Below are positions 1 to 64,000 of a stretch of 64,000 nt of DNA, piece by piece. Every line of letters begins with the position of its first letter. Position 1 is the first letter of the stretch. The stretch lies in the NCBI RefSeq assembly GCF_936943645.1, contig NZ_CAKZJO010000082.1, forward strand, positions 1 through 64,000. The letters run 5' to 3'. A program made the position numbers and the translations under genes. Origin of the DNA: an uncultured Bradyrhizobium sp. (GTDB lineage Bacteria > Pseudomonadota > Alphaproteobacteria > Rhizobiales > Xanthobacteraceae). Under the pieces are notes generated by a model that saw nothing but the letters and a program-made list of their open reading frames with translations, had not been told where the DNA came from and searched no databases.

Positions 1-436
1 ACTTCCACAGCGCGATCTTGCCGACGAGGCGCATGAAGCCGGAGATCAGCAGGAAACTCGCGACATAGAGACCGAGGAACTGCGTCGCGAGACAGAACAG
101 GACGGTCGGCACGAACACGGCCGCCACGCGGCGGAGCTGCGCTTGTGTGACGAAAGTCTCTCGCGCTTCCTTGCGCGAGAGGAATGCGGCGATCAGGCCA
201 TAGATGCTGGCCCCGCCAAGGATGACCGAGAGATAGAACGGGAAATAGCCGGGCTGCGGGCCGGTCGCTTCCCAGCCCGCGCCGGTACGCCAATTGTCGT
301 AGCCGAGCGTCACGGCCAGCGCGAGCAGGAGGAGAGAGACGACGACGTCAACAGCGCGAACGCTGGTCACCGCAGGCGAATTATCATCCGGCGCGGTCGG
401 GTCTTCGACGACGATTTCAATATCGGTATTGGACAT
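1..436 (-). CDS. TctB-family small membrane subunit of a tripartite tricarboxylate transporter (partial)
   Basis: The gene runs off the left edge of the window; only the N-terminal 145 or so residues are visible. The ATG at 436 opens an acidic cytoplasmic tail (MSNTDIEIVVEDP), followed by a hydrophobic helix at about residues 28-45, a PQPGYFPFYLS segment and two more hydrophobic stretches. The GPQPGYFP motif after the first helix is typical of TctB, the four-helix small subunit that works with TctA and a periplasmic TctC protein in tricarboxylate or other carboxylate uptake. The TctC gene lies 62 bases upstream on the same strand, as expected for such an operon. The large TctA subunit would be outside the window. 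This gene is too short for the usual ORF cut-offs in this frame because it is truncated. Confidence 0.8.
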   Translation of the reverse strand, partial: MSNTDIEIVVEDPTAPDDNSPAVTSVRAVDVVVSLLLLALAVTLGYDNWRTGAGWEATGPQPGYFPFYLSVILGGASIYGLIAAFLSRKEARETFVTQAQLRRVAAVFVPTVLFCLATQFLGLYVASFLLISGFMRLVGKIALWK

Positions 437-498
437 GATCTCTCGCGGCTAACGTCATCATCTGTCTTCGGTAGCGGGGCAAGGCTAGGGGCGACGGC

Positions 499-1482
499 TC
501 ACGGCGCCGCGAATCCGGCTTCGGTCATGAGCGACTTGTTCAGCGCGTCATCTTGTTCGAGAAATTTGAGCATCTCCTGCCCCTTGAGGAAGATCGGCTT
601 CAGCGCCTGTTTCTCCATGTAGTCCCGGTACTCGGGCGTCTGGGAAATCTTCTGAAACAGGTCGACGTAGAACGCCTGCTGCTCCTGGCTGACCTTGCCG
701 GGCAGGAACATCGCGCGCAGCATCAGATATTGCACGTCGAGGCCTTCTTCCTTGCAGGTCGGAATATCGTTCCACGACTGCGTTTCGGTCACCTTGCCGG
801 TGTAGGAAATTCGTTCCTTGTCGAACACGCAGAGGGCGCGGACCTGGCCGGCGCGCCAGACTTCGAGATTTTCGCTGGGGTTGTTGACGTTGGCTTCGGT
901 GTGGTTGCCGACCAGTTGGGTCGCGGCTTCGCCGCCGGATTTGTACGGCAGGTAGGAAAACTTGGCGCCGGTCTTCTTCTCCATGAAGATCGTGAGCACG
1001 TGGTCCTCGCGTTTGGAGCCGGTGCCGCCCATCTTGAACGGCGCGCTCGCCGCCTTCGCGGCCGCGATGAACTCCTTGACCGATTTTGGACCGCCCACAT
1101 TGTCCCACAGGACGAACTGATCCATCGCCACGACGGCCACAGGCGTGAGATCGCGCCAGTTGAAGGGAATCTTCGCCGACAGCGGCAGCATGTAGATCAG
1201 CGAATAGGCGATCAGCACCTTATTGGCATCGCCATCGCTGGACTTCATGTACATGAGCGCTTCGGCACCGGAGGCCCCACCCTTCAGGGACACCACGACC
1301 GGCGCCTTCATCAAGCCGTTCTTCTGGATCGCCGCCTGCATCATGCGGGCCATCTGGTCCGAAGCGCCGCCGGCGCCCGCCGCAACCACGATCTCGACCG
1401 GTTTCGTCGGCTCCCATGCCTGCGCCGGCGCGGCTCCCGCGGCCAGCAGCAATCCAACGACAGCACTTGTTACCTTGCGCAT
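499..1482 (-). CDS. TctC-family periplasmic solute-binding protein
   Basis: A 327-residue protein, normal length for the Bug/TctC family. Residues 1-22 form a signal peptide ending AQA, followed by WEPTKPVEIVVAAGAGGASD, the start of the TctC fold where the glycine-rich loop binds the substrate carboxylate. The reading frame stays open far upstream, but the ATG at 1482 is chosen because it starts the signal peptide and has a GAGGGA ribosome-binding site just before it. It is co-directional with the TctB gene, so it probably feeds that transporter. Neighbouring aminotransferase and 2-hydroxyacid dehydrogenase genes suggest a small carboxylic acid as substrate, but this is inference; ligand identity cannot be read from the sequence. 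Confidence 0.9.
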   Translation of the reverse strand: MRKVTSAVVGLLLAAGAAPAQAWEPTKPVEIVVAAGAGGASDQMARMMQAAIQKNGLMKAPVVVSLKGGASGAEALMYMKSSDGDANKVLIAYSLIYMLPLSAKIPFNWRDLTPVAVVAMDQFVLWDNVGGPKSVKEFIAAAKAASAPFKMGGTGSKREDHVLTIFMEKKTGAKFSYLPYKSGGEAATQLVGNHTEANVNNPSENLEVWRAGQVRALCVFDKERISYTGKVTETQSWNDIPTCKEEGLDVQYLMLRAMFLPGKVSQEQQAFYVDLFQKISQTPEYRDYMEKQALKPIFLKGQEMLKFLEQDDALNKSLMTEAGFAAP

Positions 1483-1628
1483 ATTCCCTCGCTCCCGTGA
1501 TTTGTCGGCGCTTACGCCCGATGTTCTTGATTGCTCCGCCGGCTTCGCTGACAGAGCCCAGCAGCCGACGGAATTCGCGAAATGATGAATTCGTCGACGG
1601 ACCGGCAAAGCCCGGTCCGCCGATGGCG

Positions 1629-2831
1629 CTACCGGCCCACCACTTTGAGCGGAGCAGGATTGTTGGTTTCGGTCCGGCCTTCGAGGTAGCTCATCGCAGC
1701 CGCCACGCCGCCTGCGCGATGCGGCACGCCGGCGACCGACAGCCCCATCTCGACACCGGTGAGCGCACCGAGCAGCGTCAGCGCATTGCATTCGCCGAGA
1801 TGGCCGATGCGGAAGACTTTTCCCGCGACCTTCGACAGGCCCGAGCCGAGCGACATGTTGTAATTGTCGAGCACGACTTTCCGGAACTGATCGGCATCGT
1901 GTCCCGGCGGCATCAGCACCGCGGTGAGCACCGGCGAGAACTCCGAAGGCTCCTGGCACAGCACTTCGAGGCCCCAATGATTGACGGCAGCGCGGGTTGC
2001 GGCGGCAAGCCGCTGATGCCTGGCGAAGACGTTGGCGAGCCCCTCCTCGAGCAGCATCGCGATCGCCTCGCGCAGGCCGTAGAGCAGATTGGTCGCCGGC
2101 GTATAGGGGAAGAAGCCGTTGGCGTTGGGCTTGAGCATCTCCTCCCAGTCGAAATAGGAGCGCGGCATCTTGTTGGTCTTCGCCGCCGCGCGCGCTTTCT
2201 CCGAGATCGCGTTGAAGCCGAGGCCGGGCGGCAGCATGAAGCCCTTCTGCGAGCAACTGACGCTGACGTCGACCTTCCACTCGTCGTGGCGATAGTCGAC
2301 GGAGCCGAGCGAGGAGATGGTGTCGACCATCAACAGCGCGGGATGCGAGGCGCGGTCGATCGCGGCGCGGATCTCCGCAATGCGGCTGGTCGCGCCGGTC
2401 GAGGTCTCGTTGTGCACGACCATGACGGCCTTGATCGCCCGGGCCTTGTCCTCGGTCAGCCTGGCCTCAATGACGGCGGGGTCCGCGCCACGGCGCCAGT
2501 CGCCGGGCACGAAGTCGACCTCGATGCCGAAGCGGCCGGCCATCTGCCGCCACAGGGTGGCGAAATGGCCGGTTTCGACCATCAGCACCTTGTCGCCCGG
2601 CGACAGCGTGTTGACGATCGCGGCCTCCCAGGCGCCGGTCCCCGACGATGGGAAGATGATGACCGGCCCCTTGGTCTGGAAAATTGTCTGGCTGCCTTCG
2701 AGCACGGCGCGGCCGAGCTCACCGAACTCCGCGCTGCGGTGGTCGATCACAGGCATGTCCATGGCGCGCAGGACGCGCTCGGGGACCGGGCTCGGGCCCG
2801 GAATCTGAAGGAAATGGCGTCCCTGATGCAT
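1629..2831 (-). CDS. Class V aminotransferase, serine/alanine-glyoxylate aminotransferase type
   Basis: A 400-residue PLP-dependent enzyme. The N-terminus HFLQIPGPSPVPERVL and the lysine motif SCSQKGFMLPPGLGF (Schiff-base lysine in SQKG) match serine-glyoxylate aminotransferases, which move the amino group of serine to glyoxylate to give hydroxypyruvate and glycine. VDTISSLGS contains the aspartate expected to contact the PLP ring nitrogen. The frame is open 17 codons further upstream, but ATG 2831 has a GGGAGG site seven bases before it. The gene is transcribed away from a GntR regulator across a 130-base region with an inverted repeat, and towards the TctC/TctB genes, consistent with a regulated uptake and glyoxylate-handling unit. 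Specificity for serine, alanine or another amino donor is not resolved. Confidence 0.88.
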   Translation of the reverse strand: MHQGRHFLQIPGPSPVPERVLRAMDMPVIDHRSAEFGELGRAVLEGSQTIFQTKGPVIIFPSSGTGAWEAAIVNTLSPGDKVLMVETGHFATLWRQMAGRFGIEVDFVPGDWRRGADPAVIEARLTEDKARAIKAVMVVHNETSTGATSRIAEIRAAIDRASHPALLMVDTISSLGSVDYRHDEWKVDVSVSCSQKGFMLPPGLGFNAISEKARAAAKTNKMPRSYFDWEEMLKPNANGFFPYTPATNLLYGLREAIAMLLEEGLANVFARHQRLAAATRAAVNHWGLEVLCQEPSEFSPVLTAVLMPPGHDADQFRKVVLDNYNMSLGSGLSKVAGKVFRIGHLGECNALTLLGALTGVEMGLSVAGVPHRAGGVAAAMSYLEGRTETNNPAPLKVVGR

Positions 2832-2899
2832 GCAAACCTCCCTGGCGGCGGATTCTGGCCGGCTTCGACGGCTATTTTGCATTCATTTTTTGTCCTTTC

Positions 2900-2921
2900 A
2901 ATCGAAATCTGGTATTCGATT
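2900..2921. promoter_or_regulatory. Candidate GntR operator (inverted repeat)
   Basis: A perfect inverted repeat, AATCGAA - 8 bases - TTCGATT, lies in the 130-base gap between the divergent aminotransferase and GntR genes. Size, symmetry and position fit an operator for the adjacent regulator. Binding is inferred, not shown. Confidence 0.5.
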
Positions 2922-2964
2922 GTGAACATCGACGCGACTATTTGAGCAAACTATTGTGCGGCAT

Positions 2965-3714
2965 ATGAAATCCACGATTCCCGACACCGGGGTTCCGATC
3001 GCCCCGCCGGCCGCAAACGGCGGCGACCGCCAGGACAACCGTCACGAGGCCTCGCTTCACGGCGAGATTCTGGCGCGGCTGCGCGACTACGTGGTCGAAG
3101 GCAATATTGCGGAAGGCGCACGCGTCCCCGAGCGGCAGCTCTGCGAGATGCTCGGCATCTCCCGCACACCCCTGCGCGAGGCGCTCAAGGTGCTCGCCGC
3201 CGAGGGGCTGATCGAGCTATTGCCGAACCGCGGCGCACGGGTGCGCCAGCTCAGCCCGCGCGACATCGAGGAGCTGTTCGACGTCATGGCGGGGCTAGAA
3301 AGCCTTGCAGGCCGGCTTGCCTGCGAGGCCATTACGGACGCGGAAATCACCGCAATCGAGCAGTTGCATTACGAGATGTACGGCCACTATTTGCACCGCG
3401 ACATGCACGGCTACTTCCAGACCAATCAGTGCATCCACGAGAGCATCGTCGCGGCCGCCCGCAACGAGACGCTGAAGACCGCCTACGCCAACTTCGCCGG
3501 ACGGATCCGCCGCGTTCGCTACTCCGCCAATTTCGCCCGCAAGCGCCAGCGCTGGGCGGAGGCGATGCGCGAGCACGAGGCGATCCTCGACGCGCTGCGT
3601 CGCCGCGCCGGCAGCGAGCTCAGCGACATCCTGTTCCAGCACCTGCGCAACAAGCGGACGGCGGCGATCGAGCACCTGACCGAGCCGCCGGAGGATGCGC
3701 CAGCCACGCCTTAG
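2965..3714 (+). CDS. GntR-family transcriptional regulator, FCD subfamily
   Basis: About 249 residues. An N-terminal winged helix (from about residue 30) contains VPERQLCEMLGISRTPLREA, the typical GntR recognition helix with SRTPLREAL. The C-terminal helical FCD domain has the family's metal/ligand residues in an alpha-helical setting (DVMAGLESLAGRLA, then an N-x-x-x-H pattern around NQCIHESIVAAARNE). FCD regulators usually sense organic acids. The gene is divergent from the aminotransferase and 105 bases upstream of the 2-hydroxyacid dehydrogenase, so it probably controls both. No clear ribosome-binding site is seen; ATG 2965 is preferred, and GTG 2956 would add three residues. Confidence 0.88.
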   Translation: MKSTIPDTGVPIAPPAANGGDRQDNRHEASLHGEILARLRDYVVEGNIAEGARVPERQLCEMLGISRTPLREALKVLAAEGLIELLPNRGARVRQLSPRDIEELFDVMAGLESLAGRLACEAITDAEITAIEQLHYEMYGHYLHRDMHGYFQTNQCIHESIVAAARNETLKTAYANFAGRIRRVRYSANFARKRQRWAEAMREHEAILDALRRRAGSELSDILFQHLRNKRTAAIEHLTEPPEDAPATP

Positions 3715-3747
3715 GGGCGGTCGGCTTGCTCATTTTGAATTCATAAT

Positions 3748-3769
3748 ATAATCGGTCTGGAACCATAAT
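3748..3769. promoter_or_regulatory. Possible operator/promoter upstream of the 2-hydroxyacid dehydrogenase
   Basis: The AT-rich gap between the regulator and the dehydrogenase holds an imperfect palindrome, ATAAT-CGGTCTGGAACC-ATAAT. It shares the string AATCG..TCTGG with the repeat at 2900-2921. It could be a second site for the GntR protein. The similarity is short and the call is tentative. Confidence 0.25.
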
Positions 3770-3818
3770 GAATAACTCAGCAAGGCTCAGGCCTCGCTGA
3801 GGCAGTCCGGGATCAGGG

Positions 3819-6794
3819 ATGACAAACGCCTCCTCGCTCGAACGGCGCCTGCGCGCGGAAATGACCGGCGATGTGCTGTTCGACAGCTTCAGCCGCGGCC
3901 GCTACGCCACCGACGCCTCGTTCTACCAGATCGTGCCCGCGGGCGTAGCGGTCCCCAAGACCATGGACGAGGCCCTGCGGGCACTGGCGATCGCCCGCGA
4001 GGAGGGTCTGAAGGTCACCCCGCGCGGCGGCGGCACCTCGCAATGCGGGCAGACCGTCAATGACGGGCTCGTGGTCGATCTCTCGAAACACCTCAACAAG
4101 ATCCTGTCGCTCGACGTCGCGGGCCTGACCTGCGTGGTCGAGCCCGGCATCGTGCTCGACGACCTCAACCGCCAGCTCAAGAAGCATGGCCTGTGGTTTC
4201 CGGTCGACGTCTCCACGGCCTCGCGCGCCACCATCGGCGGCATGGCCGGCAACAATTCCTGCGGCGGCCGCTCGCTGCGCTACGGCACCATGCGCGACAA
4301 CACGCTGTCGATGGAGGCCTCGCTCGCCGACGGCACGCTGAGCCGGTTCGGCGAGGTGTCGCGTGACCTCTCGGATAGCGACGCCGGCGACAGCACCCGC
4401 GCCCTGTTCCGCGACATGCTCGATCTCGGTACGCGCGAGGCCGACGAGATCGCCGCGCGCTTTCCCAAGGTGCAGCGCCGCGTCGGCGGCTACAATCTCG
4501 ATGCGCTCACGCCGCGCAACGCCCGCAACAACATGGCGCACCTGCTGGTCGGCTCCGAAGGCACCCTCGCCTTCACCACCAAGGTCGAGCTCAAGCTATG
4601 GCCGGTGATCCGCAACAAGGCACTGGGCGTCTGCCATTTCGGCAGCTTCTACGAGGCGATGGATGCGGCCCAGCACCTCGTCAAGCTGAAGCCGATCGCG
4701 GTCGAGCTGGTCGACCGCACCATGATCGCGCTCGGCCGCGACATCGCGATGTTCAAGCCGATCATCTCCGCCGCCATCAAGGGCGATCCGGACGCCGTGC
4801 TGGTGGTCGAATTCGCGGAAGAAGACCAGGCGGATAATCTGTTGCGCCTCAGACAGCTCTCCGAGCTGATGGGCGATCTCGGCTTCGGCTGGACCAACGA
4901 CACGCGCAAATGGGGCGGCGTGGTCGAGATATCAGAGCCCGCGCTGCAGGCCGGCATCGCCGATTTCCGCGCCGCCGGTCTCAATGTCATGATGTCGATG
5001 AAGCAGGAGGGCAAGCCGGTCTCGTTCGTCGAGGACTGCGCTGTGCCGTTGCCGCACCTCGCCGACTACACCGCGCGGCTGAACGAGGTGTTCGCCAGGC
5101 ACGGCACCAGCGGCACGATGTATGCGCATGCCTCCGAGGGCTGCCTGCATGTGCGCCCCGTGCTGAATTTGAAGCTGGAGAAGGACGTCAAGGCGATGCG
5201 GGCCATCGCCGAGGAGGCCTTCGCACTGGTGCGCGAATACAAGGGCTCGCATTCCGGCGAGCATGGCGACGGCCTGGTGCGCTCGGAATTCCACGAGACC
5301 ATGTTCGGGACACGTCTCGTCGCCGACTTCCGGGAAGTGAAGCAGCGCTTCGACCCCGACGGCGTGCTCAATCCCGGCAAGATCGTCGACGCGCCCAAGA
5401 TGGACGACCGCTCGCTGTTCCGCTTCAAGCCCGACTATCGCGTCGGCGAACTGAAGACGAAGCTCGACTGGTCCGCCTGGCCCGGCGCCGGCGGCGGCTT
5501 CCAGGGCGCGGTCGAGATGTGCAACAACAACGGCGCCTGCCGCAAGCTCGAGGGCGGGGTGATGTGCCCGTCCTACCGCGCCACGCGCAACGAAAAGGAC
5601 GTCACGCGAGGCCGCGCCAACACGTTGCGCCTTGCGATCTCCGGCCAGCTCGGCCCCGATGCGCTCTCGTCCGACGAGATGATGGAGACGCTGAAACTCT
5701 GCGTCTCCTGCAAGGCCTGCCGCCACGAGTGTCCGACCGGCGTCGACATGGCCAAGATGAAGATCGAGGTGCTGGCGGCGCGCGCCGCTTCCCACGGCCT
5801 GACGCTGCGCGACCGGCTGGTCGGATATCTCCCGCGCTATGCCGGCCTTGCAGCGCGCTTTGCGCCGCTTGCCAATTTGCGCAACCACAGCCCGCTGCTG
5901 CGAAAACTGTTCGAGCGCTTTGCCGGCATCAGCGCGCGCCGGGCGCTGCCTGCCTTCCGCAGCGACGTGTTCGTGGCGCCCGCGGAGGCGGTTGGCCCCG
6001 AGACCGGCCGCGAGGTCGTGCTGTTCACCGACACGTTCAACCGCATCTATGAGCGCGAGAACCTCGAGGCCGCATTGCGGGTGCTCGCGGCCGGCGGCTA
6101 TCGCGTGCACATGCCAAAACCGGCGACCGGCAGCCGCCCGCTCTGCTGCGGCCGCACCTTCCTGTCCGCCGGTCTGGTCGATGAAGCGAGATCCGAGCTG
6201 GATCGTCTCGTGGCTGCGTTCGCCCCCTTCGCCGCGCGTGGCGTGCCGATCGTGGGCCTCGAGCCGAGCTGCCTGCTGACGCTGCGCGACGAGCTCGCCT
6301 CGCTGCGCAAGGACAACGATGCCAAGGCGGTCGGCGCGCATGCCCTCACCTTCGAGGAGTTTCTGGTGCGCGAGGCCGAGGCCGGCCGGCTGCAACTGCC
6401 GCTCGGCACAGTCGCCGACAAGGCCGTGGTGCACGGCCATTGCCACCAAAAATCCTTCGGCGCCTTCAAGCCGGTCGAGCAGGTGCTGCGGCTCGTTCCG
6501 GGCCTCGAGGTGGAGACCATCGAGTCGAGCTGCTGCGGCATGGCCGGCGCGTTCGGCTATGGCGCCGACACCTATGACGCCTCGATCGAGATGGCCGAGC
6601 TGTCGCTGCTGCCCGCCGTGCGGCGCGCAGATCGGAATACGCTGGTGGTTGCCGACGGCACCTCCTGCCGCCATCAGATCCACGACGGCGCCCAGCGCGA
6701 AGCCCTTCACGTCGCGCGCGTGCTGGCGATGAGCCTCGATCGCGCCGGGACCCATTCCACCGCTCCAGCTCAAAAGGAAACCGACCATGGCTGA
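3819..6794 (+). CDS. FAD-linked and 4Fe-4S 2-hydroxyacid dehydrogenase (GlcD-GlcF / D-lactate dehydrogenase fusion type)
   Basis: A 991-residue fusion. Residues about 35-270 form a PCMH-type FAD-binding domain (PRGGGTSQCGQTVN; IGGMAGNNSCGGRSLRYG), followed by the FAD-oxidase C-terminal domain with HSGEHGDGLVR. From about residue 560 an iron-sulphur part begins with CNNNGACRK and CVSCKACRHECPTG, then two cysteine-rich CCG-type domains (LCCGRTF; SSCCGMAGAFGYG) as in GlcF. Such proteins oxidise D-2-hydroxy acids (D-lactate, glycolate, D-2-hydroxyglutarate) and pass electrons to the respiratory chain. Neighbouring aminotransferase, GlcG-like gene and GntR/FCD regulator favour glycolate or a related acid, but the substrate is inferred. 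The last eight bases overlap the GlcG-like gene. Confidence 0.85.
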   Translation: MTNASSLERRLRAEMTGDVLFDSFSRGRYATDASFYQIVPAGVAVPKTMDEALRALAIAREEGLKVTPRGGGTSQCGQTVNDGLVVDLSKHLNKILSLDVAGLTCVVEPGIVLDDLNRQLKKHGLWFPVDVSTASRATIGGMAGNNSCGGRSLRYGTMRDNTLSMEASLADGTLSRFGEVSRDLSDSDAGDSTRALFRDMLDLGTREADEIAARFPKVQRRVGGYNLDALTPRNARNNMAHLLVGSEGTLAFTTKVELKLWPVIRNKALGVCHFGSFYEAMDAAQHLVKLKPIAVELVDRTMIALGRDIAMFKPIISAAIKGDPDAVLVVEFAEEDQADNLLRLRQLSELMGDLGFGWTNDTRKWGGVVEISEPALQAGIADFRAAGLNVMMSMKQEGKPVSFVEDCAVPLPHLADYTARLNEVFARHGTSGTMYAHASEGCLHVRPVLNLKLEKDVKAMRAIAEEAFALVREYKGSHSGEHGDGLVRSEFHETMFGTRLVADFREVKQRFDPDGVLNPGKIVDAPKMDDRSLFRFKPDYRVGELKTKLDWSAWPGAGGGFQGAVEMCNNNGACRKLEGGVMCPSYRATRNEKDVTRGRANTLRLAISGQLGPDALSSDEMMETLKLCVSCKACRHECPTGVDMAKMKIEVLAARAASHGLTLRDRLVGYLPRYAGLAARFAPLANLRNHSPLLRKLFERFAGISARRALPAFRSDVFVAPAEAVGPETGREVVLFTDTFNRIYERENLEAALRVLAAGGYRVHMPKPATGSRPLCCGRTFLSAGLVDEARSELDRLVAAFAPFAARGVPIVGLEPSCLLTLRDELASLRKDNDAKAVGAHALTFEEFLVREAEAGRLQLPLGTVADKAVVHGHCHQKSFGAFKPVEQVLRLVPGLEVETIESSCCGMAGAFGYGADTYDASIEMAELSLLPAVRRADRNTLVVADGTSCRHQIHDGAQREALHVARVLAMSLDRAGTHSTAPAQKETDHG

Positions 6795-7215
6795 CCTCAC
6801 GCTCGACACCGCCCGCAAGATCCTCGACGCCGCCTTCGCCAAGTCCGGCGAGCTCAAGCTGAAGCCGCTGGTCGTCACCGTCCTCGACGCCCGCGGCGTG
6901 CTCAAGATCGCTGCGGCCCAGGACGGCACCAGCCTGATGCGTGCCGAGATCGCCCACGGCAAGGCCTATGGCGCGCTCGCGATGGGCATGGGCTCGCGCG
7001 CCCTGTTCCAGCGCGCGCAGGAGCAGGCCTATTTCATCGACGCCGTGAACACCATTGCCAAGGGCGCGCTGGTGCCGGTCCCCGGCGGTGTGCTGATCAT
7101 GGACGGCACCACCCTGCTCGGCGCCGTCGGCGTGTCCGGCGACACCTCCGACAATGACGAGGCCTGTGCGGTGGCGGGCATCCAGGCGACCGGGCTCAAG
7201 GCCAACGCGGGGTAG
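6787..7215 (+). CDS. GlcG/HbpS-family protein (DUF336)
   Basis: A 142-residue protein made of one GlcG/HbpS domain, including the family signatures A.AAQDGTSLMRAEIAHGKAYGA and PGGVLIMDGTTLLGAVGVSGD. The family is small and cytosolic or exported; members bind haem or small ligands and often accompany glycolate or diol/aldehyde oxidation genes, though their reaction is unsettled. The gene overlaps the end of the dehydrogenase by eight bases, so the two are translationally coupled and presumably work together. No signal peptide is seen. Confidence 0.85.
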   Translation: MADLTLDTARKILDAAFAKSGELKLKPLVVTVLDARGVLKIAAAQDGTSLMRAEIAHGKAYGALAMGMGSRALFQRAQEQAYFIDAVNTIAKGALVPVPGGVLIMDGTTLLGAVGVSGDTSDNDEACAVAGIQATGLKANAG

Positions 7216-7218
7216 TTC

Positions 7219-7322
7219 GTCATTCCGCGGCGCGCGAAGCGCGAGCCCGGAATCCATCAGGCAACAGACGACGCGGACAAATGGACTCCGGGCTCGCGCC
7301 AAGCGGCGCGCCCCGGAATGAC
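7219..7322. repeat. Intergenic palindromic repeat (outer arms GTCATTCC / GGAATGAC)
   Basis: A pair of inverted units of about 40 bases separated by a short spacer. The left unit contains CGCGCGAAGCGCGAGCCCGG followed by AATCCAT; the right unit is its inverse with changes (ATGGACTCCGGGCTCGCGCC, then CCCCGGAATGAC). Each unit can fold on its own and the whole can form a long hairpin. Elements of this look are scattered through Bradyrhizobium and Rhodopseudomonas genomes. It follows the GlcG-like gene directly and could act as its terminator. Confidence 0.75.
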
Positions 7323-7338
7323 GGTAGCGCGTAGACAC

Positions 7339-7986
7339 CTACAAGCCCTCGTGCCGCCCGACGGGCAAAACACCCCACCCCTCGGTCAACCGCGGCGCGT
7401 CAAAATATTCGCCTTTACAGAATTTCCGTTTTACCGCATTCTGTCGCCATCCTGATCCCGTGACAAGGGGCGGTCGTACGTCGTCACGAACCGCGGATCG
7501 GGCTGCGGTGGACGCTGGCAGCGCCGTCGCGGATGTGAGACGCAGGGCGGGGCGATGGATTGAGCCGAACCCCGTGAGCGTCCCGCAAGCCGCGTTGTAC
7601 GAACGGCGCTCGATGCCTGCGAAGCCCTTGGGCGAAGACGCCCTGAGGTGGAGCGGGAAGTCTGCGTACGGCAAAACCGTGTGGTCCTGGCCGTCGTTGC
7701 TACGGTCAAGCCCCCGCGAATGCGGCGTCGCTTCAACCGAGGCGCGCCCGCGACTTTCGCGAGGCGACGGAGGCAAGCAGGAACTCGTCTCCGGGGAGAG
7801 CACGCATAAGCCGTCAACCCACTGCGCAGGGAAGGCCGGATGTTTCGGCTGCCCTGGATCGCTCCTGTGCCTTGCGTGTGCATCATTCTTGCACGGGAGT
7901 TTTGCGGGTGCCAGCCGGCACCCGGCCTTCCCTGCGCCCTTTGTTTGAGAGGGCGTGATGAAGAGAGCAAAGCTCGGGCGCAACAC
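7339..7986 (-). repeat. Non-coding dispersed repeat of the type often misannotated as a hypothetical protein
   Basis: A 215-codon minus-strand frame is open here, but it looks like the known spurious ORF family of Bradyrhizobium and Rhodopseudomonas, recognisable by the encoded string TKGAGKAGCRLAP followed by a PAFPAQW segment and many Arg/Ser/Pro residues. Overlapping frames on both strands are equally long, there is no ribosome-binding site, and the composition is not that of a folded protein. I read it as a copy of a dispersed intergenic repeat rather than a gene. Copy number in the genome cannot be seen from one window. Confidence 0.6.
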
Positions 7987-8079
7987 GCCGCGAGAAGGCG
8001 AAGGTGCGTCTGCTGTTTGAGATGCGAATTGGAGATGGAGAGTGTTTCAATGCAGGGCCGCAGAGCGCGTTACGCCATC

Positions 8080-8229
8080 CCGTCACCCTGAGGTGCGCAC
8101 TCAGCGGCGCAACCGCGCCGTTGAGCAAGCCTCGAAGGGCGACGGCCCGGCTGCATCTCGGCCGTTCATCCTTCGAGGCTCCCGGCGCGTTGCTGGTCGC
8201 ATCACACCGCTCGCACCTCAGGATGACGG
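8080..8229. repeat. Nested palindromic repeat
   Basis: The outer arms are CCGTCACCCTGAGGTGCG at 8080-8097 and CGCACCTCAGGATGACGG at 8212-8229, an inverted repeat with one mismatch. Inside lies a second inverted repeat, GCCTCGAAGG at 8129-8138 and CCTTCGAGGC at 8170-8179. The nested arms would give a cruciform or long RNA hairpin just past the end of the enoyl-CoA hydratase gene. No open frame or transposase is associated. The 94 bases between this and the preceding repeat hold nothing recognisable. Confidence 0.75.
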
Positions 8230-8249
8230 ATGACAAGCAGCCCTCGCCT

Positions 8250-9032
8250 TTACCTCCCCGTCCAGACCGGCTTGCGCTTCTCGCTGAACGCCTTCAGGCC
8301 CTCCTTGGCGTCCTCGGTCATCGCCAGCAGCGCGATCTGGCTTTCGGTGTAGGCGATGCTTTCGTCGAACGACATCGAGGCGATGGCGCGCATGGCATAT
8401 TTGCCGCGGCGGATCGCGGTCGGGGACTTGTCGACGATGCGGCCGATCAGCCAGTCGACCTTGGCATCCAGCTCGGCCGTCGGCACCGCGTAGTTGAGCA
8501 GGCCCGCCGCCTGCGCCGCCCTGGCGTCGAACGGTTCGCCCGTGAGCGCCCATTCGTTGACGAGGCGCGGCGGCGCGATGTTCTGCAACAGGCTCAGCAC
8601 CTGCATCGGGAACACGCCGACCTTCACCTCCGGCAGGCCGAAGACGACGTGATCGGCTGCAACCGCCATGTCGGTCATGCACAAAAGGCCCATCCCCCCG
8701 GCCATGCAGACGCCGCCGACCCTAGCAATCGCGGGTTTGGTGGCGTTCTGTGACAAACGTAACAGATCGGCATAGTCGACATTTGGTCTAGAATGGTCCA
8801 TCGCGAAAGCGGCGCCGGAATTCTGCAAGTCCGCGCCCGCGCAGAACGCCTTGTCGCCCGCGCCCGTCAGCACGATGACGCGGACGTCCTTGTCGTCATG
8901 CGCGTCGCGATAGCCTTTGGTGATGCCGGCGATGACGTCTCCGTTCAGCGCGTTGCGTTTCTCCGGCCGGTTGATGGTGATCCAGAACGCCTGCCCGCGC
9001 TTCTCGGTGATGATTGCTGTGGTGTCGGTCAT
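8250..9032 (-). CDS. Enoyl-CoA hydratase/isomerase family protein
   Basis: A 260-residue crotonase-fold protein. The oxyanion-hole segments are GAGDKAFCAGADL and ARVGGVCMAGGMGLL. Both glutamates of the catalytic pair appear present: GLPEVKVGV corresponds to the first, and the glutamate in RLVNEWALTGEPF to the second, so hydratase activity on a short or medium enoyl-CoA is plausible. The ATG at 9032 is chosen because family similarity begins there; the open frame extends 45 codons further upstream with no crotonase-like residues. The gene stands alone: upstream is a divergent caspase-like gene and downstream only repeats, so its pathway cannot be inferred. Confidence 0.88.
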   Translation of the reverse strand: MTDTTAIITEKRGQAFWITINRPEKRNALNGDVIAGITKGYRDAHDDKDVRVIVLTGAGDKAFCAGADLQNSGAAFAMDHSRPNVDYADLLRLSQNATKPAIARVGGVCMAGGMGLLCMTDMAVAADHVVFGLPEVKVGVFPMQVLSLLQNIAPPRLVNEWALTGEPFDARAAQAAGLLNYAVPTAELDAKVDWLIGRIVDKSPTAIRRGKYAMRAIASMSFDESIAYTESQIALLAMTEDAKEGLKAFSEKRKPVWTGR

Positions 9033-9200
9033 GGTCCACTCGCTTCCTTGCCTTTCGATCTGCCGCCATTTGCGGCAGGACGGGCGGCGCGCGCAAGGGC
9101 AATCTGCAACGCTGTGTCGGCGCAGCGTGTGGGCACAAATTCGCGCGCCGATTGGACGACGGGGCACGACCGCTATCCCGACCGGAGACCTTGATCACCA

Positions 9201-10577
9201 ATGAGCCATTTCATGCGCGCTGCGATGATGTTGTTGCTGGCAGGCCTGCTCGCAGTCGGAGCGAGCCCCGCATGCCGCGCGGCCGATGCCGCCAAACTCG
9301 CGCTGGTGATCGGCAACGCCAGATATCCCGACAACGAATTCGTGCTGAACGACGTCGTCAACGACACCCAGGACGTCACTGAAGAATTGAAGCGCAGCGG
9401 CTTCGTCGTCGACCGGCAGAGCAATCTCACGGCGGACGCCATGCGGCAGGTGCTCGATCGCTTCTATGCACGCATCGAACGCGGCACGGTGGCGCTGATC
9501 TTCTTCGACGGCTTTGCCATCCAGTCCAACCGGCAAACCTATCTGCTCCCTGTCGACGCGCAGATCTGGACCGAGCCGGACGTGGCGCGCGACGGCTTCA
9601 GCCTCGACACCATCTTGGCCGAGATGAACACCCGCGGCGCGGCGATCAAGATCGCGCTGATCGACGCTTCGCGCCGCAATCCGTTCGAGCGGCGCTTCCG
9701 CCGCTACTCGGCGGGCCTCGCGCCGGCGATCGCGCCGAGCAATTCGCTGGTGCTTTACTCCGCGGCGCTCGGCGCGGCTGCGGCCGGAGGCAAGACCGAT
9801 CACAGCCTGTTCGTCGCCGAGCTGCTTCGCGAGATCCGCGCCCCGAACATCAGCGCCGAGCAGGCCCTGACCAACACCAAGAACGGCGTGGTCGCCGCCA
9901 CCAAGCGGGAACAGGTGCCGTGGCTGTCGTCCTCCCTGACCACGGAATTCTCGTTCGCAGGGTCGGTCGCCCAGCCTTCCGACAACAAGGCCGGCGACCC
10001 GGTGCCGACGAAACCCGAGAAGCCGGTCTGCGTGACGCCGCAAGCAGAGCCCACCCCGAGCGCCGACGATCTCACTCGGGATCCGGTCATCGCCGATCTC
10101 AGCCGCAAGATCGCGGCGAACGCCAATGACATCGCCTCGCGTTACAAGCGCGGCCAGGTCTATGCGATCAAGCGGGCCTACACGCTCGCCATGCAGGATT
10201 TCGACGGCGTGATCCGCAGGCAGCCCCGCGATGGCGAGGCGCTCAACAACCGCTGCTGGACGCGCGCTGCCACCGGCGACCTGCAGGGCGCGCTCGCCGA
10301 CTGCAACCTGGCGCTCCAGATCGATCCCGGCTTGAGCGATGCGCTCGACAGCCGTGGTCTCGTCAACCTCAAGCTCGGCCGGACCAACGAGGCGATCAAG
10401 GACTACACCGACGCGATCCAGCGCAACCCGCGCTCGTCATCGTCGCTGTTCGGCCGGGGCATCGCCACCCGCAGAGGCGGCGGCGACGGCGCCACCGATA
10501 TCGCGCAGGCGAAGTCCATGAACCCCGACATCGCGAAGGAGTTTGCCGGCTACGGCGTCACGGAGTGCAGCCCCTAG
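9201..10577 (+). CDS. Secreted caspase-like (peptidase C14) pseudoprotease with TPR repeats
   Basis: A 458-residue protein with a signal peptide (to about residue 28, ending CRAA). Residues 31-250 follow the bacterial caspase-like fold: KLALVIGNARYPDNEFVLNDVVND, then the two catalytic strands. The usual His motif Y-S-G-H-G is FFDGFAIQ here (His replaced by Phe105), and the usual D-A-C-R is DASRRNPF (Cys replaced by Ser157). Both dyad residues are therefore gone. YLLPVDA, which follows the His loop in active members, is kept. Residues about 310-450 hold three or four TPR-like repeats (for example ALADCNLALQIDPGLSDALD). It is probably a periplasmic binding or scaffold protein rather than a protease. 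It converges on the molybdopterin oxidoreductase with a four-base overlap. Confidence 0.82.
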   Translation: MSHFMRAAMMLLLAGLLAVGASPACRAADAAKLALVIGNARYPDNEFVLNDVVNDTQDVTEELKRSGFVVDRQSNLTADAMRQVLDRFYARIERGTVALIFFDGFAIQSNRQTYLLPVDAQIWTEPDVARDGFSLDTILAEMNTRGAAIKIALIDASRRNPFERRFRRYSAGLAPAIAPSNSLVLYSAALGAAAAGGKTDHSLFVAELLREIRAPNISAEQALTNTKNGVVAATKREQVPWLSSSLTTEFSFAGSVAQPSDNKAGDPVPTKPEKPVCVTPQAEPTPSADDLTRDPVIADLSRKIAANANDIASRYKRGQVYAIKRAYTLAMQDFDGVIRRQPRDGEALNNRCWTRAATGDLQGALADCNLALQIDPGLSDALDSRGLVNLKLGRTNEAIKDYTDAIQRNPRSSSSLFGRGIATRRGGGDGATDIAQAKSMNPDIAKEFAGYGVTECSP

Positions 10578-12664
10578 ACGACGGCGGCCTTCCTGATCCA
10601 GACCTTGTTGTCGTGGAAGGCGGCCCCACCAATCGGCGCGACGGTTTCGGCGCCTGTCAGCATGTTGATGCCGCGTCCGCCGATATGGTTCTTGTTGGGA
10701 TGAACGGATTCCGCGACCAGCACGCCGCGCCGCACGCCCTCGAACAGCGTCGCCACAAGCGAGGTCTCGCCGCGGGTGTTGCCGAGCGTCACCGCATCGC
10801 CGTCGGCAATGTCGAGCGCGGCGGCATCCAGGGGATGGATCATCACGCTGGCCTTGCCCTCGCGCGCCTGCGAGGACGGCGTCTCGTTGAAGGTGGTGTT
10901 GAGGAAGCTCCGCGACGGACTGGTCGCAAGCCGGAACGGATGGGCCTGGTCGGAGTGCTCGATCACGGCCCAATGGTCCGGCAGCGACGGCATATTGCCG
11001 ACATCGCCCATCGTCACCCCGAACGGCGGATGCGCCCAGTCCGCCCTGAAGTGGAATTTGCCGTCGGCATGCGCGAAGCCGTCGAGATAATGCGAGGTCC
11101 GGAAGTCCGGTTGCAGGTCGCGCCAGAGGTCGGCTTCGAGGCCGCCGATGTCGCCGTGGTTGCTGAGCTTCAAGGTCGCGTCGATCAACTCGCGCGGCGT
11201 CATCTCGAAACCCCGATGCTTCGCGCCGAGCCGCGGCGCCAGCGCCTGCAGCACCTCGTGGTTGGAACGGCATTCGCCGGGCGGGTCGATCAGCTTCGGC
11301 CCGACCGAGATGTGCTGATGGCCACCGCCGTAATAGAGATCGTCGTGCTCCATGAACATGGTCGCCGGCAGCACGATGTCGGCCATCAGCGCCGTCTCGG
11401 TCATGAACTGCTCGTGCACCGCGACGAACAGGTCCTCGCGCGCAAAGCCCTCGCGCACCAGCGCCTGCTCCGGCGCCACCGTCATCGGGTTGGTGTTCTG
11501 GATCAGCATCGCCTTGACCGGCCCCTTGCCGTACAGGGCCTCGGCATCACCGGTGAGGATGCGGCCGATCTTGGACTGGTCGAGCGCGCGGACGCTCTGG
11601 TCGATCGCATCGTGGCCTTCGATGATGGATTCGTTGAAGTGCCACAGCGCGTAATTGTTGAAGAAGGCGCCGCCGCCTTCATACTGCCAGGCGCCGGTCA
11701 CCGCAGGAATGCAATTGGCCGCGTGCATCTGCGTCGCGCCGTTGCGGCTGCGCGTAAAACCGTAGCCGAAGCGGAAGAAGGTACGCTTGGTCTCGCCGAC
11801 CGCTTTCGCGAAGGCTTCGATTTCCGCAACGGGCACGCCGCAAATCGCGGACGCCCATTCCGGCGTGCGGGTCTGCAGATGCGCCTCGAGCTCGGCGGGG
11901 CAGTCGGTGTACTTGTCCATATAGGCGCGGTCGGCATAACCGTCGCGGAACAGCACGTGCATCACGCCGCAGGCGAAGGCACCATCGGTGCCGGGCCGCA
12001 GGATGATCTTGATGTCCGCCTGCTTCATCGTGTCGTTGTCGTAGATGTCGACTGCCGCGATCTTGGCGCCGCGCTCCTTGCGGGCGCGCGCGGCGTGCGT
12101 CATCACGTTGACCTGGGTGTTGACGGGATTGGTGCCCCAGATCACGACGAGATCGGACAACGCCATTTCGCGCGGATCGGCGCCGGCGATCTTGCCGGTG
12201 CCGATCGCAAAGCCGATGCGGGCGACATTGGCGCAGATGGTCTGGTAGAAGCGCGAATATTTCTTCACATGGGTGAGACGGTTGAGACCGTCGCGCATCA
12301 CGAGGCCCATGGTGCCGGCGTAGTAATAGGGCCAGATCGATTCTGCGCCGAATTCGCGCTCGGCCGCGTTGAAGCGGTGCCCGATCTCGTCCAGCGCCTC
12401 GTCCCAGGAAATGCGCGCGAATTGTCCGGAGCCCTTCGCGCCCGTGCGGCGCATCGGAAATGTCACCCGCTCGGGGTGATGGATGCGCTCGGCGTAGCGG
12501 GCGACCTTGGCGCAGACGACGCCGGCCGTGTAGGTCTGTTGCTTCGAACCTCGGACACGGCCGATGCTGCGACCCTCGACCACCTCGACATCGAGAGCAC
12601 AGGCCGACGGGCAATCGTGCGGACAGGTCGAATGGCGGATTTCGATTTTGGCGTGCTGGTTCAT
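10574..12664 (-). CDS. Molybdopterin-dependent oxidoreductase, DMSO reductase/formate dehydrogenase superfamily
   Basis: A 696-residue enzyme with an N-terminal 4Fe-4S motif: Cys14, Cys18, Cys22 (CPHDCPSAC) and Cys51 (GVVCAK). Bis-MGD domains follow, with VIWGTNPVNTQVN, PGTDGAFACGVMH and NTNPMTVAPEQ, and a C-terminal dinucleotide-binding barrel (VMIHPLDAAALDIADGDAV). There is no twin-arginine signal, so it is cytoplasmic. The length fits the short single-subunit members often labelled formate dehydrogenase-like or BisC-like. No electron-transfer subunit is adjacent. The upstream gap of 234 bases carries no recognisable gene. Substrate unknown; the nearby molybdenum hydroxylase genes are transcribed divergently. 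Confidence 0.82.
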   Translation of the reverse strand: MNQHAKIEIRHSTCPHDCPSACALDVEVVEGRSIGRVRGSKQQTYTAGVVCAKVARYAERIHHPERVTFPMRRTGAKGSGQFARISWDEALDEIGHRFNAAEREFGAESIWPYYYAGTMGLVMRDGLNRLTHVKKYSRFYQTICANVARIGFAIGTGKIAGADPREMALSDLVVIWGTNPVNTQVNVMTHAARARKERGAKIAAVDIYDNDTMKQADIKIILRPGTDGAFACGVMHVLFRDGYADRAYMDKYTDCPAELEAHLQTRTPEWASAICGVPVAEIEAFAKAVGETKRTFFRFGYGFTRSRNGATQMHAANCIPAVTGAWQYEGGGAFFNNYALWHFNESIIEGHDAIDQSVRALDQSKIGRILTGDAEALYGKGPVKAMLIQNTNPMTVAPEQALVREGFAREDLFVAVHEQFMTETALMADIVLPATMFMEHDDLYYGGGHQHISVGPKLIDPPGECRSNHEVLQALAPRLGAKHRGFEMTPRELIDATLKLSNHGDIGGLEADLWRDLQPDFRTSHYLDGFAHADGKFHFRADWAHPPFGVTMGDVGNMPSLPDHWAVIEHSDQAHPFRLATSPSRSFLNTTFNETPSSQAREGKASVMIHPLDAAALDIADGDAVTLGNTRGETSLVATLFEGVRRGVLVAESVHPNKNHIGGRGINMLTGAETVAPIGGAAFHDNKVWIRKAAVV

Positions 12665-12898
12665 GTCTCAGTTCGTAACACCAAAATACCTGCCAGCCGA
12701 GGGCATTTATCCGGCAACGCCCATGCGATTTGCTCAAACCGTGCGCGACTGCGGTTCCTGCTGCGACCGCGAAAGGCGGCGCAATCACACCGAAAACCTC
12801 CCGATATTCCCCGCCCGACCGACTTTGTAAGGCGTCGACAGCCCGCATTCCCTGCCGCTACAGTGCCGGCCAACAAGAACGACATCAGGGAGGTGGGC

Positions 12899-13873
12899 AT
12901 GACGGCCCGAAGATTCATGCTGGCGCTGGCTGCCGGCCTGCTCGCCGTGGTCCCGGCCGCCCCTTCGTCCGCGCAGGATTATCCGTCCCATGCGGTGCGG
13001 ATCGTCGTGCCCTTCGGGGCCGGCGGGCCGGCCGACGTCGCAGCCCGGCTGATCGGCAACGTGCTCCAGGAGAGCTTTGGCCAGCCCTTCGTGATCGAGA
13101 ACCGCACCGGTGCCGGCGGCGTCATCGGCACGATCGAGGCGGTGAAATCTCCGGCCGACGGCTACACACTGCTGATGATGTCGAACACCCAGACGGCGAA
13201 TGAATCGCTGCTGACGCCGGACAAGCGCAAATACGAATTGATGCGCGATCTCGCGCCGATCGCACCCGTGAACTATTCCGATCTCGTCATCGTGGTGAAC
13301 CCACAGGTTCCGGCGAGGACGCTGGCCGAGTTCATCGCACTCGCCAAAGCGCAGCCAGGCAAGCTGAACTACGCCTCCTCCGGTCAGGGCACGCCCTATC
13401 ACATGGCCGGCGAGCTGTTCAAAGCCATGGCCGGCATCGACATCGTCCATGTTCCCTATCGCAACAGCGGCGAGGCCCGCAGCGGCGTGATCGGCGGACA
13501 GGTGCAGATGATGATCGACGCGGTGCCGGCGATGGCGCCTAACATCGCCGAGAACCAGGTCCGCGCGCTCGCCACCACCGGCAAGCAGCGCTCCACCGTG
13601 CTGCCGAATGCACCGACCGCGATCGAGGCCGGTGTTCCCGGCTACGAGGCCACGATCTGGCTCGGCCTGATGGCACCATCAGGCACGCCGAAGCCCGTGA
13701 TCGACAAGCTCAATGCGGCCGTCAACGCCATGGTGAAGCGACCCGACATCGTCAAGCTCTGGACCGAACAGGGCGCCGTCCCCATGTCGATGACACCGGC
13801 GGAATTCGACAAATTCCTGCGCGGCGACATCGAGAAATGGGCCGATGTCGTCAAGAAGTTCGACAAGTCCTGA
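12899..13873 (+). CDS. TctC-family periplasmic solute-binding protein (orphan)
   Basis: A 324-residue protein with a signal peptide cleaved after SSAQ and the TctC start QDYPSHAVRIVVPFGAGGPAD. YASSGQGTPYHMAGELF, the conserved loop that closes over the carboxylate ligand, and GLMAPSGTPKPVIDKLN are present. ATG 12899 has a strong AGGGAGGTGGGC leader; the open frame extends about 780 codons upstream but those residues are the antisense of the oxidoreductase. No TctA or TctB genes accompany it. It sits 15 bases before a molybdenum hydroxylase operon, which suggests that it captures the hydroxylase substrate or product. Confidence 0.9.
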   Translation: MTARRFMLALAAGLLAVVPAAPSSAQDYPSHAVRIVVPFGAGGPADVAARLIGNVLQESFGQPFVIENRTGAGGVIGTIEAVKSPADGYTLLMMSNTQTANESLLTPDKRKYELMRDLAPIAPVNYSDLVIVVNPQVPARTLAEFIALAKAQPGKLNYASSGQGTPYHMAGELFKAMAGIDIVHVPYRNSGEARSGVIGGQVQMMIDAVPAMAPNIAENQVRALATTGKQRSTVLPNAPTAIEAGVPGYEATIWLGLMAPSGTPKPVIDKLNAAVNAMVKRPDIVKLWTEQGAVPMSMTPAEFDKFLRGDIEKWADVVKKFDKS

Positions 13874-13888
13874 GGCTGCTCGGCGATC

Positions 13889-14359
13889 ATGTCCACGATT
13901 CAGTTCCAGCTCAACGGCGCGGCCACCGCCGTGGATGCCGATCCGGACCGAGTGTTGCTCGATGTGTTGCGCAGCCAGCTCAGCGTCACCAGTCCTCATT
14001 TCGGCTGCGGCGCCGGTGCGTGCGGCGCCTGTCACGTCATGGTCGACGGCCGCGCGATGACGTCCTGCGACATGCCGATGTGGTCCGTCGCAGGCAAGGA
14101 CGTCGTCACGGTCGAAGGGCTCGGGAGCGCCGAGCATCCGCATCCGCTGCAACGGGCCTTCATCTCCGAACAGGCGATGCAGTGCGGCTATTGCGTCTCC
14201 GGAATCCTCGTCAGCGCGGCTGCGTTGCTGCAACGCAATCCGTCCCCGACGGAGGCCGAGGTTCGAACAGCGCTCGACCGCAATCTGTGCCGCTGCGGGT
14301 CGCACAACCGCATGGTCCGCGCCGTGCTCCGCGCGGCGGCGGAGATGGCGGCGTCATGA
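13889..14359 (+). CDS. Molybdenum hydroxylase 2Fe-2S small subunit (xanthine dehydrogenase family)
   Basis: A 156-residue protein with both 2Fe-2S clusters of the family. The plant-ferredoxin-type cluster uses Cys40, Cys45, Cys48 (CGAGACGACH) and Cys60; the helical cluster uses Cys99, Cys102 (CGYC) and Cys134, Cys136 (CRCG). It carries electrons from the molybdenum site of the large subunit encoded next. Size and order match IorA and NicA-type small subunits that pair with a permuted large subunit and need no separate FAD protein. It overlaps the large-subunit gene by four bases (ATGA). Confidence 0.92.
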   Translation: MSTIQFQLNGAATAVDADPDRVLLDVLRSQLSVTSPHFGCGAGACGACHVMVDGRAMTSCDMPMWSVAGKDVVTVEGLGSAEHPHPLQRAFISEQAMQCGYCVSGILVSAAALLQRNPSPTEAEVRTALDRNLCRCGSHNRMVRAVLRAAAEMAAS

Positions 14360-16488
14360 GCTTGCCATCCCCAGCCCCGAAGCTGCCGGTGAGTCTCGTG
14401 GCCAATCCCAGGCTATCATCATGGCTGCGGTTGACCGAGGGCGGCCGTGTGGCGATCTCGCCCGGCAAGGTCGAGATCGGCCAGGGCATCGTCACGGCGC
14501 TGGCGCAGATCGCCGCGGATGAGCTCGATGTCGATATTGGCCGCATCGATATGGTCCGCGCCTCGACCGCGACGAGCCCGAACGAAGGCGTCACCTCAGG
14601 CAGCCTTTCGGTCCAGCAGTCGGGCCGCGCGCTGCGCCAGGTCTGCGCCGAGGTGCGCCAGCGCTTCCTCACCGCGGCATCGGAGCGTCTCGGCGTCGAT
14701 GCGGTTTCGCTCGAGGTCGATGACGGCGCCATCTCGGGGCCGGGCAATGTCAGGACCAGCTATTGGGAGCTGGCGGATGACGTCTCGCTCGATCTCGACG
14801 CCACGGCGGGCGTGAGCGCGAAGCGCATTGCGAGGCGCAGCGTGGCAGGACATTCGGTCCAGCGCGTCGATATTCCCGACAAGGTATTCGCGCGGCGGCG
14901 CTTCATCCACGATGTCGCGTTTCCGGGGCTAATGCACGGGCGCGTGCTGCGGCCGGAGATTTCGGGCACCAGATTGATCGCACTCGATGAGCAGACGGCG
15001 CGCGCGGTCCCCGGCCTCGTTGCGATCGTCCGCAACGGCGGTTTTGCCGGCGTGGTCGCCGACAGCGAGACGGCGGCGGAAACCTCACTCAAGGCTTTGC
15101 GCAAGGCCGCGACATGGTCGGCCGGCGAGCCGCTGCCGGATGAAGACGATCTGGCGGGCTTTCTCAGGAGCCAACCGGTCGAGACCACCACCATCGACAC
15201 CAGGACGGCGGAGTTGGCCCGCAAGCCCGCCCAAACCCTCCGTCGGCAATACACCCGCCCCTACATCGCCCATGCCTCGATCGCACCGTCCTGTGCGATG
15301 GCCCAATGGGACGGCGAGCACGTCCATGTCTGGACGCACAGCCAGGGTATTTATCTGCTCCGCGCCGATCTCGCGATCGTGCTCAAGCTCCCGGCCGAGA
15401 ACATCGTGGTCGAGCACATGGAAGGCGCCGGCTGCTACGGGCACAACGCGGCCGACGATGTCGCGCTGGATGCCGTGCTGCTGGCCAAGGCGGCAGGTAA
15501 CCGTCCGGTGCGGGTGCAGTGGTCGCGCCACGACGAGATGTCCCACGGCCCATTCGGCGCGGCGATGGCCATCGAGATCGAGGCCGATCTCGATGCCGAG
15601 AACGAGATTGTCGGCTGGCGCCACGCGATCTGGAGCAACGGTCACGCCGCAAGGCCGGGACGCGCGGCACAGCCGGCGCTGCTGGCCGCCACCGAGATCG
15701 CAAATCCCTATCCGCGCATGATCTCGACCAACCCGCCGGCGGCCAATGGCGGCGGCGGCGACCGCAACTCCGTTCCGCTCTACGATCTGCCGGCCTGGAC
15801 GATCACCAGCCATCGGCTTCTGACCATGCCGGTGCGGACCTCGGCGCTGCGGACGCTCGGCGGGCAAGGCAATGTCTTCGCCATCGAATCCCTGCTCGAC
15901 GAGATCGCGGCCTTGCGCGGCGAGGATCCGATCGCATTCCGCTTGCGGCATCTGCGCGACGAGCGGGCACGCGGCGTCATCAACGCCGCGGCGCGACGCG
16001 CCGGATGGAAGCCGGAGAAGCGTCCCGGCATCGGTCACGGCGTCGGCTTTGCCCGTTACAAGAACATGGGCGCCTATTGCGCCGCGATTGCCGAGATCGA
16101 AGGCGCGGACGACATCCGCGTCAAACGGCTGACACTCGCAGTCGATGTCGGCGAGGCCATCAACCCGGACGGCGTGATCAACCAGATCGAGGGCGGCGCG
16201 ATCCAGGCGACGAGCTGGGTGCTGAAGGAGCGTGTCCGCTTCGACCGGACCCGCATCACCTCGGCCTCATGGACCGATTATCCGATCCTGACCTTCAGCG
16301 AGGTGCCGGCAGTGGATGTCGAGATCATCCAGCGGCCGGAGATCGAGCCGGTCGGCGCCGGCGAGGCCGCGCACGGCCCGGTGACGGCGGCGATCGCGAA
16401 TGCGGTGTTCGACTGCCTCGGTGTGCGCGTGCGCGACCTGCCCATCACGCGCGACAGGATCATTGCAGCGATGGAGCGTGCGACTTGA
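14356..16488 (+). CDS. Molybdenum hydroxylase large subunit (IorB / nicotinate dehydrogenase-like)
   Basis: A 710-residue molybdopterin-binding subunit. It starts directly with RLTEGGRVAISPGKVEIGQG, the order seen in isoquinoline 1-oxidoreductase and nicotinate-dehydrogenase-like large subunits, instead of the xanthine dehydrogenase order. The C-terminal VGAGEAAHGPVTAAIANAV carries the glutamate that acts as base in hydroxylation. No twin-arginine signal is seen, unlike many IorB proteins. The start ATG overlaps the small-subunit stop; the longer open frame to 13837 is in a different frame from the small subunit and is not used. Likely reaction: hydroxylation of an N-heteroaromatic ring or aldehyde with water as oxygen donor. 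Substrate unknown. Confidence 0.85.
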   Translation: MSLPSPAPKLPVSLVANPRLSSWLRLTEGGRVAISPGKVEIGQGIVTALAQIAADELDVDIGRIDMVRASTATSPNEGVTSGSLSVQQSGRALRQVCAEVRQRFLTAASERLGVDAVSLEVDDGAISGPGNVRTSYWELADDVSLDLDATAGVSAKRIARRSVAGHSVQRVDIPDKVFARRRFIHDVAFPGLMHGRVLRPEISGTRLIALDEQTARAVPGLVAIVRNGGFAGVVADSETAAETSLKALRKAATWSAGEPLPDEDDLAGFLRSQPVETTTIDTRTAELARKPAQTLRRQYTRPYIAHASIAPSCAMAQWDGEHVHVWTHSQGIYLLRADLAIVLKLPAENIVVEHMEGAGCYGHNAADDVALDAVLLAKAAGNRPVRVQWSRHDEMSHGPFGAAMAIEIEADLDAENEIVGWRHAIWSNGHAARPGRAAQPALLAATEIANPYPRMISTNPPAANGGGGDRNSVPLYDLPAWTITSHRLLTMPVRTSALRTLGGQGNVFAIESLLDEIAALRGEDPIAFRLRHLRDERARGVINAAARRAGWKPEKRPGIGHGVGFARYKNMGAYCAAIAEIEGADDIRVKRLTLAVDVGEAINPDGVINQIEGGAIQATSWVLKERVRFDRTRITSASWTDYPILTFSEVPAVDVEIIQRPEIEPVGAGEAAHGPVTAAIANAVFDCLGVRVRDLPITRDRIIAAMERAT

Positions 16489-17183
16489 CGACACTGAGCA
16501 TTTTGAGCGGCGGCGCGGCCCAAGGCCTGGTGCGCGGACTTGCCGAGGCCTTCAAGGCGCAGACCGGTTTCGGCATCGACGGCGAGTTCGGCGCGGTTGG
16601 AATCATGGCCGACAAGCTGCGCGCCGGTGCGTCGGCCGATCTCGTGATCCTGACGCAGGCGCTGCTGGCGAAGCTCGCCAGGGAGGAGCTCGTCATCCCC
16701 TCCTCGATCGCCGATGTCGGCCGGGTCGAGACCGCACTGGCCGTCCGCAGCCGCGATCCCAGGGTGGTGGTGAAGACGGAATCCGATTTGCGCGACGTGC
16801 TGCGTTCCGCCGAAGCGATCTACGTCCCAGATACGAAGGCTTCGACGGCGGGCCAGCACGTCGCAAAGGTACTGGACCAACTCGGCATCGCCTACGAGGT
16901 CGCCTCGCGCCTCAAGATCTTTCCGAACGGCGCAACCGCGATGCGTGAGCTTGCCAACTCGACCGCGGCGCGGCCGATCGGCTGCACCCAGGCCACCGAA
17001 ATCATCGCAACCGACGGCATCGCGCTGTCAGGCTCGCTGCCGCCGGGATGCGAGCTGGTGACGATGTACACGGCCGGTGTGACGGCGCGGGCCGCGCATC
17101 CGAAGGAGGCCGCCGCGCTGGTCGCGCTGCTGACCGGCGCAGACCGGAGGGAGCTACGCCAGCGCGTGGGCTTTGCCGGCTAA
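16485..17183 (+). CDS. ModA-like substrate-binding-domain protein without signal peptide
   Basis: A 232-residue protein of the type II periplasmic-binding fold: LSILSGGAAQGLVRGLAEAF at the start, then GAVGIMADKLRAGASADLVILT, as in molybdate-binding ModA. The likely start is TTG 16485, whose last bases are the stop of the hydroxylase large subunit (TTGA overlap), so the two are translationally coupled. There is no signal peptide and no upstream room for one. A cytosolic ModA-like protein fused by translation to a molybdenum-enzyme operon could handle molybdate or cofactor for that enzyme, but this is speculation. No modB or modC gene is near. Confidence 0.75.
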   Translation: MTTLSILSGGAAQGLVRGLAEAFKAQTGFGIDGEFGAVGIMADKLRAGASADLVILTQALLAKLAREELVIPSSIADVGRVETALAVRSRDPRVVVKTESDLRDVLRSAEAIYVPDTKASTAGQHVAKVLDQLGIAYEVASRLKIFPNGATAMRELANSTAARPIGCTQATEIIATDGIALSGSLPPGCELVTMYTAGVTARAAHPKEAAALVALLTGADRRELRQRVGFAG

Positions 17184-17192
17184 GCCGCTGGC

Positions 17193-17999
17193 CTATTTGT
17201 GCAGCTGGGTGAGACCGGTCGGCGGACCGTCGACGGCGGTCCAGCCGCCATCGACGAACATCGTGCTGCCGCTGACATAGCTCGCGGCATCCGAGGCGAG
17301 ATAGGCAACGGCGGTCGCGACCTCGTCGGCGCTGCTCCAGCGGTTGAACACGGTATGGCCGGCGTAGAGATTGTAGATGTCGGGCCGCTGCTTGAACGGA
17401 CCGGTGAGCGCGGTCTCCGCGATGCTCGGCGCGATCGCATTGACGCGCACGCCAGCATGGCCGACCTCGGAGGCAAAGCCCTTTACCAAGAGGCCGATCG
17501 CCGCCTTGGTCGAGCCATAGACGCCAAGGCCCGGCTCGATCGTCACCGCGCGCACCGAGGAGCAGGCGATGATGCTGCCGCCCTTCTGCGCGACCATGAT
17601 GCGGCCGAAGGCCTGGAAGAACCAGACGGTGCCCTTGACGTTGAGGTTGAGGACGCGGTCGAGATCCTCCTCGGTGTAATCGAGAATGGTCTTGCGGATG
17701 TTGAGCCCGGGCGTCGTCACGGCGATGTCGAGCCGCGGAAATTTCTGCATCACGGCCTTGGCCAAGGCGTTGACGTCCGCAGCGCTCGCGGCATCGCAAG
17801 CGGCTGCTTCCGCCCAGCCGCCCTTGTCACGGATGCCGGCAGCGGTCGCCTCCGCCGCATCAAGCGCGCGATCGGCGCAAACGACGCGGGCGCCGAGCCC
17901 GGCCAGCGCCTCGGCCGACGATTTGCCGATCCCTGAGGCGGCGCCGAGCACCACGGCGGTCTTGCCGGTGAGATCGAAGAGCTTGCGATAGTCCGTCAC
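17193..17999 (-). CDS. Short-chain dehydrogenase/reductase
   Basis: A 268-residue classical SDR. The cofactor loop is VVLGAASGIGKSSAEALAG; the acidic residue in VVCADRA suggests NAD preference. The active site has CSSVRAV for the serine and YGSTKAAIG for tyrosine and lysine. The usual NNAG motif reads TTPGLN. The GTG start at 17999 has AGGAGA seven bases upstream. It lies 22 bases past the TRAP large subunit gene and forms the last gene of that operon, so it probably oxidises or reduces the compound that the TRAP system imports. Confidence 0.88.
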   Translation of the reverse strand: MTDYRKLFDLTGKTAVVLGAASGIGKSSAEALAGLGARVVCADRALDAAEATAAGIRDKGGWAEAAACDAASAADVNALAKAVMQKFPRLDIAVTTPGLNIRKTILDYTEEDLDRVLNLNVKGTVWFFQAFGRIMVAQKGGSIIACSSVRAVTIEPGLGVYGSTKAAIGLLVKGFASEVGHAGVRVNAIAPSIAETALTGPFKQRPDIYNLYAGHTVFNRWSSADEVATAVAYLASDAASYVSGSTMFVDGGWTAVDGPPTGLTQLHK

Positions 18000-18021
18000 T
18001 GAATGGTCTCCTGCGTTGCTG

Positions 18022-19314
18022 CTAGCCCTTGTAGCCCATCAGCAGGCGGGGCAGCCACAGCGAGAACGCAGGCACGTAGGTCACGAACATCAGAGCTGCG
18101 ATCAAGGCAGCATAGAACGGCAGGATGGTGCGCATCACCGCGCCCACCGAAATGCCGCCGATGGCGCAGCCGACGAACTGCGTGGTTCCGACCGGTGGGG
18201 TGTTCAGTCCCAGCGCGCAGTTGATCAGCATCAGCATGCCGAACTGCACCGGGTCCATGCCCGCCTTCATCGCGATCGGCAGGAAGATCGGGGTGCAGAT
18301 CAGAATGGTCGCCGCCATGTCCATGAAGGTGCCGAGCACGAACAGGATGATGTTGATGAGCAGGAAGATGATCCAGGGCTGCGAGGACACCTTGCTCATG
18401 AGCTCACCGGCGAAGTCGGCGACTTCGTAGAGACCCATCAGATATTGGAACATGGTGGAGACGCCGATCAGGAGCAGCACCACGCCCGTCGTCTTCACCG
18501 CCTTGGCGGCTGCGCGCAGAAAGTTCCGCAGGGTCATGGTGCGGTAGATGAAGAACGTCAGCAGGATCGTGTAGGTGACGGCGACGGCCGCGGATTCCGT
18601 TGCCGTGAAGACGCCGGACAGGATGCCGGCGAGGATGATGCCGACGATCAAGAGGCCCGGCAGCGCCGCCGCGAACGAGCGGACAACCTCGGCCCAGCCC
18701 GGGAATTTTCCGGCGGGATAGCCGCGCTTCACCGCCACCGCGTAGGCGGCGACCAGCATGCACACCATCAGCACGGCCGCCGGCAGCAGGCCAGCCGCGA
18801 TCAGGGCGCCGATCGACACCTTGCCGCCGGCGGCGAGCGCATAGATGATCATGTTGTGGCTGGTCGGCATCAAGGCTCCGACCAGCGAGGCGTGCGTGGT
18901 GACGTTGACGGCGTAGTCGGTGTCGAAGCCTTCCTTTTTCATCATCGGGATCATCACCGCGCCCATCGCCGACACGTCGGCCACGGGCGAGCCGGAGACG
19001 CCGCCGAACAGGGTGCAGGCGACCACGTTCGACATGCCGAGCCCGCCGCGAATGTGCCCGACCAGATTCTTGGCCAGCTGCACGATCTTGTCGGCGACGC
19101 CGCCATGCAGCATCAGCTCGCCGCTGAAAACGAAGAACGGAATGGCGAGGAAGGAGAAGATGTTCATCCCCGACATCATCTGCTGGAAGATGACGGCGAC
19201 CGGCAGGCCTTCGTAAAGGATGGTGCAGATGGCCGAGAGGCCGATCGCGAAGGCGACGGGGACGCCGAGGATCAGGAAGCCGAAGAACGTCGCGCCGAGG
19301 ATGATCAGTTCCAT
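18022..19314 (-). CDS. dctM: TRAP transporter large permease, DctM type
   Basis: A 430-residue very hydrophobic protein with about 12 membrane helices. It opens with ELIILGATFFGFLILGVPVAFA and contains GGVSGSPVADVSAMGAVMIP and GALMPTSHNMIIYALAAGG, both standard in DctM subunits, which form the sodium-driven transport channel. Its start overlaps the DctQ gene by ten bases. The substrate is set by the DctP protein encoded at the head of the operon. Confidence 0.93.
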   Translation of the reverse strand: MELIILGATFFGFLILGVPVAFAIGLSAICTILYEGLPVAVIFQQMMSGMNIFSFLAIPFFVFSGELMLHGGVADKIVQLAKNLVGHIRGGLGMSNVVACTLFGGVSGSPVADVSAMGAVMIPMMKKEGFDTDYAVNVTTHASLVGALMPTSHNMIIYALAAGGKVSIGALIAAGLLPAAVLMVCMLVAAYAVAVKRGYPAGKFPGWAEVVRSFAAALPGLLIVGIILAGILSGVFTATESAAVAVTYTILLTFFIYRTMTLRNFLRAAAKAVKTTGVVLLLIGVSTMFQYLMGLYEVADFAGELMSKVSSQPWIIFLLINIILFVLGTFMDMAATILICTPIFLPIAMKAGMDPVQFGMLMLINCALGLNTPPVGTTQFVGCAIGGISVGAVMRTILPFYAALIAALMFVTYVPAFSLWLPRLLMGYKG

Positions 19315-19853
19315 GAGGGGACGACCTCTTCGCCGCGCAGGAGAGCAATGATGTGCTCGATGGAAAAGGAGACGATCAGGAGGCCGGAGGCGATCAGCGG
19401 CACGTAGCGGATGACCTCGGGCAGGCCGAGATTGGGGATCTTCACGGTGCCGACCGAAGCGCCGAGGATCCAGCCGTTATAGGCCATGGCGACGCCGAAG
19501 ATGGCGACCAGAACGTGGATCACGATCTCGATCTTCTCGCGCGCCCGGTCGGGAAGCATCACCAGGAGACTGTCCATGCCGATGTGCCCGGCATCGCGCA
19601 CGCCGACGGCGGCGCCGATCAGCGTGACATAGAGGATCAGGACCAGCGCGAGGTTCTCCGTCCAGGTCGGACTGGAATTGAGCACGTAGCGTCCGAACAC
19701 CTGATAGAAGACGATGGCGACGATGACGAGCAGTCCGGCTACGGACAGATACATGCCGAGGCGCGCAATCGGTGCATTGATCCGCGACAGCAAGACGGAG
19801 GACGGGCGGCTGACCGCGTCGTGCTCGTGATCCGCGACGTGTGGGTCCGTCAT
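19305..19853 (-). CDS. dctQ: TRAP transporter small permease, DctQ type
   Basis: A 182-residue protein with four membrane helices (first at about residues 30-52). It contains WTENLALVLILYVTLIGAAVG and GHIGMDSL, the typical DctQ core. ATG 19853 is preferred over GTG 19886 because of a GGGGAG site nine bases upstream. DctQ stabilises the large permease at the membrane. It lies between the DctP and DctM genes with a ten-base overlap with DctM. Confidence 0.9.
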   Translation of the reverse strand: MTDPHVADHEHDAVSRPSSVLLSRINAPIARLGMYLSVAGLLVIVAIVFYQVFGRYVLNSSPTWTENLALVLILYVTLIGAAVGVRDAGHIGMDSLLVMLPDRAREKIEIVIHVLVAIFGVAMAYNGWILGASVGTVKIPNLGLPEVIRYVPLIASGLLIVSFSIEHIIALLRGEEVVPSWN

Positions 19854-19919
19854 CCCGCGTCTCCCCTCGCGAGGGTCCGATGTCACCCTGCGGCGACGCC
19901 GGACCCTGTCTGCCCTGTT

Positions 19920-20891
19920 TTACTTCGTGTCCTGGATGCGCTTGACGAGGCCCTTCAGCTTCTCGTCACCGGCGAACTTGTCGTACACCGGCTTCATCGC
20001 GTCGACGAACTCCTGCTTGTTGGCCACCGTCACGACCTGCACGCCCGCCCCCTCGACGGTCTTGCGGGAGGCCTGCTCGCGCTCGTCCCAGAGCTTGCGC
20101 ATGACCGGCACCGACTCCTTGGCCGCCTTGCGGACCATGGCCTGGTCCTCCTTGCTCAGCGTGTCCCAGACCTTCTTGGACATCACGAGGACTTCGGGCG
20201 CGAGGGAATGCTCAGTGACGTTGTAGAACTTGGCGGCCTCGAAATGGCGGGAAGATTCGTAAGATGGCCAGTTGTTCTCGGCCGCATCGACCAGACCGGT
20301 CTTGAGCGCGGTATAGACCTCGCCATAGGGCATCGGCGTCGGGTTGGCACCGAGGCTCTGGATCATGCCGACCCACAGATCGGACTGCTGAACACGGATC
20401 TTCAGGCCCTTGAGATCGGCGAGCGACTTGACGGGCGCCTTGACGGTGTAGATGGAGCGCGCGCCGCTGTCGTAATAGGCAAGGCCAATCAAGCCCGCGG
20501 GCTCCATGGCCGCCAGGATCTCGTCGCCGATCGGGCCGTCGAGCACGGTGCGCATGTGCTGGGTGTCGCGGAACACGAACGGCAGGCAGAGGGCGATGGT
20601 TTCCGGCACGAAATTGTTGAGGGGCGATGCGTTGATCCGCATCATGTCGAGCGCGCCGATCTTGAGCTGTTCGATGGTGTCCTTCTCCGAGCCCAGGGCT
20701 CCGTTCGGGAACACCTTGACGCCGAGCTTGCCGCCGCTCGCGGCGGCGAGCTGCTTGCCCATGAACTTGACGGCCTCGACGGTCGGATAATCGGCGGGAT
20801 GGACGTCGGCGGAGCGGAAGTCGCGCGCGGTCGCCAGGGGCGCCGTGAATGCCAGCGCAACGGCTGCGACGATACCGGTCAATGTCTTCAT
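19920..20891 (-). CDS. dctP: TRAP transporter periplasmic binding protein, DctP type
   Basis: A 323-residue protein with a signal peptide ending at about residue 23 (TAPLATA-RDF). Family signatures are HPADYPTVEAVKFMGKQLAAAS, the arginine in IRVQQS that clamps the substrate carboxylate, and GLVDAAENNWPSYE. ATG 20891 follows AGGAGG with good spacing; the longer frame adds only non-homologous residues. It heads the dctPQM-SDR operon. The divergent cyclase-family hydrolase across the 27-base palindrome may act on the same compound. A carboxylate ligand is expected from the family; its identity is unknown. Confidence 0.92.
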   Translation of the reverse strand: MKTLTGIVAAVALAFTAPLATARDFRSADVHPADYPTVEAVKFMGKQLAAASGGKLGVKVFPNGALGSEKDTIEQLKIGALDMMRINASPLNNFVPETIALCLPFVFRDTQHMRTVLDGPIGDEILAAMEPAGLIGLAYYDSGARSIYTVKAPVKSLADLKGLKIRVQQSDLWVGMIQSLGANPTPMPYGEVYTALKTGLVDAAENNWPSYESSRHFEAAKFYNVTEHSLAPEVLVMSKKVWDTLSKEDQAMVRKAAKESVPVMRKLWDEREQASRKTVEGAGVQVVTVANKQEFVDAMKPVYDKFAGDEKLKGLVKRIQDTK

Positions 20892-21031
20892 CTGGGCTTT
20901 CCTCCTGGGTTGATTATGTCGTTGTCGGCAGGCTGCGGGCCGCCTTGGGTCGCTCCACTCCAAGCGTGAAGTCAAGCGCCAGTATCGTCCCTAGGGCGCG
21001 CGGCATTCCCTGTCCAAGCCAAATCCGGCAT

Positions 21032-21058
21032 TGATCGATGCAACAGTTGCATCGATCA
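21032..21058. promoter_or_regulatory. Perfect 27-base palindrome, probable operator between divergent genes
   Basis: Two 13-base arms, TGATCGATGCAAC and GTTGCATCGATCA, flank a single A at 21045. It lies in the 293-base region between the TRAP operon and the cyclase gene. Such length and perfection suggest a high-affinity site for a dimeric regulator controlling both directions. No regulator of a matching type is adjacent, so the protein that binds is unknown. Confidence 0.65.
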
Positions 21059-21184
21059 GTCTGGCTCAATTCGCCTCGTTGTGGAAGCGGCAGAACGGCT
21101 TGCTTCGCCGGCACGTGACTTGACGCGACTGACGGAGGCCCTCCAAGATGGACGGAAACAGCGGACCCTCTCCAAGGAATGCCC

Positions 21185-21961
21185 ATGCAGCGGAAGCTGA
21201 TCGATATCTCGGTGCCGCTCAGAAACGACGTGACGGCCGATCCGCCCGGCAACCATCCAACCATCCAGTACATCGATCACCAGCAGGGCCTGCCCCGCAT
21301 GCTGCAGTTCTTCGAGGGGCTCAAGGCGCAGGATCTGCCGGACGGACAAGGCTGGGCGGTCGAGCAGGTCTCGCTGTCGACCCATAACGGCACGCATCTC
21401 GACGCGCCCTGGCACTTTCATCCGACCATGAATCGCGGCGAACGGTCATGGACGATCGACGAGGTCCCGCTGGAATGGTGCTTTCAACCCGGCGTGAAGC
21501 TCGACTTCCGGCACCTGCCCGACGGCCATGTGGCGAGCGCCGAAGATGTCGAGAGGGAGCTGCAGCGCATCGGACACACGCTGTCGCCGCTGGAGATCGT
21601 CGTCGTCAACACCAGCGCCGGCGCTAAATTCGGCAAGGCCGAATACGTCAATTCCGGCTGCGGCATGGGTTACGAGGCCACCATGTATCTGCTCGAACGC
21701 GGCGTGCGGCTGACCGGAACCGACGGCTGGAGCTGGGACGCGCCGTTCGTCTACACCGCGAAGAAATATGCCGAGACCAAAGACGCCGGCTTGATCTGGG
21801 AAGGCCACAAGGCGGGACGGCACATCGGCTATTGCCATCTCGAGAAGCTGCACAACCTCGACCAATTGCCATCGACCGGGTTCACCGTCTCGTGCTTTCC
21901 GGTGAAGATCGAACGCGCCTCGGCGGGCTGGACTCGCGCCGTCGCCATCATCGACAATTAG
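21185..21961 (+). CDS. Cyclase family protein (metal-dependent hydrolase, kynurenine formamidase-like)
   Basis: About 258 residues. The family signature HNGTHLDAPWHF gives the histidine and aspartate metal ligands shared by bacterial kynurenine formamidase, isatin hydrolase and related cyclases. GTDGWSWD and HKAGRHIGYCHLEKLHNL are further conserved segments. There is no signal peptide. Two ATGs are possible; the second (21185) has AAGGA six bases upstream, whereas the first (21179) touches it. The protein probably hydrolyses an amide or cyclic ester in the cytoplasm. It is divergent from the TRAP operon and likely linked to it in function. Confidence 0.82.
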   Translation: MQRKLIDISVPLRNDVTADPPGNHPTIQYIDHQQGLPRMLQFFEGLKAQDLPDGQGWAVEQVSLSTHNGTHLDAPWHFHPTMNRGERSWTIDEVPLEWCFQPGVKLDFRHLPDGHVASAEDVERELQRIGHTLSPLEIVVVNTSAGAKFGKAEYVNSGCGMGYEATMYLLERGVRLTGTDGWSWDAPFVYTAKKYAETKDAGLIWEGHKAGRHIGYCHLEKLHNLDQLPSTGFTVSCFPVKIERASAGWTRAVAIIDN

Positions 21962-21971
21962 GCAGGCGGCG

Positions 21972-22700
21972 TCACTCGCCGTCGAGGCCGCTCTCGGCGA
22001 GCTCACGCAGCGCATCGGTGTCGAGCACGACGATGGCACCGTGCTCGAGGCGGACCCAGTTGCGGCCGGCCCAGGCGCGCAGTTGCTTGTTGATGCTCTC
22101 GCGCGTCATCCCCACCATCTCGCTGATCTCCTGCTGCGTGATGGCAAGCGTGCCGCTGCCGGAATCGAGCTTTCGCTCCTCGGTGAGACCGAGCAGCGCG
22201 CTCGCCAGCCGTCCCGGCAGATTTTGGAGGATCACCTGCTCGACCTGCTGGCTGGTCCAGCGCAGACGCGCGCAGAGCAGCTCGATGAACTTCATCGCCA
22301 GCGCCGGCTGGCTCTTCACGAACGGAAGGAAGTCCCGGCGATCGATGATGTAGAGCTCGCAATTGGTGTTGGCGGTCGCGTCAGCCGATCTCGGCGCGCC
22401 GTCGAGCACCGCGATCTCGCCGAAGATTTCTCCGGGACCGATCAGATTGAGAATAGCGTTCCGCCCATCCGGGGAGGAGGAGGAGATCTTCACCGTCCCC
22501 GAGATCACCGCGAACAGATTGTTGCCGGGATCGCCCTTGGCGGCGATCGTCGCACCGCGCCTCACGGTGGTGTGCTTGGCGTAGCGGCAGAGCTGATCGA
22601 GCGCTTCCGGCTCCAGATCCGCGAAGATCGGGTGCTTGCGCAGGACCGATAGTTTGTTGCCCGCCGACTGTCGGGGGTCGCCGGTCTTGTCCTGAGGCAC
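21972..22700 (-). CDS. Crp/Fnr-family transcriptional regulator, Crp-like
   Basis: A 242-residue regulator. The cyclic-nucleotide-binding domain has GEIFGEIAVLDGAPRSADATA, which keeps the Glu and Arg-Ser of the CRP phosphate cassette, so cAMP or cGMP binding is plausible. The helix-turn-helix ITQQEISEMVGMTRESINKQLRAW lacks the Glu-x-x-Ser-Arg of FNR, so its DNA specificity should differ from the FNR-type regulator 0.5 kb away. No N-terminal Cys cluster exists. The start appears to be GTG 22700 with a weak ribosome-binding site. It converges on the cyclase gene. Confidence 0.88.
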   Translation of the reverse strand: MPQDKTGDPRQSAGNKLSVLRKHPIFADLEPEALDQLCRYAKHTTVRRGATIAAKGDPGNNLFAVISGTVKISSSSPDGRNAILNLIGPGEIFGEIAVLDGAPRSADATANTNCELYIIDRRDFLPFVKSQPALAMKFIELLCARLRWTSQQVEQVILQNLPGRLASALLGLTEERKLDSGSGTLAITQQEISEMVGMTRESINKQLRAWAGRNWVRLEHGAIVVLDTDALRELAESGLDGE

Positions 22701-22976
22701 GCCGCGGGGCTCCTAAGACTGCGAGGCACTGACGTTCCTGCGTAGTCAACGTTATCAGGCTTTTCAACCGGAAAGCACGCGCGTGTTTTGAGGCAAATGC
22801 CGCGAAAAAGCCGCGGTCGAGCCGAACCCGGCATCCGAAGGATGCTCGATGCATTTTGCTCGATGCAGAGTTGCAGGCGGCGCAAGCCGCAATTGTGCTC
22901 AGGCGCTGACGAACGGCCGAGTCGGCTGGGCGAGCGCCAGCCGCCGGCGTCCAGGCGGATTAGGAGTTCGGGAGCT

Positions 22977-23102
22977 TCAGCGCTTGGAATCCGGTCCAAG
23001 CCGGCCCGAGCTGGTTTGCCGGTCCGCGTAAGCCAAGGCAGCGGCAAATGCGACGAAGATCGCGACGACGACAACGGTTACCAGCAACGCGTCAGCAGGC
23101 AT
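22977..23102 (-). CDS. Small single-helix membrane protein under an FNR-type promoter
   Basis: A 41-residue product, MPADALLVTVVVVAIFVAFA..., with one membrane helix (about residues 5-27) and a short basic, polar C-terminus. GGGAGGGG directly precedes two ATGs (23105 and 23102); the second is used. Upstream stand a -10-like AATAAT at 23127-23132 and a perfect FNR box centred 41.5 bases before the predicted start point. I recall similar small hydrophobic proteins from related rhizobiales, but I cannot assign a function. The size is like accessory subunits of membrane complexes. The 276 bases downstream to the Crp gene hold nothing else recognisable. Confidence 0.65.
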   Translation of the reverse strand: MPADALLVTVVVVAIFVAFAAALAYADRQTSSGRLGPDSKR

Positions 23103-23154
23103 CATCCCCTCCCGATAATTTGGGGCATTATTTTGCCGCAGCCGACCGACGTCA

Positions 23155-23168
23155 TTGATCGAGATCAA
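23155..23168 (-). promoter_or_regulatory. FNR/FixK box 1, perfect consensus
   Basis: TTGATCGAGATCAA matches the FNR consensus TTGAT-N4-ATCAA exactly. Centre 23161.5; predicted start of transcription near 23120 towards the small membrane protein; -10-like AATAAT at 23127-23132. This is a textbook class II activator position (-41.5). Confidence 0.85.
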
Positions 23169-23195
23169 AAACGTCAGGGCGTCGCGAACGGACTG

Positions 23196-23909
23196 TCAGG
23201 CTGCGGCCAGTGCCTCGGCGCGCGCGGGGTCGAGCAGGCTGATGCCGCCGTGGATGATCTCGATCACGCCGTGACGCTCGAGCTTGGTGAAGGTGCGGCT
23301 GACGGTTTCGATGGTCAGGCCGAGATAGTCGGCGATGTCCTGACGGCTCATCGGAAGCGGAACCGTGTCGGACAACCCTTTGAGCGCGACCAGCCGTTCG
23401 CGCCAGCCAAGCAGAAAGGTCGCAACCTTCTCGTCGGCCGAACGACGGCCGAGCAGCACCATATGGTCGCGCGCCTGGCTCAACTCGCGAATGGCCAGCT
23501 CGTTGATCCGCTTGAGCAGCTGCGGCCGGTCTTCGATAAAGCGGCCGAACGGGGCTTTGGCGAACTGGCACACCGTCACGACGCCGATCGCATCGGCGGA
23601 AAAATTATGCCGGCCGGATATGTTCATCCCCAGGAAATCGCCGGGCAAGGCAAAACCAACGATCTGCCGGCGGCCGTCCGGCAGCAGCTTGTACAACCGC
23701 ATGACGCCTTCGAGAACGTTGTAGAACGAGGTCGTGATGTCCTCCTCGGAGAACACGGTCTCGCCTCCGTCAAAATGAACGCGGCGCCCGAGATGCTCGA
23801 ACTCCGTGAGCTCGGCCGCATTCAACGACGAACAAACCGCCGCACCGCGTACGGCACAATCGCGGCAAAAATGTCCGTTCGGCTCAATCATGACCACGGA
23901 AGGCTTCAT
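23196..23909 (-). CDS. FNR-type oxygen-responsive regulator (FnrN/AadR/FixK1-like)
   Basis: A 237-residue Crp/Fnr regulator with the cysteines needed for an oxygen-labile 4Fe-4S cluster: Cys15, Cys18, Cys26 (C-x2-C-x7-C) plus Cys114. The recognition helix LTIETVSRTFTKLERHGVI has the Glu-x-x-Ser-Arg that reads TTGAT half-sites. Together these place it with FnrN, AadR and FixK1 proteins, which activate genes when oxygen is low. ATG 23909 has GGAG upstream. Eight matching boxes lie in the next 14.5 kb and one lies in its own upstream region, so it (or FixK2, encoded elsewhere) probably controls this island. Confidence 0.9.
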   Translation of the reverse strand: MKPSVVMIEPNGHFCRDCAVRGAAVCSSLNAAELTEFEHLGRRVHFDGGETVFSEEDITTSFYNVLEGVMRLYKLLPDGRRQIVGFALPGDFLGMNISGRHNFSADAIGVVTVCQFAKAPFGRFIEDRPQLLKRINELAIRELSQARDHMVLLGRRSADEKVATFLLGWRERLVALKGLSDTVPLPMSRQDIADYLGLTIETVSRTFTKLERHGVIEIIHGGISLLDPARAEALAAA

Positions 23910-23992
23910 CCACCGCTCCCCGCGCCGGCTGCTCTTGGCCCCAGGCCGAGTCCACCGCGCGGGGGCATTTTACTGCACTGCGCCAAAGCCAA

Positions 23993-24006
23993 TTGACTCA
24001 AATCAA
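23993..24006. promoter_or_regulatory. FNR/FixK box 2, overlapped by another palindrome
   Basis: TTGACTCAAATCAA differs from the FNR consensus by one base. Centre 23999.5; TATTCT at 24028-24033 gives a start near 24040 for the cytochrome gene. A separate perfect palindrome, ACTCAAAT-CAA-ATTTGAGT (23996-24014), overlaps it, so a second protein may compete. The box may also act on the divergent FNR gene. Confidence 0.75.
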
Positions 24007-24061
24007 ATTTGAGTGGCATCCCCGTCTTATTCTGCTCTAGAGTTCGACGGGATCACATTCC

Positions 24062-24379
24062 ATGCTGCAAGGCGCCCTGCGTCACGGCCTGATTGGGCTG
24101 CTTCTGATGACACCTGCGCTGGCGGCCCCGACCGCAGAACAGCGCGGCAAGGCCTTTGCGAAGGCCAATTGCGCCCGCTGCCACGCGATCGATCGCGCCT
24201 CCCGCAGCCCGCTCAAGGGCGCGCCCCCGCTCCGGACCCTGCATCAGCGTTACCCGATCGAGACCCTCGGCGAGGCGCTGGCGGAGGGGATCTATACCGG
24301 TCACGCCGATATGCCGGCCTTCGAGCTCAGTCCGGACCAGATCCACGACCTTCTGTCCTACCTCAAGACGCTGGAATAG
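24062..24379 (+). CDS. Small periplasmic class I cytochrome c
   Basis: A 105-residue protein with a signal peptide (MLQGALRHGLIGLLLMTPALA) and one haem site CARCH at about residue 37. The methionine in HADMPAFEL is the likely sixth ligand, and the C-terminal helix LLSYLKTLE is typical. About 83 residues remain after cleavage, so it is a small soluble electron carrier. It stands divergent from the FNR-type regulator and behind an FNR box, so it is probably made under low oxygen. The haem genes or oxidase it serves are not in the window. Confidence 0.9.
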   Translation: MLQGALRHGLIGLLLMTPALAAPTAEQRGKAFAKANCARCHAIDRASRSPLKGAPPLRTLHQRYPIETLGEALAEGIYTGHADMPAFELSPDQIHDLLSYLKTLE

Positions 24380-24385
24380 ACGGCG

Positions 24386-25489
24386 TTACACCGCCTGGAC
24401 GGTCCAGCCGATCAGCTCCTTGGCGATGCGGGCAAAGGCCGCATCGAAGGCGGCGACCGCAGCGGCCGGCTCGACCTTGTCGAGCTTCTCGCTGGCCTCG
24501 ATCAGGCGCGAGGCAACCACCTTGCCGTTCTTGTCGACGATCCGTGCCGACAGCGCGATATCGACCCTCGCCTCGCCCTCCGTGGCGATCCGAAAGCTGC
24601 GGATATCGATCAGGAGCTGGTAGTCCGCCTGACCGAGATCGCTCGTGCGTAGCGGGGCGTGGGCGATGTCGTAATTCTCGAAGCTGTCAATCAGGCGCGC
24701 CTGGACCAGTTTCGGAATGCTATCGGCCCAGAGGAAGTCGGCAAAGCCCGGCCTGTCCCCGACTGGCGCGAACAGCATGCGCTGGGTCTGCAGCATGGCC
24801 ACCGCGCTCGGCTCGGGGATGGCCAGCGACGCCGAGAGCGTCTTGCCGGCCGGCCCGAGGTTCTGCGGCGTGCGCAGATCGTAGGTAATTTTCTGCGCAG
24901 GGGTGCCGCCGCCGGTCATTTTCTCCAGACCCGCCAGAATGCCGTCGATCTTGCCGGTGTTGCGCGCCAGCCCGTCGGAGAATGTCTTGAAATTCGCAAT
25001 GGTGTCCTTCAGCGGGCCGGAATTGTCCTGAAGCACCGTGTCGACCCGCCGCAGCGCATCGCGCGCGGCCTGCGTCATGCTCTGGCCGGCGCCGGCATCC
25101 GCGATCAAGGTCAGGGGCTCGCTGGACTTGGCGAGGATCACGCCGCCCTCCAATGTCACCACCGGTACGCCGGTCAGGCCTTGGAATTCGAGACCGACTT
25201 TCGTGTCGGAACGGACCGGCGTGGCCGTCGCAACCGAGATCGTCGCATTGACGAAGCGCGGGTTGTCCGGCGCGAGCCCGAGCTGGGTCACCTCACCGAC
25301 GCGAATGCCGTTGAACAGCACACCGGCGCCGACCAAAAGGCCCGGGACCGGCCCCTGGAATTGCACCTGGTAGTTCGTGCGGGGCCCGATGCCGCCGGTG
25401 TTGTTCAGCCAATAGACGAAGCCGAACACCGCGAGGATCGCGGCCAGCACGAAACTGCCGATCAGCACGTAAGGAGCGCGGGTTTCCAT
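24386..25489 (-). CDS. MlaD-domain protein fused to an ABC-type auxiliary (PqiC-like) domain
   Basis: A 367-residue protein. One N-terminal membrane helix (residues about 8-29) precedes an MCE/MlaD domain (NYQVQFQGPVPGLLVGAGVLFNGIRVGEV). From about residue 205 a second domain begins, LRTPQNLGPAGKTLSASLAI, whose AMLQTQRMLFAP and LIDSFENY pattern matches the ABC-type transport auxiliary family usually found as a separate lipoprotein (PqiC-like). Here it is fused to the MCE domain and anchored by the same helix. It is the last gene of a three-gene lipid transport operon with ATPase and permease, probably moving phospholipids between the membranes. Confidence 0.85.
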   Translation of the reverse strand: METRAPYVLIGSFVLAAILAVFGFVYWLNNTGGIGPRTNYQVQFQGPVPGLLVGAGVLFNGIRVGEVTQLGLAPDNPRFVNATISVATATPVRSDTKVGLEFQGLTGVPVVTLEGGVILAKSSEPLTLIADAGAGQSMTQAARDALRRVDTVLQDNSGPLKDTIANFKTFSDGLARNTGKIDGILAGLEKMTGGGTPAQKITYDLRTPQNLGPAGKTLSASLAIPEPSAVAMLQTQRMLFAPVGDRPGFADFLWADSIPKLVQARLIDSFENYDIAHAPLRTSDLGQADYQLLIDIRSFRIATEGEARVDIALSARIVDKNGKVVASRLIEASEKLDKVEPAAAVAAFDAAFARIAKELIGWTVQAV

Positions 25490-25492
25490 GTC

Positions 25493-26260
25493 TTATCTCA
25501 TTTCGTGTTGCAGCATCTGCGAGCGCTTGCCGTGGAAATAGGCGCGCACCCAGGGATGCTCGGATTGCAGCAATTCGCGCATCGGGCCGATCGCCACGAT
25601 CTTGCCGTCGGCGAGCGCGGCGACGCGGTCGCAGACCGTGGTCAGGCTTGCGAGGTCGTGGGTGACCATGAACACGGTCAGCCCCAGCGTCTTTTGCAGG
25701 GTCTTGATCAGCGCGTCGAAATCGCCCGCGGCGATCGGATCGAGGCCGGAGGTCGGCTCATCCAGGAACAGGATCGGCGGATCGAGCGCGAGCGCGCGGG
25801 CCAAGGCCACGCGCTTGGTCATGCCGCCGGACAGCTCTGACGGATATTTGTCGGCGTCCTGAGCACGCAAGCCGACCATTTCGAGCTTGGCGATCGCGAT
25901 CTCGTCCATCAGCTCCTGCGACAGGACAAGATTTTCCCGCAAGGGAAACTGGACGTTCTGGCGGACCGTCAGTGAGGAGAACAGCGCGCCCTGCTGGAAC
26001 AGGATGCCCCATATCGTGGCCGCGCCCCGACCGTGGCCGCCGGTGGGCTGCCCCATGACTTCGATGGTCCCGCTCCGGCGCGGAATGAGGCCGATGATGG
26101 TGCGCATCAGGACCGACTTGCCGCCGCCGGATGCCCCCACCAGTCCAAGGATCTCGCCGCGGCGGACGTCGAGCGACAGATGGTCGAGCACGGTCTGGCG
26201 GCCGAAGCCGACAACGAGGTCCCGGACGCGGATCGCGAACTGGTCTTGCAATGCGTCCAT
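25493..26260 (-). CDS. MlaF-like ABC transporter ATP-binding protein
   Basis: About 255 residues with a complete nucleotide-binding domain: Walker A GASGGGKS, Q-loop FQQGALFSSL, signature LSGGMTKR, Walker B ILFLDEPTSGLDP and switch histidine VTHDL. SSLTVRQNVQFPLRE after the Q-loop is usual for MlaF. It powers the permease encoded just upstream. GTG 26266 overlaps the permease stop, and ATG 26260 six bases later is an equal alternative; I give the ATG. The MlaD gene follows after three bases. Confidence 0.9.
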   Translation of the reverse strand: MDALQDQFAIRVRDLVVGFGRQTVLDHLSLDVRRGEILGLVGASGGGKSVLMRTIIGLIPRRSGTIEVMGQPTGGHGRGAATIWGILFQQGALFSSLTVRQNVQFPLRENLVLSQELMDEIAIAKLEMVGLRAQDADKYPSELSGGMTKRVALARALALDPPILFLDEPTSGLDPIAAGDFDALIKTLQKTLGLTVFMVTHDLASLTTVCDRVAALADGKIVAIGPMRELLQSEHPWVRAYFHGKRSQMLQHEMR

Positions 26261-26262
26261 CG

Positions 26263-27399
26263 TCACATTCCGATCGAGGCAAAGAAGACCGCGAACAGGC
26301 CGTCGAGCACGATCACCAGGAAGATCGACTTCACCACCGACGTCGTGGTCTGCCGTCCGAGCGACTCCGCGCTGCCCTTGACGCGCAATCCCTCGCTACA
26401 GGCCACGATCCCGATCACCAGCGCCATGAACGGCGCCTTCAGGATGCCCACCTCGAAATGCGTGACGGAGATGGCCTCGTGTAGCCGCGCGATGTAGATC
26501 GCCGGGCCCATGTCGCCGTAAAACTGCGCGACGAGACCGCCGCCATAGAGCGCTGCAATCGAACCGATGAAGGTGAGGATGGGCAGCGCGATGACCAGGG
26601 CCGCAACGCGCGGCAGGATCAGGACGTCGACGGGATCGAGTCCCATGGTCGAGAGTGCATCGATCTCCTCGCGCATCTTCATCGAGCCCAGCTCGGCGGT
26701 GTAGGCGCTGCCCGACCGGCCGGCGACCATGATGGCGACAATCAACACGCCGAGCTCGCGCAGCACCAGGATGCCGACCATGTCGACGGTATAGGACTCC
26801 GCGCCGAATCTGCGGAAATGGAAGAAGCCCTGCTGTGCGATGATGGCGCCGATCAGGAAGGTGATCAGCGCGACGATGGGGATCGCCTGCCAGCCGATGC
26901 GGTAGAGCTGATAGACCAGCGAGGTCAGCCGCAGCGAACGCGGCCGGCGCAGCACGCCGATGATCGCCATGAACAATGCGCCGAGCATCTGCAGGAAGAT
27001 CGTGATGTCTTCCCGCGCGCCAACGGTAGATTTGCCGAGATCGCCGAGCCTCGCCAGCACCGGATTGGGCGCAGCCGCCGGAGCCGGTGTGTGGCGGTTG
27101 ACCTGGCGCACCTCGTCCAGCAGCCCAGTAAAATGATCGGCGACGCCGACGAATTCGGCCGATCTGCCCGAGGATGCAGCCCTGCGCGACAGTTTTTCCA
27201 GGACCCAGGCGCCGAGCGTGTCGAGCGCGCTGACGCCCGACATATCAAGGGTGACGGCGCGCGAGCGATCGACGTCGGCGCCGACAGACCGCGACAAGGT
27301 CTCGAGCGTGACCACATTCGCGGCGGTCCAGGGCCCTTCGGGGCGCAGGTTCAGCACGTCGCCGGACGGCGTCGCGAGCAACAGCGGTTCGTGGTTCAC
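26263..27399 (-). CDS. MlaE-like permease with N-terminal STAS domain
   Basis: About 378 residues. Residues 1-100 form a STAS-like domain (VTLDMSGVSALDTLGAWVLE), the part that in E. coli Mla is the separate MlaB protein. The rest is the MlaE permease with the conserved ELGSMKMREEIDALSTMGLDP loop that docks on the ATPase. GTG 27399 has GAGG seven bases upstream and is preferred to TTG 27420. An FNR box centred at 27475.5 and a -10-like TAGAAA at 27442-27447 lie in front, so this lipid transport operon appears to be turned on at low oxygen. Confidence 0.88.
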   Translation of the reverse strand: MNHEPLLLATPSGDVLNLRPEGPWTAANVVTLETLSRSVGADVDRSRAVTLDMSGVSALDTLGAWVLEKLSRRAASSGRSAEFVGVADHFTGLLDEVRQVNRHTPAPAAAPNPVLARLGDLGKSTVGAREDITIFLQMLGALFMAIIGVLRRPRSLRLTSLVYQLYRIGWQAIPIVALITFLIGAIIAQQGFFHFRRFGAESYTVDMVGILVLRELGVLIVAIMVAGRSGSAYTAELGSMKMREEIDALSTMGLDPVDVLILPRVAALVIALPILTFIGSIAALYGGGLVAQFYGDMGPAIYIARLHEAISVTHFEVGILKAPFMALVIGIVACSEGLRVKGSAESLGRQTTTSVVKSIFLVIVLDGLFAVFFASIGM

Positions 27400-27468
27400 G
27401 CTTCCACCTCGTCGGGACAATCGGTCCCCATTCAGACGGCATTTCTAGGCCAGCATATGGCGGCCGGC

Positions 27469-27482
27469 TTGACCTGTCTCAA
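27469..27482 (-). promoter_or_regulatory. FNR/FixK box 3 (mla-like operon)
   Basis: TTGACCTGTCTCAA fits TTGA-N6-TCAA. Centre 27475.5; TAGAAA at 27442-27447 on the minus strand puts the start near 27435, about -40.5. Confidence 0.65.
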
Positions 27483-27502
27483 GCGCGGAGCTGCCCTGCC
27501 GA

Positions 27503-27516
27503 TTGACGCAAATCAA
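27503..27516 (+). promoter_or_regulatory. FNR/FixK box 4 (DUF883/holin pair)
   Basis: TTGACGCAAATCAA, centre 27509.5. TAGGCT at 27539-27544 gives a start near 27551, exactly 41.5 bases downstream. It faces box 3 across 20 bases. Confidence 0.7.
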
Positions 27517-27573
27517 GCGCGATCGCGTGCGCGGGCCCTAGGCTTGCGTTTGTTCAATCGGGATATCAGGTCC

Positions 27574-27849
27574 ATGTTCAACAGCGACAGGATGAGCGAA
27601 GAATTGCGCGCGCTGAAGGTTGACGTGACGCGCTTGCTGAGCACCGCCGGCGAGGAGATGTTCGAGAGCTCGAAAGATCGCGCCGAAGCGCTCGCCGACC
27701 AGATCAGGGCCGCGCTGACCGAGCTCGGCGAAACCGTCGAGGAAGAGCAGGAGCAGCTGCAGGGCCTCATTGCGGACCGCCCGATCACCTCGCTCGCCTC
27801 CGCCTTCGCACTCGGCGTGGTCGTCGGCTTCATGCTGAGGAGGCATTAG
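27574..27849 (+). CDS. DUF883/ElaB-YqjD-like membrane-anchored protein
   Basis: A 91-residue protein: a charged amphipathic helix (residues about 5-65, rich in Glu, Leu and Ala, probably coiled coil) followed by a C-terminal hydrophobic anchor LASAFALGVVVGFMLRRH. This layout is that of ElaB/YqjD, inner-membrane proteins that in E. coli bind ribosomes in stationary phase; whether that holds here is unknown. The open frame extends far upstream but ATG 27574 starts the family-like region. The holin-like gene starts directly after its stop. Confidence 0.82.
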   Translation: MFNSDRMSEELRALKVDVTRLLSTAGEEMFESSKDRAEALADQIRAALTELGETVEEEQEQLQGLIADRPITSLASAFALGVVVGFMLRRH

Positions 27850-28350
27850 GTGAATACCGAGAATGTGGTCAAACATCTGCGCGTGCTGTGGCGCACCGAC
27901 AGGATCATCGCGGACATCCGGCTGCGCCACCTGCTGATCGGCCTCGGCCTGCGCGCCTTTGCGGCCTTGATCGCAGCATTCGGCCTGCTGATGCTGGAGC
28001 TGTCGGCCTATTTCGCACTGGTCCAGATCTGGAGCGCGATTGCCGCCGCGGCCATCCTCGGCGCCGTCAATTTCGCCATCGCGGCCACGCTCTTCGCCAT
28101 CGCCAGCCGCGCTCCGTCCGGCCGCGACATTGAGCTCGCCAGTGAAATTCACGATGCGTCCATCGAAGCCCTTCAGCTCGAGGCGCGTGCACTCCAGGCC
28201 CAGGTGTCAGGCGCGGTGCACCATCCGCTCAGCACGATCGTGCCGGTGCTGGTGCCGCTGATCGCAATCATCGTGAAGAATTTGCGGTCGACGGCCAAGT
28301 CATCGACCAAGACGTCCGCCACAGCAGATGCGGCCGAAGCGCGCTCCTGA
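27850..28350 (+). CDS. Phage holin family-like (YqjE-type) membrane protein
   Basis: A 166-residue protein with two adjacent membrane helices (about residues 32-57 and 60-85) and a third hydrophobic segment (TIVPVLVPLIAIIVKNL), ending in a Ser/Thr/Ala-rich tail. The pairing with a DUF883 gene mirrors yqjD-yqjE. The GTG start follows the previous stop immediately and has GAGGAGG upstream. It is probably a stress-related membrane protein rather than a lysis factor; no phage genes are near. Confidence 0.7.
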   Translation: MNTENVVKHLRVLWRTDRIIADIRLRHLLIGLGLRAFAALIAAFGLLMLELSAYFALVQIWSAIAAAAILGAVNFAIAATLFAIASRAPSGRDIELASEIHDASIEALQLEARALQAQVSGAVHHPLSTIVPVLVPLIAIIVKNLRSTAKSSTKTSATADAAEARS

Positions 28351-28359
28351 CGGGCGTGC

Positions 28360-31053
28360 TCAGAGCTTCAATTTGACGTCGCAGATGTCGGGTTCGGCCG
28401 GATCCGGCTTGACCTCGAAGCCGAGGTGCCGGCACATCTCGAGCATCACGGTGTTTTCCTGGAGCACGTCGCCCGAGATGACTTTCAGCCCTTCCGACTT
28501 GGCATAGTTGATGATGAGCTGCATGAGGGCCCAGCCGAGCCCCCTGCCCTTGAGATCGGAGCGCAGCAGGATCGCGTATTCACCGGTCTCGTAGATCGAG
28601 TCCGAATGAAGCCGGACCACGCCGACCATCTCGCCGGTGGCTTCATCGAATGCGATGAAGGCCATCGCGCGCGCATAGTCGAGCTGGGTCAGACGCGCGA
28701 TGAATTCGTGGGTGAATTCCTTCATTGGCGCGAAGAAGCGCAGGCGAAGGTCGTGTGGCGTGACGTGACGCAGGAATTCGTGGATGGTCGGCTCGTCCTC
28801 AGGCCGCATCGGCCGCACGAAGATACGCCAGTCGTCCTTGAGCTTGAGGCGGCGCTCCCATTGCGAGGGATAGGCGCGAACCGCGAAATTGGCCGGGCCG
28901 GAGCCGACGAACTTCCGTTGCGGCGCCCCGACCGCGACGCGGGCATCAACCGCGGTCACGCCGGTTTCGTCCGCGAGCAGCGGATTGATGTCGAATTCGC
29001 GGATCTCGGGAATATCGGCCGCCATCTGTGCCAGCTTGACCAGCACCATGGCCACGGCGTCCTGCTTGACCTCGGGCACGTCGCGATAGGCCTTCAGCAG
29101 CCGCGACACGCGGGTGCGGTCGATCAGATCGCGGGCGAGCTGCAAGTCCAGCGGCGGCAACGCAAGCGCCTTGTCGTTGATGATCTCCACCGCCGTGCCG
29201 CCGCGGCCGAACACCACGACGGTGCCGAAAGTGGGATCGTCGGCGAGGCCCAGAATCAGCTCGCGCGCCTTTGCCTTGACGACCATGGCCTGCACGATGA
29301 CGCCGCCGATGCGCGCTTCCGGGCGCAGCTTCTTCGCACGCGCCATGATGCCCGTGGCCGCCCCTCGGACCGCATCGGGCGTGGTTAGATTGAGCACGAC
29401 GCCGCCGACATCGGATTTGTGGATAATGTCCCGAGACATGATCTTCAGCACGACGGTGCCGCCCTGCGCGAAGATTTCGTTCGCATAAGCTACCGCCTGC
29501 TCGACATCGGCTGCCGCATAGGTCGGCACCATCGCGATGTCGTAAGCTTCGAGCAGGTTCTTGATCTCGACTGGCTCGAGCCATTCACGGCCGTCGGCGA
29601 TCGCGGCGGTGACGATCTGCCTCGCGCCTCGGGCGTCGGGAACGAACGTGTCAGGCATCGCTGGAGGAACCTGACTTAGCTCCTCCACCACTTCGCGGTG
29701 GCGGACCAGATGCATGAAGCCGCGCACGGCGTCGTCCTCGGTCGGATAGTTCGGCATGCCGGCGCCGGACAGCGCCTGAATGATGCCCTGATCGGCGCCG
29801 ACCCAGGCGGCCAGCACCGGCTTCGCCCAGCGGCGGTGCTGCTCGCGATATTTTGCGACGCGCTCCGTCACGGTCGCGGCGATCTCGGTAGCCGAGGCAA
29901 TCGCCGTCTGCACGTTGAGAACCAGAACCGCGTCATTGTCGGGATCGGCCAGCAGCACCTCCAGCGCCGCCGCATAGCGCGCAGCATCCGCATCGCCCAC
30001 GATGTCGACGGGATTTGCACCGGACCAGGTCGGCGGCAACGCCGCATCCAGCTTCTTGCGCGCCTCCGCCGAGATGGTCGCCGGAATCCCGCCGAGTTCG
30101 ACCAGTCGATCGACGGCGAGCACGCCGATGCCGCCGCCATTGGTCAGGATGGCAAGACGCTTTCCGGTCGGCGATTCGACGCGGCCGAGCGTCTCGGCAC
30201 AATCGAACAGCTCACGCAGGTCTGAGACGCGCAAAACGCCCGCGCGGCGGAACGCCGCGTCATAGACGGCGTCGGCGCCGGCGAGCGCGCCGGTATGCGT
30301 GGCCGCGGCTTTGGCACCTTGCGCCATGCGGCCGGACTTCACCACCACGACAGGCTTCACGCGCGCGGCCGCGCGCGCCGCCGACATGAACTTGCGTGCA
30401 TCCTTGATGGACTCGATATAGAGCAGAATCGCGCGGGTCTTGTGATCCATCGCGAAATAGTCGAGCAGATCGGCAATGTCGACGTCGATCTGATCGCCGA
30501 TCGAGACGATGCCGGAGAAGCCGACGCCGCGCTGCGCCGCCCAATCGACCATGCCGGCGGCGATCGCCCCCGATTGCGAGATCAGCGCCAGACTGCCCGC
30601 CCCCGGCATATGCGCGGCAAAGCTGGCATTCAGGCTGACTCCGGGCATCATGATGCCGAGACAGTTCGGTCCGATCAGCCGCATGCCGTACTTGCCGGCC
30701 GCGGTGATGGCAGCATCGTGCAGAGATCCCGGTCCGTGGCCAAGCCCGGCCGAAACGATCAAGGCGCCTGCCGTGCCGCGCCGTCCGGCCTGGTCGATGA
30801 TGCCGGGGATTTCGCGCGCCGGCGCGGTGATGATCACGAGCTCGGGCACGAAGTTCAGGGCGTCCAGACTCTTCCCCGCCGCGATGCCGCCGATTTCGGC
30901 ATGGCGTGGATTGACGAGGCCAAACCGCCCCTTGAATTCAGCCTTGCGAATGTTCTCCAGAACCGCGCGTCCCACCGAGACCGGGCGAGCGCTCGCGCCG
31001 ACAAGCGCAACCGAACGCGGTGCCAGCAGGTTATTCAGACGATAGGTTGACAT
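28360..31053 (-). CDS. ADP-forming acyl-CoA synthetase fused to a GNAT acetyltransferase
   Basis: An 897-residue protein. Residues 1-470 carry the CoA-binding and ligase alpha parts (SVALVGASARPVSVGRAVLENI; GPNCLGIMMPG; ISQSGAIAAGMVDWA), about 480-710 the ATP-grasp beta part (VVLKIMSRDIIHKSDVGGV), and about 735-890 a GNAT domain (RPMRPEDEPTIHEFLRH). This is the order of the Pat/PatZ lysine acetyltransferases that control acetyl-CoA synthetase. Unlike what I recall of PatZ, His253 in ATHTGALAGAD, the phospho-histidine position of active ADP-forming synthetases, is kept. It lies behind the universal stress protein gene in one probable FNR-driven operon. Confidence 0.85.
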   Translation of the reverse strand: MSTYRLNNLLAPRSVALVGASARPVSVGRAVLENIRKAEFKGRFGLVNPRHAEIGGIAAGKSLDALNFVPELVIITAPAREIPGIIDQAGRRGTAGALIVSAGLGHGPGSLHDAAITAAGKYGMRLIGPNCLGIMMPGVSLNASFAAHMPGAGSLALISQSGAIAAGMVDWAAQRGVGFSGIVSIGDQIDVDIADLLDYFAMDHKTRAILLYIESIKDARKFMSAARAAARVKPVVVVKSGRMAQGAKAAATHTGALAGADAVYDAAFRRAGVLRVSDLRELFDCAETLGRVESPTGKRLAILTNGGGIGVLAVDRLVELGGIPATISAEARKKLDAALPPTWSGANPVDIVGDADAARYAAALEVLLADPDNDAVLVLNVQTAIASATEIAATVTERVAKYREQHRRWAKPVLAAWVGADQGIIQALSGAGMPNYPTEDDAVRGFMHLVRHREVVEELSQVPPAMPDTFVPDARGARQIVTAAIADGREWLEPVEIKNLLEAYDIAMVPTYAAADVEQAVAYANEIFAQGGTVVLKIMSRDIIHKSDVGGVVLNLTTPDAVRGAATGIMARAKKLRPEARIGGVIVQAMVVKAKARELILGLADDPTFGTVVVFGRGGTAVEIINDKALALPPLDLQLARDLIDRTRVSRLLKAYRDVPEVKQDAVAMVLVKLAQMAADIPEIREFDINPLLADETGVTAVDARVAVGAPQRKFVGSGPANFAVRAYPSQWERRLKLKDDWRIFVRPMRPEDEPTIHEFLRHVTPHDLRLRFFAPMKEFTHEFIARLTQLDYARAMAFIAFDEATGEMVGVVRLHSDSIYETGEYAILLRSDLKGRGLGWALMQLIINYAKSEGLKVISGDVLQENTVMLEMCRHLGFEVKPDPAEPDICDVKLKL

Positions 31054-31119
31054 GAAAGCAAATACGCCCGGTCGGCGGCGGTTCCGATGGTTGACGATCA
31101 GTCTGGACGAATGGCGAGC

Positions 31120-31959
31120 CTAGTGCGAGATCATAACCCAGCACGGTGGCTGGCCAATGACGGTCTTTGTGACACCGCCCCAGACGATCTCGTTCAGACG
31201 CGAATGATGATAGGCCCCCATCACGATAGCGTCCACGTCGTGGGAATTCACAAAGTTTCCCAGGACCTTGCCAATCGAGCTGCCGCGGCCTTTCACCGTT
31301 TCGAACGAGGCATGAACGCCGTGTTCCCTGAGATGATCGACCAGAGCAGTTCCGGATTGCACGATCGCGTCGGTCTTGTCATCCGCCACCGTCACCACGC
31401 GGACGGTTGCCGCCGCCTGCAGGACCGGCAGCGCGTCGCCGATCGCGCGCGCCGCACGCGCGGAGTGATCCCAGGCGATCACGACATTCTCGAATTTGGG
31501 CGAAACCTCGTCCGCGAGATGTTCCGGGCATAGCAAGAGCGGTCGGCCGGATCCGAACAGGAAGGCTTCGACAATGCTCTCCGTCCGACTGTCGTGCGGC
31601 TTCACGGGGAGCAGCGTGAGATCGCTGAATCGGGCGTACTCGGCCAGGATCGCCGCGATCTGGTCCGCGGGCACCTTGCCCATTCGGCTCTGGGCGCGAA
31701 TCTTGGCGCGGGACGTCGCACTCGTGAATGCGTTCAGAAGCTGTTGCGTGTCGCTCGCCTCGCACGCACTGCCGGCCTCCGCGGCCTCGCGATCGTAGGG
31801 CAGCATCACCTTCGGTCGCTCAAAAACCTCTTCCTCGAGCGCGAGCGCGGTGATCCTGGCCCCGAGTTCGGCGGCGACGGCCACGCATTTGTCGATCGCA
31901 GCCAGCGCCGCCCCGCGCGGCTGGCCGACAAGCGGCATAAAGACATCCTTGATGGGCAT
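31120..31959 (-). CDS. Tandem universal stress protein (UspA family)
   Basis: A 279-residue protein of two Usp domains. The N-terminal half is degenerate; the C-terminal half ends DAIVMGAYHHSRLNEIVWGGVTKTVI, with the glycine-rich ATP-binding pattern of UspA proteins. ATG 31959 is preferred over the frame's first codon because AAGGAG precedes it by nine bases. An FNR box centred at 32013.5 lies upstream. The acyl-CoA synthetase/GNAT gene follows after 66 bases on the same strand. Usp proteins tied to oxygen limitation are common in alphaproteobacteria. Confidence 0.85.
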   Translation of the reverse strand: MPIKDVFMPLVGQPRGAALAAIDKCVAVAAELGARITALALEEEVFERPKVMLPYDREAAEAGSACEASDTQQLLNAFTSATSRAKIRAQSRMGKVPADQIAAILAEYARFSDLTLLPVKPHDSRTESIVEAFLFGSGRPLLLCPEHLADEVSPKFENVVIAWDHSARAARAIGDALPVLQAAATVRVVTVADDKTDAIVQSGTALVDHLREHGVHASFETVKGRGSSIGKVLGNFVNSHDVDAIVMGAYHHSRLNEIVWGGVTKTVIGQPPCWVMISH

Positions 31960-32006
31960 CGGGATTCTCCTTGGCCGCCACAATAGGCCGGCTTTCGTCG
32001 AGCCGC

Positions 32007-32020
32007 TTGATCCTCGTCAA
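32007..32020 (-). promoter_or_regulatory. FNR/FixK box 5 (universal stress protein operon)
   Basis: TTGATCCTCGTCAA, centre 32013.5. TATTGT at 31980-31985 on the minus strand gives a start near 31973 and a leader of about 14 bases that still contains the AAGGAG site. Confidence 0.65.
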
Positions 32021-32048
32021 CCCAGGGGAACTTCGGCCAGAACAGACG

Positions 32049-32062
32049 TTGACTGGCATCAA
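32049..32062 (+). promoter_or_regulatory. FNR/FixK box 6 (alcohol dehydrogenase operon)
   Basis: TTGACTGGCATCAA, centre 32055.5. The nearest -10-like sequence, GATAAT at 32088-32093, gives a start near 32100 (about -44). Confidence 0.65.
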
Positions 32063-32123
32063 GGACTGGCCGCCCGGTTGTTCTACGGATAATCCAGTCG
32101 GAGCGGTTGCCCCGGAGAAACTC

Positions 32124-33107
32124 ATGCGTGCGATGGTGTTGCCGGCCCCACGAACGCGGCTCGAGATAGAGGAGCGGCCCGACCCGATACCCGGCGAGGG
32201 TCAGCTCCGGGTGAAGATCAGCGCCTGCGGCGTATGCCGGACCGACCTTCATCTCGTCGATGCCGAGCTGCCCGATATCCGCTATCCGATCGTGCCCGGC
32301 CACGAGATCGTCGGCCGGGTCGATCTCGTGGGTCCGAATGTCACAACGCATGCGCCAGGCGATCGGGTCGGCATTCCCTGGCTCGGCTACACCTGCGGCC
32401 ATTGTCGCTTCTGCCGGGACGGCATGGAAAACCTCTGTGATGCGCCGCTGTTCACGGGCTACACGCGCGATGGCGGCTATGCGACCCACACCATCGCCGA
32501 CGCGCGCTACGCCTTTCCCCTCGGTGAGGACGGCGACGACGTGGAGATCACCCCTCTGCTGTGCGCGGGGCTGATCGGCTGGCGCTCGCTGGTGCTGGCT
32601 GGCCCTGCCGAACGGCTCGGCCTCTACGGTTTTGGCGCGGCCGGCCACATCATCGCGCAGGTCGCGCGCTGGCAAGGGCGATCCGTCCATGCCTTCACGC
32701 GGCGCGGCGATGCTGCCGCACAAGGCCTTGCCCGTCGTCTCGGCGCGGTCTGGGCCGGGGCATCCGACGAGGTGCCCGACGAGCCGCTCGACGCCGCCAT
32801 CATCTACGCACCATCTGGCGAACTTGTCCCGGCCGCGCTGCGCGCAGTCCGCAAAGGCGGTCGCGTCGTCTGCGCCGGCATTCACATGACCGACATTCCA
32901 GGCTTTCCCTATGACCTGCTCTGGCAGGAACGGCAGCTGGTCTCGGTCGCCAACCTGACCCGGCAGGACGGCCTGGATTTTCTTAAAGTCGCGCCGCAAG
33001 CCGGCGTCCGCACCGAAACGACGGCATTTCCGCTTGATCAGGCCAACGACGTCCTGGACATGCTGCGAGCCGGCCAGATTCTCGGCGCGGCCGTGCTGAC
33101 GCCCTGA
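32124..33107 (+). CDS. Zinc-dependent alcohol dehydrogenase
   Basis: A 327-residue medium-chain dehydrogenase. The catalytic zinc ligands are Cys38 (CGVCRTDLH) and His60 (PGHEIVG) with a later Cys in LLCAGLIGW; the structural zinc uses Cys91, Cys94, Cys97 and Cys105 (CGHCRFCRDGMENLC). The nucleotide loop LYGFGAAGHIIAQVA lacks one of the usual glycines. The best fit is an AdhA-like alcohol/aldehyde dehydrogenase. ATG 32124 is used; the longer frame overlaps the FNR box region. With a box upstream and a kinase and CHAD gene downstream, it probably serves fermentative or redox balance at low oxygen. Confidence 0.88.
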   Translation: MRAMVLPAPRTRLEIEERPDPIPGEGQLRVKISACGVCRTDLHLVDAELPDIRYPIVPGHEIVGRVDLVGPNVTTHAPGDRVGIPWLGYTCGHCRFCRDGMENLCDAPLFTGYTRDGGYATHTIADARYAFPLGEDGDDVEITPLLCAGLIGWRSLVLAGPAERLGLYGFGAAGHIIAQVARWQGRSVHAFTRRGDAAAQGLARRLGAVWAGASDEVPDEPLDAAIIYAPSGELVPAALRAVRKGGRVVCAGIHMTDIPGFPYDLLWQERQLVSVANLTRQDGLDFLKVAPQAGVRTETTAFPLDQANDVLDMLRAGQILGAAVLTP

Positions 33108-33130
33108 AGGTGCTTTCGGATGCTCGTTCC

Positions 33131-34693
33131 ATGACAGATGAAATGGCGACCCAGGAGCGGATCTTTCGGACGCTGACCGACCATCCCGGCGTGACGCAGA
33201 TCGACACGCATGGCGCCGCAGTATTCCTCGACGGGATGCGCGCGCTGAAGATCAAGCGTGCCGTGAAGTTTCCTTTCCTCGACTATTCGACGCTCGAGAA
33301 ACGCAAGGCCGCTTGCGAGGAGGAAATCAGGATCAACCGGCCGTTGGCGCCGCAGATCTATCATCGCGTCGTCGCGATCACGGAAGAGCCGGATGGGTCG
33401 GTGCAGGTCGACGGTCCCGGTCGGCCGATCGAGTACGCAGTCGATATGTCGCGTTTCGACGAAAGCAGGACGCTGGATCATCTGGCAAAGGCCGGGCCGC
33501 TGGATGCGAAACTGGCCTCGGCTGCCGCCGACGCGATTGCGGCTTCGCACGCGGCGGTGATTCACGCCGAGGGAGAAGCATGGGTCGCGTCCATCCCTGG
33601 CTTGATCGACGGCAACAGTCTCGGCCTGCGGGCTGGCGGCCGCTTCAACGCTGACGAGATCGACAAGCTCGGCAAAGCTTCCCACGAGGCATTCCTGCGC
33701 CTGCGTTCTCTGCTCGCAGAGCGCGGCCGGCAAGGCTTTGTGCGCCGCTGCCATGGCGATCTGCATCTGGCAAACATCGTTTTGCTCGATGACCGGCCCG
33801 TGCTGTTCGACGCCATCGAGTTCGACCCGCAGATGGCAACCGTCGACGTGCTCTATGATCTCGCCTTCACGCTGATGGATCTGCTGCATCATGATCAACC
33901 CAGCGCCGCCAACATCGTCCTGAACCGCTATCTCGCCGCGACGTCTGCCGACAATCTCGACGCGCTCTCGTTTCTGCCGCTGTTCATGTCGATACGGGCC
34001 GCGATCCGCGCCCAGGTGACTCTGGCACGGCTGAAGCCACCGCACTCCGATGACCTCGCCATTCTGGATGAGGCCCAACGCTATTTCGACCTTGCCAGGA
34101 CGCTGATCCATCCGGCCGCTCCGCGCCTGATTGCCGTGGGCGGCTTGTCAGGCACCGGCAAGACGGTTCTGGCGCAAACACTCGCGCCTCTCGTCGCACC
34201 GCCGCCCGGAGCCGTCGTGCTGCGCAGCGACGTCGTCCGCAAGCAGATGTTCGGCGTCGAGGACACCCACCGCCTGCCGCCATCCGCCTACACGCCGGAG
34301 CATGCGGCCCGTGTTTACGATACGCTCGCTCAGCGGGCCCGGCGGGTGCTGGCGCAAGGGCATTCGGCTGTCATCGACGGCGTGTTCGCGCGCGAGGACG
34401 AGCGGGACGCGATCGCCGCACTGGCGCGCGAGCGCAACGTGCCGCTGAACGGCCTGTTCCTGGTCGCCGACCTCAAGACCCGGCAGATGCGGATCGGAAG
34501 CCGCCGGGGCGACGCATCCGACGCCACGCAAGAGGTTGCCGCGCTGCAAGAGCACTATAATATCGGCCATGTCGGTTGGGCGACCGTCGATGCATCCGGG
34601 ACGCAAGAGCAGACGCTCGAGAGCTGCAGGGACGCGATCGCTGACGGCAAACAGGGCAATCTGATTGGCGCGGGCAAAGATGGCGCGACCTAG
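33131..34693 (+). CDS. Aminoglycoside phosphotransferase-like kinase fused to an AAA/zeta-like ATP-binding domain
   Basis: About 520 residues in two halves. Residues 1-320 hold a kinase-like fold with the catalytic loop CHGDLHLANIVLLDDRPVLFD and the metal aspartate in DAIEFDP. From about 330 a P-loop domain follows, with Walker A GGLSGTGKTVLAQTL and a later DGVFAREDERDAI segment, as in small ATP-dependent kinases. Proteins of this two-domain type are widespread in bacteria near stress genes; the substrate is unknown and drug resistance should not be assumed. ATG 33131 is chosen; GTG 33110 is possible, and neither has a clear ribosome-binding site. The end overlaps the CHAD gene. Confidence 0.8.
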   Translation: MTDEMATQERIFRTLTDHPGVTQIDTHGAAVFLDGMRALKIKRAVKFPFLDYSTLEKRKAACEEEIRINRPLAPQIYHRVVAITEEPDGSVQVDGPGRPIEYAVDMSRFDESRTLDHLAKAGPLDAKLASAAADAIAASHAAVIHAEGEAWVASIPGLIDGNSLGLRAGGRFNADEIDKLGKASHEAFLRLRSLLAERGRQGFVRRCHGDLHLANIVLLDDRPVLFDAIEFDPQMATVDVLYDLAFTLMDLLHHDQPSAANIVLNRYLAATSADNLDALSFLPLFMSIRAAIRAQVTLARLKPPHSDDLAILDEAQRYFDLARTLIHPAAPRLIAVGGLSGTGKTVLAQTLAPLVAPPPGAVVLRSDVVRKQMFGVEDTHRLPPSAYTPEHAARVYDTLAQRARRVLAQGHSAVIDGVFAREDERDAIAALARERNVPLNGLFLVADLKTRQMRIGSRRGDASDATQEVAALQEHYNIGHVGWATVDASGTQEQTLESCRDAIADGKQGNLIGAGKDGAT

Positions 34694-35651
34694 CACGACC
34701 TCGACGGCCGCTCGCGCCACGCCGGCGGGGCGGCGAAATGCCCTGCCCGGCCGCCTGAGCCCCGGCATGGCCTGCGATACGGCGTTCCGGATCATCGCGC
34801 GCCGTCACCTCGCGGCCGTTCTCGCCCAGCATGACGGCACCTGCCGCGGCGACCCCGACGCGCTGCATCGGATCCGGATCGCACTGACGCATCTGCGCAC
34901 CGCCATCCGCTTCTTCTCGCCGATGGTCGACGACGCCCTGCGGCCGGATGTCTGGACCGAACTGAAATGGCTGAACAGCCAGCTCGGCATGGTCAGGGAT
35001 CTCGATGTGGCGATCGAGCGGGTCATCGCCGAGAGCGACGGTGAACTCACAGTGGTCGCCGAGCTCCAGCACTGGGACGAGAAACGCACCGAGAGCCACC
35101 GCATGCTGGCACGTGCGCTGCAGTCGGCCCGCTATCGCCGCCTCGTCGAGCAGACTTCGGCCTGGATCGAGAGCGGCCCCTGGTCGACCCGGCGCAGCAA
35201 GGAAGCCATCCGACTGCGCCGCTCGACGCTCGCTGAGCATGCAACGGCGAGGCTGACCGAATGGGAAACGACGCTACTCAAGAAAGCGCGAAAGCTCCGC
35301 AGGCTCGACGTCGAAAAGCGCCACAAGCTGCGTCTTCTCAACAAGCGGATGACCTATTCGATCGAATCGCTCCAGGACCTGTTCGCCGAGGACGCCTTGA
35401 AGAAGCAGCAGTCCATCCTCAAGAAATTGCGCAAGGCGCAACGGTCGCTCGGACAATTGAACGACGATGCTCGTGGACAGGCGTTGGCGGCGTCGCTGAA
35501 CGGCGCCGGCCTCGATGCCAGCCATCGCTTCCTCGACCGCAAGCGGGAAAAGAAGCTGTTGCGAGCGGCCTCGGCGGCCTACCGCAAACTGGACAAGACC
35601 AAGCCTTTCCGCTCCTCCGATCTCGCGCCAAATTCCGAGCCGGAAGCTTAG
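34680..35651 (+). CDS. CHAD domain protein
   Basis: About 323 residues, all-helical and very rich in Lys and Arg (for example KKARKLRRL and RKREKKLLRA). It shows the conserved-histidine pattern of CHAD domains (ALHRIRIALTHLRTAIRFF; GMVRDLDVAIE). CHAD proteins bind polyphosphate and have been found on polyphosphate or PHA-related granules in Ralstonia. Here the gene converges on the PHA synthase gene with a four-base overlap, which fits a storage-granule role. ATG 34680 overlaps the kinase gene by 14 bases, so the two are coupled. Confidence 0.85.
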   Translation: MARPSTTSTAARATPAGRRNALPGRLSPGMACDTAFRIIARRHLAAVLAQHDGTCRGDPDALHRIRIALTHLRTAIRFFSPMVDDALRPDVWTELKWLNSQLGMVRDLDVAIERVIAESDGELTVVAELQHWDEKRTESHRMLARALQSARYRRLVEQTSAWIESGPWSTRRSKEAIRLRRSTLAEHATARLTEWETTLLKKARKLRRLDVEKRHKLRLLNKRMTYSIESLQDLFAEDALKKQQSILKKLRKAQRSLGQLNDDARGQALAASLNGAGLDASHRFLDRKREKKLLRAASAAYRKLDKTKPFRSSDLAPNSEPEA

Positions 35652-37501
35652 GTGTGGACGTAGTCCCCCGGCGCATCTGGCAGGCCCGCAGCGCCTCCAA
35701 CGCCGATCTGGGGTGGATCGCAGGGCGCGCCGGAGCGCGCCGCCAGCCATTTGGCCCATTCCGGCCACCACGACCCTTCAACGTGCGGAGCCAGCTTCAG
35801 CCATTCGTCCGGACCGACATAGGGCGCGTCCTCCGCCTTGGTCAGCACCTGATAGCTGTGGCCGGGCTCCTCCGGAGGCGCAACGACACCGGCATTGTGG
35901 CCGCCGCTCGTCAACAGGAACGTCACGTCGGCATCGACCTGATAGTGGATCTTGTAGACGGATCGCCACGGCGCCACGTGATCGGCGAGCGTGCCGACCA
36001 CGAACATCGGCGCATGGATATCGGACAACGAAACGCTGCGGCCATCGACGTGGTAGCGCCCCTCGGCCAGATCGTTGTCGAGGAACAGCTTTCGCAGATA
36101 TTCCGAGTGCATGCGATACGGCAGCCGGGTTGCGTCCGCGTTCCACGCCATCAGATCGTTCAGCGGCGCGCCCTCGCCCATCAGGTAATCGTGCGACAGG
36201 CGGGACCAGATCAATTCGTTGGAACGCAGCAGCTGAAAGGCACCGGCCATCTGCGTCGTGTCGAGATAGCCGCGCTGCCACATCATGTCTTCGAGAAAGG
36301 CAACCTGGCTTTCATTGATGAAGAGCGTCAGCTCACCGGCCTCGGTGAAGTCGGTCTGGGCGGCAAGGAGCGTGACGGTGCCGAAGCGGTTGTCACCGTC
36401 GCGCTCCATCGCAGCGGCGGCGATCGACAGCAAGGTGCCGCCAAGACAATAGCCGAGCGCGTGGATCTTTTGGCCCGGTACGATCAGGCCGATCATGTCC
36501 AGCGCGGCCATGACGCCCAGCCTGCGATAATCGTCGAATGCGAGATCACGATCCCTCGCATCCGGGTTGCGCCAGGAGATCGCAAACACCGTGAAGCCCT
36601 GGCCGGTCAGATACTTGACCAGCGAGTTCCGCGGCGACAGATCGAGGATGTAGTATTTCATGATCCAGGCCGGCACGATCAGGATCGGCTCGGGCCGGAC
36701 CTGCGCCGTGGTCGGATGGTATTGAATCAGCTCGATCAGCTCGTTGCGGTAGACGACCTTGCCGGGCGACGCCGCCACCGTCTTGCCGACCACGAACTGC
36801 GCGTCATCAGCCAATCTTGCGTTGGAGAGCAGGCGCATCAGGTCGCTGCACCAGTTCTGCCAGCCGAAGACGAAATTCTCCCCGCCACTCTGGAACGCCT
36901 TTTCCAGAACCTTCGGATTGGTCGCTGCGAAATTCGACGGCGCCAGCATGTCGAGCGTCTGGCGCACCGAGAACTCGACGATGGCTTCATTGGCGTGCGA
37001 CACGCCGCGCACGCCGGTCGTAGCATCGTGCCACCAGCGTTCTCCGAGCAGGAATGCCTGCGCCAGCAGATTGAACGGCGCTGTCTCCCATTGAGGCCCG
37101 CTGAAGCGGCGATCGCGCGCCTGCGGCTGAATCACGGACCACGGCTTCTGCTCCGGCGACGTCGCATGCGCGACAGCTTCGGCCAGCCGGCCGGTGTCGC
37201 GCAGGATGTTGCGGGAAATCTCCATCTGGCGCTGCGGCGCCGCAGCGAGATGCGAACTCCAGTCGAGCCAGGCGAGCGACAAGGCCAGCGGCGAAATGCC
37301 GCCCGTGAATCGCGCCAGCATCGCGCGAAACGCGCGGTCGAGGGGATATGGCTCCGATACAGGCAAGGGATCGGCGGCAGCCGGCATCCCTGCAAGCTTC
37401 TCGGAACTCACTGTCGGGGCTTCGAGACCCGCGGCGGGATTGACGGGAAGAGCCTGCACTGCCGGCTCCTCGGCCCGTGGAAATATCTGCACGACGCTCA
37501 T
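35648..37501 (-). CDS. phaC: Class I poly(3-hydroxyalkanoate) synthase
   Basis: A 617-residue PHA synthase. An N-terminal PhaC domain (WLDWSSHLAAAPQRQMEI) precedes the alpha/beta-hydrolase part. The lipase-box-like GYCLGG holds the nucleophile Cys352. ADHVAPWRS and SGGHNAGVV supply the aspartate and histidine of the triad. It polymerises hydroxyacyl-CoA into storage polyester on granules. No phaA, phaB, phaP or phaR gene is adjacent, so this is likely one of several synthases. An FNR box centred at 37575.5 with TATCCT at 37542-37547 lies upstream, pointing to low-oxygen induction. Confidence 0.93.
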   Translation of the reverse strand: MSVVQIFPRAEEPAVQALPVNPAAGLEAPTVSSEKLAGMPAAADPLPVSEPYPLDRAFRAMLARFTGGISPLALSLAWLDWSSHLAAAPQRQMEISRNILRDTGRLAEAVAHATSPEQKPWSVIQPQARDRRFSGPQWETAPFNLLAQAFLLGERWWHDATTGVRGVSHANEAIVEFSVRQTLDMLAPSNFAATNPKVLEKAFQSGGENFVFGWQNWCSDLMRLLSNARLADDAQFVVGKTVAASPGKVVYRNELIELIQYHPTTAQVRPEPILIVPAWIMKYYILDLSPRNSLVKYLTGQGFTVFAISWRNPDARDRDLAFDDYRRLGVMAALDMIGLIVPGQKIHALGYCLGGTLLSIAAAAMERDGDNRFGTVTLLAAQTDFTEAGELTLFINESQVAFLEDMMWQRGYLDTTQMAGAFQLLRSNELIWSRLSHDYLMGEGAPLNDLMAWNADATRLPYRMHSEYLRKLFLDNDLAEGRYHVDGRSVSLSDIHAPMFVVGTLADHVAPWRSVYKIHYQVDADVTFLLTSGGHNAGVVAPPEEPGHSYQVLTKAEDAPYVGPDEWLKLAPHVEGSWWPEWAKWLAARSGAPCDPPQIGVGGAAGLPDAPGDYVHT

Positions 37502-37568
37502 GGCTGAATGGTCCCAAGGGCTGCTGTTCTACGTCGGCGGAAGGATATGGCGAGGCTTCCCACAAGCG

Positions 37569-37582
37569 TTGAGCTGCATCAA
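37569..37582 (-). promoter_or_regulatory. FNR/FixK box 7 (phaC)
   Basis: TTGAGCTGCATCAA, centre 37575.5. TATCCT at 37542-37547 on the minus strand gives a start near 37535, about -40.5. Confidence 0.6.
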
Positions 37583-37633
37583 ATCCGGGCGCGTATCACA
37601 ATTGCTTCATCAGGACAGACGGGCTTCGTCCCA

Positions 37634-37647
37634 TTGACCTGAGTCAA
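37634..37647 (+). promoter_or_regulatory. FNR/FixK box 8 (CBS-BON gene)
   Basis: TTGACCTGAGTCAA is a perfect palindrome of the form TTGAC-N4-GTCAA, centre 37640.5. TAGTTT at 37669-37674 gives a start near 37681, about -40.5. Confidence 0.7.
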
Positions 37648-37711
37648 GCCGCACCTCGATACCCGGGCTAGTTTGCCCGCATTGAAATTCGACAAGCCAG
37701 CGGAGTTGTCC

Positions 37712-38440
37712 ATGCGCGCCCACCAGATCATGACCCGGTCGGTCATCTCGGTTACCCCCGACACCAGCATCGTCGAGGCGGCGAATATCATGCTCAAGCG
37801 GCATGTCAGCGGTCTCACGGTCGTCGACGATAGCGGCAAGCTGGTCGGCGTCGTCTCCGAAGGAGATTTCATCCGCCGCAGCGAAATCGGCACCGGGCGC
37901 AAGCGTGGGCGCTGGCTGCGGTTCATCCTCGGTCCGGGCAAATCCGCCAGCGACTTCGTCCATGAGCACGGCCGCAAGGTCGCGGAGGTGATGACCGACT
38001 CGCCCGTGACCATCACGGAGGACACGGCGCTTGCCGAGATCGTCGACCTCATGGAGCGCAACAACGTGAAGCGGCTGCCCGTGGTCCGCGGCGACAAGGT
38101 CGTCGGGATCGTATCGCGGGCCAATCTGCTGCAGGCGGTGGCAGGGCTTGCGCGTGAAGTGAAGGATCCGACAGCGGACGACGACCACATTCGCGGCCGC
38201 ATCATCGACACCATGGAGAAGAACGACTGGTGCCCGTTCGGGCTGAACGTCATCGTCCGTGACGGCATCGTTCACCTCAGCGGCGTCATCACCGAAGAGC
38301 GCACGCGGCAGGCCGCGATCGTCGCTGCGGAGAACGTCGACGGCGTGAAGAAGGTGCACGACCATCTGTGCTGGGTCGACACCATGTCGGGCATCTACCT
38401 GAATTCGCCCGAGGACGACGAGCTCTCCAAGGCGAGCTGA
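37712..38440 (+). CDS. CBS-pair and BON domain protein
   Basis: A 242-residue protein. Two CBS motifs (residues about 1-60, MRAHQIMTRSVISVTPDTSI, and about 90-145, VAEVMTDSPVTITEDTALAE) form a Bateman module that senses adenine nucleotides. The C-terminal BON domain (about 165-225, NVIVRDGIVHLSGVITEE) usually binds phospholipid or protein surfaces. There is no signal peptide. ATG 37712 has GGAG eight bases upstream. Divergent from phaC, each with its own FNR box. It may be an energy-sensing regulator of a membrane process; the partner is unknown. Confidence 0.88.
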   Translation: MRAHQIMTRSVISVTPDTSIVEAANIMLKRHVSGLTVVDDSGKLVGVVSEGDFIRRSEIGTGRKRGRWLRFILGPGKSASDFVHEHGRKVAEVMTDSPVTITEDTALAEIVDLMERNNVKRLPVVRGDKVVGIVSRANLLQAVAGLAREVKDPTADDDHIRGRIIDTMEKNDWCPFGLNVIVRDGIVHLSGVITEERTRQAAIVAAENVDGVKKVHDHLCWVDTMSGIYLNSPEDDELSKAS

Positions 38441-38446
38441 CGCGCG

Positions 38447-38911
38447 TCAGCGCGGAATGACGGCGGTGGCCTCGATCTCGACGCGCGCCGCCTTCTCCAC
38501 GAGGCGCACCACCTGCACCAGCGCCATCGCCGGGTAATGCGCGCCGAAGATGGCACGATAGATCTTGCCGAGCTCCTTCAGGTTGGACAGGTACTCGTCC
38601 ATGTCGACGACGTACCAGGTCAACCGCACGAGGTGCTCGGGCCGCGCCCCGGCCTCGCCCAGGATCGCTGCGATATTGCTCAGGGTCTGGCGCACCTGGG
38701 CGACGAAGCCGTCGGCGAGACGCTCCTCGACATCCCAGCCGATCACCCCACCGGTGACGACGATGCGTCCCTCGGCGGCCATGCCGTTGGCATAGCCCTT
38801 CGGCATCGGCCACCCCGACGGCTGGAGCACCTGGACCCGCGAAGGGGTGTCATCCTCGGTGGCTGTCGGCAGCACCGCGAGCTGCGGGCCTTTCGGCGTC
38901 GTCACGGACAA
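38447..38911 (-). CDS. RidA (YjgF/YER057c) family protein
   Basis: About 154 residues. The C-terminal two thirds match RidA: VVTGGVIGWDVE, TLSNIAAILGEAGARPEHLVRLTWYV and ALVQVVRLVEKAARVEIEATAVI, with the conserved arginine and glutamate. RidA-type proteins hydrolyse reactive enamines and imines formed by amino-acid or amine metabolism. It is the gene after the CoA ligase in the same direction, 15 bases apart, so it probably clears an imine intermediate of the aromatic pathway. The start is unclear: TTG 38911 has GAGGG eight bases upstream, and GTG 38905 is an alternative. Confidence 0.85.
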   Translation of the reverse strand: MSVTTPKGPQLAVLPTATEDDTPSRVQVLQPSGWPMPKGYANGMAAEGRIVVTGGVIGWDVEERLADGFVAQVRQTLSNIAAILGEAGARPEHLVRLTWYVVDMDEYLSNLKELGKIYRAIFGAHYPAMALVQVVRLVEKAARVEIEATAVIPR

Positions 38912-38926
38912 TTCTTCATCCCTCTG

Positions 38927-40618
38927 TCATTCCGCAGCGACGCCTGAGGACGTCACGGCGGCTTGCGCCAGTTGCCGTAGGGCAAAGCGCTTCAATTTTC
39001 CGGTCTCGGTCTTCGGCAGTTGCGTCACGAACTCGATGGCCCGCGGATATTTGTACGGCGCGATCTCGCGTTTGACATGCTCCTGCAGTTCGGCCACCAG
39101 CGCTGCGTCCGGCGTCACGCCGGCTGCCGCAATGACATAGGCCTTCACGATCATGCCGCGCGCTTCGTCTGGAGCGCCGACCACGCCGCACTCGGCGACC
39201 GCCGGGTGCGTGAGCAGCGCCGCCTCGACGTCGGTGCCCGCGATATTGTAGCCGGCCGACACGATCATGTCGTCGGATCGGGACTGGTACCAGAAATAAC
39301 CGTCGCTATCCATGAGATAGGTGTCGCCGGTGATATTCCAGCCGTTCTGCACGTATTTGCGCTGGCGCTCGTCGGCGAGATAGCGGCAACCGGTCGGCCC
39401 CCGCACTGCCAGCTTGCCCATCGTGCCCGGCGGCAGGTCGCGACCGTCGTCGTCGACGATCTTGGCCTCATAACCCGGTACGGGCTTTCCGGTAGCGCCC
39501 GGGCGGATCTCGTCCTCGGTCGCGCTGATGAAGATGTGCAGCAGCTCGGTCGAGCCGATCCCGTCCATCAGCTTGAGTCCGGTAGCCTTGAGCCAGGCAT
39601 CGAAGGTCGGCTTGGGCAGGGTCTCGCCGGCGGAGACGCATTTTCGCAGCGAGGAGATGTCGCGGCCGGCAAGCTTGCCGATCATGGCACGGTACGCGGT
39701 CGGGGCGGTGAAGCAGACCGTGATCCTGTATTGCTCGATCGCCGTCAGAATATCGTCCGGCGTCGTCTTCTCCAGCACCACGAAGGAGGCACCGATGTGC
39801 ATCGGAAACAGCACGCCACCGAAGCCGAAGGTGAAGGCGAGCGGCGCCGAGCCGACGAAGCGATCCTTCTGCTCGGCGCGCAGGATGTTGCGCGCATAGC
39901 CGTCGCAGACCGCGAGCATGTCGCGGTGGAAATGCATGGTACCCTTGGGATCGCCGGTCGTGCCCGACGTGAAGGCGATCAGGCAGACATCGTCGGAGGT
40001 GGTGTCGACGGCCTTGAACTCCGCACTCGCGTCGCCGATGAGCGCTTCGAGCGCGTCCGGCGCGCCATTGCCCCAATAAACAACCTGCCTGAGATTCGGC
40101 GCGGCAGCTTTCGCCTTCTCCATTTCCTCGGCGAGCTTGCCGTCGCACAGCGCCAGCGTGATCTCCGCCTTCTGGATCGGATACGACAATTCCTTGGCGC
40201 GGAGCAGTGGCATGGTCGCCACCACGATGCCGCCGGCCTTGATCACCGCGAGATAGGTCGCAACCATCATCGGGTTGTTGGCCGAGCGCAGCAGCACCCG
40301 ACCGCCGGTCACAAGACCGAGCTTGCCGACCAGCACGTTGGCGATGCGATTCACCAGCGCCTGCAGCTCGCGATAGGTGTAGCTGACGGCAGGACTGATG
40401 ACACAGGGTGCGTCGCCATGACCCTGCTCGACCCAGCGGTCGAGGAAGGAGCTGACGCAGTTCAATCGAGGCGGATAGTTCAGCTCCGGCCGCGTGAAGA
40501 TGAATTCGGGCCACAGCTCGCGCGGTGGCAGATGCTGCCGCGCGAACGTATCAACATGGGCCGTCGCGGCGTTGCCGTCATGCGAGCCCTTCACTTGAAC
40601 CTTGGCGGCGTTGGCCAT
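38927..40618 (-). CDS. Benzoate/2-aminobenzoate-type CoA ligase
   Basis: A 563-residue AMP-forming ligase. FTSGTTGDPKGTMHFHRD is the phosphate loop; GIGSTELLHIF, NGWNITGDTY and the C-terminal KTETGKLKRFALR (catalytic lysine) are present. The N-terminus LPPRELWPEFIF and the GSTELLHIF motif are typical of benzoate- and 2-aminobenzoate-CoA ligases. It activates an aromatic acid as its CoA thioester for the monooxygenase/reductase encoded 4 kb away. AAAGGAG precedes ATG 40618, and a copy of the 16-base operator-like motif lies 51 bases upstream. The exact acid is inferred from the neighbour. Confidence 0.88.
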   Translation of the reverse strand: MANAAKVQVKGSHDGNAATAHVDTFARQHLPPRELWPEFIFTRPELNYPPRLNCVSSFLDRWVEQGHGDAPCVISPAVSYTYRELQALVNRIANVLVGKLGLVTGGRVLLRSANNPMMVATYLAVIKAGGIVVATMPLLRAKELSYPIQKAEITLALCDGKLAEEMEKAKAAAPNLRQVVYWGNGAPDALEALIGDASAEFKAVDTTSDDVCLIAFTSGTTGDPKGTMHFHRDMLAVCDGYARNILRAEQKDRFVGSAPLAFTFGFGGVLFPMHIGASFVVLEKTTPDDILTAIEQYRITVCFTAPTAYRAMIGKLAGRDISSLRKCVSAGETLPKPTFDAWLKATGLKLMDGIGSTELLHIFISATEDEIRPGATGKPVPGYEAKIVDDDGRDLPPGTMGKLAVRGPTGCRYLADERQRKYVQNGWNITGDTYLMDSDGYFWYQSRSDDMIVSAGYNIAGTDVEAALLTHPAVAECGVVGAPDEARGMIVKAYVIAAAGVTPDAALVAELQEHVKREIAPYKYPRAIEFVTQLPKTETGKLKRFALRQLAQAAVTSSGVAAE

Positions 40619-40668
40619 CGCACGCTCCTTTCAGCATGGATTGCACCCGGCAGCACGATCTGGAAAAC

Positions 40669-40684
40669 ATTTTAGGCTTAAAAC
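40669..40684. promoter_or_regulatory. MarR-type operator, site 1
   Basis: ATTTTAGGCTTAAAAC, near-palindromic (ATTTTA - GGCT - TAAAAC), in front of the CoA ligase. Confidence 0.65.
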
Positions 40685-40766
40685 AATTCGGCGCAATAGC
40701 GGATTTTGGGCATGGTTTGCTTTTTCCTGCGGCAAAAAGGGATTGGGCGGCCCGCCCGCCCTGCGC

Positions 40767-41297
40767 TTACGGCCGGCGGCGGGCGGCAGATTTCTGCGCC
40801 GACGCCTTGGTCTTGGCGAGCAGCCGCATCAATTCGCGCACATCTTTCGGCGAGAGATCGGCGAACAGATCCGCAATCCAGGTCTCGTGTTCCGCAGCCA
40901 TGCGGCGGAACTCGGCGCGACCGAGCTTTGTGAGGCGGATCACCTGGACACGGCGATCCGTCTCCGAGGTCCGCCGGTCGAGATGGCCGGATTCCACGAG
41001 GCGCTCGACGAGACCGGTGACGTTGCCGTTCGACACCATCATCCGCTTGGAGACATCGGACAGCGTCATACCGTCAGGCGCCTTGTCGAGCTGCGCCATC
41101 AGGTCGAAGCGGGGCAGCGTGACGTCGAACCGTTGCCGCAGCCGGCCCCGGACCTCGCCCTCGATCAGCGTCGTGCACGTGAGCAGGCGCAACCACAGCC
41201 GGAGCTCGTCGGCGTGATCTTCCGGCGTTTCGACGGCCTTGGTCTCGGAATCGAGCATCGCGGTGCAGTCACTCTCGGCGGGCATTGGTGCCGGCAC
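40767..41297 (-). CDS. MarR-family transcriptional regulator
   Basis: A 176-residue winged-helix regulator: FDLMAQLDKAPDGMTLSDVSKRM, the recognition region MVSNGNVTGLVERLVESGHLDRR, and the wing SETDRRVQVIRLTKLG. MarR proteins of aromatic catabolism commonly repress and are released by aromatic acids or their CoA esters. Its position between the ligase and the transport gene, and six copies of one motif in surrounding promoters including two in front of itself, make it the likely regulator of the cluster. The start may be GTG 41297 (GGGGAA just before it) or ATG 41285. Confidence 0.88.
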   Translation of the reverse strand: MPAPMPAESDCTAMLDSETKAVETPEDHADELRLWLRLLTCTTLIEGEVRGRLRQRFDVTLPRFDLMAQLDKAPDGMTLSDVSKRMMVSNGNVTGLVERLVESGHLDRRTSETDRRVQVIRLTKLGRAEFRRMAAEHETWIADLFADLSPKDVRELMRLLAKTKASAQKSAARRRP

Positions 41298-41309
41298 GGA
41301 TTCCCCAAC

Positions 41310-41325
41310 ATTTTGAGCTTCAAAT
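41310..41325. promoter_or_regulatory. MarR-type operator, site 2 (marR promoter)
   Basis: ATTTTGAGCTTCAAAT, 13 bases upstream of the MarR start codon; probable autoregulation. Confidence 0.65.
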
Positions 41326-41378
41326 AAATCGGGTCCGGCCGCAAGTCCAAAGCTGCAACAATCGACCGCACCGCAACT

Positions 41379-41394
41379 TCTTTAGGCTTCAAAT
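41379..41394. promoter_or_regulatory. MarR-type operator, site 3 (binding-protein promoter)
   Basis: TCTTTAGGCTTCAAAT, 69 bases from site 2, in the region shared with the divergent ABC binding-protein gene. Confidence 0.6.
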
Positions 41395-41537
41395 AATTGG
41401 CGCGCCACTTGCATGCGCCGCTGCCCGCAAGATGGCGACACTTTGAGCGCTGCTTGCCGCGGCTGCCATCATCGGCATAAGCTTGGATTGGAGTACGCGG
41501 CTTGCAGCGCTCGCCGATAGTCACGAGGGGACAGATC

Positions 41538-42713
41538 ATGAAGACGCAAATGACCTTGGCCGCGGCCACCATGCTGCTTGGCACGGCGATGACTCCCGCC
41601 CTCGCCCAGGAAAAGATCAAGCTGGGCGTGATCGTGACCCTGTCAGGACCCGCGGCCGCACTCGGTCAACAGGTTCGCGACGGCTTTGCGCTCGCGGTGA
41701 AGGATCTCGGCGGCAAGATGGGCGGCCGCGATGTCGAGGTGATCGTCGCGGATGACGAGCTGAAGCCGGATGCCGGCGTGACCAAGGTCAAGGGCCTGCT
41801 CGAGCGCGACAAGGTCGACTTCGTGGTCGGCCCGATCTTCTCCAACATCCTGCAGGCGATCCATCGGCCCGTGACGGAATCGAAAACCTTCCTGATCAGC
41901 CCCAATGCCGGTCCGTCGACGTTCGCAGGAAAGGACTGCAACCCGTTCTTCTATGTGACCTCGTATCAGAACGACCAGGTGCACGAGATTCTCGGCAAGG
42001 TCGCGCAGGATCGCGGCTACAAGCGCATGTACCTGATGGTGCCGAACTATCAGGCCGGCAAGGATTCGGTGGCGGGCTTCAAGCTCGACTACAAGGGCGA
42101 GATCGTCGAGGAATCCTATATGCCGCTCAACACGCTCGACTTCCAGCCGGAGCTGTCCAAGATCTCCTCGCAGAAGCCCGATGCTCTCTTCACGTTCATG
42201 CCGGGCGGCCTCGGCGTCAATCTCGTCAAACAGTACCGGCAGGCGGGCCTGGCCGACAGCATCCCGGTGCTCTCCGCGTTCACAGTGGATGAATCGACCC
42301 TCCCGGCGCAGCAGGATGCGGCCGTGGGCATGTTCGGCGGCGCGAACTGGGCACCCAACCTCGACAATCCCCAGAACAAGAAATTCGTCGCATCCTATGA
42401 GGCCGCCTACAATGTCGTGCCCGGCACCTACGCCTTTCAGGCCTATGACGCCGCGATGCTGATCGACAGTGCAGTCAAGGCCGTGAAGGGCGATCTGTCG
42501 AACAAGGATGCCGTAGGGGCCGCGCTGAAGAAGGCCGACTTCACCTCGCTGCGCGGCGCCTTCAAGTTCAACACCAACGGCTATCCGATCCAGGACTTCT
42601 ATCTGACCAAGGTCGCCAAGCGTCCGGACGGCAAGTTCCAGACCGAGATCGTGCAGAAGGTCTTCGAGAATTACGGCGACCGCTATGCCAAGGACTGCAA
42701 GGCGGCGAACTAG
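41538..42713 (+). CDS. Branched-chain amino acid-type (LivK) ABC transporter binding protein, orphan
   Basis: A 391-residue protein with a signal peptide ending ALA-QEK and the LivK-type start IKLGVIVTLSGPAAALGQQVRDG. VVGPIFSNILQAIHRPVTE and NAGPSTFAGKDCNPFFYVTSYQND belong to the aromatic-acid-binding branch of this family. ATG 41538 has GAGGGG nine bases upstream. No permease or ATPase genes accompany it; it may use a transporter encoded elsewhere. With a MarR-type site upstream and the cupin gene 27 bases downstream, it probably captures the aromatic acid degraded by this cluster. Confidence 0.9.
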   Translation: MKTQMTLAAATMLLGTAMTPALAQEKIKLGVIVTLSGPAAALGQQVRDGFALAVKDLGGKMGGRDVEVIVADDELKPDAGVTKVKGLLERDKVDFVVGPIFSNILQAIHRPVTESKTFLISPNAGPSTFAGKDCNPFFYVTSYQNDQVHEILGKVAQDRGYKRMYLMVPNYQAGKDSVAGFKLDYKGEIVEESYMPLNTLDFQPELSKISSQKPDALFTFMPGGLGVNLVKQYRQAGLADSIPVLSAFTVDESTLPAQQDAAVGMFGGANWAPNLDNPQNKKFVASYEAAYNVVPGTYAFQAYDAAMLIDSAVKAVKGDLSNKDAVGAALKKADFTSLRGAFKFNTNGYPIQDFYLTKVAKRPDGKFQTEIVQKVFENYGDRYAKDCKAAN

Positions 42714-42740
42714 ACCGCATCGCGTTACGGGAGAACTGCA

Positions 42741-43199
42741 ATGAAGAGCGAAATCACCGGCATCACGCGGGCCAATGAGGGCATTCAGGGCATTTCCTGG
42801 AACATCCTCGGCCAAACCTATGTGCCGAAGAGCTACGCCGAGAACAGCTTCTCCTGGCACGCGACGCTGCCGCCGGGCACGTTCGTGCCGCCGCACATTC
42901 ATCCGGACCAGGATGAATATCTCTACATGCTCGAGGGCAAGCTCGACTTCATGCTCGGCAATTCGGAGTCGCAGGCAACCGCCGGCGACCTGATCCGGCT
43001 CGGCATGGGCGTGCCGCACGGCATCTTCAACAAATCGGAGCAGACCGCAAAGGTGCTGTTCTGGGTGTCGCCGAGCCGCAAGCTGTTCGACCTGTTCTGG
43101 GGCCTCCACAACATGAAGGAGCAGAAGCCCGAGAACGTGGTGGCAATGGCGGCCGAGTTCAACATCCACTTCCTGCCGCCGCCTCCGGGCGCCGGCTAA
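42741..43199 (+). CDS. Cupin-domain protein
   Basis: A 152-residue single-domain cupin. Motif 1 is PPHIHPDQDEYLYMLEGKLDF, with two histidines and a glutamate as metal ligands; motif 2 is GDLIRLGMGVPHGIFNKS with a third histidine. It may be a metal-binding enzyme (dioxygenase, isomerase or decarboxylase) or a ligand-binding protein. GGGAGA precedes the ATG. It follows the binding-protein gene and converges on the FAD monooxygenase, so a role in the aromatic pathway is likely, but the reaction is unknown. Confidence 0.82.
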   Translation: MKSEITGITRANEGIQGISWNILGQTYVPKSYAENSFSWHATLPPGTFVPPHIHPDQDEYLYMLEGKLDFMLGNSESQATAGDLIRLGMGVPHGIFNKSEQTAKVLFWVSPSRKLFDLFWGLHNMKEQKPENVVAMAAEFNIHFLPPPPGAG

Positions 43200-43208
43200 C
43201 GGCGCGCG

Positions 43209-44459
43209 TCAGGCCCGCACCGCCGCAAGGCCCGGCACCGCGGCAAAGCCCGCTTTGGTGGCATAGCCGCGCACGATGGCCTCGCGCTGGGAATAGCTCA
43301 GCACATTGTCGACATTGTCGAAGCCGTCGGGCGCGAGCTGCTCGACGGCGTCGATGACGCCCTCGGGACCACCGCGCCGATTCGAGCGGACGATATCAGC
43401 CGTCATCGGCAGACGCTTCTTCTCGTATTCGAGCAGCGCCTGACGCGGGTGTTCGGCGCGAACCAGCGCGTCGGCAAGGCAGCGCGCATCGAGGATCGCC
43501 TGCGACGCGCCATTGGAGCCGACCGGATACATTGGGTGCGCCGCGTCGCCCAGCAGGGTGACCCGTCCTGATGACCAGTATGGCAAGGGATCGCGGTCGC
43601 AGGTCGGATATTCGTAGAATTCGGGCGTCGCCGAGATCAGGCTCTTCACGTCGATATAGGGAACCGAGAACCGGGCCACATGGGGCATCAGATCCTCGCG
43701 GCGGCCCGGCCGTGACCAGTCCTCCTTGCGCGGCGGCGGAGCGTTACCCTCGCCGACCTTCACCAGAACCGCCCAATTGGTCAGGCGGCTCGCCGGGCTC
43801 GATCCCTCCGCGATCGGATAGATCACCACTTTGGCATTGAGACCGCCAGCCACGATCATCGACTTGCCGGTGAGGAATAGCGGCCAATCGCGCGCACCGC
43901 GCCACAACATCAGCCCGTTCCAGCACGGCGGCCCCTCGTTCGGGAACAGCGTGTCGCGCACACGTGAGTGGATGCCGTCAGCACCGATCAGGATATCAGC
44001 ACGCGCGGTGTGGACCTGCGCGCCCGCACGATCGAAGAAATAAGCGGTGACGCCGCCCTCGTCCTGCGTGAAGGCGCCGAGCCGGCAACCGGTATGGATA
44101 GCATCAGCCCCGAGCCGTTCCTCGACCGCGCGATGGATCACGCCCTGCAGGCGACCGCGGTGGATCGAGAATTGCGGCACGTCGTGGCCGGCGTCGATCC
44201 CGCGGGCTTCGCGCCAGACTTCCTGGCCATGGCGGTTGAGATAATAGAGCTGGTCGGTGCGAACAGCGACGTCGTCGAGCTTCTGGAGCAGGCCAAGCCC
44301 CGCGAGCTCGCGCATGGCATGCGGCAGCGTGTTGATGCCGACGCCAAGTTCGCGGATGGTGTCGGCCTGCTCGAAAATCTCGCAGTCGAGGCCGCGCGAG
44401 CGCAGCATCAAAGCGGTGGTGAGACCACCGATACCACCACCGACGATAATCGCCTTCAT
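43209..44459 (-). CDS. FAD-dependent aromatic monooxygenase (salicylate/3-hydroxybenzoate hydroxylase group)
   Basis: A 416-residue class A flavoprotein monooxygenase. The dinucleotide motif is IIVGGGIGGLTTALML, the DG motif GADGIHSRVR and the GD motif GRVTLLGDAAHPMYPVGSNGA. Such enzymes hydroxylate a phenolic ring with NAD(P)H and oxygen. It stands next to the two-domain monooxygenase/reductase on the same strand but has no operator-like motif directly upstream. It may provide the hydroxylation of a substituted aromatic acid before CoA activation or in a side route. Substrate unknown. Confidence 0.85.
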   Translation of the reverse strand: MKAIIVGGGIGGLTTALMLRSRGLDCEIFEQADTIRELGVGINTLPHAMRELAGLGLLQKLDDVAVRTDQLYYLNRHGQEVWREARGIDAGHDVPQFSIHRGRLQGVIHRAVEERLGADAIHTGCRLGAFTQDEGGVTAYFFDRAGAQVHTARADILIGADGIHSRVRDTLFPNEGPPCWNGLMLWRGARDWPLFLTGKSMIVAGGLNAKVVIYPIAEGSSPASRLTNWAVLVKVGEGNAPPPRKEDWSRPGRREDLMPHVARFSVPYIDVKSLISATPEFYEYPTCDRDPLPYWSSGRVTLLGDAAHPMYPVGSNGASQAILDARCLADALVRAEHPRQALLEYEKKRLPMTADIVRSNRRGGPEGVIDAVEQLAPDGFDNVDNVLSYSQREAIVRGYATKAGFAAVPGLAAVRA

Positions 44460-44510
44460 CGCCCTTACTCCACTCGAAACACAGGCAATGGGTTAACGTC
44501 GCACGGGCGG

Positions 44511-46862
44511 TCACTCCGCCGCAAGCGGCTTTGTCGCCTCCGCCTTGAGCTCGGCCCGGGTCTTGGGCTTAGCCTTAATTCGCAGCTCCTCCATGTCCTG
44601 GCGATCGCGGACGCTGTTGCGGAAAATCTGATCCATTCCGGGTAGATATTGCGGCGGGCAGAACGCGTCCTTGGCCCCGTACCAGGCCGCCGCTTTCATG
44701 GTGAAGAACGGGTCGACCAGATGCGGCCGGCCGAGGGCGACGAGATCGGCCCGGCCTGCGGCCAGGATGGTGTTGGCCTGGTCCGCCGTCGTGATATTGC
44801 CGACGCACATCGTGGCCACCCGCGCCTCGTTGCGGACCTGGTCGGAAAACGGCGTCTGGAACATGCGGCCGTAGACCGGCTGCGCATCACGCACGGTCTG
44901 CCCGGTGGAGACGTCGACGAGATCGACGCCGGCCTCGGCGAAGGCGCGCGCGATGGCGACAGCGTCGTCACCGGTAATGCCTCCGTCGGCCCAGTCAGTG
45001 GCAGAGATACGCACCGACATCGGCTTGTGCGACGGCCAGACCGCGCGGAGCGCCTCGAAGATCTCCAGTGGGAAGCGCAGCCGATTTTCGAGCGAGCCGC
45101 CATACTCATCGGTGCGCGTATTCGTCAGCGGCGAGATGAAGCTCGCGAGCAGATAACCATGGGCGCAGTGCAGCTCCAGCATGTCGAAGCCGCAGCGCTC
45201 GCCGCGCTCGGCCGCCGCAACGAACGAATCCCGTACCGCGCTCATGCCGGGGCGGTCGAGCTCGCGCGGCACCCGACTGTCGGGGAAATAGGGCAGCGGC
45301 GATGCCGAGACCACGTCCCAGCCACCTTCGTCGAGCGGACGGTCGATGCCGTCCCACATCAGCTTGGTCGCGCCCTTGCGGCCGGCGTGCCCGAGTTGCA
45401 GGCAGATCTTCGCGGCCGAATTGCCGTGGACGAAATCCACGATGCGCCGCCACGCCGCCTCCTGCTCGTCGTTCCACAGGCCGGCGCAGCCGGGCGTGAT
45501 GCGGGCGTCGCGGCTGACGCAGGTCATCTCGGTGAAGATCAGGCCGGCCCCACCTATCGCGCGTGAACCGTAATGCACGAGATGGAAATCGGTCGGCACG
45601 CCCTCGTTGGCCGAGTACATGCACATCGGTGACATCACGGCGCGGTTGGCGACCTCCATCTCGCGCAAGCGGAACGGCTGGAACAGCGGCACCGTCGGCT
45701 TGCCTGTATCGACGTCAAACCCGCTGTCGCGAACCTGTTTGGCAAAGGACTTCTCGACCTCGACCACGAAATCGGGCGCGCGAAGCTTGAGGTTATCGTA
45801 GGTAATCGCCTTCGAGCGCGTCATCACGCCAAAGGCGAACTGCACGGGGTCGAAATCCCAGAAGCGGTCGACATGCTCGAACCAGACCAGCGAGACGTCG
45901 GCGGCGTGCTGGGTCTTCTCGACCTCCTCGCGGCGGCCGTGCTCGTAAGCGTCGAGCGCGGCCTTGATATCAGGCGCCTTTTCGATCGCCTCCGCGAGCG
46001 CGATGGCGTCTTCCATCGCGAGCTTGGTGCCGGAGCCGATCGAGAAATGCGCGCTCGCCTTGGCATCGCCAAGCAGGACCATGTTGCCCTTGACCCAGCG
46101 CTTGCTGCGGATCATCGGAAAATTACGCCACATCGAGCGGTTGGTGAGCAGCTTGTGCCCATCGAGAAACCAGCCGAAAATCTCGGCCATGCGCGCGGCG
46201 GACTGGGTCTCGTTCAGGCCCGTCAGACCGGCGCGTTCGAAGGTCGCAGGGTCGGTCTCGAAGATCCAGGTCGAATGTCCGGCCTCGTATTGATAGGCGT
46301 GGGCGATGAACGGCCCCCACTCGGTCTCCTGGAAAATGAAAGTGAAGGCATCGAGCGGCCTGGTCGAGCCCATCCAGGCGAACTTGTTGGAGCGAAGATC
46401 GACCTCCGGCTGAAAATGCTCGACATATTTCTCGCGGAAACGGCTGTTGATGCCGTCGGCGATCAGCACGAGATCGGCGTCGGCGAAGCGGGATTCGTCA
46501 TCGACATCAGCTTCGAAATGCAGGACCACGCCGAGCTCGCGCGCCCGCTCCTGGAGAATCAGCAGCAGCTTCTGCCGCGAGCAGCCGCAAAAGCCGTTGC
46601 CGCCGACCCGGTGGACGGTGCCGCGAAAATGCACGGCGATGTCGTCCCAGTAGGCGAATTCCTGGGTGATGCGGCGATAGCTCGGAAGATCGTGCTTTTC
46701 GAAATTGTCCAGCGTGGCGTCGGAGAACACCACGCCGAAGCCGAACGTGTCGTCGGCGCGATTGCGCTCGTACACCGTGACGTCGGCGCCCGGGCGCTGC
46801 TTCTTGAGCAGGATCGCAGCGTAGAGACCCGCAGGTCCGCCACCGATGATCGCGACTTTCAT
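44511..46862 (-). CDS. 2-aminobenzoyl-CoA monooxygenase/reductase-type flavoprotein (salicylyl-CoA 5-hydroxylase/oxidoreductase)
   Basis: A 783-residue two-domain enzyme. Residues 1-390 are an FAD monooxygenase ([37 protein letters not shown]). Residues about 400-765 are an FMN old-yellow-enzyme domain ([51 protein letters not shown]). This is the build of 2-aminobenzoyl-CoA monooxygenase/reductase of Azoarcus evansii, which hydroxylates and then reduces the ring of anthraniloyl-CoA to a non-aromatic product for beta-oxidation. Homologues are also annotated as salicylyl-CoA hydroxylases, so the substrate could be 2-amino- or 2-hydroxybenzoyl-CoA. A MarR-type site lies 35 bases upstream. Confidence 0.88.
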
Positions 46863-46896
46863 GGGAGCCTCGCCAATTCACCCGGCCATGAAAACT

Positions 46897-46912
46897 ATTT
46901 TAAGCCTAAAAT
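46897..46912. promoter_or_regulatory. MarR-type operator, site 4 (monooxygenase/reductase promoter)
   Basis: ATTTTAAGCCTAAAAT: six-base arms ATTTTA / TAAAAT are perfectly inverted. It is the most symmetric copy of the motif. Confidence 0.7.
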
Positions 46913-46960
46913 AATTTCGCGCAAGTCCCCGCTGCTGGCCGGGCGCCGAAAGGTGCCGGC

Positions 46961-47797
46961 CTAGTCGCCCCGGAAGACCGGCTTGACCTTGTTGGCAAAG
47001 GCTTCGAAGGCACGCTCGAAGTCGGCCGTGGTCATGCACAGGGCCTGGGCGACGGCTTCCGCTTCGATGGCCTCCTCAATGGACATTGCCCATTCCATCG
47101 CCAACATCCGCTTGGTCATGGTGTTGGCGAAGGTCGGCCCTTCCGCGATCTGCTGGGCCAGAACTTGCGCCTGCGGCAGCACCTGCTCCGGCGTCACGAT
47201 GCGGCTGAAGAAGCCCCAGCGTTCGCCCTCCTCCGCGGTCATGAACCGGCCGGTATAGAGCAACTCGGAGGCACGGGACTGCCCGATGATCCGCGGCAGG
47301 ATCGCGCATGCCCCCATGTCGCAGCCGGCCAGCCCCACCTTGTTGAAGAGGAAGGCCACCTTGGCCCCGCTTGCAGCCAGGCGCATGTCCGAGGCCATGG
47401 CGACGATCGCACCGGCTCCGGCACAGATGCCCTCGACTGCGGCGACGATCGGCTGAGGACAGGCCCGCATCGCCTTGACGAGATCGCCGGTCATCCGCGT
47501 GAAGGCGGTCAACCCCTTGGTGTCCATCTTCACGAGTGGTCCGATGATCTCGAACACATCGCCGCCGGACGAGAAATTGCCGCCGGCACCGGTCACGACG
47601 ATGGACTTGACTGCATCGTCAAAGGCGCAGGCGCGGAAGAAGTCAGTCAGCTCCCGATAGCTTTCGAACGTCAGCGGATTCTTCCGCTCGGGACGGTTGA
47701 GCGTCACGGTGGCAACACCGTCAACCACGGCCAGCAGGAAATGCTGCGGCGAGTAATCCGCGAGCGGCACGGTGACGGGATTGGCTGGTCTGCTCAT
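46961..47797 (-). CDS. Enoyl-CoA hydratase family protein with one catalytic Glu replaced
   Basis: A 278-residue crotonase-fold protein: oxyanion segments [14 protein letters not shown] and [14 protein letters not shown]. In the catalytic helix, the usual P-E-V reads [13 protein letters not shown], so the first active-site glutamate is Lys or missing. The second, in [10 protein letters not shown], is kept. This suggests a reaction other than simple hydration, such as isomerisation or ring-opening hydrolysis of a cyclic acyl-CoA. CTAAGGAG precedes ATG 47797. It lies upstream of the monooxygenase/reductase gene on the same strand and presumably acts after it. Confidence 0.85.
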
Positions 47798-47827
47798 GCG
47801 ATCTCCTTAGGTGTCTGTTCCGCGCCG

Positions 47828-48589
47828 CTAGATTTCGCCGCCTGCAACTGCGATGGCCTGTCCGGTGATCGCGCTGGCGCCCTGCCCGCACAGCCAAAGA
47901 ACGGAATCCGCGACCTCCCGAGGCGCGATCAGCCGCCCTTGCGGATTGTGCTTGGCCAGCTCGGCGATGGCCTGCTCGCGGCTTCGTCCCGTCTTCTTCA
48001 TGATGTTGTCGATGCTGCCGGCGACGAGATCGGTGTCGGTGAAACCAGGGCAAACCGCGTTCACGGTCACGTGGCTGCCGGCGAGCTCCAGGGCAAGCGA
48101 ACGAACGAGACCGACTGCGGCGTGCTTGGCCGCGGCGTATGCGCTGACATAGGCATAGCCTTTGAGGCCTGCGGTCGACGCAATCACGACGATGCGGCCA
48201 TAGGGACGATCCTTCATACCCGGCAGCACGCCGTGGATGGCATGGACGACGCCCATGAAATTGATGTTCATCATGCGCGCAAACAGGGCACTATCGGACT
48301 TTGCAAACGGCGCGGATTCGGCGCTGCCCGCATTGGCGATCAGGATATCGATCGGCTTGCGCGCATGAGCCTCGGCGATGGCGGCCTTCAGAGCGATCTC
48401 GTTCGCGACGTCGGCGACGGCCGCAAAATGCGCAGCGCCTGCGTTGACGGCCTCTTCGAGGGCCGCAGCGCTCCGGCCGACGATCGTCACGGTGGCGCCG
48501 GCGCCGACGAGAGCCGCTGCGATCGCGCGACCGATGCCGCGGCCGCCCCCGGTCACCAGCGCGTGCGGCGAGTGCGGCAATCCGGACAT
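47828..48589 (-). CDS. SDR-family 3-hydroxyacyl-CoA-type dehydrogenase
   Basis: A 253-residue classical SDR: ALVTGGGRGIGRAIAAAL, the canonical INNAG region read as LIANAGSAES, the serine in VVIASTAGLKG, and YVSAYAAAKHAAVG with tyrosine and lysine. The C-terminus ITGQAIAVAGGEI is typical of acyl-CoA-handling SDRs. GAGGGAG precedes ATG 48589, and a MarR-type site lies 40 bases upstream. It is the first gene of the leftward operon with the crotonase, 30 bases apart, and probably oxidises the 3-hydroxy intermediate. Confidence 0.88.
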   Translation of the reverse strand: MSGLPHSPHALVTGGGRGIGRAIAAALVGAGATVTIVGRSAAALEEAVNAGAAHFAAVADVANEIALKAAIAEAHARKPIDILIANAGSAESAPFAKSDSALFARMMNINFMGVVHAIHGVLPGMKDRPYGRIVVIASTAGLKGYAYVSAYAAAKHAAVGLVRSLALELAGSHVTVNAVCPGFTDTDLVAGSIDNIMKKTGRSREQAIAELAKHNPQGRLIAPREVADSVLWLCGQGASAITGQAIAVAGGEI

Positions 48590-48628
48590 GCGCTGGCTCC
48601 CTCGGATCTCGTGGTCGTCTTCCGATAT

Positions 48629-48644
48629 ATTTTAACCTTCAAAC
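48629..48644. promoter_or_regulatory. MarR-type operator, site 5 (SDR promoter)
   Basis: ATTTTAACCTTCAAAC, upstream of the leftward SDR/crotonase operon. Confidence 0.6.
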
Positions 48645-48707
48645 TTTTGCAATGAAGACGCCGCTCGCCGGCGCGAATGCCGCGCCACGAAACACGGCCC
48701 GGAAATT

Positions 48708-48723
48708 GCTTTAAGTATAAAAT
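48708..48723. promoter_or_regulatory. MarR-type operator, site 6 (rightward operon promoter)
   Basis: GCTTTAAGTATAAAAT, upstream of the alpha/beta-hydrolase that starts the rightward five-gene operon. Confidence 0.6.
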
Positions 48724-48783
48724 TATCGCTTCCCATCGCCGCAAGGCCTGTTAGCATCCATGGGCCAAGCAGAAGGATGTCGC

Positions 48784-49599
48784 GTGTCGCAGCCTGTGCC
48801 AATGATAACAATGGACGGACGCTTCGCCTATGAAGCCGCAGGCGATCCGGGCGCGATCCCTCTGATTTTCCTGCACGGCATCGGCGGTGCGGCTCGGAGC
48901 TGGCGACAGCAGCTGGCGACGTTCGGCGACCGTTTCCGCGCAATCGCATGGGACATGCCGGGCTATGGCGGCTCGGCACCGCTCACCAGCGTCAGCATCG
49001 CTGCCCTGGCTGATGCGCTCCAGCTATTCATCGAGCAGCTCGGCGCAACAATGCCCATTCTGGTCGGCCATTCCATCGGCGGCATGATCGTCCAGAAATG
49101 GCTGGCGCAGTTCCCGAAACTGGCCCGCGCGGTGGTGCTGGCGCAGACCAGCCCCGCCTTCGGCAAGGCCGACGGCGATTGGCAGAGATCCTTCATCGCG
49201 GCGCGGCTTGGCCCACTCGATCGCGGCGAGACCATGACGTCGCTAGCGCCTTCTCTGGTGAAGGAGTTGGTCGGTGACGATCCGGATCCCAGGGGAATGG
49301 AGCTTGCGCGCGAGTGCATGGGGAGCGTGCCCGAGGCAAGCTATCGCGCCATGATGCTGGCCTTGATCGGCTTCGACCAGCGGGGCTCGCTGAAGGACAT
49401 CTCGGTTCCGACGTTGCTGTTGTCCGGATCCAAGGACAACAATGCGCCCGCACCGATGATGGCGAAGACGGCGACCTACATTCCGGGGGCTGAATATGTC
49501 GAGCTCGCCGGCGTCGGTCATCTCGCCAACCTCGAACGTCCCGACGCCTTCGACGCGGCGCTCGGCCCCTTCCTCAATTCCGTGACGACCAAAGCGTAA
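48784..49599 (+). CDS. Alpha/beta-fold hydrolase (enol-lactone hydrolase/thioesterase-like)
   Basis: About 271 residues. IFLHGIGGAARSW supplies the oxyanion hole; the nucleophile elbow is VGHSIGGM; LSGSKDNNAP has the aspartate and GVGHLANLERP the histidine. It resembles 3-oxoadipate enol-lactone hydrolases. GTG 48784 is preferred because AAGGA stands seven bases upstream; ATG 48760 would add eight residues but has no site. It starts a rightward operon of five closely spaced genes and may hydrolyse a cyclic or thioester intermediate of the pathway. Confidence 0.85.
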   Translation: MSQPVPMITMDGRFAYEAAGDPGAIPLIFLHGIGGAARSWRQQLATFGDRFRAIAWDMPGYGGSAPLTSVSIAALADALQLFIEQLGATMPILVGHSIGGMIVQKWLAQFPKLARAVVLAQTSPAFGKADGDWQRSFIAARLGPLDRGETMTSLAPSLVKELVGDDPDPRGMELARECMGSVPEASYRAMMLALIGFDQRGSLKDISVPTLLLSGSKDNNAPAPMMAKTATYIPGAEYVELAGVGHLANLERPDAFDAALGPFLNSVTTKA

Positions 49600-49611
49600 G
49601 GTGATTGCGCG

Positions 49612-50901
49612 ATGACCATGCAAGTCAGCAAGACAATTGGCGCGACCGGCAAGGTCGCGCTGGATGCTCCGATCTTCGATCCCGTCGCCTTCCGCCTCAG
49701 CGATGAGCAGGCCGGCATCATTGCCCGGGCACGGGAGATCGGCCAGACCGTGTTCGCCGATCGCGCCGCCACCTACGATCGCGAGGCGATCTTCCCGACC
49801 GAGAATTATCGTGACCTGCATCGCGTCGGCCTGCTGGGCATTGCCGTCCCCAAGAAACACGGCGGACTTGGCGCGAACTACCAGACCTATGCCCTGGCAG
49901 CCGCCGAGATCGGCCGCTATTGCGGCGCGACCGCACTGACCTGGAACATGCACGTCTGCTCGACCCTGTGGTCGGGCCCGCTGGCCGACGATCTCGACAT
50001 GGATGCGACGACCCGCACCGAACACGAACGACGCCGCGCGGTCCATTACAAGCGCATCGTCGAGGACGGCGTGATCTATTCGCAGCCCTTCTCCGAGGGT
50101 GGTGCGGCGGCCGCTGGCGGCGTCGCCTTCGGCACGGAAGCAAAGCCCGTCAAAGGCGGCTGGATCGTCAACGGCAAGAAGATCTTTGCATCGCTTTCCG
50201 GCCATGCCGACTATTACGGCGTACTCTGCACCGAGATCGAGGAGGGCGAGAAGGCCTCTCGCCGTAACACGCTGTACCTCGCGATATCGGCCAAATCGGA
50301 GGGCGTTTCGGTCGTCGGCGACTGGGATCCCCTCGGCATGCGCGGAACGGTTTCGCGGACGCTGCTGTTCAAGGACGTGTTCGTCCCCGAGGATTCCGCG
50401 CTGATGCCGCGCGGCGTCTACTTCCAGGCGGCGATGCGCTGGCCGCACATGTTCCTGACGCTGTCACCGACCTATATGGGCCTCGCGCAGGCCGCCTATG
50501 ATTTCACCGTGCGGTACTTACGCGGCGAAGTGCCGGGCATGCCGCCGGTCAAGCGCCGGATGTACCCGACCAAGCAGATCGCGGTCGCGCAGATGCAGAT
50601 CAAGCTCGAGCAGATCAAGGGGATCTGGTTCCAGGCGGTCACCGAAGCCTGCGCCAATCCGAGCAAGGAGCAGGTGCTGCGGGCCTATGCCGCGCAGTAT
50701 TCGGTGATGGAGGGCGCCAATGAGCTCGCGGCGCTCGCGATCCGCACCTGCGGCGGCCAAGCCATGCTGCGCTCGCTGCCGCTGGAGCGAATCTATCGCG
50801 ACAGCCGCTGCGGCTCGCTGATGCTGCCCTGGACGGCCGAGCTCTGCCTCGATCGGATCGGGCGCGAGGCGCTGTACGAGGCCGGCGAGACGGACGACTG
50901 A
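49612..50901 (+). CDS. Acyl-CoA dehydrogenase family protein without the usual catalytic Glu
   Basis: A 429-residue flavoprotein with the acyl-CoA dehydrogenase fold (GIAVPKKHGGLGANYQTY; PFSEGGAAAAGGVAFG; DPLGMRGTVSRTLLF). In the C-terminal region the usual I-Y-E-G-T reads SLMLPWTAEL, so the base used by short- and medium-chain dehydrogenases is absent; an alternative position, as in isovaleryl-CoA dehydrogenase, cannot be excluded. LPLERIYRDSR, the FAD-contact region, is kept. It follows the hydrolase by 12 bases and probably acts on an alicyclic CoA ester in the same pathway. Confidence 0.85.
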   Translation: MTMQVSKTIGATGKVALDAPIFDPVAFRLSDEQAGIIARAREIGQTVFADRAATYDREAIFPTENYRDLHRVGLLGIAVPKKHGGLGANYQTYALAAAEIGRYCGATALTWNMHVCSTLWSGPLADDLDMDATTRTEHERRRAVHYKRIVEDGVIYSQPFSEGGAAAAGGVAFGTEAKPVKGGWIVNGKKIFASLSGHADYYGVLCTEIEEGEKASRRNTLYLAISAKSEGVSVVGDWDPLGMRGTVSRTLLFKDVFVPEDSALMPRGVYFQAAMRWPHMFLTLSPTYMGLAQAAYDFTVRYLRGEVPGMPPVKRRMYPTKQIAVAQMQIKLEQIKGIWFQAVTEACANPSKEQVLRAYAAQYSVMEGANELAALAIRTCGGQAMLRSLPLERIYRDSRCGSLMLPWTAELCLDRIGREALYEAGETDD

Positions 50902-50903
50902 CG

Positions 50904-52430
50904 GTGGACCTCTGCAGCCTGATCGACCGCAATGCAGCGTTCGCGCCAGACAAGACCGCCATTGCCTACGAAGGCGAACGGCTGAGCTATGCGGATTTCA
51001 CCGCGCGTATCGAACGAACCGCCACGGCGTTGAAGCAGGAGCTGGGCGTCGGTCGCGGCGATCGCGTCGCGATCCTGAGCCTGAACCGGCCGGACTATCT
51101 GGTCCTGCTCTATGCATGCGCGCGGCTGGGCGCGATGCTGGTGCCGTTGAACTGGCGCCTCGCCGTCGCCGAGCAACTCTTCATTCTCAATGACGCCGGC
51201 GCCAAAGTGCTGGTACTCGAACAGGCGTTCGAGGGAGTTCTGCCCGAGCTTGCGCCGGGGACGTCCGTTGTCGGCCTCGACTTCGCGCCGCCTCGCGGCG
51301 CGGCATTCGAAAGCCTGCTGGCCCGCAGCGACGGCACCAGCCGCAATCCGCACACCGATCTCTCCTGCCCGCTGCTGATCGTCTACACCTCGGGTACGAC
51401 GGGGCGGCCGAAGGGCGCCGTGCTGCGCCAGGAGGCGCTGTTCTGGAACGGCGTCATGAGCCAGCACATGCACAACATGACGTCGGACGACCACGTGCTG
51501 ACCGTGCTGCCGTTCTTTCATGTCGGCGGCCTCAACATCCAGACCACGCCGGCGCTCCAGCTCGGCGCCACCGTCACAATTCATGCCCGCTTCACGCCGG
51601 ATACGGCGCTCTCCGCGATCGAAAACGAACGGCCGACGCTGACCGTGATGGTGCCGGCGATCATCCAGGCCGTCAGCGAGCATCCCTCCTGGGCAACCAC
51701 CGATCTCTCCTCACTGAAGGCCGTCGCCACCGGCTCGACCATCGTGCCGCCGCATCTGATCGAGCGTTTCGTCGCACGCGACGTTCCGGTACTTCAGGTC
51801 TACGGCTCCACGGAAACCTGCCCCATCGCCGTCTATACACGCCTTGGCGGTGATCTCTCACGCGCGGGATCGACCGGACTTGCCGGCCTGTGCTGCGACG
51901 CCAGGGTGGTCGATCATTCCGGCAACGAGGTGCCGGCGGGCACGCCGGGCGAGATTGCCGTGCGCGGCCCCAACGTGTTCTTCGAATATTGGGGCAACGA
52001 GGCTGCAACACGCGAGGCGCTGCACGACGGCTGGTATCGCACCGGCGATATCGGCCTGTGCGATGCCGACGGGTATTTCTGGGTGCGCGACCGCAAGAAG
52101 AACATGATCATTTCCGGCGGCGAGAACGTCTACCCAGCCGAGGTCGAGCGTGTCCTGCTCGAGCACCCCGATGTCAGCGAATGCGCCGTGATCGGACGGC
52201 CCGATCCACGCTGGGACGAGGTCCCGATCGCCTACGTGATCCCACGATCCGGTCGCCGCCTCGAAGTCGACGAACTGAGAGCCCATCTGCAGGTGCAGCT
52301 CGCGCGCTACAAGGTTCCGCGTGATATCGTTTTCGTCAAAGACCTGCCGCGCACGGCGCTGGGCAAGGTCCAGCATTTCCTGCTGAAACAGCTTGATGCG
52401 CAGTCGCGTGCGCAAGGAGAAACGTCTTGA
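50904..52430 (+). CDS. AMP-dependent acyl-CoA synthetase
   Basis: A 508-residue adenylate-forming enzyme: LIVYTSGTTGRPKGAVLRQ, VYGSTETCPIAVYT, DGWYRTGDIG, and GENVYPAEVERVL; the C-terminal catalytic lysine lies in RTALGKVQHFLLK. The GTG start at 50904 follows the previous stop after two bases. It is unlike the benzoate-type ligase at 38.9-40.6 kb and resembles long-chain or cyclohexane-carboxylate ligases, so it may activate a different acid or a ring-opened product. The last four bases overlap the next gene. Confidence 0.88.
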   Translation: MDLCSLIDRNAAFAPDKTAIAYEGERLSYADFTARIERTATALKQELGVGRGDRVAILSLNRPDYLVLLYACARLGAMLVPLNWRLAVAEQLFILNDAGAKVLVLEQAFEGVLPELAPGTSVVGLDFAPPRGAAFESLLARSDGTSRNPHTDLSCPLLIVYTSGTTGRPKGAVLRQEALFWNGVMSQHMHNMTSDDHVLTVLPFFHVGGLNIQTTPALQLGATVTIHARFTPDTALSAIENERPTLTVMVPAIIQAVSEHPSWATTDLSSLKAVATGSTIVPPHLIERFVARDVPVLQVYGSTETCPIAVYTRLGGDLSRAGSTGLAGLCCDARVVDHSGNEVPAGTPGEIAVRGPNVFFEYWGNEAATREALHDGWYRTGDIGLCDADGYFWVRDRKKNMIISGGENVYPAEVERVLLEHPDVSECAVIGRPDPRWDEVPIAYVIPRSGRRLEVDELRAHLQVQLARYKVPRDIVFVKDLPRTALGKVQHFLLKQLDAQSRAQGETS

Positions 52431-53515
52431 AGATTGCGGTTTTGGGAGGGGGAAACGGCTCTTTCGCGGCCGCGGGCGACTTTGCGCTGTCAGGGCATCA
52501 GGTGCGGCTTTGGCGCCGCGATGCCGACCAGGTGGCGGCGCATCGCGCCGCCGACTCGCGCATTCTGGTCAAGGACCACAACGGCCGCCACAATGTGAAG
52601 CTCGCGCTGGTCACGACCGATATTGCCGAGGCCGTCGGTGACGTGGAGCTGATCCTGTGTCCGGCTCCCGCCTTCGCGCAACCGGATATCGCCCACCTGC
52701 TCGCTCCGCATCTGCGCGACGGCCAGGTCGTCTTCCTGCCCCCGGCGACATTCGGCTCGATGATCTTCGCGCAGGCGGCGCATGACGCTGGGAACCAGGC
52801 CAAGGCGAGTTTCGCCGAAACCGGCACGCTGCCGTGGCTCACCCGCAAACACGGACCGTTCGAGGTCGCCATCACCATCCGCGCCAAACGGCTACCGGTC
52901 GGCGTGTTTCCGCTCGACCAGGCACCGCATGCGCTCGAAGTGATCGGCAGCGCGTTTCCCGATGCGATCGAGCCGTGCGGAGACGCATTGTCCGGTGCAC
53001 TGATGAATGCCGGCCCGATCATTCATCCGCCGCTGATCGTGATGAATGCGGGGCCGATCGAACATTTCGAACGCTGGGATATCCATAAGGAAGGTACGCA
53101 AGCCGCGATCCGGCGGGTGACGGACGCGCTCGATGCCGAGCGGATCGCTGTGCGTGAAGCGCTCGGCTACGGCGCGCCGCATTTCCCGCTCGCTCATCAC
53201 TACGCGAAGGAGGGCGAGATCTGGATGTATGGCCGCGGCTCGCACGACCGCCTGACCGATTCCGGCGACTGGCGCGAGCGGATCGTGCTGACTGAGCATC
53301 GCTACATGCGCGAGGATCTGCGGCTTGGGCTGTCGCTGCTGGTCTCCGTCGCCGGCCTCGCGGGCGTGTCCACACCACTGGCCAAGGCCTTCCTGTCGAT
53401 CGGCGGCGCGATCTGCGGCGAGGATTTTACGCAAGGCGGCCGCACGCTCGGGACGCTCGGGCTCGACAAGCTCGGCAAGGCTGAATTGCAGACGCTGCTT
53501 CGTAATGGATTCTGA
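52427..53515 (+). CDS. NAD/NADP octopine/nopaline dehydrogenase family protein
   Basis: A 362-residue protein. The Rossmann part starts IAVLGGGNGSFAAAGDFALSGHQVRLWRR; the C-terminal part includes NAGPIIHPPLIVMNAGPIEHFERW and GYGAPHFPLAHHY, matching the opine dehydrogenase helical domain with its catalytic His. Opine dehydrogenases couple a keto acid with an amino acid by reductive amination, or run in reverse. Finding it inside an aromatic acyl-CoA operon is unusual; it may split or oxidise an amine-linked intermediate if the substrate is an aminobenzoate. Overlap with the ligase (ATGA-like) implies coupling. Confidence 0.85.
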   Translation: MKIAVLGGGNGSFAAAGDFALSGHQVRLWRRDADQVAAHRAADSRILVKDHNGRHNVKLALVTTDIAEAVGDVELILCPAPAFAQPDIAHLLAPHLRDGQVVFLPPATFGSMIFAQAAHDAGNQAKASFAETGTLPWLTRKHGPFEVAITIRAKRLPVGVFPLDQAPHALEVIGSAFPDAIEPCGDALSGALMNAGPIIHPPLIVMNAGPIEHFERWDIHKEGTQAAIRRVTDALDAERIAVREALGYGAPHFPLAHHYAKEGEIWMYGRGSHDRLTDSGDWRERIVLTEHRYMREDLRLGLSLLVSVAGLAGVSTPLAKAFLSIGGAICGEDFTQGGRTLGTLGLDKLGKAELQTLLRNGF

Positions 53516-53518
53516 CCG

Positions 53519-54511
53519 ATGACCAGTCGCGCCAATATTGCCTGTCTCGGCGCCGGCCGCATGGGGCGCGGCATCGCCGTCGCGTTCGCCTACGCCGGGC
53601 ACAAGGTCACGATGATCGACGTCAAGGCTCGCTCTCCGGAGGATTTCGCCAAGCTGGAGGCGGACGCGCTCGGTGAAGTCGGAAAGACCTTCGCCAGCCT
53701 GTCGAAGCTGGGACTGCTGACCGAGGCGGATGTCGATCCGCTGATCGCACGGGTCTCGGTGGTGCCGGCGAGCCGAAGCGACGCAGCGCTGGCAGACGCC
53801 GGAATGGTCTTCGAGGGCGTTCCTGAGGTCGTCGAGCTCAAGCGCGAGGTGCTGGGGACGGCCTCAAAGCAGGTCAGCCCTGACACGATCATCGCATCGA
53901 CGACGTCGACCATCCTCGTCGACGATCTCTCGGGCGCGATCGTGAACCCGCGTCGCTTTCTCAACGTGCACTGGCTCAATCCGGCCTACCTCATCCCGCT
54001 CGTCGAGGTCTCGCCCGGCAAAGCCACCGACCCCGCCATCATCGACGAGGTCAAGGCTCTGCTCGAAGGCATCGGCAAGGTGCCGGTGGTGTGCGCGGCG
54101 ACGCCCGGCTTCATCGTCCCGCGCATCCAGGCGCTGGCGATGAACGAGGCGGCGCGCATGGTCGAGGAAGGCGTCGCCAGCGCCGAAGAGATCGACAAGG
54201 CGATCCGCTACGGCTTCGGCTTCCGCTATGCCGTGCTCGGTCTGCTCGAATTCATCGACTGGGGTGGCGGTGATATCCTGTACTACGCCAGCCGTTACCT
54301 CGAAGGCGCGCTCGGCAGCGATCGCTATCGGGCGCCCGAGGTCATTTCCCGCAACATGCATGAAGGCCGGATCGGCCTGCGTACGGGCGCCGGCTTCCTG
54401 GATTACTCCGGGATGGATCTCGATGCTTATCGCGTGAAGCGGCTGCAGGCCATGGTCGACCTGCTCCGGCACTTCGACCTCGCCCGGCCGCCCGCGCGGG
54501 ACGGCAGTTAG
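53519..54511 (+). CDS. 3-hydroxyacyl-CoA dehydrogenase
   Basis: A 330-residue single-function enzyme. NAD motif IACLGAGRMGRGIAVAFAYAGH; the catalytic segment is FLNVHWLNPAYLIPLVEVSPG, with His before Trp in place of the usual His-Phe, and the glutamate of LVEV; the C-terminal dimer domain has GFIVPRIQALAMNEAARMVEEGVAS. It is the last gene of the rightward operon, four bases after the opine-type dehydrogenase, and converges on the NicX-like gene with a four-base overlap. It likely performs the NAD-dependent oxidation step in beta-oxidation of the ring product. Confidence 0.88.
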   Translation: MTSRANIACLGAGRMGRGIAVAFAYAGHKVTMIDVKARSPEDFAKLEADALGEVGKTFASLSKLGLLTEADVDPLIARVSVVPASRSDAALADAGMVFEGVPEVVELKREVLGTASKQVSPDTIIASTTSTILVDDLSGAIVNPRRFLNVHWLNPAYLIPLVEVSPGKATDPAIIDEVKALLEGIGKVPVVCAATPGFIVPRIQALAMNEAARMVEEGVASAEEIDKAIRYGFGFRYAVLGLLEFIDWGGGDILYYASRYLEGALGSDRYRAPEVISRNMHEGRIGLRTGAGFLDYSGMDLDAYRVKRLQAMVDLLRHFDLARPPARDGS

Positions 54512-55554
54512 CCGAAGACGTCCTGAAGCACGCCTTCCCGCACCACGGCGACGCCATCGAGCTCGATGGTCGTTCCCATCATCGGCAGATCGAAATGGCC
54601 TGCCGTATAGCGGCCAGCGAATTCGTTCGCGCCGGTCGAGAACAGGAAATTGCCCGAGACGGCGCGGATCTCCGTGCCGTTGGTGTCGCGTTGGTCGTAC
54701 ATCGAGAGCGCTTCATAACGCGCACCCGGATTCATGCCAAAGCCGACATGCGACACGGCGTAGGCCTCGCGGTCACCCCAGGCCGCCAGATAGGCGCGCA
54801 TCATCGCGGCATCCGTGCCCTCGCCTGCGAGCTCGACGACATAGTCGTCCTTCAACATCATCGTCACCGGCGAGGTTAAATATCGCTTGAAAGTCAGGTT
54901 GATGTCGCCGGGCGCCATCACCAACGTGCCGTTGATGGTCCCGCGCTTGGGAAAGCTGACGACGATACCGCCCGGCCAATGCGCGAGCGTGCCGGGCTTG
55001 TCGGTCCAGCCCCACACACCGACCGTGGACGCGCCAACCATGTCGACATCCAGCGCAGTGCCGGCCTTCGAGGTCACCCGCATCCGCTTGGTCCCTCGCA
55101 GCATCTTCGCCGCCGCACGAACCCGCTTCTCGAGCGCGGAATCCGGCATCATGCGCTCCAGCGCCTCGGGATGCTCGTTCGAAATCACCAGGATCCGCGC
55201 ACCGGCCTTGAGGATTTCTGGCGTCTCCACCGCGTGCATCAGACCTTCAATGGTGCAGTCCACCACAAAGCCGGCCTGCTGGAGCGCGGTGATGACCGGG
55301 CCAAGGCGCTGGATCGCCTCGCTCGCCCCCGTTGAACGCACCGGCACGATGTTGCGGTTACGCGGCGTCGGCATCACCACATGAAACGGTCGCGCGCCCA
55401 TGCGCAGCAGGGCGAGCTCCGCCAGATGCACGTTCAATGCGCGCGACTGGGTCTCCGAGAGAATGGCCGCGGTATCGCCGGCCTTGACGGCGCATCGCTC
55501 AAAGATCTCGCAAAATGCATCGATCCATTTTGCCTCGATGCGATCAGCCAGCAT
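54508..55554 (-). CDS. NicX-like metal dioxygenase (2,5-dihydroxypyridine 5,6-dioxygenase / aminopeptidase T-like fold)
   Basis: A 348-residue protein very like NicX of Pseudomonas putida in length and C-terminal motifs. Candidate metal ligands His269 (VSHVGFGMNP), His320 and Asp322 (GHFDLP) line up with the iron ligands I recall for NicX (His265, His318, Asp320). NGNFLFSTG-type residues (GNFLFSTGAN) are also shared. NicX opens the ring of 2,5-dihydroxypyridine with oxygen. No maleamate amidase or maleate isomerase gene is near, so the substrate may differ. GGGAG precedes ATG 55554. It is the last gene of the transporter operon. Confidence 0.8.
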   Translation of the reverse strand: MLADRIEAKWIDAFCEIFERCAVKAGDTAAILSETQSRALNVHLAELALLRMGARPFHVVMPTPRNRNIVPVRSTGASEAIQRLGPVITALQQAGFVVDCTIEGLMHAVETPEILKAGARILVISNEHPEALERMMPDSALEKRVRAAAKMLRGTKRMRVTSKAGTALDVDMVGASTVGVWGWTDKPGTLAHWPGGIVVSFPKRGTINGTLVMAPGDINLTFKRYLTSPVTMMLKDDYVVELAGEGTDAAMMRAYLAAWGDREAYAVSHVGFGMNPGARYEALSMYDQRDTNGTEIRAVSGNFLFSTGANEFAGRYTAGHFDLPMMGTTIELDGVAVVREGVLQDVFG

Positions 55555-55589
55555 GGGTCACTCCCGGTCTTGTTTCTTCTTCGTTCAGA

Positions 55590-56354
55590 TCACGCTTCTG
55601 GGAAGCCGCGCAAGAGGTAAGACCGCAAGGCGCCCAGCAGGGCGTTCAGAATCAACCCCAACAGCGAGATCGTGATCAGCGGCACGAACATGTCGACGGC
55701 CTGAAAAGTTCGCGCCGCGGTGACGAGCGCATGCCCCAATCCGTCCGTCGACGTGATCATCTCGGCCAGAAACACCACGATGCAGGAAATGACAAGGCCG
55801 ATCCGGCACCCGGTCAGGATCGACGGCATCGCCGCCGGCAACACCACCTTGAACAGAATTTCGGCGCGCGACGTTCCCGCCGCCATTGCCGACCAGATCA
55901 GCTTCTGCTCGACAGTCGAGGCGCCGTAATAGGTCGAGAGCAGGATAGGAAAGAGCGCATCCGCGGTCACCAAGGTGATCTTCGATCCATGGCCGAATCC
56001 GAGCAGCAGCAGCAGCGCCGGATAGAGCGCGACCTTGGGCAGGGGGGCCAGGACGCGAACGATCGGCCGCACCACGGCATTGATCGCAGGACTGGCGGCC
56101 GCGGCGATGCCGACACTGACGCCGAGCACGACCGCAATCGCGAATCCGGCAAACAGTCGGATGAGGGTTGCCACGATCTCCTGCTGAAACGTCCACGTCA
56201 CGAGCTGCTGGAGCAGCCGACTGAACACGAAGCCCGGCGGCGGCAGCAGGACCGCGGGCGCAAAGCCGAAGGACACCAGACCCTGCCACAGTGCGATGAC
56301 CAGCGCGATCGGGACAATTCCGAGAAAGACGTTTGAGGAGAGAAGGCGCGTCAT
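55590..56354 (-). CDS. ABC transporter permease, TauC/SsuC family (1)
   Basis: About 254 residues with six membrane helices. The ATPase-docking EAA loop is read in MAAGTSRAEILFKVVLPAAMPSILTG. ATG 56354 overlaps the stop of the preceding permease (ATGA); the open frame extends upstream but lacks a membrane-protein character there. Together with the next permease it forms a heterodimeric channel, less common than the single TauC-type permease. The family moves taurine, sulphonates, nitrate, riboflavin or pyrimidine precursors, and aromatic acids. Confidence 0.88.
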   Translation of the reverse strand: MTRLLSSNVFLGIVPIALVIALWQGLVSFGFAPAVLLPPPGFVFSRLLQQLVTWTFQQEIVATLIRLFAGFAIAVVLGVSVGIAAAASPAINAVVRPIVRVLAPLPKVALYPALLLLLGFGHGSKITLVTADALFPILLSTYYGASTVEQKLIWSAMAAGTSRAEILFKVVLPAAMPSILTGCRIGLVISCIVVFLAEMITSTDGLGHALVTAARTFQAVDMFVPLITISLLGLILNALLGALRSYLLRGFPEA

Positions 56355-57139
56355 CACGAGAAGCTCAGCGGCAGGTCGAACTGGGGCTCGGACCAGCGCA
56401 CGAGTCTCGCCCGAACCCTTTCGAAAATCGCGTCGAAGCAAATCCCCATGGCGCCCACGATGATGATCATCGCAAACACGGTGTCATACTGGCCCATGTC
56501 GAGCGCGTTGAACAGAATGTTGCCGGCACCGGACTGGCGGGCGATCATCTCGCTCGTAATCATCGTGATCAGCGCCAGCACCAGCCCCGTTCGGCATCCG
56601 GTCAAGATTTCCGGCAACGCCGCGGGCAGTACGATCCGCACCAGGCGTTGTGCGGGCGACAGCCCCATCGCGGCACCCGACCACAGCATCTTCTCTTCGA
56701 CGGCCTTGGCGCCTTCGAAGCTATGGTAGATCACGGGAAGGCTGACACCGAGGAAGATCACCAGCGTCTTGGTGACATCGCCGACGCCCAGCCACAGCAT
56801 GATGATCGGCATCAAGGCGGCTTTCGGCACCGGATAAATCACCATCAGAAGCGGATTGAAGAAAGCCGCGACGCTCCGGCTGCGTCCCATCAACAGGCCC
56901 AGCGGAATCGAAACCAGCACCGCCACGCAGAACCCGAGCGCCATGCGGCGAAGCGAGGCCAGGATATTGATGAGGGATTCCTTATCGCCGAGAATATCTG
57001 GAATCGCCCGGATCGCCTCGATCGCCGTCGGGAAGCTGTCGTTCTTCAGCACAAGCGAAGCAACCTGCCACACCGCCAGCAGCCCGATACAGGCCAGCAC
57101 CGGAGCGGCTCTCCTGACCAATGTGGCCGGCGACATCAT
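56354..57139 (-). CDS. ABC transporter permease, TauC/SsuC family (2)
   Basis: A 261-residue protein with six membrane helices and the EAA loop GAAMGLSPAQRLVRIVLPAALPEILTG. YPVPKAALMPIIMLWLG is typical of the family. It overlaps the ATPase gene and the other permease by four bases each, so all three are tightly coupled. It pairs with the 55.6 kb permease. Confidence 0.9.
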   Translation of the reverse strand: MMSPATLVRRAAPVLACIGLLAVWQVASLVLKNDSFPTAIEAIRAIPDILGDKESLINILASLRRMALGFCVAVLVSIPLGLLMGRSRSVAAFFNPLLMVIYPVPKAALMPIIMLWLGVGDVTKTLVIFLGVSLPVIYHSFEGAKAVEEKMLWSGAAMGLSPAQRLVRIVLPAALPEILTGCRTGLVLALITMITSEMIARQSGAGNILFNALDMGQYDTVFAMIIIVGAMGICFDAIFERVRARLVRWSEPQFDLPLSFS

Positions 57140-57981
57140 GAAGCAGGCCCGGCTTCGTCGCTTTCATCGAACATGCGCTCGATATCGACGACATACTTCT
57201 GATAGCGCGGGTCCAGCAACAGCTCGTTGCGGCGACGCGGCCGCGGCAGATCGATGTCGATGACTTCCCTGATGCGACCGGGAGATTTCGACATCATGAC
57301 GACTTTGTCCGACAGGAAGACCGCCTCGTCGACCGAGTGGGTGACGAACAGAACCGTCTTGCGGTCGCGCTCCCAGATGTTCAACAGATCGTTCTGCAGG
57401 CGGGTTCGCGTATGGGCGTCGAGCGCCCCGAACGGCTCGTCCATCAACAGGACTTCAGGATGGTAGGCGAGCGTCCGTGCCAGCGCCACGCGCTGCTTCA
57501 TGCCGCCCGACAGCTCCTTGGGATAGAAATTCTCGAAGCCCTTGAGGCCGACCATCTCGATCAACGCCCGGCTCTGCGCTTCGGCCTCGGCGGCGCGAAC
57601 GCCCTGCTGACGCGGGCCGTACATCACATTGCCGAGCACGGTCTTCCACGGGAACAGCGCGAATTCCTGGAACACCGGTCCGCGGTCCGGACCGGGCCCA
57701 GTGATCGCCTGCCCTTTCATCCTCGCCGCACCGCTGGTCGGGCTGACGAAGCCGCCGACGATATAGAGCAGTGTCGACTTGCCGCAGCCGGACGGACCAA
57801 GGATCGAGACGAAGGCGCCCTCCTCGATCGACAGCGAAATGTCCGAAAGCGCCACATGATCCTTGCGCGCCGAGGTCTGAAAGACCTGCGAGACATGGTC
57901 GATCTCGATGATTACAGAAGCCGGCTCTTGTGATGTCACCGGTCTCACCCATTCGCTCGATCTCGCAGGTACTGCCGTCAT
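57136..57981 (-). CDS. ABC transporter ATP-binding protein, TauB/SsuB family
   Basis: About 281 residues: Walker A GPSGCGKST, Q-loop PVFQEFALFPWKTVLGNV, signature LSGGMKQR, Walker B VLLMDEPFGALD and switch VTHSVDEA. It belongs to the nitrate/sulphonate/taurine group. ATG 57981 is given; GTG codons 12-14 residues further in are also possible. It energises the two permeases downstream and follows the IlvD-like gene by 82 bases. Confidence 0.9.
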   Translation of the reverse strand: MTAVPARSSEWVRPVTSQEPASVIIEIDHVSQVFQTSARKDHVALSDISLSIEEGAFVSILGPSGCGKSTLLYIVGGFVSPTSGAARMKGQAITGPGPDRGPVFQEFALFPWKTVLGNVMYGPRQQGVRAAEAEAQSRALIEMVGLKGFENFYPKELSGGMKQRVALARTLAYHPEVLLMDEPFGALDAHTRTRLQNDLLNIWERDRKTVLFVTHSVDEAVFLSDKVVMMSKSPGRIREVIDIDLPRPRRRNELLLDPRYQKYVVDIERMFDESDEAGPAS

Positions 57982-58063
57982 TCCGTCGCTCGTCTCACCG
58001 TAAGACACAAGCTTAGCAAGAAGTCTGCCAGACCGGCGATCGTTTGCGCACCCGTGCGATGCG

Positions 58064-59758
58064 TCATTCGAACCACGGCCATTCTGCCGGGCCTTCATGT
58101 GTCACGGCTCCGCCCGGCGCCTGCCCAACCAGTCGCGCATATTTTGCCAGTGCGCCTGCACGATGACGCGGCGGACGCTGCTTCCAATCGCGGCGCCGCG
58201 CAGCGAGTTCCTGCTCATCGAGCAGGACATCCATCCGCCGGTTCGCGGCATCGATCCGGATCCTGTCACCGTCGCGAACGAGCGCCAGCGGACCACCGAC
58301 GAAAGCCTCGGGAGCCACGTAGCCGATGCACATGCCGCGGGTCGCGCCGGAGAACCGGCCATCGGTGATCAGCGCCACCTTTTCGCCCATGCCCTGCCCG
58401 TAGATCAGCGCCGTAACGCCAAGCATCTCGCGCATGCCGGGGCCACCGACGGGGCCCTCATTGCGGATGACGAGAACCTCCCCCGCCTTGTAGCTCCGGT
58501 CGCGAACGGCTTTGACACAAGCCTCCTCATCCTCGAAGACGCGCGCGACGCCTTCGAAGAACTGGCTCTTCAAGCCTGCAACCTTGATCACCGCACCGTC
58601 GGGACAGAGATTTCCCTTCAGCACCGCCACGCCGCCGTCAGGCATGATCGGCGCACGAGACGCGTAAACCACCTCGCCGTCCGGCGCGTTCGCCGCGCCG
58701 TATTCTTCAGCAAGCGTGCGGCCGGTGATGGTGATGCAGCTGCCATCGATATGGCCGCTCTGGATCAGTTCGCGGATCACCACGGCGGCGCCGCCGATGT
58801 CGTAGACATCCTTTGCGGTGTATTTGCCTCCCGGCCGCAGGTTTCCAATCAACGGCGTTCGGGCAAAGACCTCGCCCACGTCATCGATCGTGAATGCGAT
58901 GCCGGCCTCGTTCGCGATCGCCGGGAGATGCAGCGCGGCGTTGGTCGAGCCTCCCGTCGCCGCGACGATCGCCGCACCGTTCTCGAGTGACTTCCGTGTC
59001 ACGATGTCGCGCGGCAACGGCCCGCCGCGCTCCAGCATTTCCATGATCAGGCGTCCAGCCTGCCGCGAGATTTGCGCACGCTCTGCATAGACACCGGGCA
59101 CCATCGAGACGTTGGGAATGGTCAGCCCCATCGCCTCTGAGACCATGCCCATGGTGTTCGCAGTGAATTGGCCGGCACACGCGCCGATCGTCGGCAGGCA
59201 GGCGCGCTCGATCCGCTCGAGCGTGGCGCCGTCAATCTCGCCGGTCATGAAGCTGCCGACGGCCTCATAGGAGTCGAGCACCGTCAGCGTACGCCCGTCT
59301 ACGCGCCCCGGCAGCGAGCTGCCGCCGTAGATGAAAATGGACGGCACGTTGCAACGAACCATGCCCATTATCACGCCGGGAAGCGTCTTGTCGCATCCGC
59401 CGTATCCGATCAGCGCGTCGTAGGCGAGGCCATGGACGACAGCCTCGATCGAGTCGGCGATCAGCTCGCGCGAGAACAGCGAGAACTTCATGCCCTCGTG
59501 GTTCATGCTGATGCCGTCGGACACCGAAACCGTCGAGAATTCACGCGGCGTGCCGCCGGCCTCCTCGATGCCGGTCTTGGCTGCAGCCACCTGGAAGTCG
59601 TGGGTCATGTTGCAGGGCGTCTGCTCGCCCTTCATGCTGACGACGCCCACCATCGGCTTGGCAATCGCAGCGTCGTCGAGCCCCATGGCACGCATGAATG
59701 CCCGGTGCGGGGCGCGGTCGAGGCCGTCTGTCGTAACTCGTGAGCGCAACTTCTTCAT
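58064..59758 (-). CDS. IlvD/Edd-family dehydratase (dihydroxy-acid dehydratase-like)
   Basis: A 564-residue enzyme. Three cysteines, Cys49 (QTPCN), Cys122 (GGCDKTLPG) and Cys194 (IGACAGQF), match the iron-sulphur ligands of dihydroxy-acid dehydratases, and the lysine of CDK is the carbamylated residue of the 2Fe-2S type. The active-site end [17 protein letters not shown] is present. Its place between the binding protein and the ATPase of an ABC importer is unusual for leucine/valine synthesis, so a catabolic dehydration of a sugar acid or ring-opened dihydroxy acid is more likely. ATG 59758 is chosen by homology. Confidence 0.85.
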
Positions 59759-59834
59759 GCGTGCATCTTCTTCATGCAGCGGCCAGGATATCCTGGACGC
59801 CGCGAGATCCTTGGCCGGCTCGCTCGTGTGATGC

Positions 59835-60818
59835 CTATTGCAGCGGAGCGACGATCGTCGGATGCTTGAACTGAGCGACATCCAGTTTCGGCAACATTCC
59901 GGTCTCTGCGTAGATGTCCAGCATCTTCTGGATCGCGGGGAAGTTCGGTGCGGCACCCGGATCTCGGCCGAAATCGTTGTCCTTGAGCAGATAGGTCTCG
60001 AGCACCGGAATAGGCGCCTTCAGCACTTCGTTGACGACCTTGAGAGTCTCCTCGCGGTTCGCCAGCGCCTTCTTCATGCCCGAGGTGATATCACGGACGT
60101 AGGCCTTGACCACCTCCGGGTTCTTGTCGACGAAATCGGCACGGCAGGCCTCCAGGATATGCACGATGTTCGGCATGGCCTCCGACAGTGAAAACAGCTT
60201 TCTTGTGCCACCCTTTGCCTCCGCGCGCGCAGCAAACGGCTGGTTCATGTTGACGGCATCGACACGGCCTTGGCGCAGCGCGTCCTCGGAGACGGCAAAG
60301 CCAACCTCGACCAGCTTGATATCCTTGGTCGGATCGACTCCATTCTGCTTCAGCAGCAGGTTGAACGGACCTTGTGTACCGCCCCCGATCACGGAAATGC
60401 CGACCGTCTTGCCCTTGAGGTCGGCGATTGTCTTGATGGGGGAATCGTCCTTGACGGCCCAATACACCGAGAAACCGCCCGGCTTCTCGAACACGTGCTG
60501 CGCGACGATATAGGCTTTGAGATTGCCGCCGACCACACCGTTGGCGAGCGAGAGCGGCGCCTGCGTCGCACAGTCCAGCGCGCCGGCCGCCAGGGCCTGC
60601 GTCATCGGCGCGGTGCCCTGAAACTGGGTCCATTCGATGTTGTAGGTCTTGCCGATATTGGGAAACTCAGCCGGGCGGCGCATCATCCAGTATTTTGATT
60701 CCTCGGCCGGGATGGTCCAGCCAACGCGGATCGTCTGCTGCGCCCATGACGGGCTTGCCCCCGCGCTCACGGCGGCCGCCGTCCCCAAAGCCAGGATCCA
60801 CTTCGAAACGGTTCGCAT
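59835..60818 (-). CDS. ABC transporter periplasmic binding protein, SsuA/ThiY/NMT1-like
   Basis: A 327-residue protein with a signal peptide (to about residue 27, PSWAQQ). The family core is seen in [56 protein letters not shown] and [18 protein letters not shown] 60818 has GGAG upstream; the longer frame is not protein-like. It heads the operon with the dehydratase, ATPase, two permeases and NicX-like dioxygenase, so its ligand is the starting compound of this pathway. Confidence 0.9.
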
Positions 60819-60875
60819 CGTGCCCACTCCGCTGCTCCGGCGCCGACCGGCGCCACCCAACCCGACCGCCTCAAA

Positions 60876-60893
60876 TGTTTCATGGTTCAAACA
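60876..60893. promoter_or_regulatory. Candidate operator in the divergent promoter region
   Basis: An 18-base imperfect palindrome, TGTTT-CATGGTTC-AAACA, lies in the 166-base gap between the leftward ABC operon and the rightward dehydrogenase gene. It differs from the MarR-type motif, so a different regulator, not encoded in the window, would bind it. Confidence 0.45.
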
Positions 60894-60984
60894 ATCAGGC
60901 AAGCCATGCGAACCGGCTGGTTTCGCCGCCTGAAGCGCAATGTATGGTAAGGCGGCATCGCGCTGCGGCAGAAGGAGGCAACCT

Positions 60985-61893
60985 ATGGCTGATACGAGCA
61001 AGGCAAACCCGCAGAGCGTCGAGAGGCTCGGCTATATCGGCCTCGGGCTGATGGGAACGCCGATGACCCGGCGCCTGCTCAAGGCTGGCCATCAGGTGAC
61101 GGTCTGGAACCGGTCGGAGGGCAAGGTCGGTCCGCTTGTCGAAGCCGGCGCCAAGCGTGCAGGCACGCCTCGCGACCTCCTGGCGAATTCGGATATCGCT
61201 TTCATGTGCGTGACGGATGCGTCGGCGGTCGAAGAAGTGATCTTCGGGCCGGAGGGTCTGGCAGCGACGGCTGGTGCAGGCAAGCTCGTCGTTGACTTCT
61301 CGTCAATTCATCCTGACGCGGCGCGCGACCTCGCCAAGCGACTGAAGAGCGCAAATGGCACCGGCTGGATCGATGCACCGGTATCCGGCGGGACGAAGGG
61401 CGCCGAGGAAGGCACGCTCGCGATCATGGCCGGCGGAGAAGCAGGCGATATCGAACGGGTCAGGCCCTACGTGCTGGCCATGGCGCGCAGGTTCACGCAT
61501 ATGGGTCCGACCGGTGCCGGTCAGACCACAAAACTCTGCAATCAGGTGATCGTCGGTTGCGCGATGGCCGTCCTTGCAGAAGCCACGCGCCTTGCCATCA
61601 ATTCGGGAATTGACGCCAATCGCTTGCCCGAAGCGCTCGCCGGCGGCTTCGCGGATTCCATTCCGCTTCAGCTGTTCGTGCCGCGGATGGTCCAAGGTGT
61701 TCACGCGCCTCCGCTGGGTCACATTGCCACGATGCTCAAGGACCTCGACACAGTTGCTGATGTCGCACAGGCGACGTCAACGCCGGTGCCGATGGCATCG
61801 CTTGCGGGACAACTCTTCAGGTTGGCCAAGGCCGCGCGCGGCGCGGAAGCGGACGCGCTGGAGATTTACAAACTATCGGCGGCAAAGACCTAA
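60985..61893 (+). CDS. Beta-hydroxyacid dehydrogenase (3-hydroxyisobutyrate / tartronate semialdehyde reductase family)
   Basis: A 302-residue enzyme. NAD(P) motif GYIGLGLMGTPMTRRLL; substrate loop IDAPVSGGTKGAEEGTLAIMAGG; catalytic lysine in GAGQTTKLCNQ. AAGGAGG precedes ATG 60985, which is preferred to the frame's first start 45 bases earlier. It is divergent from the ABC operon and shares its promoter region. It may oxidise or reduce a hydroxy acid or semialdehyde produced after ring opening. Confidence 0.9.
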   Translation: MADTSKANPQSVERLGYIGLGLMGTPMTRRLLKAGHQVTVWNRSEGKVGPLVEAGAKRAGTPRDLLANSDIAFMCVTDASAVEEVIFGPEGLAATAGAGKLVVDFSSIHPDAARDLAKRLKSANGTGWIDAPVSGGTKGAEEGTLAIMAGGEAGDIERVRPYVLAMARRFTHMGPTGAGQTTKLCNQVIVGCAMAVLAEATRLAINSGIDANRLPEALAGGFADSIPLQLFVPRMVQGVHAPPLGHIATMLKDLDTVADVAQATSTPVPMASLAGQLFRLAKAARGAEADALEIYKLSAAKT

Positions 61894-61924
61894 GCTACCG
61901 AGCGCGCCCCGGAGCACGCCAGGG

Positions 61925-62482
61925 TCACTTCTTGCGCTCGTCGTCTGCGAGAAATCGACCGAACGCGCCCCGCGCGAAGAGCAGCGGCTCCGTCGCGTTG
62001 TAGGTATAGGCCTCGACCGCGCCGAGAAAGATCACGTGGTCGCCGCCATAATAGCGATTGACGGACCGGCATTGAAAATTGGCAACGCTCTCGGCAAGCA
62101 CCGGCGCATTGCCGAGGCCCGGCGTCCAGTCCACGCCGGTGAATTTGTCGTCCGAGGACTTGGCGAATTTGGTCGCAAGGGCCTGCTGCGAGGCGCCGAG
62201 CACGTTGACCGTGAAATGGCTGGCGTTCTGGAAAATGGTCAGGCTCGAGGAATAGACAACCAGGCTCCATAGCACCAGCGGAGGATTCAGCGAGACGGAG
62301 GCGAACGAATTGCATGTCAGCCCATAGGGCTTGCCGTCAGGCGCCGCGGCCGTGATGATCGTCACACCCGTTGCATAGGTTCCGAGCGCGTTGCGAAAGT
62401 CGCGAGGATCGATCGGCGAGCTGTCGCTCGCGAATTCATTGGCTGGATCGGGACCGGCGGGCTGCTTCGGCAGATCATTCAT
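61925..62482 (-). CDS. Flavin reductase of a two-component monooxygenase
   Basis: A 185-residue protein of the HpaC/flavin reductase-like family: DFRNALGTYATGVTIITA, GLTCNSFASVSLNPPLVLWSL and FTVNVLGASQQALATKFA, all typical. It reduces FMN or FAD with NAD(P)H and passes it to the oxygenase encoded ten bases upstream. It converges on the hydroxyacid dehydrogenase. Confidence 0.9.
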   Translation of the reverse strand: MNDLPKQPAGPDPANEFASDSSPIDPRDFRNALGTYATGVTIITAAAPDGKPYGLTCNSFASVSLNPPLVLWSLVVYSSSLTIFQNASHFTVNVLGASQQALATKFAKSSDDKFTGVDWTPGLGNAPVLAESVANFQCRSVNRYYGGDHVIFLGAVEAYTYNATEPLLFARGAFGRFLADDERKK

Positions 62483-62491
62483 CAGCCGGCC

Positions 62492-63721
62492 TCACAGCGT
62501 GAGATTCTCGGAGGGCAGGCCCAGCGCCACCCGTCCATAGTTGGTCCCGGCCGCATCGAAATTGAATGCGAGATGCGAGTTGATGGCGTGTGCATCACGG
62601 AACTGCCGCTGCAATACGCCGGTCGTGAACAGGCCGCGCGCACCGCTTGCGGCAAACAGCATCGAGACCGCGTCCGTGCACAGGTTCACTGAAAAGGACC
62701 CGTCGCGCCGATATCTGGTCTTGGTCGCCATATCAGGAATGTGCCCGCGCCGCGCGTCTTCCATGGCATCGAGGCACGCCGACCGCATGATCAGGCGCGC
62801 GGCGTCGATCTTCGCCGAGGCCTCCGCGATCTTGATCTGAGTGCTTTGGAAGTCGCTCAGCTTGGCTCGATTGTAGGTCGAGATACGGTGACGTGCGACC
62901 TCCGTGTAATCGTCGAGGCACGCTTGCGCATTCCCCAGGGCGACGCCGGAAAGAACGTATGGAAACAACGAGAACACAGGCAGCGCATACAATGGATTCG
63001 GATTGATCTCGCTCCCCGGCGTCGGGCCACCTGCGAGCTCGCCGACAGCGACGGTCATGTGGTCGGCCACGAAGGCGTCCCTGACCTCCACGTCGCAAGA
63101 CCCCGTCCCGCGCAACCCCGCGACATTCCAGGTATCCAGCACCTTGTAGTCGCCCTTGGGCAGCAGAAAGATCCGATACTCGATGCCATCAGCCTCGTCT
63201 TCGGAATAGACCACGCTTGCCAGCATATTCCATTCGCAGGAGGCAACGCCGGACGAGAATGGCCAGCTGCCGCGCAGCTGGTATCCGCCCTCCACCCTCG
63301 TGGCGCGCCCGGCGGGAAAGATGAATGAGGAAGCGATCAGCGTGTCCGGATCACGGCCCCAGACCAGATCCTGCGCCTTCGGCTCGAACATGCCGAGCAT
63401 CCAGTGATGGCTCGCCAGATTGGCAAGATTCCAGGCCACCGACGCATCCGCTTGTCCGAGCAGCTCAGCGCAGTCGACGAGGGCGACATAATCAAGCTCG
63501 GCACCGCCAATCCGTGCCGGCTGGAGCATCCGGAACAGACCGCCGTCGTGGAGATCCTTCTCGGTTTCCGGCGGGAGATGCCGCATCTCCTCCGTTCGCG
63601 CCGCCCGCTCGCGAAGCCGGGGCACGAGGGCCTGAGCCTTCGCGATCATTTCCGCATAGGCGCGTTCGCTGGCATTTGATCCGGTGGGCTGACCCATGCT
63701 CGGCTTTCGACCCGGCGCCAT
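62492..63721 (-). CDS. Flavin-dependent monooxygenase with acyl-CoA dehydrogenase fold (HsaA/HpaH-like)
   Basis: About 409 residues of the group D oxygenase type: ARIGGAELDYVALVDCAELLGQ, ASVAWNLANLASHHWML, FSSGVASCEWNML and TWNVAGLRGTGSCDVEV, plus a helical C-terminal domain. It lacks the glutamate base of true dehydrogenases, as expected for an oxygenase using reduced flavin. ATG 63721 has GAGGG six bases upstream; GTG 63733 and ATG 63697 are alternatives. With its reductase it probably hydroxylates a phenolic or heteroaromatic ring before cleavage by the NicX-like enzyme. Substrate unknown. Confidence 0.87.
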   Translation of the reverse strand: MAPGRKPSMGQPTGSNASERAYAEMIAKAQALVPRLRERAARTEEMRHLPPETEKDLHDGGLFRMLQPARIGGAELDYVALVDCAELLGQADASVAWNLANLASHHWMLGMFEPKAQDLVWGRDPDTLIASSFIFPAGRATRVEGGYQLRGSWPFSSGVASCEWNMLASVVYSEDEADGIEYRIFLLPKGDYKVLDTWNVAGLRGTGSCDVEVRDAFVADHMTVAVGELAGGPTPGSEINPNPLYALPVFSLFPYVLSGVALGNAQACLDDYTEVARHRISTYNRAKLSDFQSTQIKIAEASAKIDAARLIMRSACLDAMEDARRGHIPDMATKTRYRRDGSFSVNLCTDAVSMLFAASGARGLFTTGVLQRQFRDAHAINSHLAFNFDAAGTNYGRVALGLPSENLTL

Positions 63722-63832
63722 TCTGTCCCTCACTTCGCGTATTTATGCGGCCGCCCTTTCGCCAAATCAAGCCAATGCAGCTGACACCGCTTCAAAGCGG
63801 GCGCGTCGGACGCCATGGGACCGACCGCGAAC

Positions 63833-64000
63833 CTAGCCCGTCAAGGGTTTGCCTGCGCCAAAGACTCCCTTCTGGGTAAATGCCGTGATCCGACGCTCGT
63901 CATAACCGAGCACGTTGCGCAAGACGTCCTCGGTATGCTCCCCCAGCAGCGGAGCAGCAACGGGATCGACCGCACCGGTCAGGCTCATGGTAATCGGCGG
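63833..64000 (-). CDS. Class III CoA-transferase (CaiB/BaiF family), C-terminal fragment at the window edge
   Basis: The last 55 codons of a gene that enters from the right edge. The C-terminus reads PLLGEHTEDVLRNVLGYDERRI, with the family's characteristic GEHTxEVL ending. Such enzymes move CoA between carboxylic acids. It is co-directional with the two-component monooxygenase, 111 bases away, and may belong to the same operon. Confidence 0.8.
   Translation of the reverse strand, partial: PPITMSLTGAVDPVAAPLLGEHTEDVLRNVLGYDERRITAFTQKGVFGAGKPLTG

Follow-up and report, generated by a model that had tools for sequence, protein, structure and literature searches.

A fixK1 island with nine predicted FixK/FNR-type promoters in an uncultured Bradyrhizobium, and a seemingly overlooked small membrane protein behind one of them

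Introduction

Among described systems, the fixK1-phaC2 block of Bradyrhizobium diazoefficiens (bll6060-blr6074) is the closest to the locus studied here. Microoxic induction has been reported for bll6063, bll6064, bll6065, bll6068, bll6069, bll6073 and blr6074, and at about 2-fold for the CRP-like bll6060 (PMC6515984); in the portion of that paper available to us bll6063-6065 and bll6068 are not marked as direct FixK2 targets. Deletion of fixK2 lowers bsr6066 93-fold, blr6067 21-fold, bll6073 28-fold and blr6074 91-fold (PMC9104804, Table 2), and blr6070, blr6071 and blr6074 depend on FixK2 (PMC2908626, likewise cited from the accessible parts of its text). The published FixK2 box is TTGA/C-N6-T/GCAA. 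According to the accessible text of PMC10888616, PhaR also affects the orthologues of phaC2 and of the stress protein, thus oxygen is not the sole input to the block. In its main text, the study of transcription starts in B. japonicum (PMC4842269) names none of the island tags of the bll606x and blr606x series.

The core FixK regulon of the Alphaproteobacteria (PMC2908626, Table 1) likewise has among its members a Zn alcohol dehydrogenase, a kinase, a class I cytochrome c and a CBS protein, but it is a list of ortholog sets, whereas the island described here is a physical cluster; it includes unnamed hypothetical proteins as well. Very short membrane proteins tied to oxygen limitation or stress are also on record, such as CcoM of the cbb3 oxidase and YohP, as far as the accessible accounts describe them.

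Results and Discussion

A 64 kb stretch of DNA from an uncultured Bradyrhizobium sp. (the window) was analysed. The island at positions 22977-38440 has the same products in the same order as the fixK1-phaC2 block and is its orthologue (Table 1); the USDA110 tags are matched here by gene order, products and the box identities given in the papers rather than by sequence comparison with USDA110. The initial annotation had proposed that the island is under low-oxygen control. This is supported by the conserved promoter geometry and by the published orthologue data, although the fixK1 region was already known: since many genes of bll6060-blr6074 are published low-oxygen or FixK2 targets, the core idea of a low-oxygen island is not new. 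A CRP-like gene, the bll6060 orthologue, lies downstream of the small ORF at 21972-22700.

Table 1. Genes, boxes and -10 elements of the island (window coordinates; TA, hexamer starting with TA, counted in 17 loci)
Feature	Position	Strand	Evidence or remark
Small ORF, 41 aa, one hydrophobic stretch, MPADALLVTVVVVAIFVAFAAALAYADRQT...	22980..23102, stop 22977-22979	-	Downstream of fixK1; start and stop codon checked
-10-like AATAAT of small ORF	23127..23132	-	AATAAT, AACAAT or CATAAT in 17/17
Box 1, small-ORF promoter	23155..23168	-	Box scan and 17-locus flank comparison
fixK1 (bll6061 orthologue), CRP/FNR regulator, C15 C18 C26 C114	23196..23909	-	Pfam
-10 TAAAAT of fixK1	23967..23972	-	17/17
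Box 2, common to fixK1 and cytochrome	23993..24006	both	Conserved -10 on either side
-10 TATTCT of cytochrome gene	24028..24033	+	TATTCT 16/17, TACTCT 1/17
Cytochrome c (blr6062 orthologue)	24062..24379	+	PF00034
MlaD/MCE protein with ABC_trans_aux domain (bll6063)	24386..25489	-	PF02470, PF03886
ABC ATPase, MlaF-like (bll6064)	25493..26266	-	PF00005
MlaE permease with STAS domain (bll6065), start codon uncertain	26263..27420	-	PF02405
Box 3, mlaEFD promoter	27469..27482; -10 TAGAAA 27442-27447	-	TA 17/17
Box 4, bsr6066 promoter	27503..27516; -10 TAGGCT 27539-27544	+	TA 17/17
bsr6066 orthologue, 91 aa	27574..27849	+	Family matches weak, below cut-off
blr6067 orthologue, holin-like membrane protein	27850..28350	+	PF07332 below cut-off
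CoA ligase with GNAT domain (bll6068)	28360..31053	-	
Universal stress protein (bll6069)	31120..31959	-	PF00582
Box 5, usp promoter	32007..32020; -10 TATTGT 31980-31985	-	TA 17/17
Box 6, adh promoter	32049..32062; -10 TACGGA 32084-32089	+	TA 16/17
Zinc alcohol dehydrogenase (blr6070), ATG at 32124	32124..33107	+	TIGR02822 above cut-off
APH-like plus AAA_33 protein (blr6071)	33110..34693	+	
CHAD protein (blr6072)	34665..35651	+	PF05235
PHA synthase phaC2 (bll6073)	35648..37501	-	PF07167
Box 7, phaC2 promoter	37569..37582; -10 TATCCT 37542-37547	-	TA 17/17
Box 8, CBS-BON promoter	37634..37647; -10 TAGTTT 37669-37674	+	TA 17/17
CBS-BON protein (blr6074)	37712..38440	+	PF00571, PF04972

The scan of the window returned exactly the eight TTGA-N6-TCAA boxes that had been listed initially and no others, against 0.35 expected, and eight were reached in none of 100 shuffled windows. 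All eight palindromes lie upstream of target genes, and the box pairs claimed for three divergent gaps were found at 27.5, 32.0 and 37.6 kb. The genome (7.28 Mb) has 113 such boxes. Comparison with this background, as suggested in the initial annotation, covered the 108 boxes that could be placed (the remaining five lie outside the window) and showed the island to be the densest cluster, the next densest 14.5 kb stretch having four boxes; with the box rate of the remaining genome as reference, the Poisson chance of eight boxes in 14.5 kb is 8e-11, for an interval chosen after the fact. In the 20 close loci (L001-L020) at least eight boxes were present in 16, seven in three and two in one, and the gene order was kept in most of them; it is common to named Bradyrhizobium, and the island of BTAi1 has seven boxes. 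A box stands within 130 nt of adh in 36 of the 40 loci labelled Bradyrhizobium or Bradyrhizobiaceae (at L072 only the farther, usp-side box falls within this distance) and in 2 of 40 loci outside these labels, so this link does not reach far.

The flanks of the boxes were compared in the window and 16 related loci (17 rows; L011, L014, L019 and L020, having fewer than eight boxes, and every locus from L021 on were omitted), and the expected side of each box was fixed, before any counting, by the direction of the genes and the alignment of the flanks. Eight of nine promoter sides have a hexamer starting with TA at a distance of 20-22 nt from the edge of the box, each in 16 or 17 of the 17 rows. 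The ninth, that of box 1, has the hexamers given in Table 1 in the same register, with TA in 0/17. The seven opposite sides, some of which are partly occupied by the partner box, showed TA in 0-2 of 17 rows; for random positions in the window the rate was 3.5%. This register fits a class II FixK/FNR box at about -41 of the predicted starts, which, counted from the box centres, would lie near 23120 (-), 23958 (-), 24041 (+), 27434 (-), 27551 (+), 31972 (-), 32097 (+), 37534 (-) and 37682 (+). The initial annotation, with a -10-like hexamer for seven of the eight boxes, slightly understated the case. Box 2 faces two conserved -10 elements, so that eight boxes make nine predicted promoters. Compared across these loci, the predicted promoters are nine units of a box with its -10, facing outward within each pair.

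The boxes and distances published for bsr6066 (-105), phaC2 (-81) and blr6074 (-143) are identical to our boxes 3, 7 and 7, respectively (PMC9104804). Boxes 4 and 8 fit bsr6066 and blr6074 better than these distal ones, and the published assignments for the two genes probably belong to the neighbouring gene. Beyond what is listed for B. diazoefficiens, a box and its conserved -10 are present here for mlaEFD and for the small ORF, which apparently has no gene number.

The Cys-cluster FNR protein which the initial annotation had attributed to the island is indeed encoded there; it is FixK1, and its four FNR-type cysteines are kept in 60 of 60 aligned homologues (61 loci searched). Elsewhere in the genome (C84), a FixK-type protein, a receiver protein, a receiver-LuxR protein, a PAS histidine kinase and ccoN are encoded together; judged from domains and place, these genes would include FixL, FixJ and FixK2. 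FixK1, the FixK2-type protein and a third paralogue all have the recognition helix E-TVSR, therefore all three could read one box, and from the DNA alone they would be indistinguishable as box readers. The intact cysteines, the FNR-like helix and the position of fixK1 next to its supposed targets would suit an island run mainly by FixK1 itself, which would sense oxygen directly through an Fe-S cluster as FNR does, without depending on FixLJ-FixK2. We consider this unlikely, since a box with a conserved -10 faces fixK1 itself and the four island genes quoted above are strongly decreased in the fixK2 mutant (PMC9104804). Moreover, bll6061, the fixK1 orthologue, is itself marked as FixK2-regulated (PMC4070659), so the main activator is probably a protein other than FixK1, FixK2 being the likelier candidate. 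It seems most improbable that some of the boxes respond, through NnrR/DNR-type regulators, to nitric oxide or denitrification instead of oxygen: the predicted targets of FNR, FixK and DNR are virtually identical, but the NnrR motif differs (both from the accessible text of PMC2908626), and the orthologues respond to microoxia (PMC6515984, as far as accessible) and to the loss of fixK2 (PMC9104804).

We hold it very probable that the fixK1 island is a gene block under direct FixK/FNR-type control through the FixLJ-FixK2 cascade. The cascade, the FixK2 dependence and the microoxic induction are taken from the published work on orthologues; boxes, -10 geometry, gene order and the FixK2-type gene with its FixL/FixJ-like genes were observed here. 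As oxygen falls, FixL would phosphorylate FixJ, which would activate fixK2. In the present strain FixK2 is predicted to bind all eight boxes, at about -41 of the nine putative transcription starts, and would switch on the cytochrome c, the Mla-type lipid transporter, small membrane proteins, the CBS-BON protein, PHA synthase and fixK1, as well as the universal stress protein with the CoA ligase and the putative alcohol dehydrogenase operon. FixK1, having kept the four FNR-type cysteines, is probably able to recognise these boxes too and may adjust the response.

What is new here is the product expected behind box 1, a 41-residue, probably single-helix membrane protein, which seems to have been overlooked so far. 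No family match was found for it in Pfam, NCBIfam and PHROG. Homologues are present in 108 of 146 Bradyrhizobium genomes, and the same box precedes the relatives at 69 of 70 Bradyrhizobium loci, at 22 of 24 from other genera and at 16 of 19 in the order-wide search. The frame could be a leader or a small RNA, box 1 really serving the CRP-like gene further downstream, whose orthologue bll6060 is microoxically induced, as mentioned. We regard this as quite improbable in view of the median dN/dS of 0.15 and the excess of differences at third codon positions (589 vs 218 and 157), and since in other genera the surrounding genes differ, yet box and frame persist.

Among 198 genomes, 67 have both the small protein and ccoN (counted at E <1e-96, 130 genomes), 18 encode the small protein without ccoN, 63 have ccoN but lack the small protein, and 50 have neither; the association is modest (Fisher p 8e-4, uncorrected for relatedness), thus the protein is not a required companion of the cbb3 oxidase. 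The two genes lie within 10 kb of each other in at least 6 of the 67 genomes listed with both. Profile search gave no relation to CcoM or to any other small oxidase subunit of solved structure, although it is a weak test for such short proteins and the presence of CcoM in the library was unconfirmed. The small-ORF profiles matched no solved oxidase chain, their sole structure match (up to E 10) being an antenna protein (8hw1, E 0.19 and 1.2). No printed description of the protein was found in the accessible parts of the literature, including PMC2908626, PMC4999443, PMC3050613, PMC4634722 and PMC5082802; members may be hidden, differently named, among the hypothetical proteins of published FixK or FnrL regulons.

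On balance we favour the view that the small ORF represents an undescribed family of membrane proteins of about 30-47 residues (M-P-x-D...W-x-D-x-Q-T), which is tightly coupled to FNR/FixK boxes throughout the order and encoded often beside an FNR-type regulator, in some cases close to the genes for cbb3 oxidase. It would be a dedicated low-oxygen part, perhaps an accessory of cbb3-type respiration or a membrane partner of the circuit; such a role, next to FNR-type regulators or to cbb3 respiration, is no more than a guess.

Conclusions

For the island, the gain is a clearer map of a known oxygen regulon in its densest part: boxes are assigned to genes, one divergent box is common to two genes, and the operon for the lipid transporter is likely to be a direct target. 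Of greater importance than this map is the small protein. A peptide with little recognisable sequence keeps its oxygen switch at a near-constant distance across many genera, therefore it is probably needed at low oxygen, and this is testable in an established soybean symbiont.

Density and conservation of the FNR/FixK boxes

A scan of the full window for TTGA-N6-TCAA returned exactly eight boxes, each at the position reported in the initial annotation, where 0.35 would be expected; at least eight were reached in 0 of 100 shuffles. Genome-wide (7.28 Mb, 120 contigs) 113 boxes were counted, and 22 with the reversed pattern used as control. Positions could be assigned by pattern searches to 108 of the 113 (the other five lie outside the window), and among these placed boxes the next-densest 14.5 kb contained four. 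Using the rate of the remaining genome, the Poisson chance of eight boxes in 14.5 kb is 8e-11. The compact cluster described earlier is a sound observation, slightly stronger than was claimed. Additional clusters are found in the same genome at G000:C53:82666-115867 (four boxes within 14.5 kb), G000:C43:24415-42772 and G000:C40:21707; boxes on contigs C43 and C40 are identical in all 14 letters to window boxes 32049 and 23993.

Positions of the boxes and of the small open reading frame in the window
Feature	Position	Strand	Remark
Small ORF, 41 codons	22980-23102	minus	downstream of fixK1; near edge of box 23155 is 53 nt upstream of the ATG
Box 1	23155		
Box 2	23993		
Box 3	27469		
Box 4	27503		
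Box 5	32007		
Box 6	32049		
Box 7	37569		
Box 8	37634		

Pfam and NCBIfam scans identified, from the left end of the island, a CRP-like regulator, an FNR-type regulator with three N-terminal cysteines, a cytochrome c, MlaD, an ATPase, MlaE, two small proteins with weak family matches only, a CoA ligase with a GNAT domain, a universal stress protein, a zinc alcohol dehydrogenase, an APH-AAA_33 protein, a CHAD protein, a PHA synthase and a CBS-BON protein. When named genomes were scanned with the dehydrogenase as query, the best 80 of 170 loci were taken as related, and the closest among these 80 belong to Bradyrhizobium. In the stretch compared, 16 of the 20 closest loci carried at least eight boxes, three carried seven, and the loss of much of the block leaves B. 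vignae (L011) with two. The more distant BTAi1 locus has seven boxes and mostly keeps the gene order; farther away some of the same gene kinds are rearranged, and boxes occur in part of the loci and are absent from many. Both L011 and another Bradyrhizobium locus, L072, lack the fixK1-to-holin part and phaC2/CBS-BON and keep the CoA ligase and dehydrogenase parts; the universal stress protein gene is present in L011 and was not detected in L072. Two distant loci have seven boxes each: a Hyphomicrobiales MAG (L053 1-13213, 13 kb), with usp, adh, CoA ligase, cytochrome c, CBS-BON and fixK1 relatives in a different order, and a Rhodanobacter MAG (L069 1-20978, 21 kb), with adh and usp relatives only.

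The published counterpart in B. diazoefficiens

The order and products of the island agree with bll6060-blr6074 of B. diazoefficiens, and the match to the USDA110 tags is based on order, products and boxes. Table 2 of PMC9104804 gives TTGACCTGTCTCAA at -105 for bsr6066, TTGATGCAGCTCAA at -81 for phaC2 (bll6073) and TTGAGCTGCATCAA at -143 for blr6074; these equal window boxes 3, 7 and 7 in sequence and distance, box 7 being read on either strand. According to the same source, expression of the three genes drops 28- to 93-fold without fixK2. Microoxic induction is reported for bll6063, 6064, 6065, 6068, 6069, 6073 and blr6074 in the available text of PMC6515984; of these, 6069, 6073 and 6074 bear the mark of a direct FixK2 target there, and 6063-6065 and 6068 do not. 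In further papers, blr6070, 6071 and 6074 are FixK2-dependent (PMC2908626), bll6061 (fixK1) is marked FixK2-regulated (PMC4070659), blr6062, bll6061, bll6069, bll6073 and blr6074 increase jointly with fix genes in another mutant (PMC5017801), phaC2 and bll6069 also increase in a phaR mutant (PMC10888616), and phbC is predicted under FnrN/FixK in some Rhizobiales (PMC4999443). Thus the low-oxygen reading and the link to carbon storage were right in outline, and they are already in print for the orthologous region.

Promoter geometry

The flanks on both sides of each box were compared for the window and for 16 eight-box loci; the expected side was assigned by gene direction after the flanks had been viewed, and relatedness among the 17 sequences makes the counts non-independent. 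The initial annotation had placed a -10-like hexamer at seven of the eight boxes. In this comparison a hexamer starting with TA stands 20-22 nt from the box edge on the expected side in 17/17 at both the left and the right of box 2, and in 17, 17, 17, 16, 17 and 17 of 17 at boxes 3-8. At box 1 TA was found in 0/17, and AATAAT, AACAAT or CATAAT in 17/17. The seven opposite sides had the TA hexamer in 0-2 of 17 sequences; its frequency at randomly chosen positions of the window was 3.5%. Gap-free column identity in five-column blocks was 0.72-0.89 on the expected side versus 0.50-0.71 on the opposite one, the latter being depressed by insertions between paired boxes.

From this geometry, box 2 is predicted to be one box between two divergent promoters, of fixK1 and the cytochrome. 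Boxes 4 and 8 are in register and closer to bsr6066 and blr6074, respectively, than the distal boxes published for these two genes, so the published boxes are more likely those of mlaE and phaC2. For mlaEFD the comparison predicts a conserved promoter of its own, in contrast to the lack of a direct-target mark in the available text of PMC6515984.

Regulators

The Cys-cluster FNR protein noticed inside the island is FixK1, whose C15, C18, C26 and C114 are kept in 60/60 aligned homologues (61 loci searched). The genome contains 12 FixK1 matches, FixK1 itself counted. One belongs to a group on contig C84 that also includes a receiver protein, a receiver-LuxR regulator, a PAS histidine kinase and a ccoN preceded by a box of its own; judged from domains and place, FixK2, FixJ and FixL would be among them. 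Contig C53 carries a third FixK-type copy. The recognition-helix residues of FixK1, the C84 FixK2 and the C53 copy are identical, and in the alignment the N-terminal Cys set is absent from FixK2. As main activator FixK2 is likelier, FixK1 being a target and possible modulator.

A small protein family behind box 1

The substitution pattern of the small ORF (median dN/dS 0.15; 1185/1225 pairs from 50 sequences, first 33 codons) indicates that it is protein-coding. The product has one strongly hydrophobic stretch and no family match in Pfam, NCBIfam or PHROG. Published tags (Bdiaspc4_31950 = bll6060, 31965 = bll6063; available text of PMC6515984) leave space just for fixK1 and blr6062 between them, so the annotation of the model strain probably lacks the frame. 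Homologues, searched without any use of the box, were found in 108/146 Bradyrhizobium genomes, in 85/198 family-drawn genomes (six of the 85 Bradyrhizobium) and, at E 1e-5, in 25/249 order-drawn genomes (five Bradyrhizobium, two of the same family).

In 69/70 Bradyrhizobium loci, window included (30 best matches and 40 hand-picked from the remainder), the 150 nt before the frame contain a canonical box, against 10/617 background windows; the 70th has TTGATTCAGCGCAA in its place. In other genera of the family a canonical box stands within 200 nt upstream in 22/24 loci (background 12/258). The 19 order-search loci, one of the same family, gave 16 canonical boxes, two one-letter variants and one without a box, which is unconvincing as a homologue. 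Relative to the start codon, the nearest-fitting boxes are at -59 to -88, and in one locus, L219, another box is present at -42.

An FNR/FixK1-type gene adjoins the small protein in 81/94 loci (flanks of 600 or 1500 nt), that is 69/70 in Bradyrhizobium and 12/24 elsewhere. Kinship ignored, 101 of the 146 Bradyrhizobium genomes have both, seven the small protein alone, 11 fixK1 or a close relative (E below 1e-60) alone and 27 neither. In seven of these 11 that were inspected, box and frame are both missing in six, and in G066 the box is present and the body of the frame absent. The relation of the small protein to the cbb3 oxidase is weaker than its linkage to FNR/FixK1-type genes. Two loci from one genus of the same family, L175 and L176, have a cytochrome c homologue and an FNR-type gene near the small ORF with ccoN about 2 kb off, and thus join island genes with a cbb3 locus. 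This box-bound small protein family is the least expected result of the analysis.
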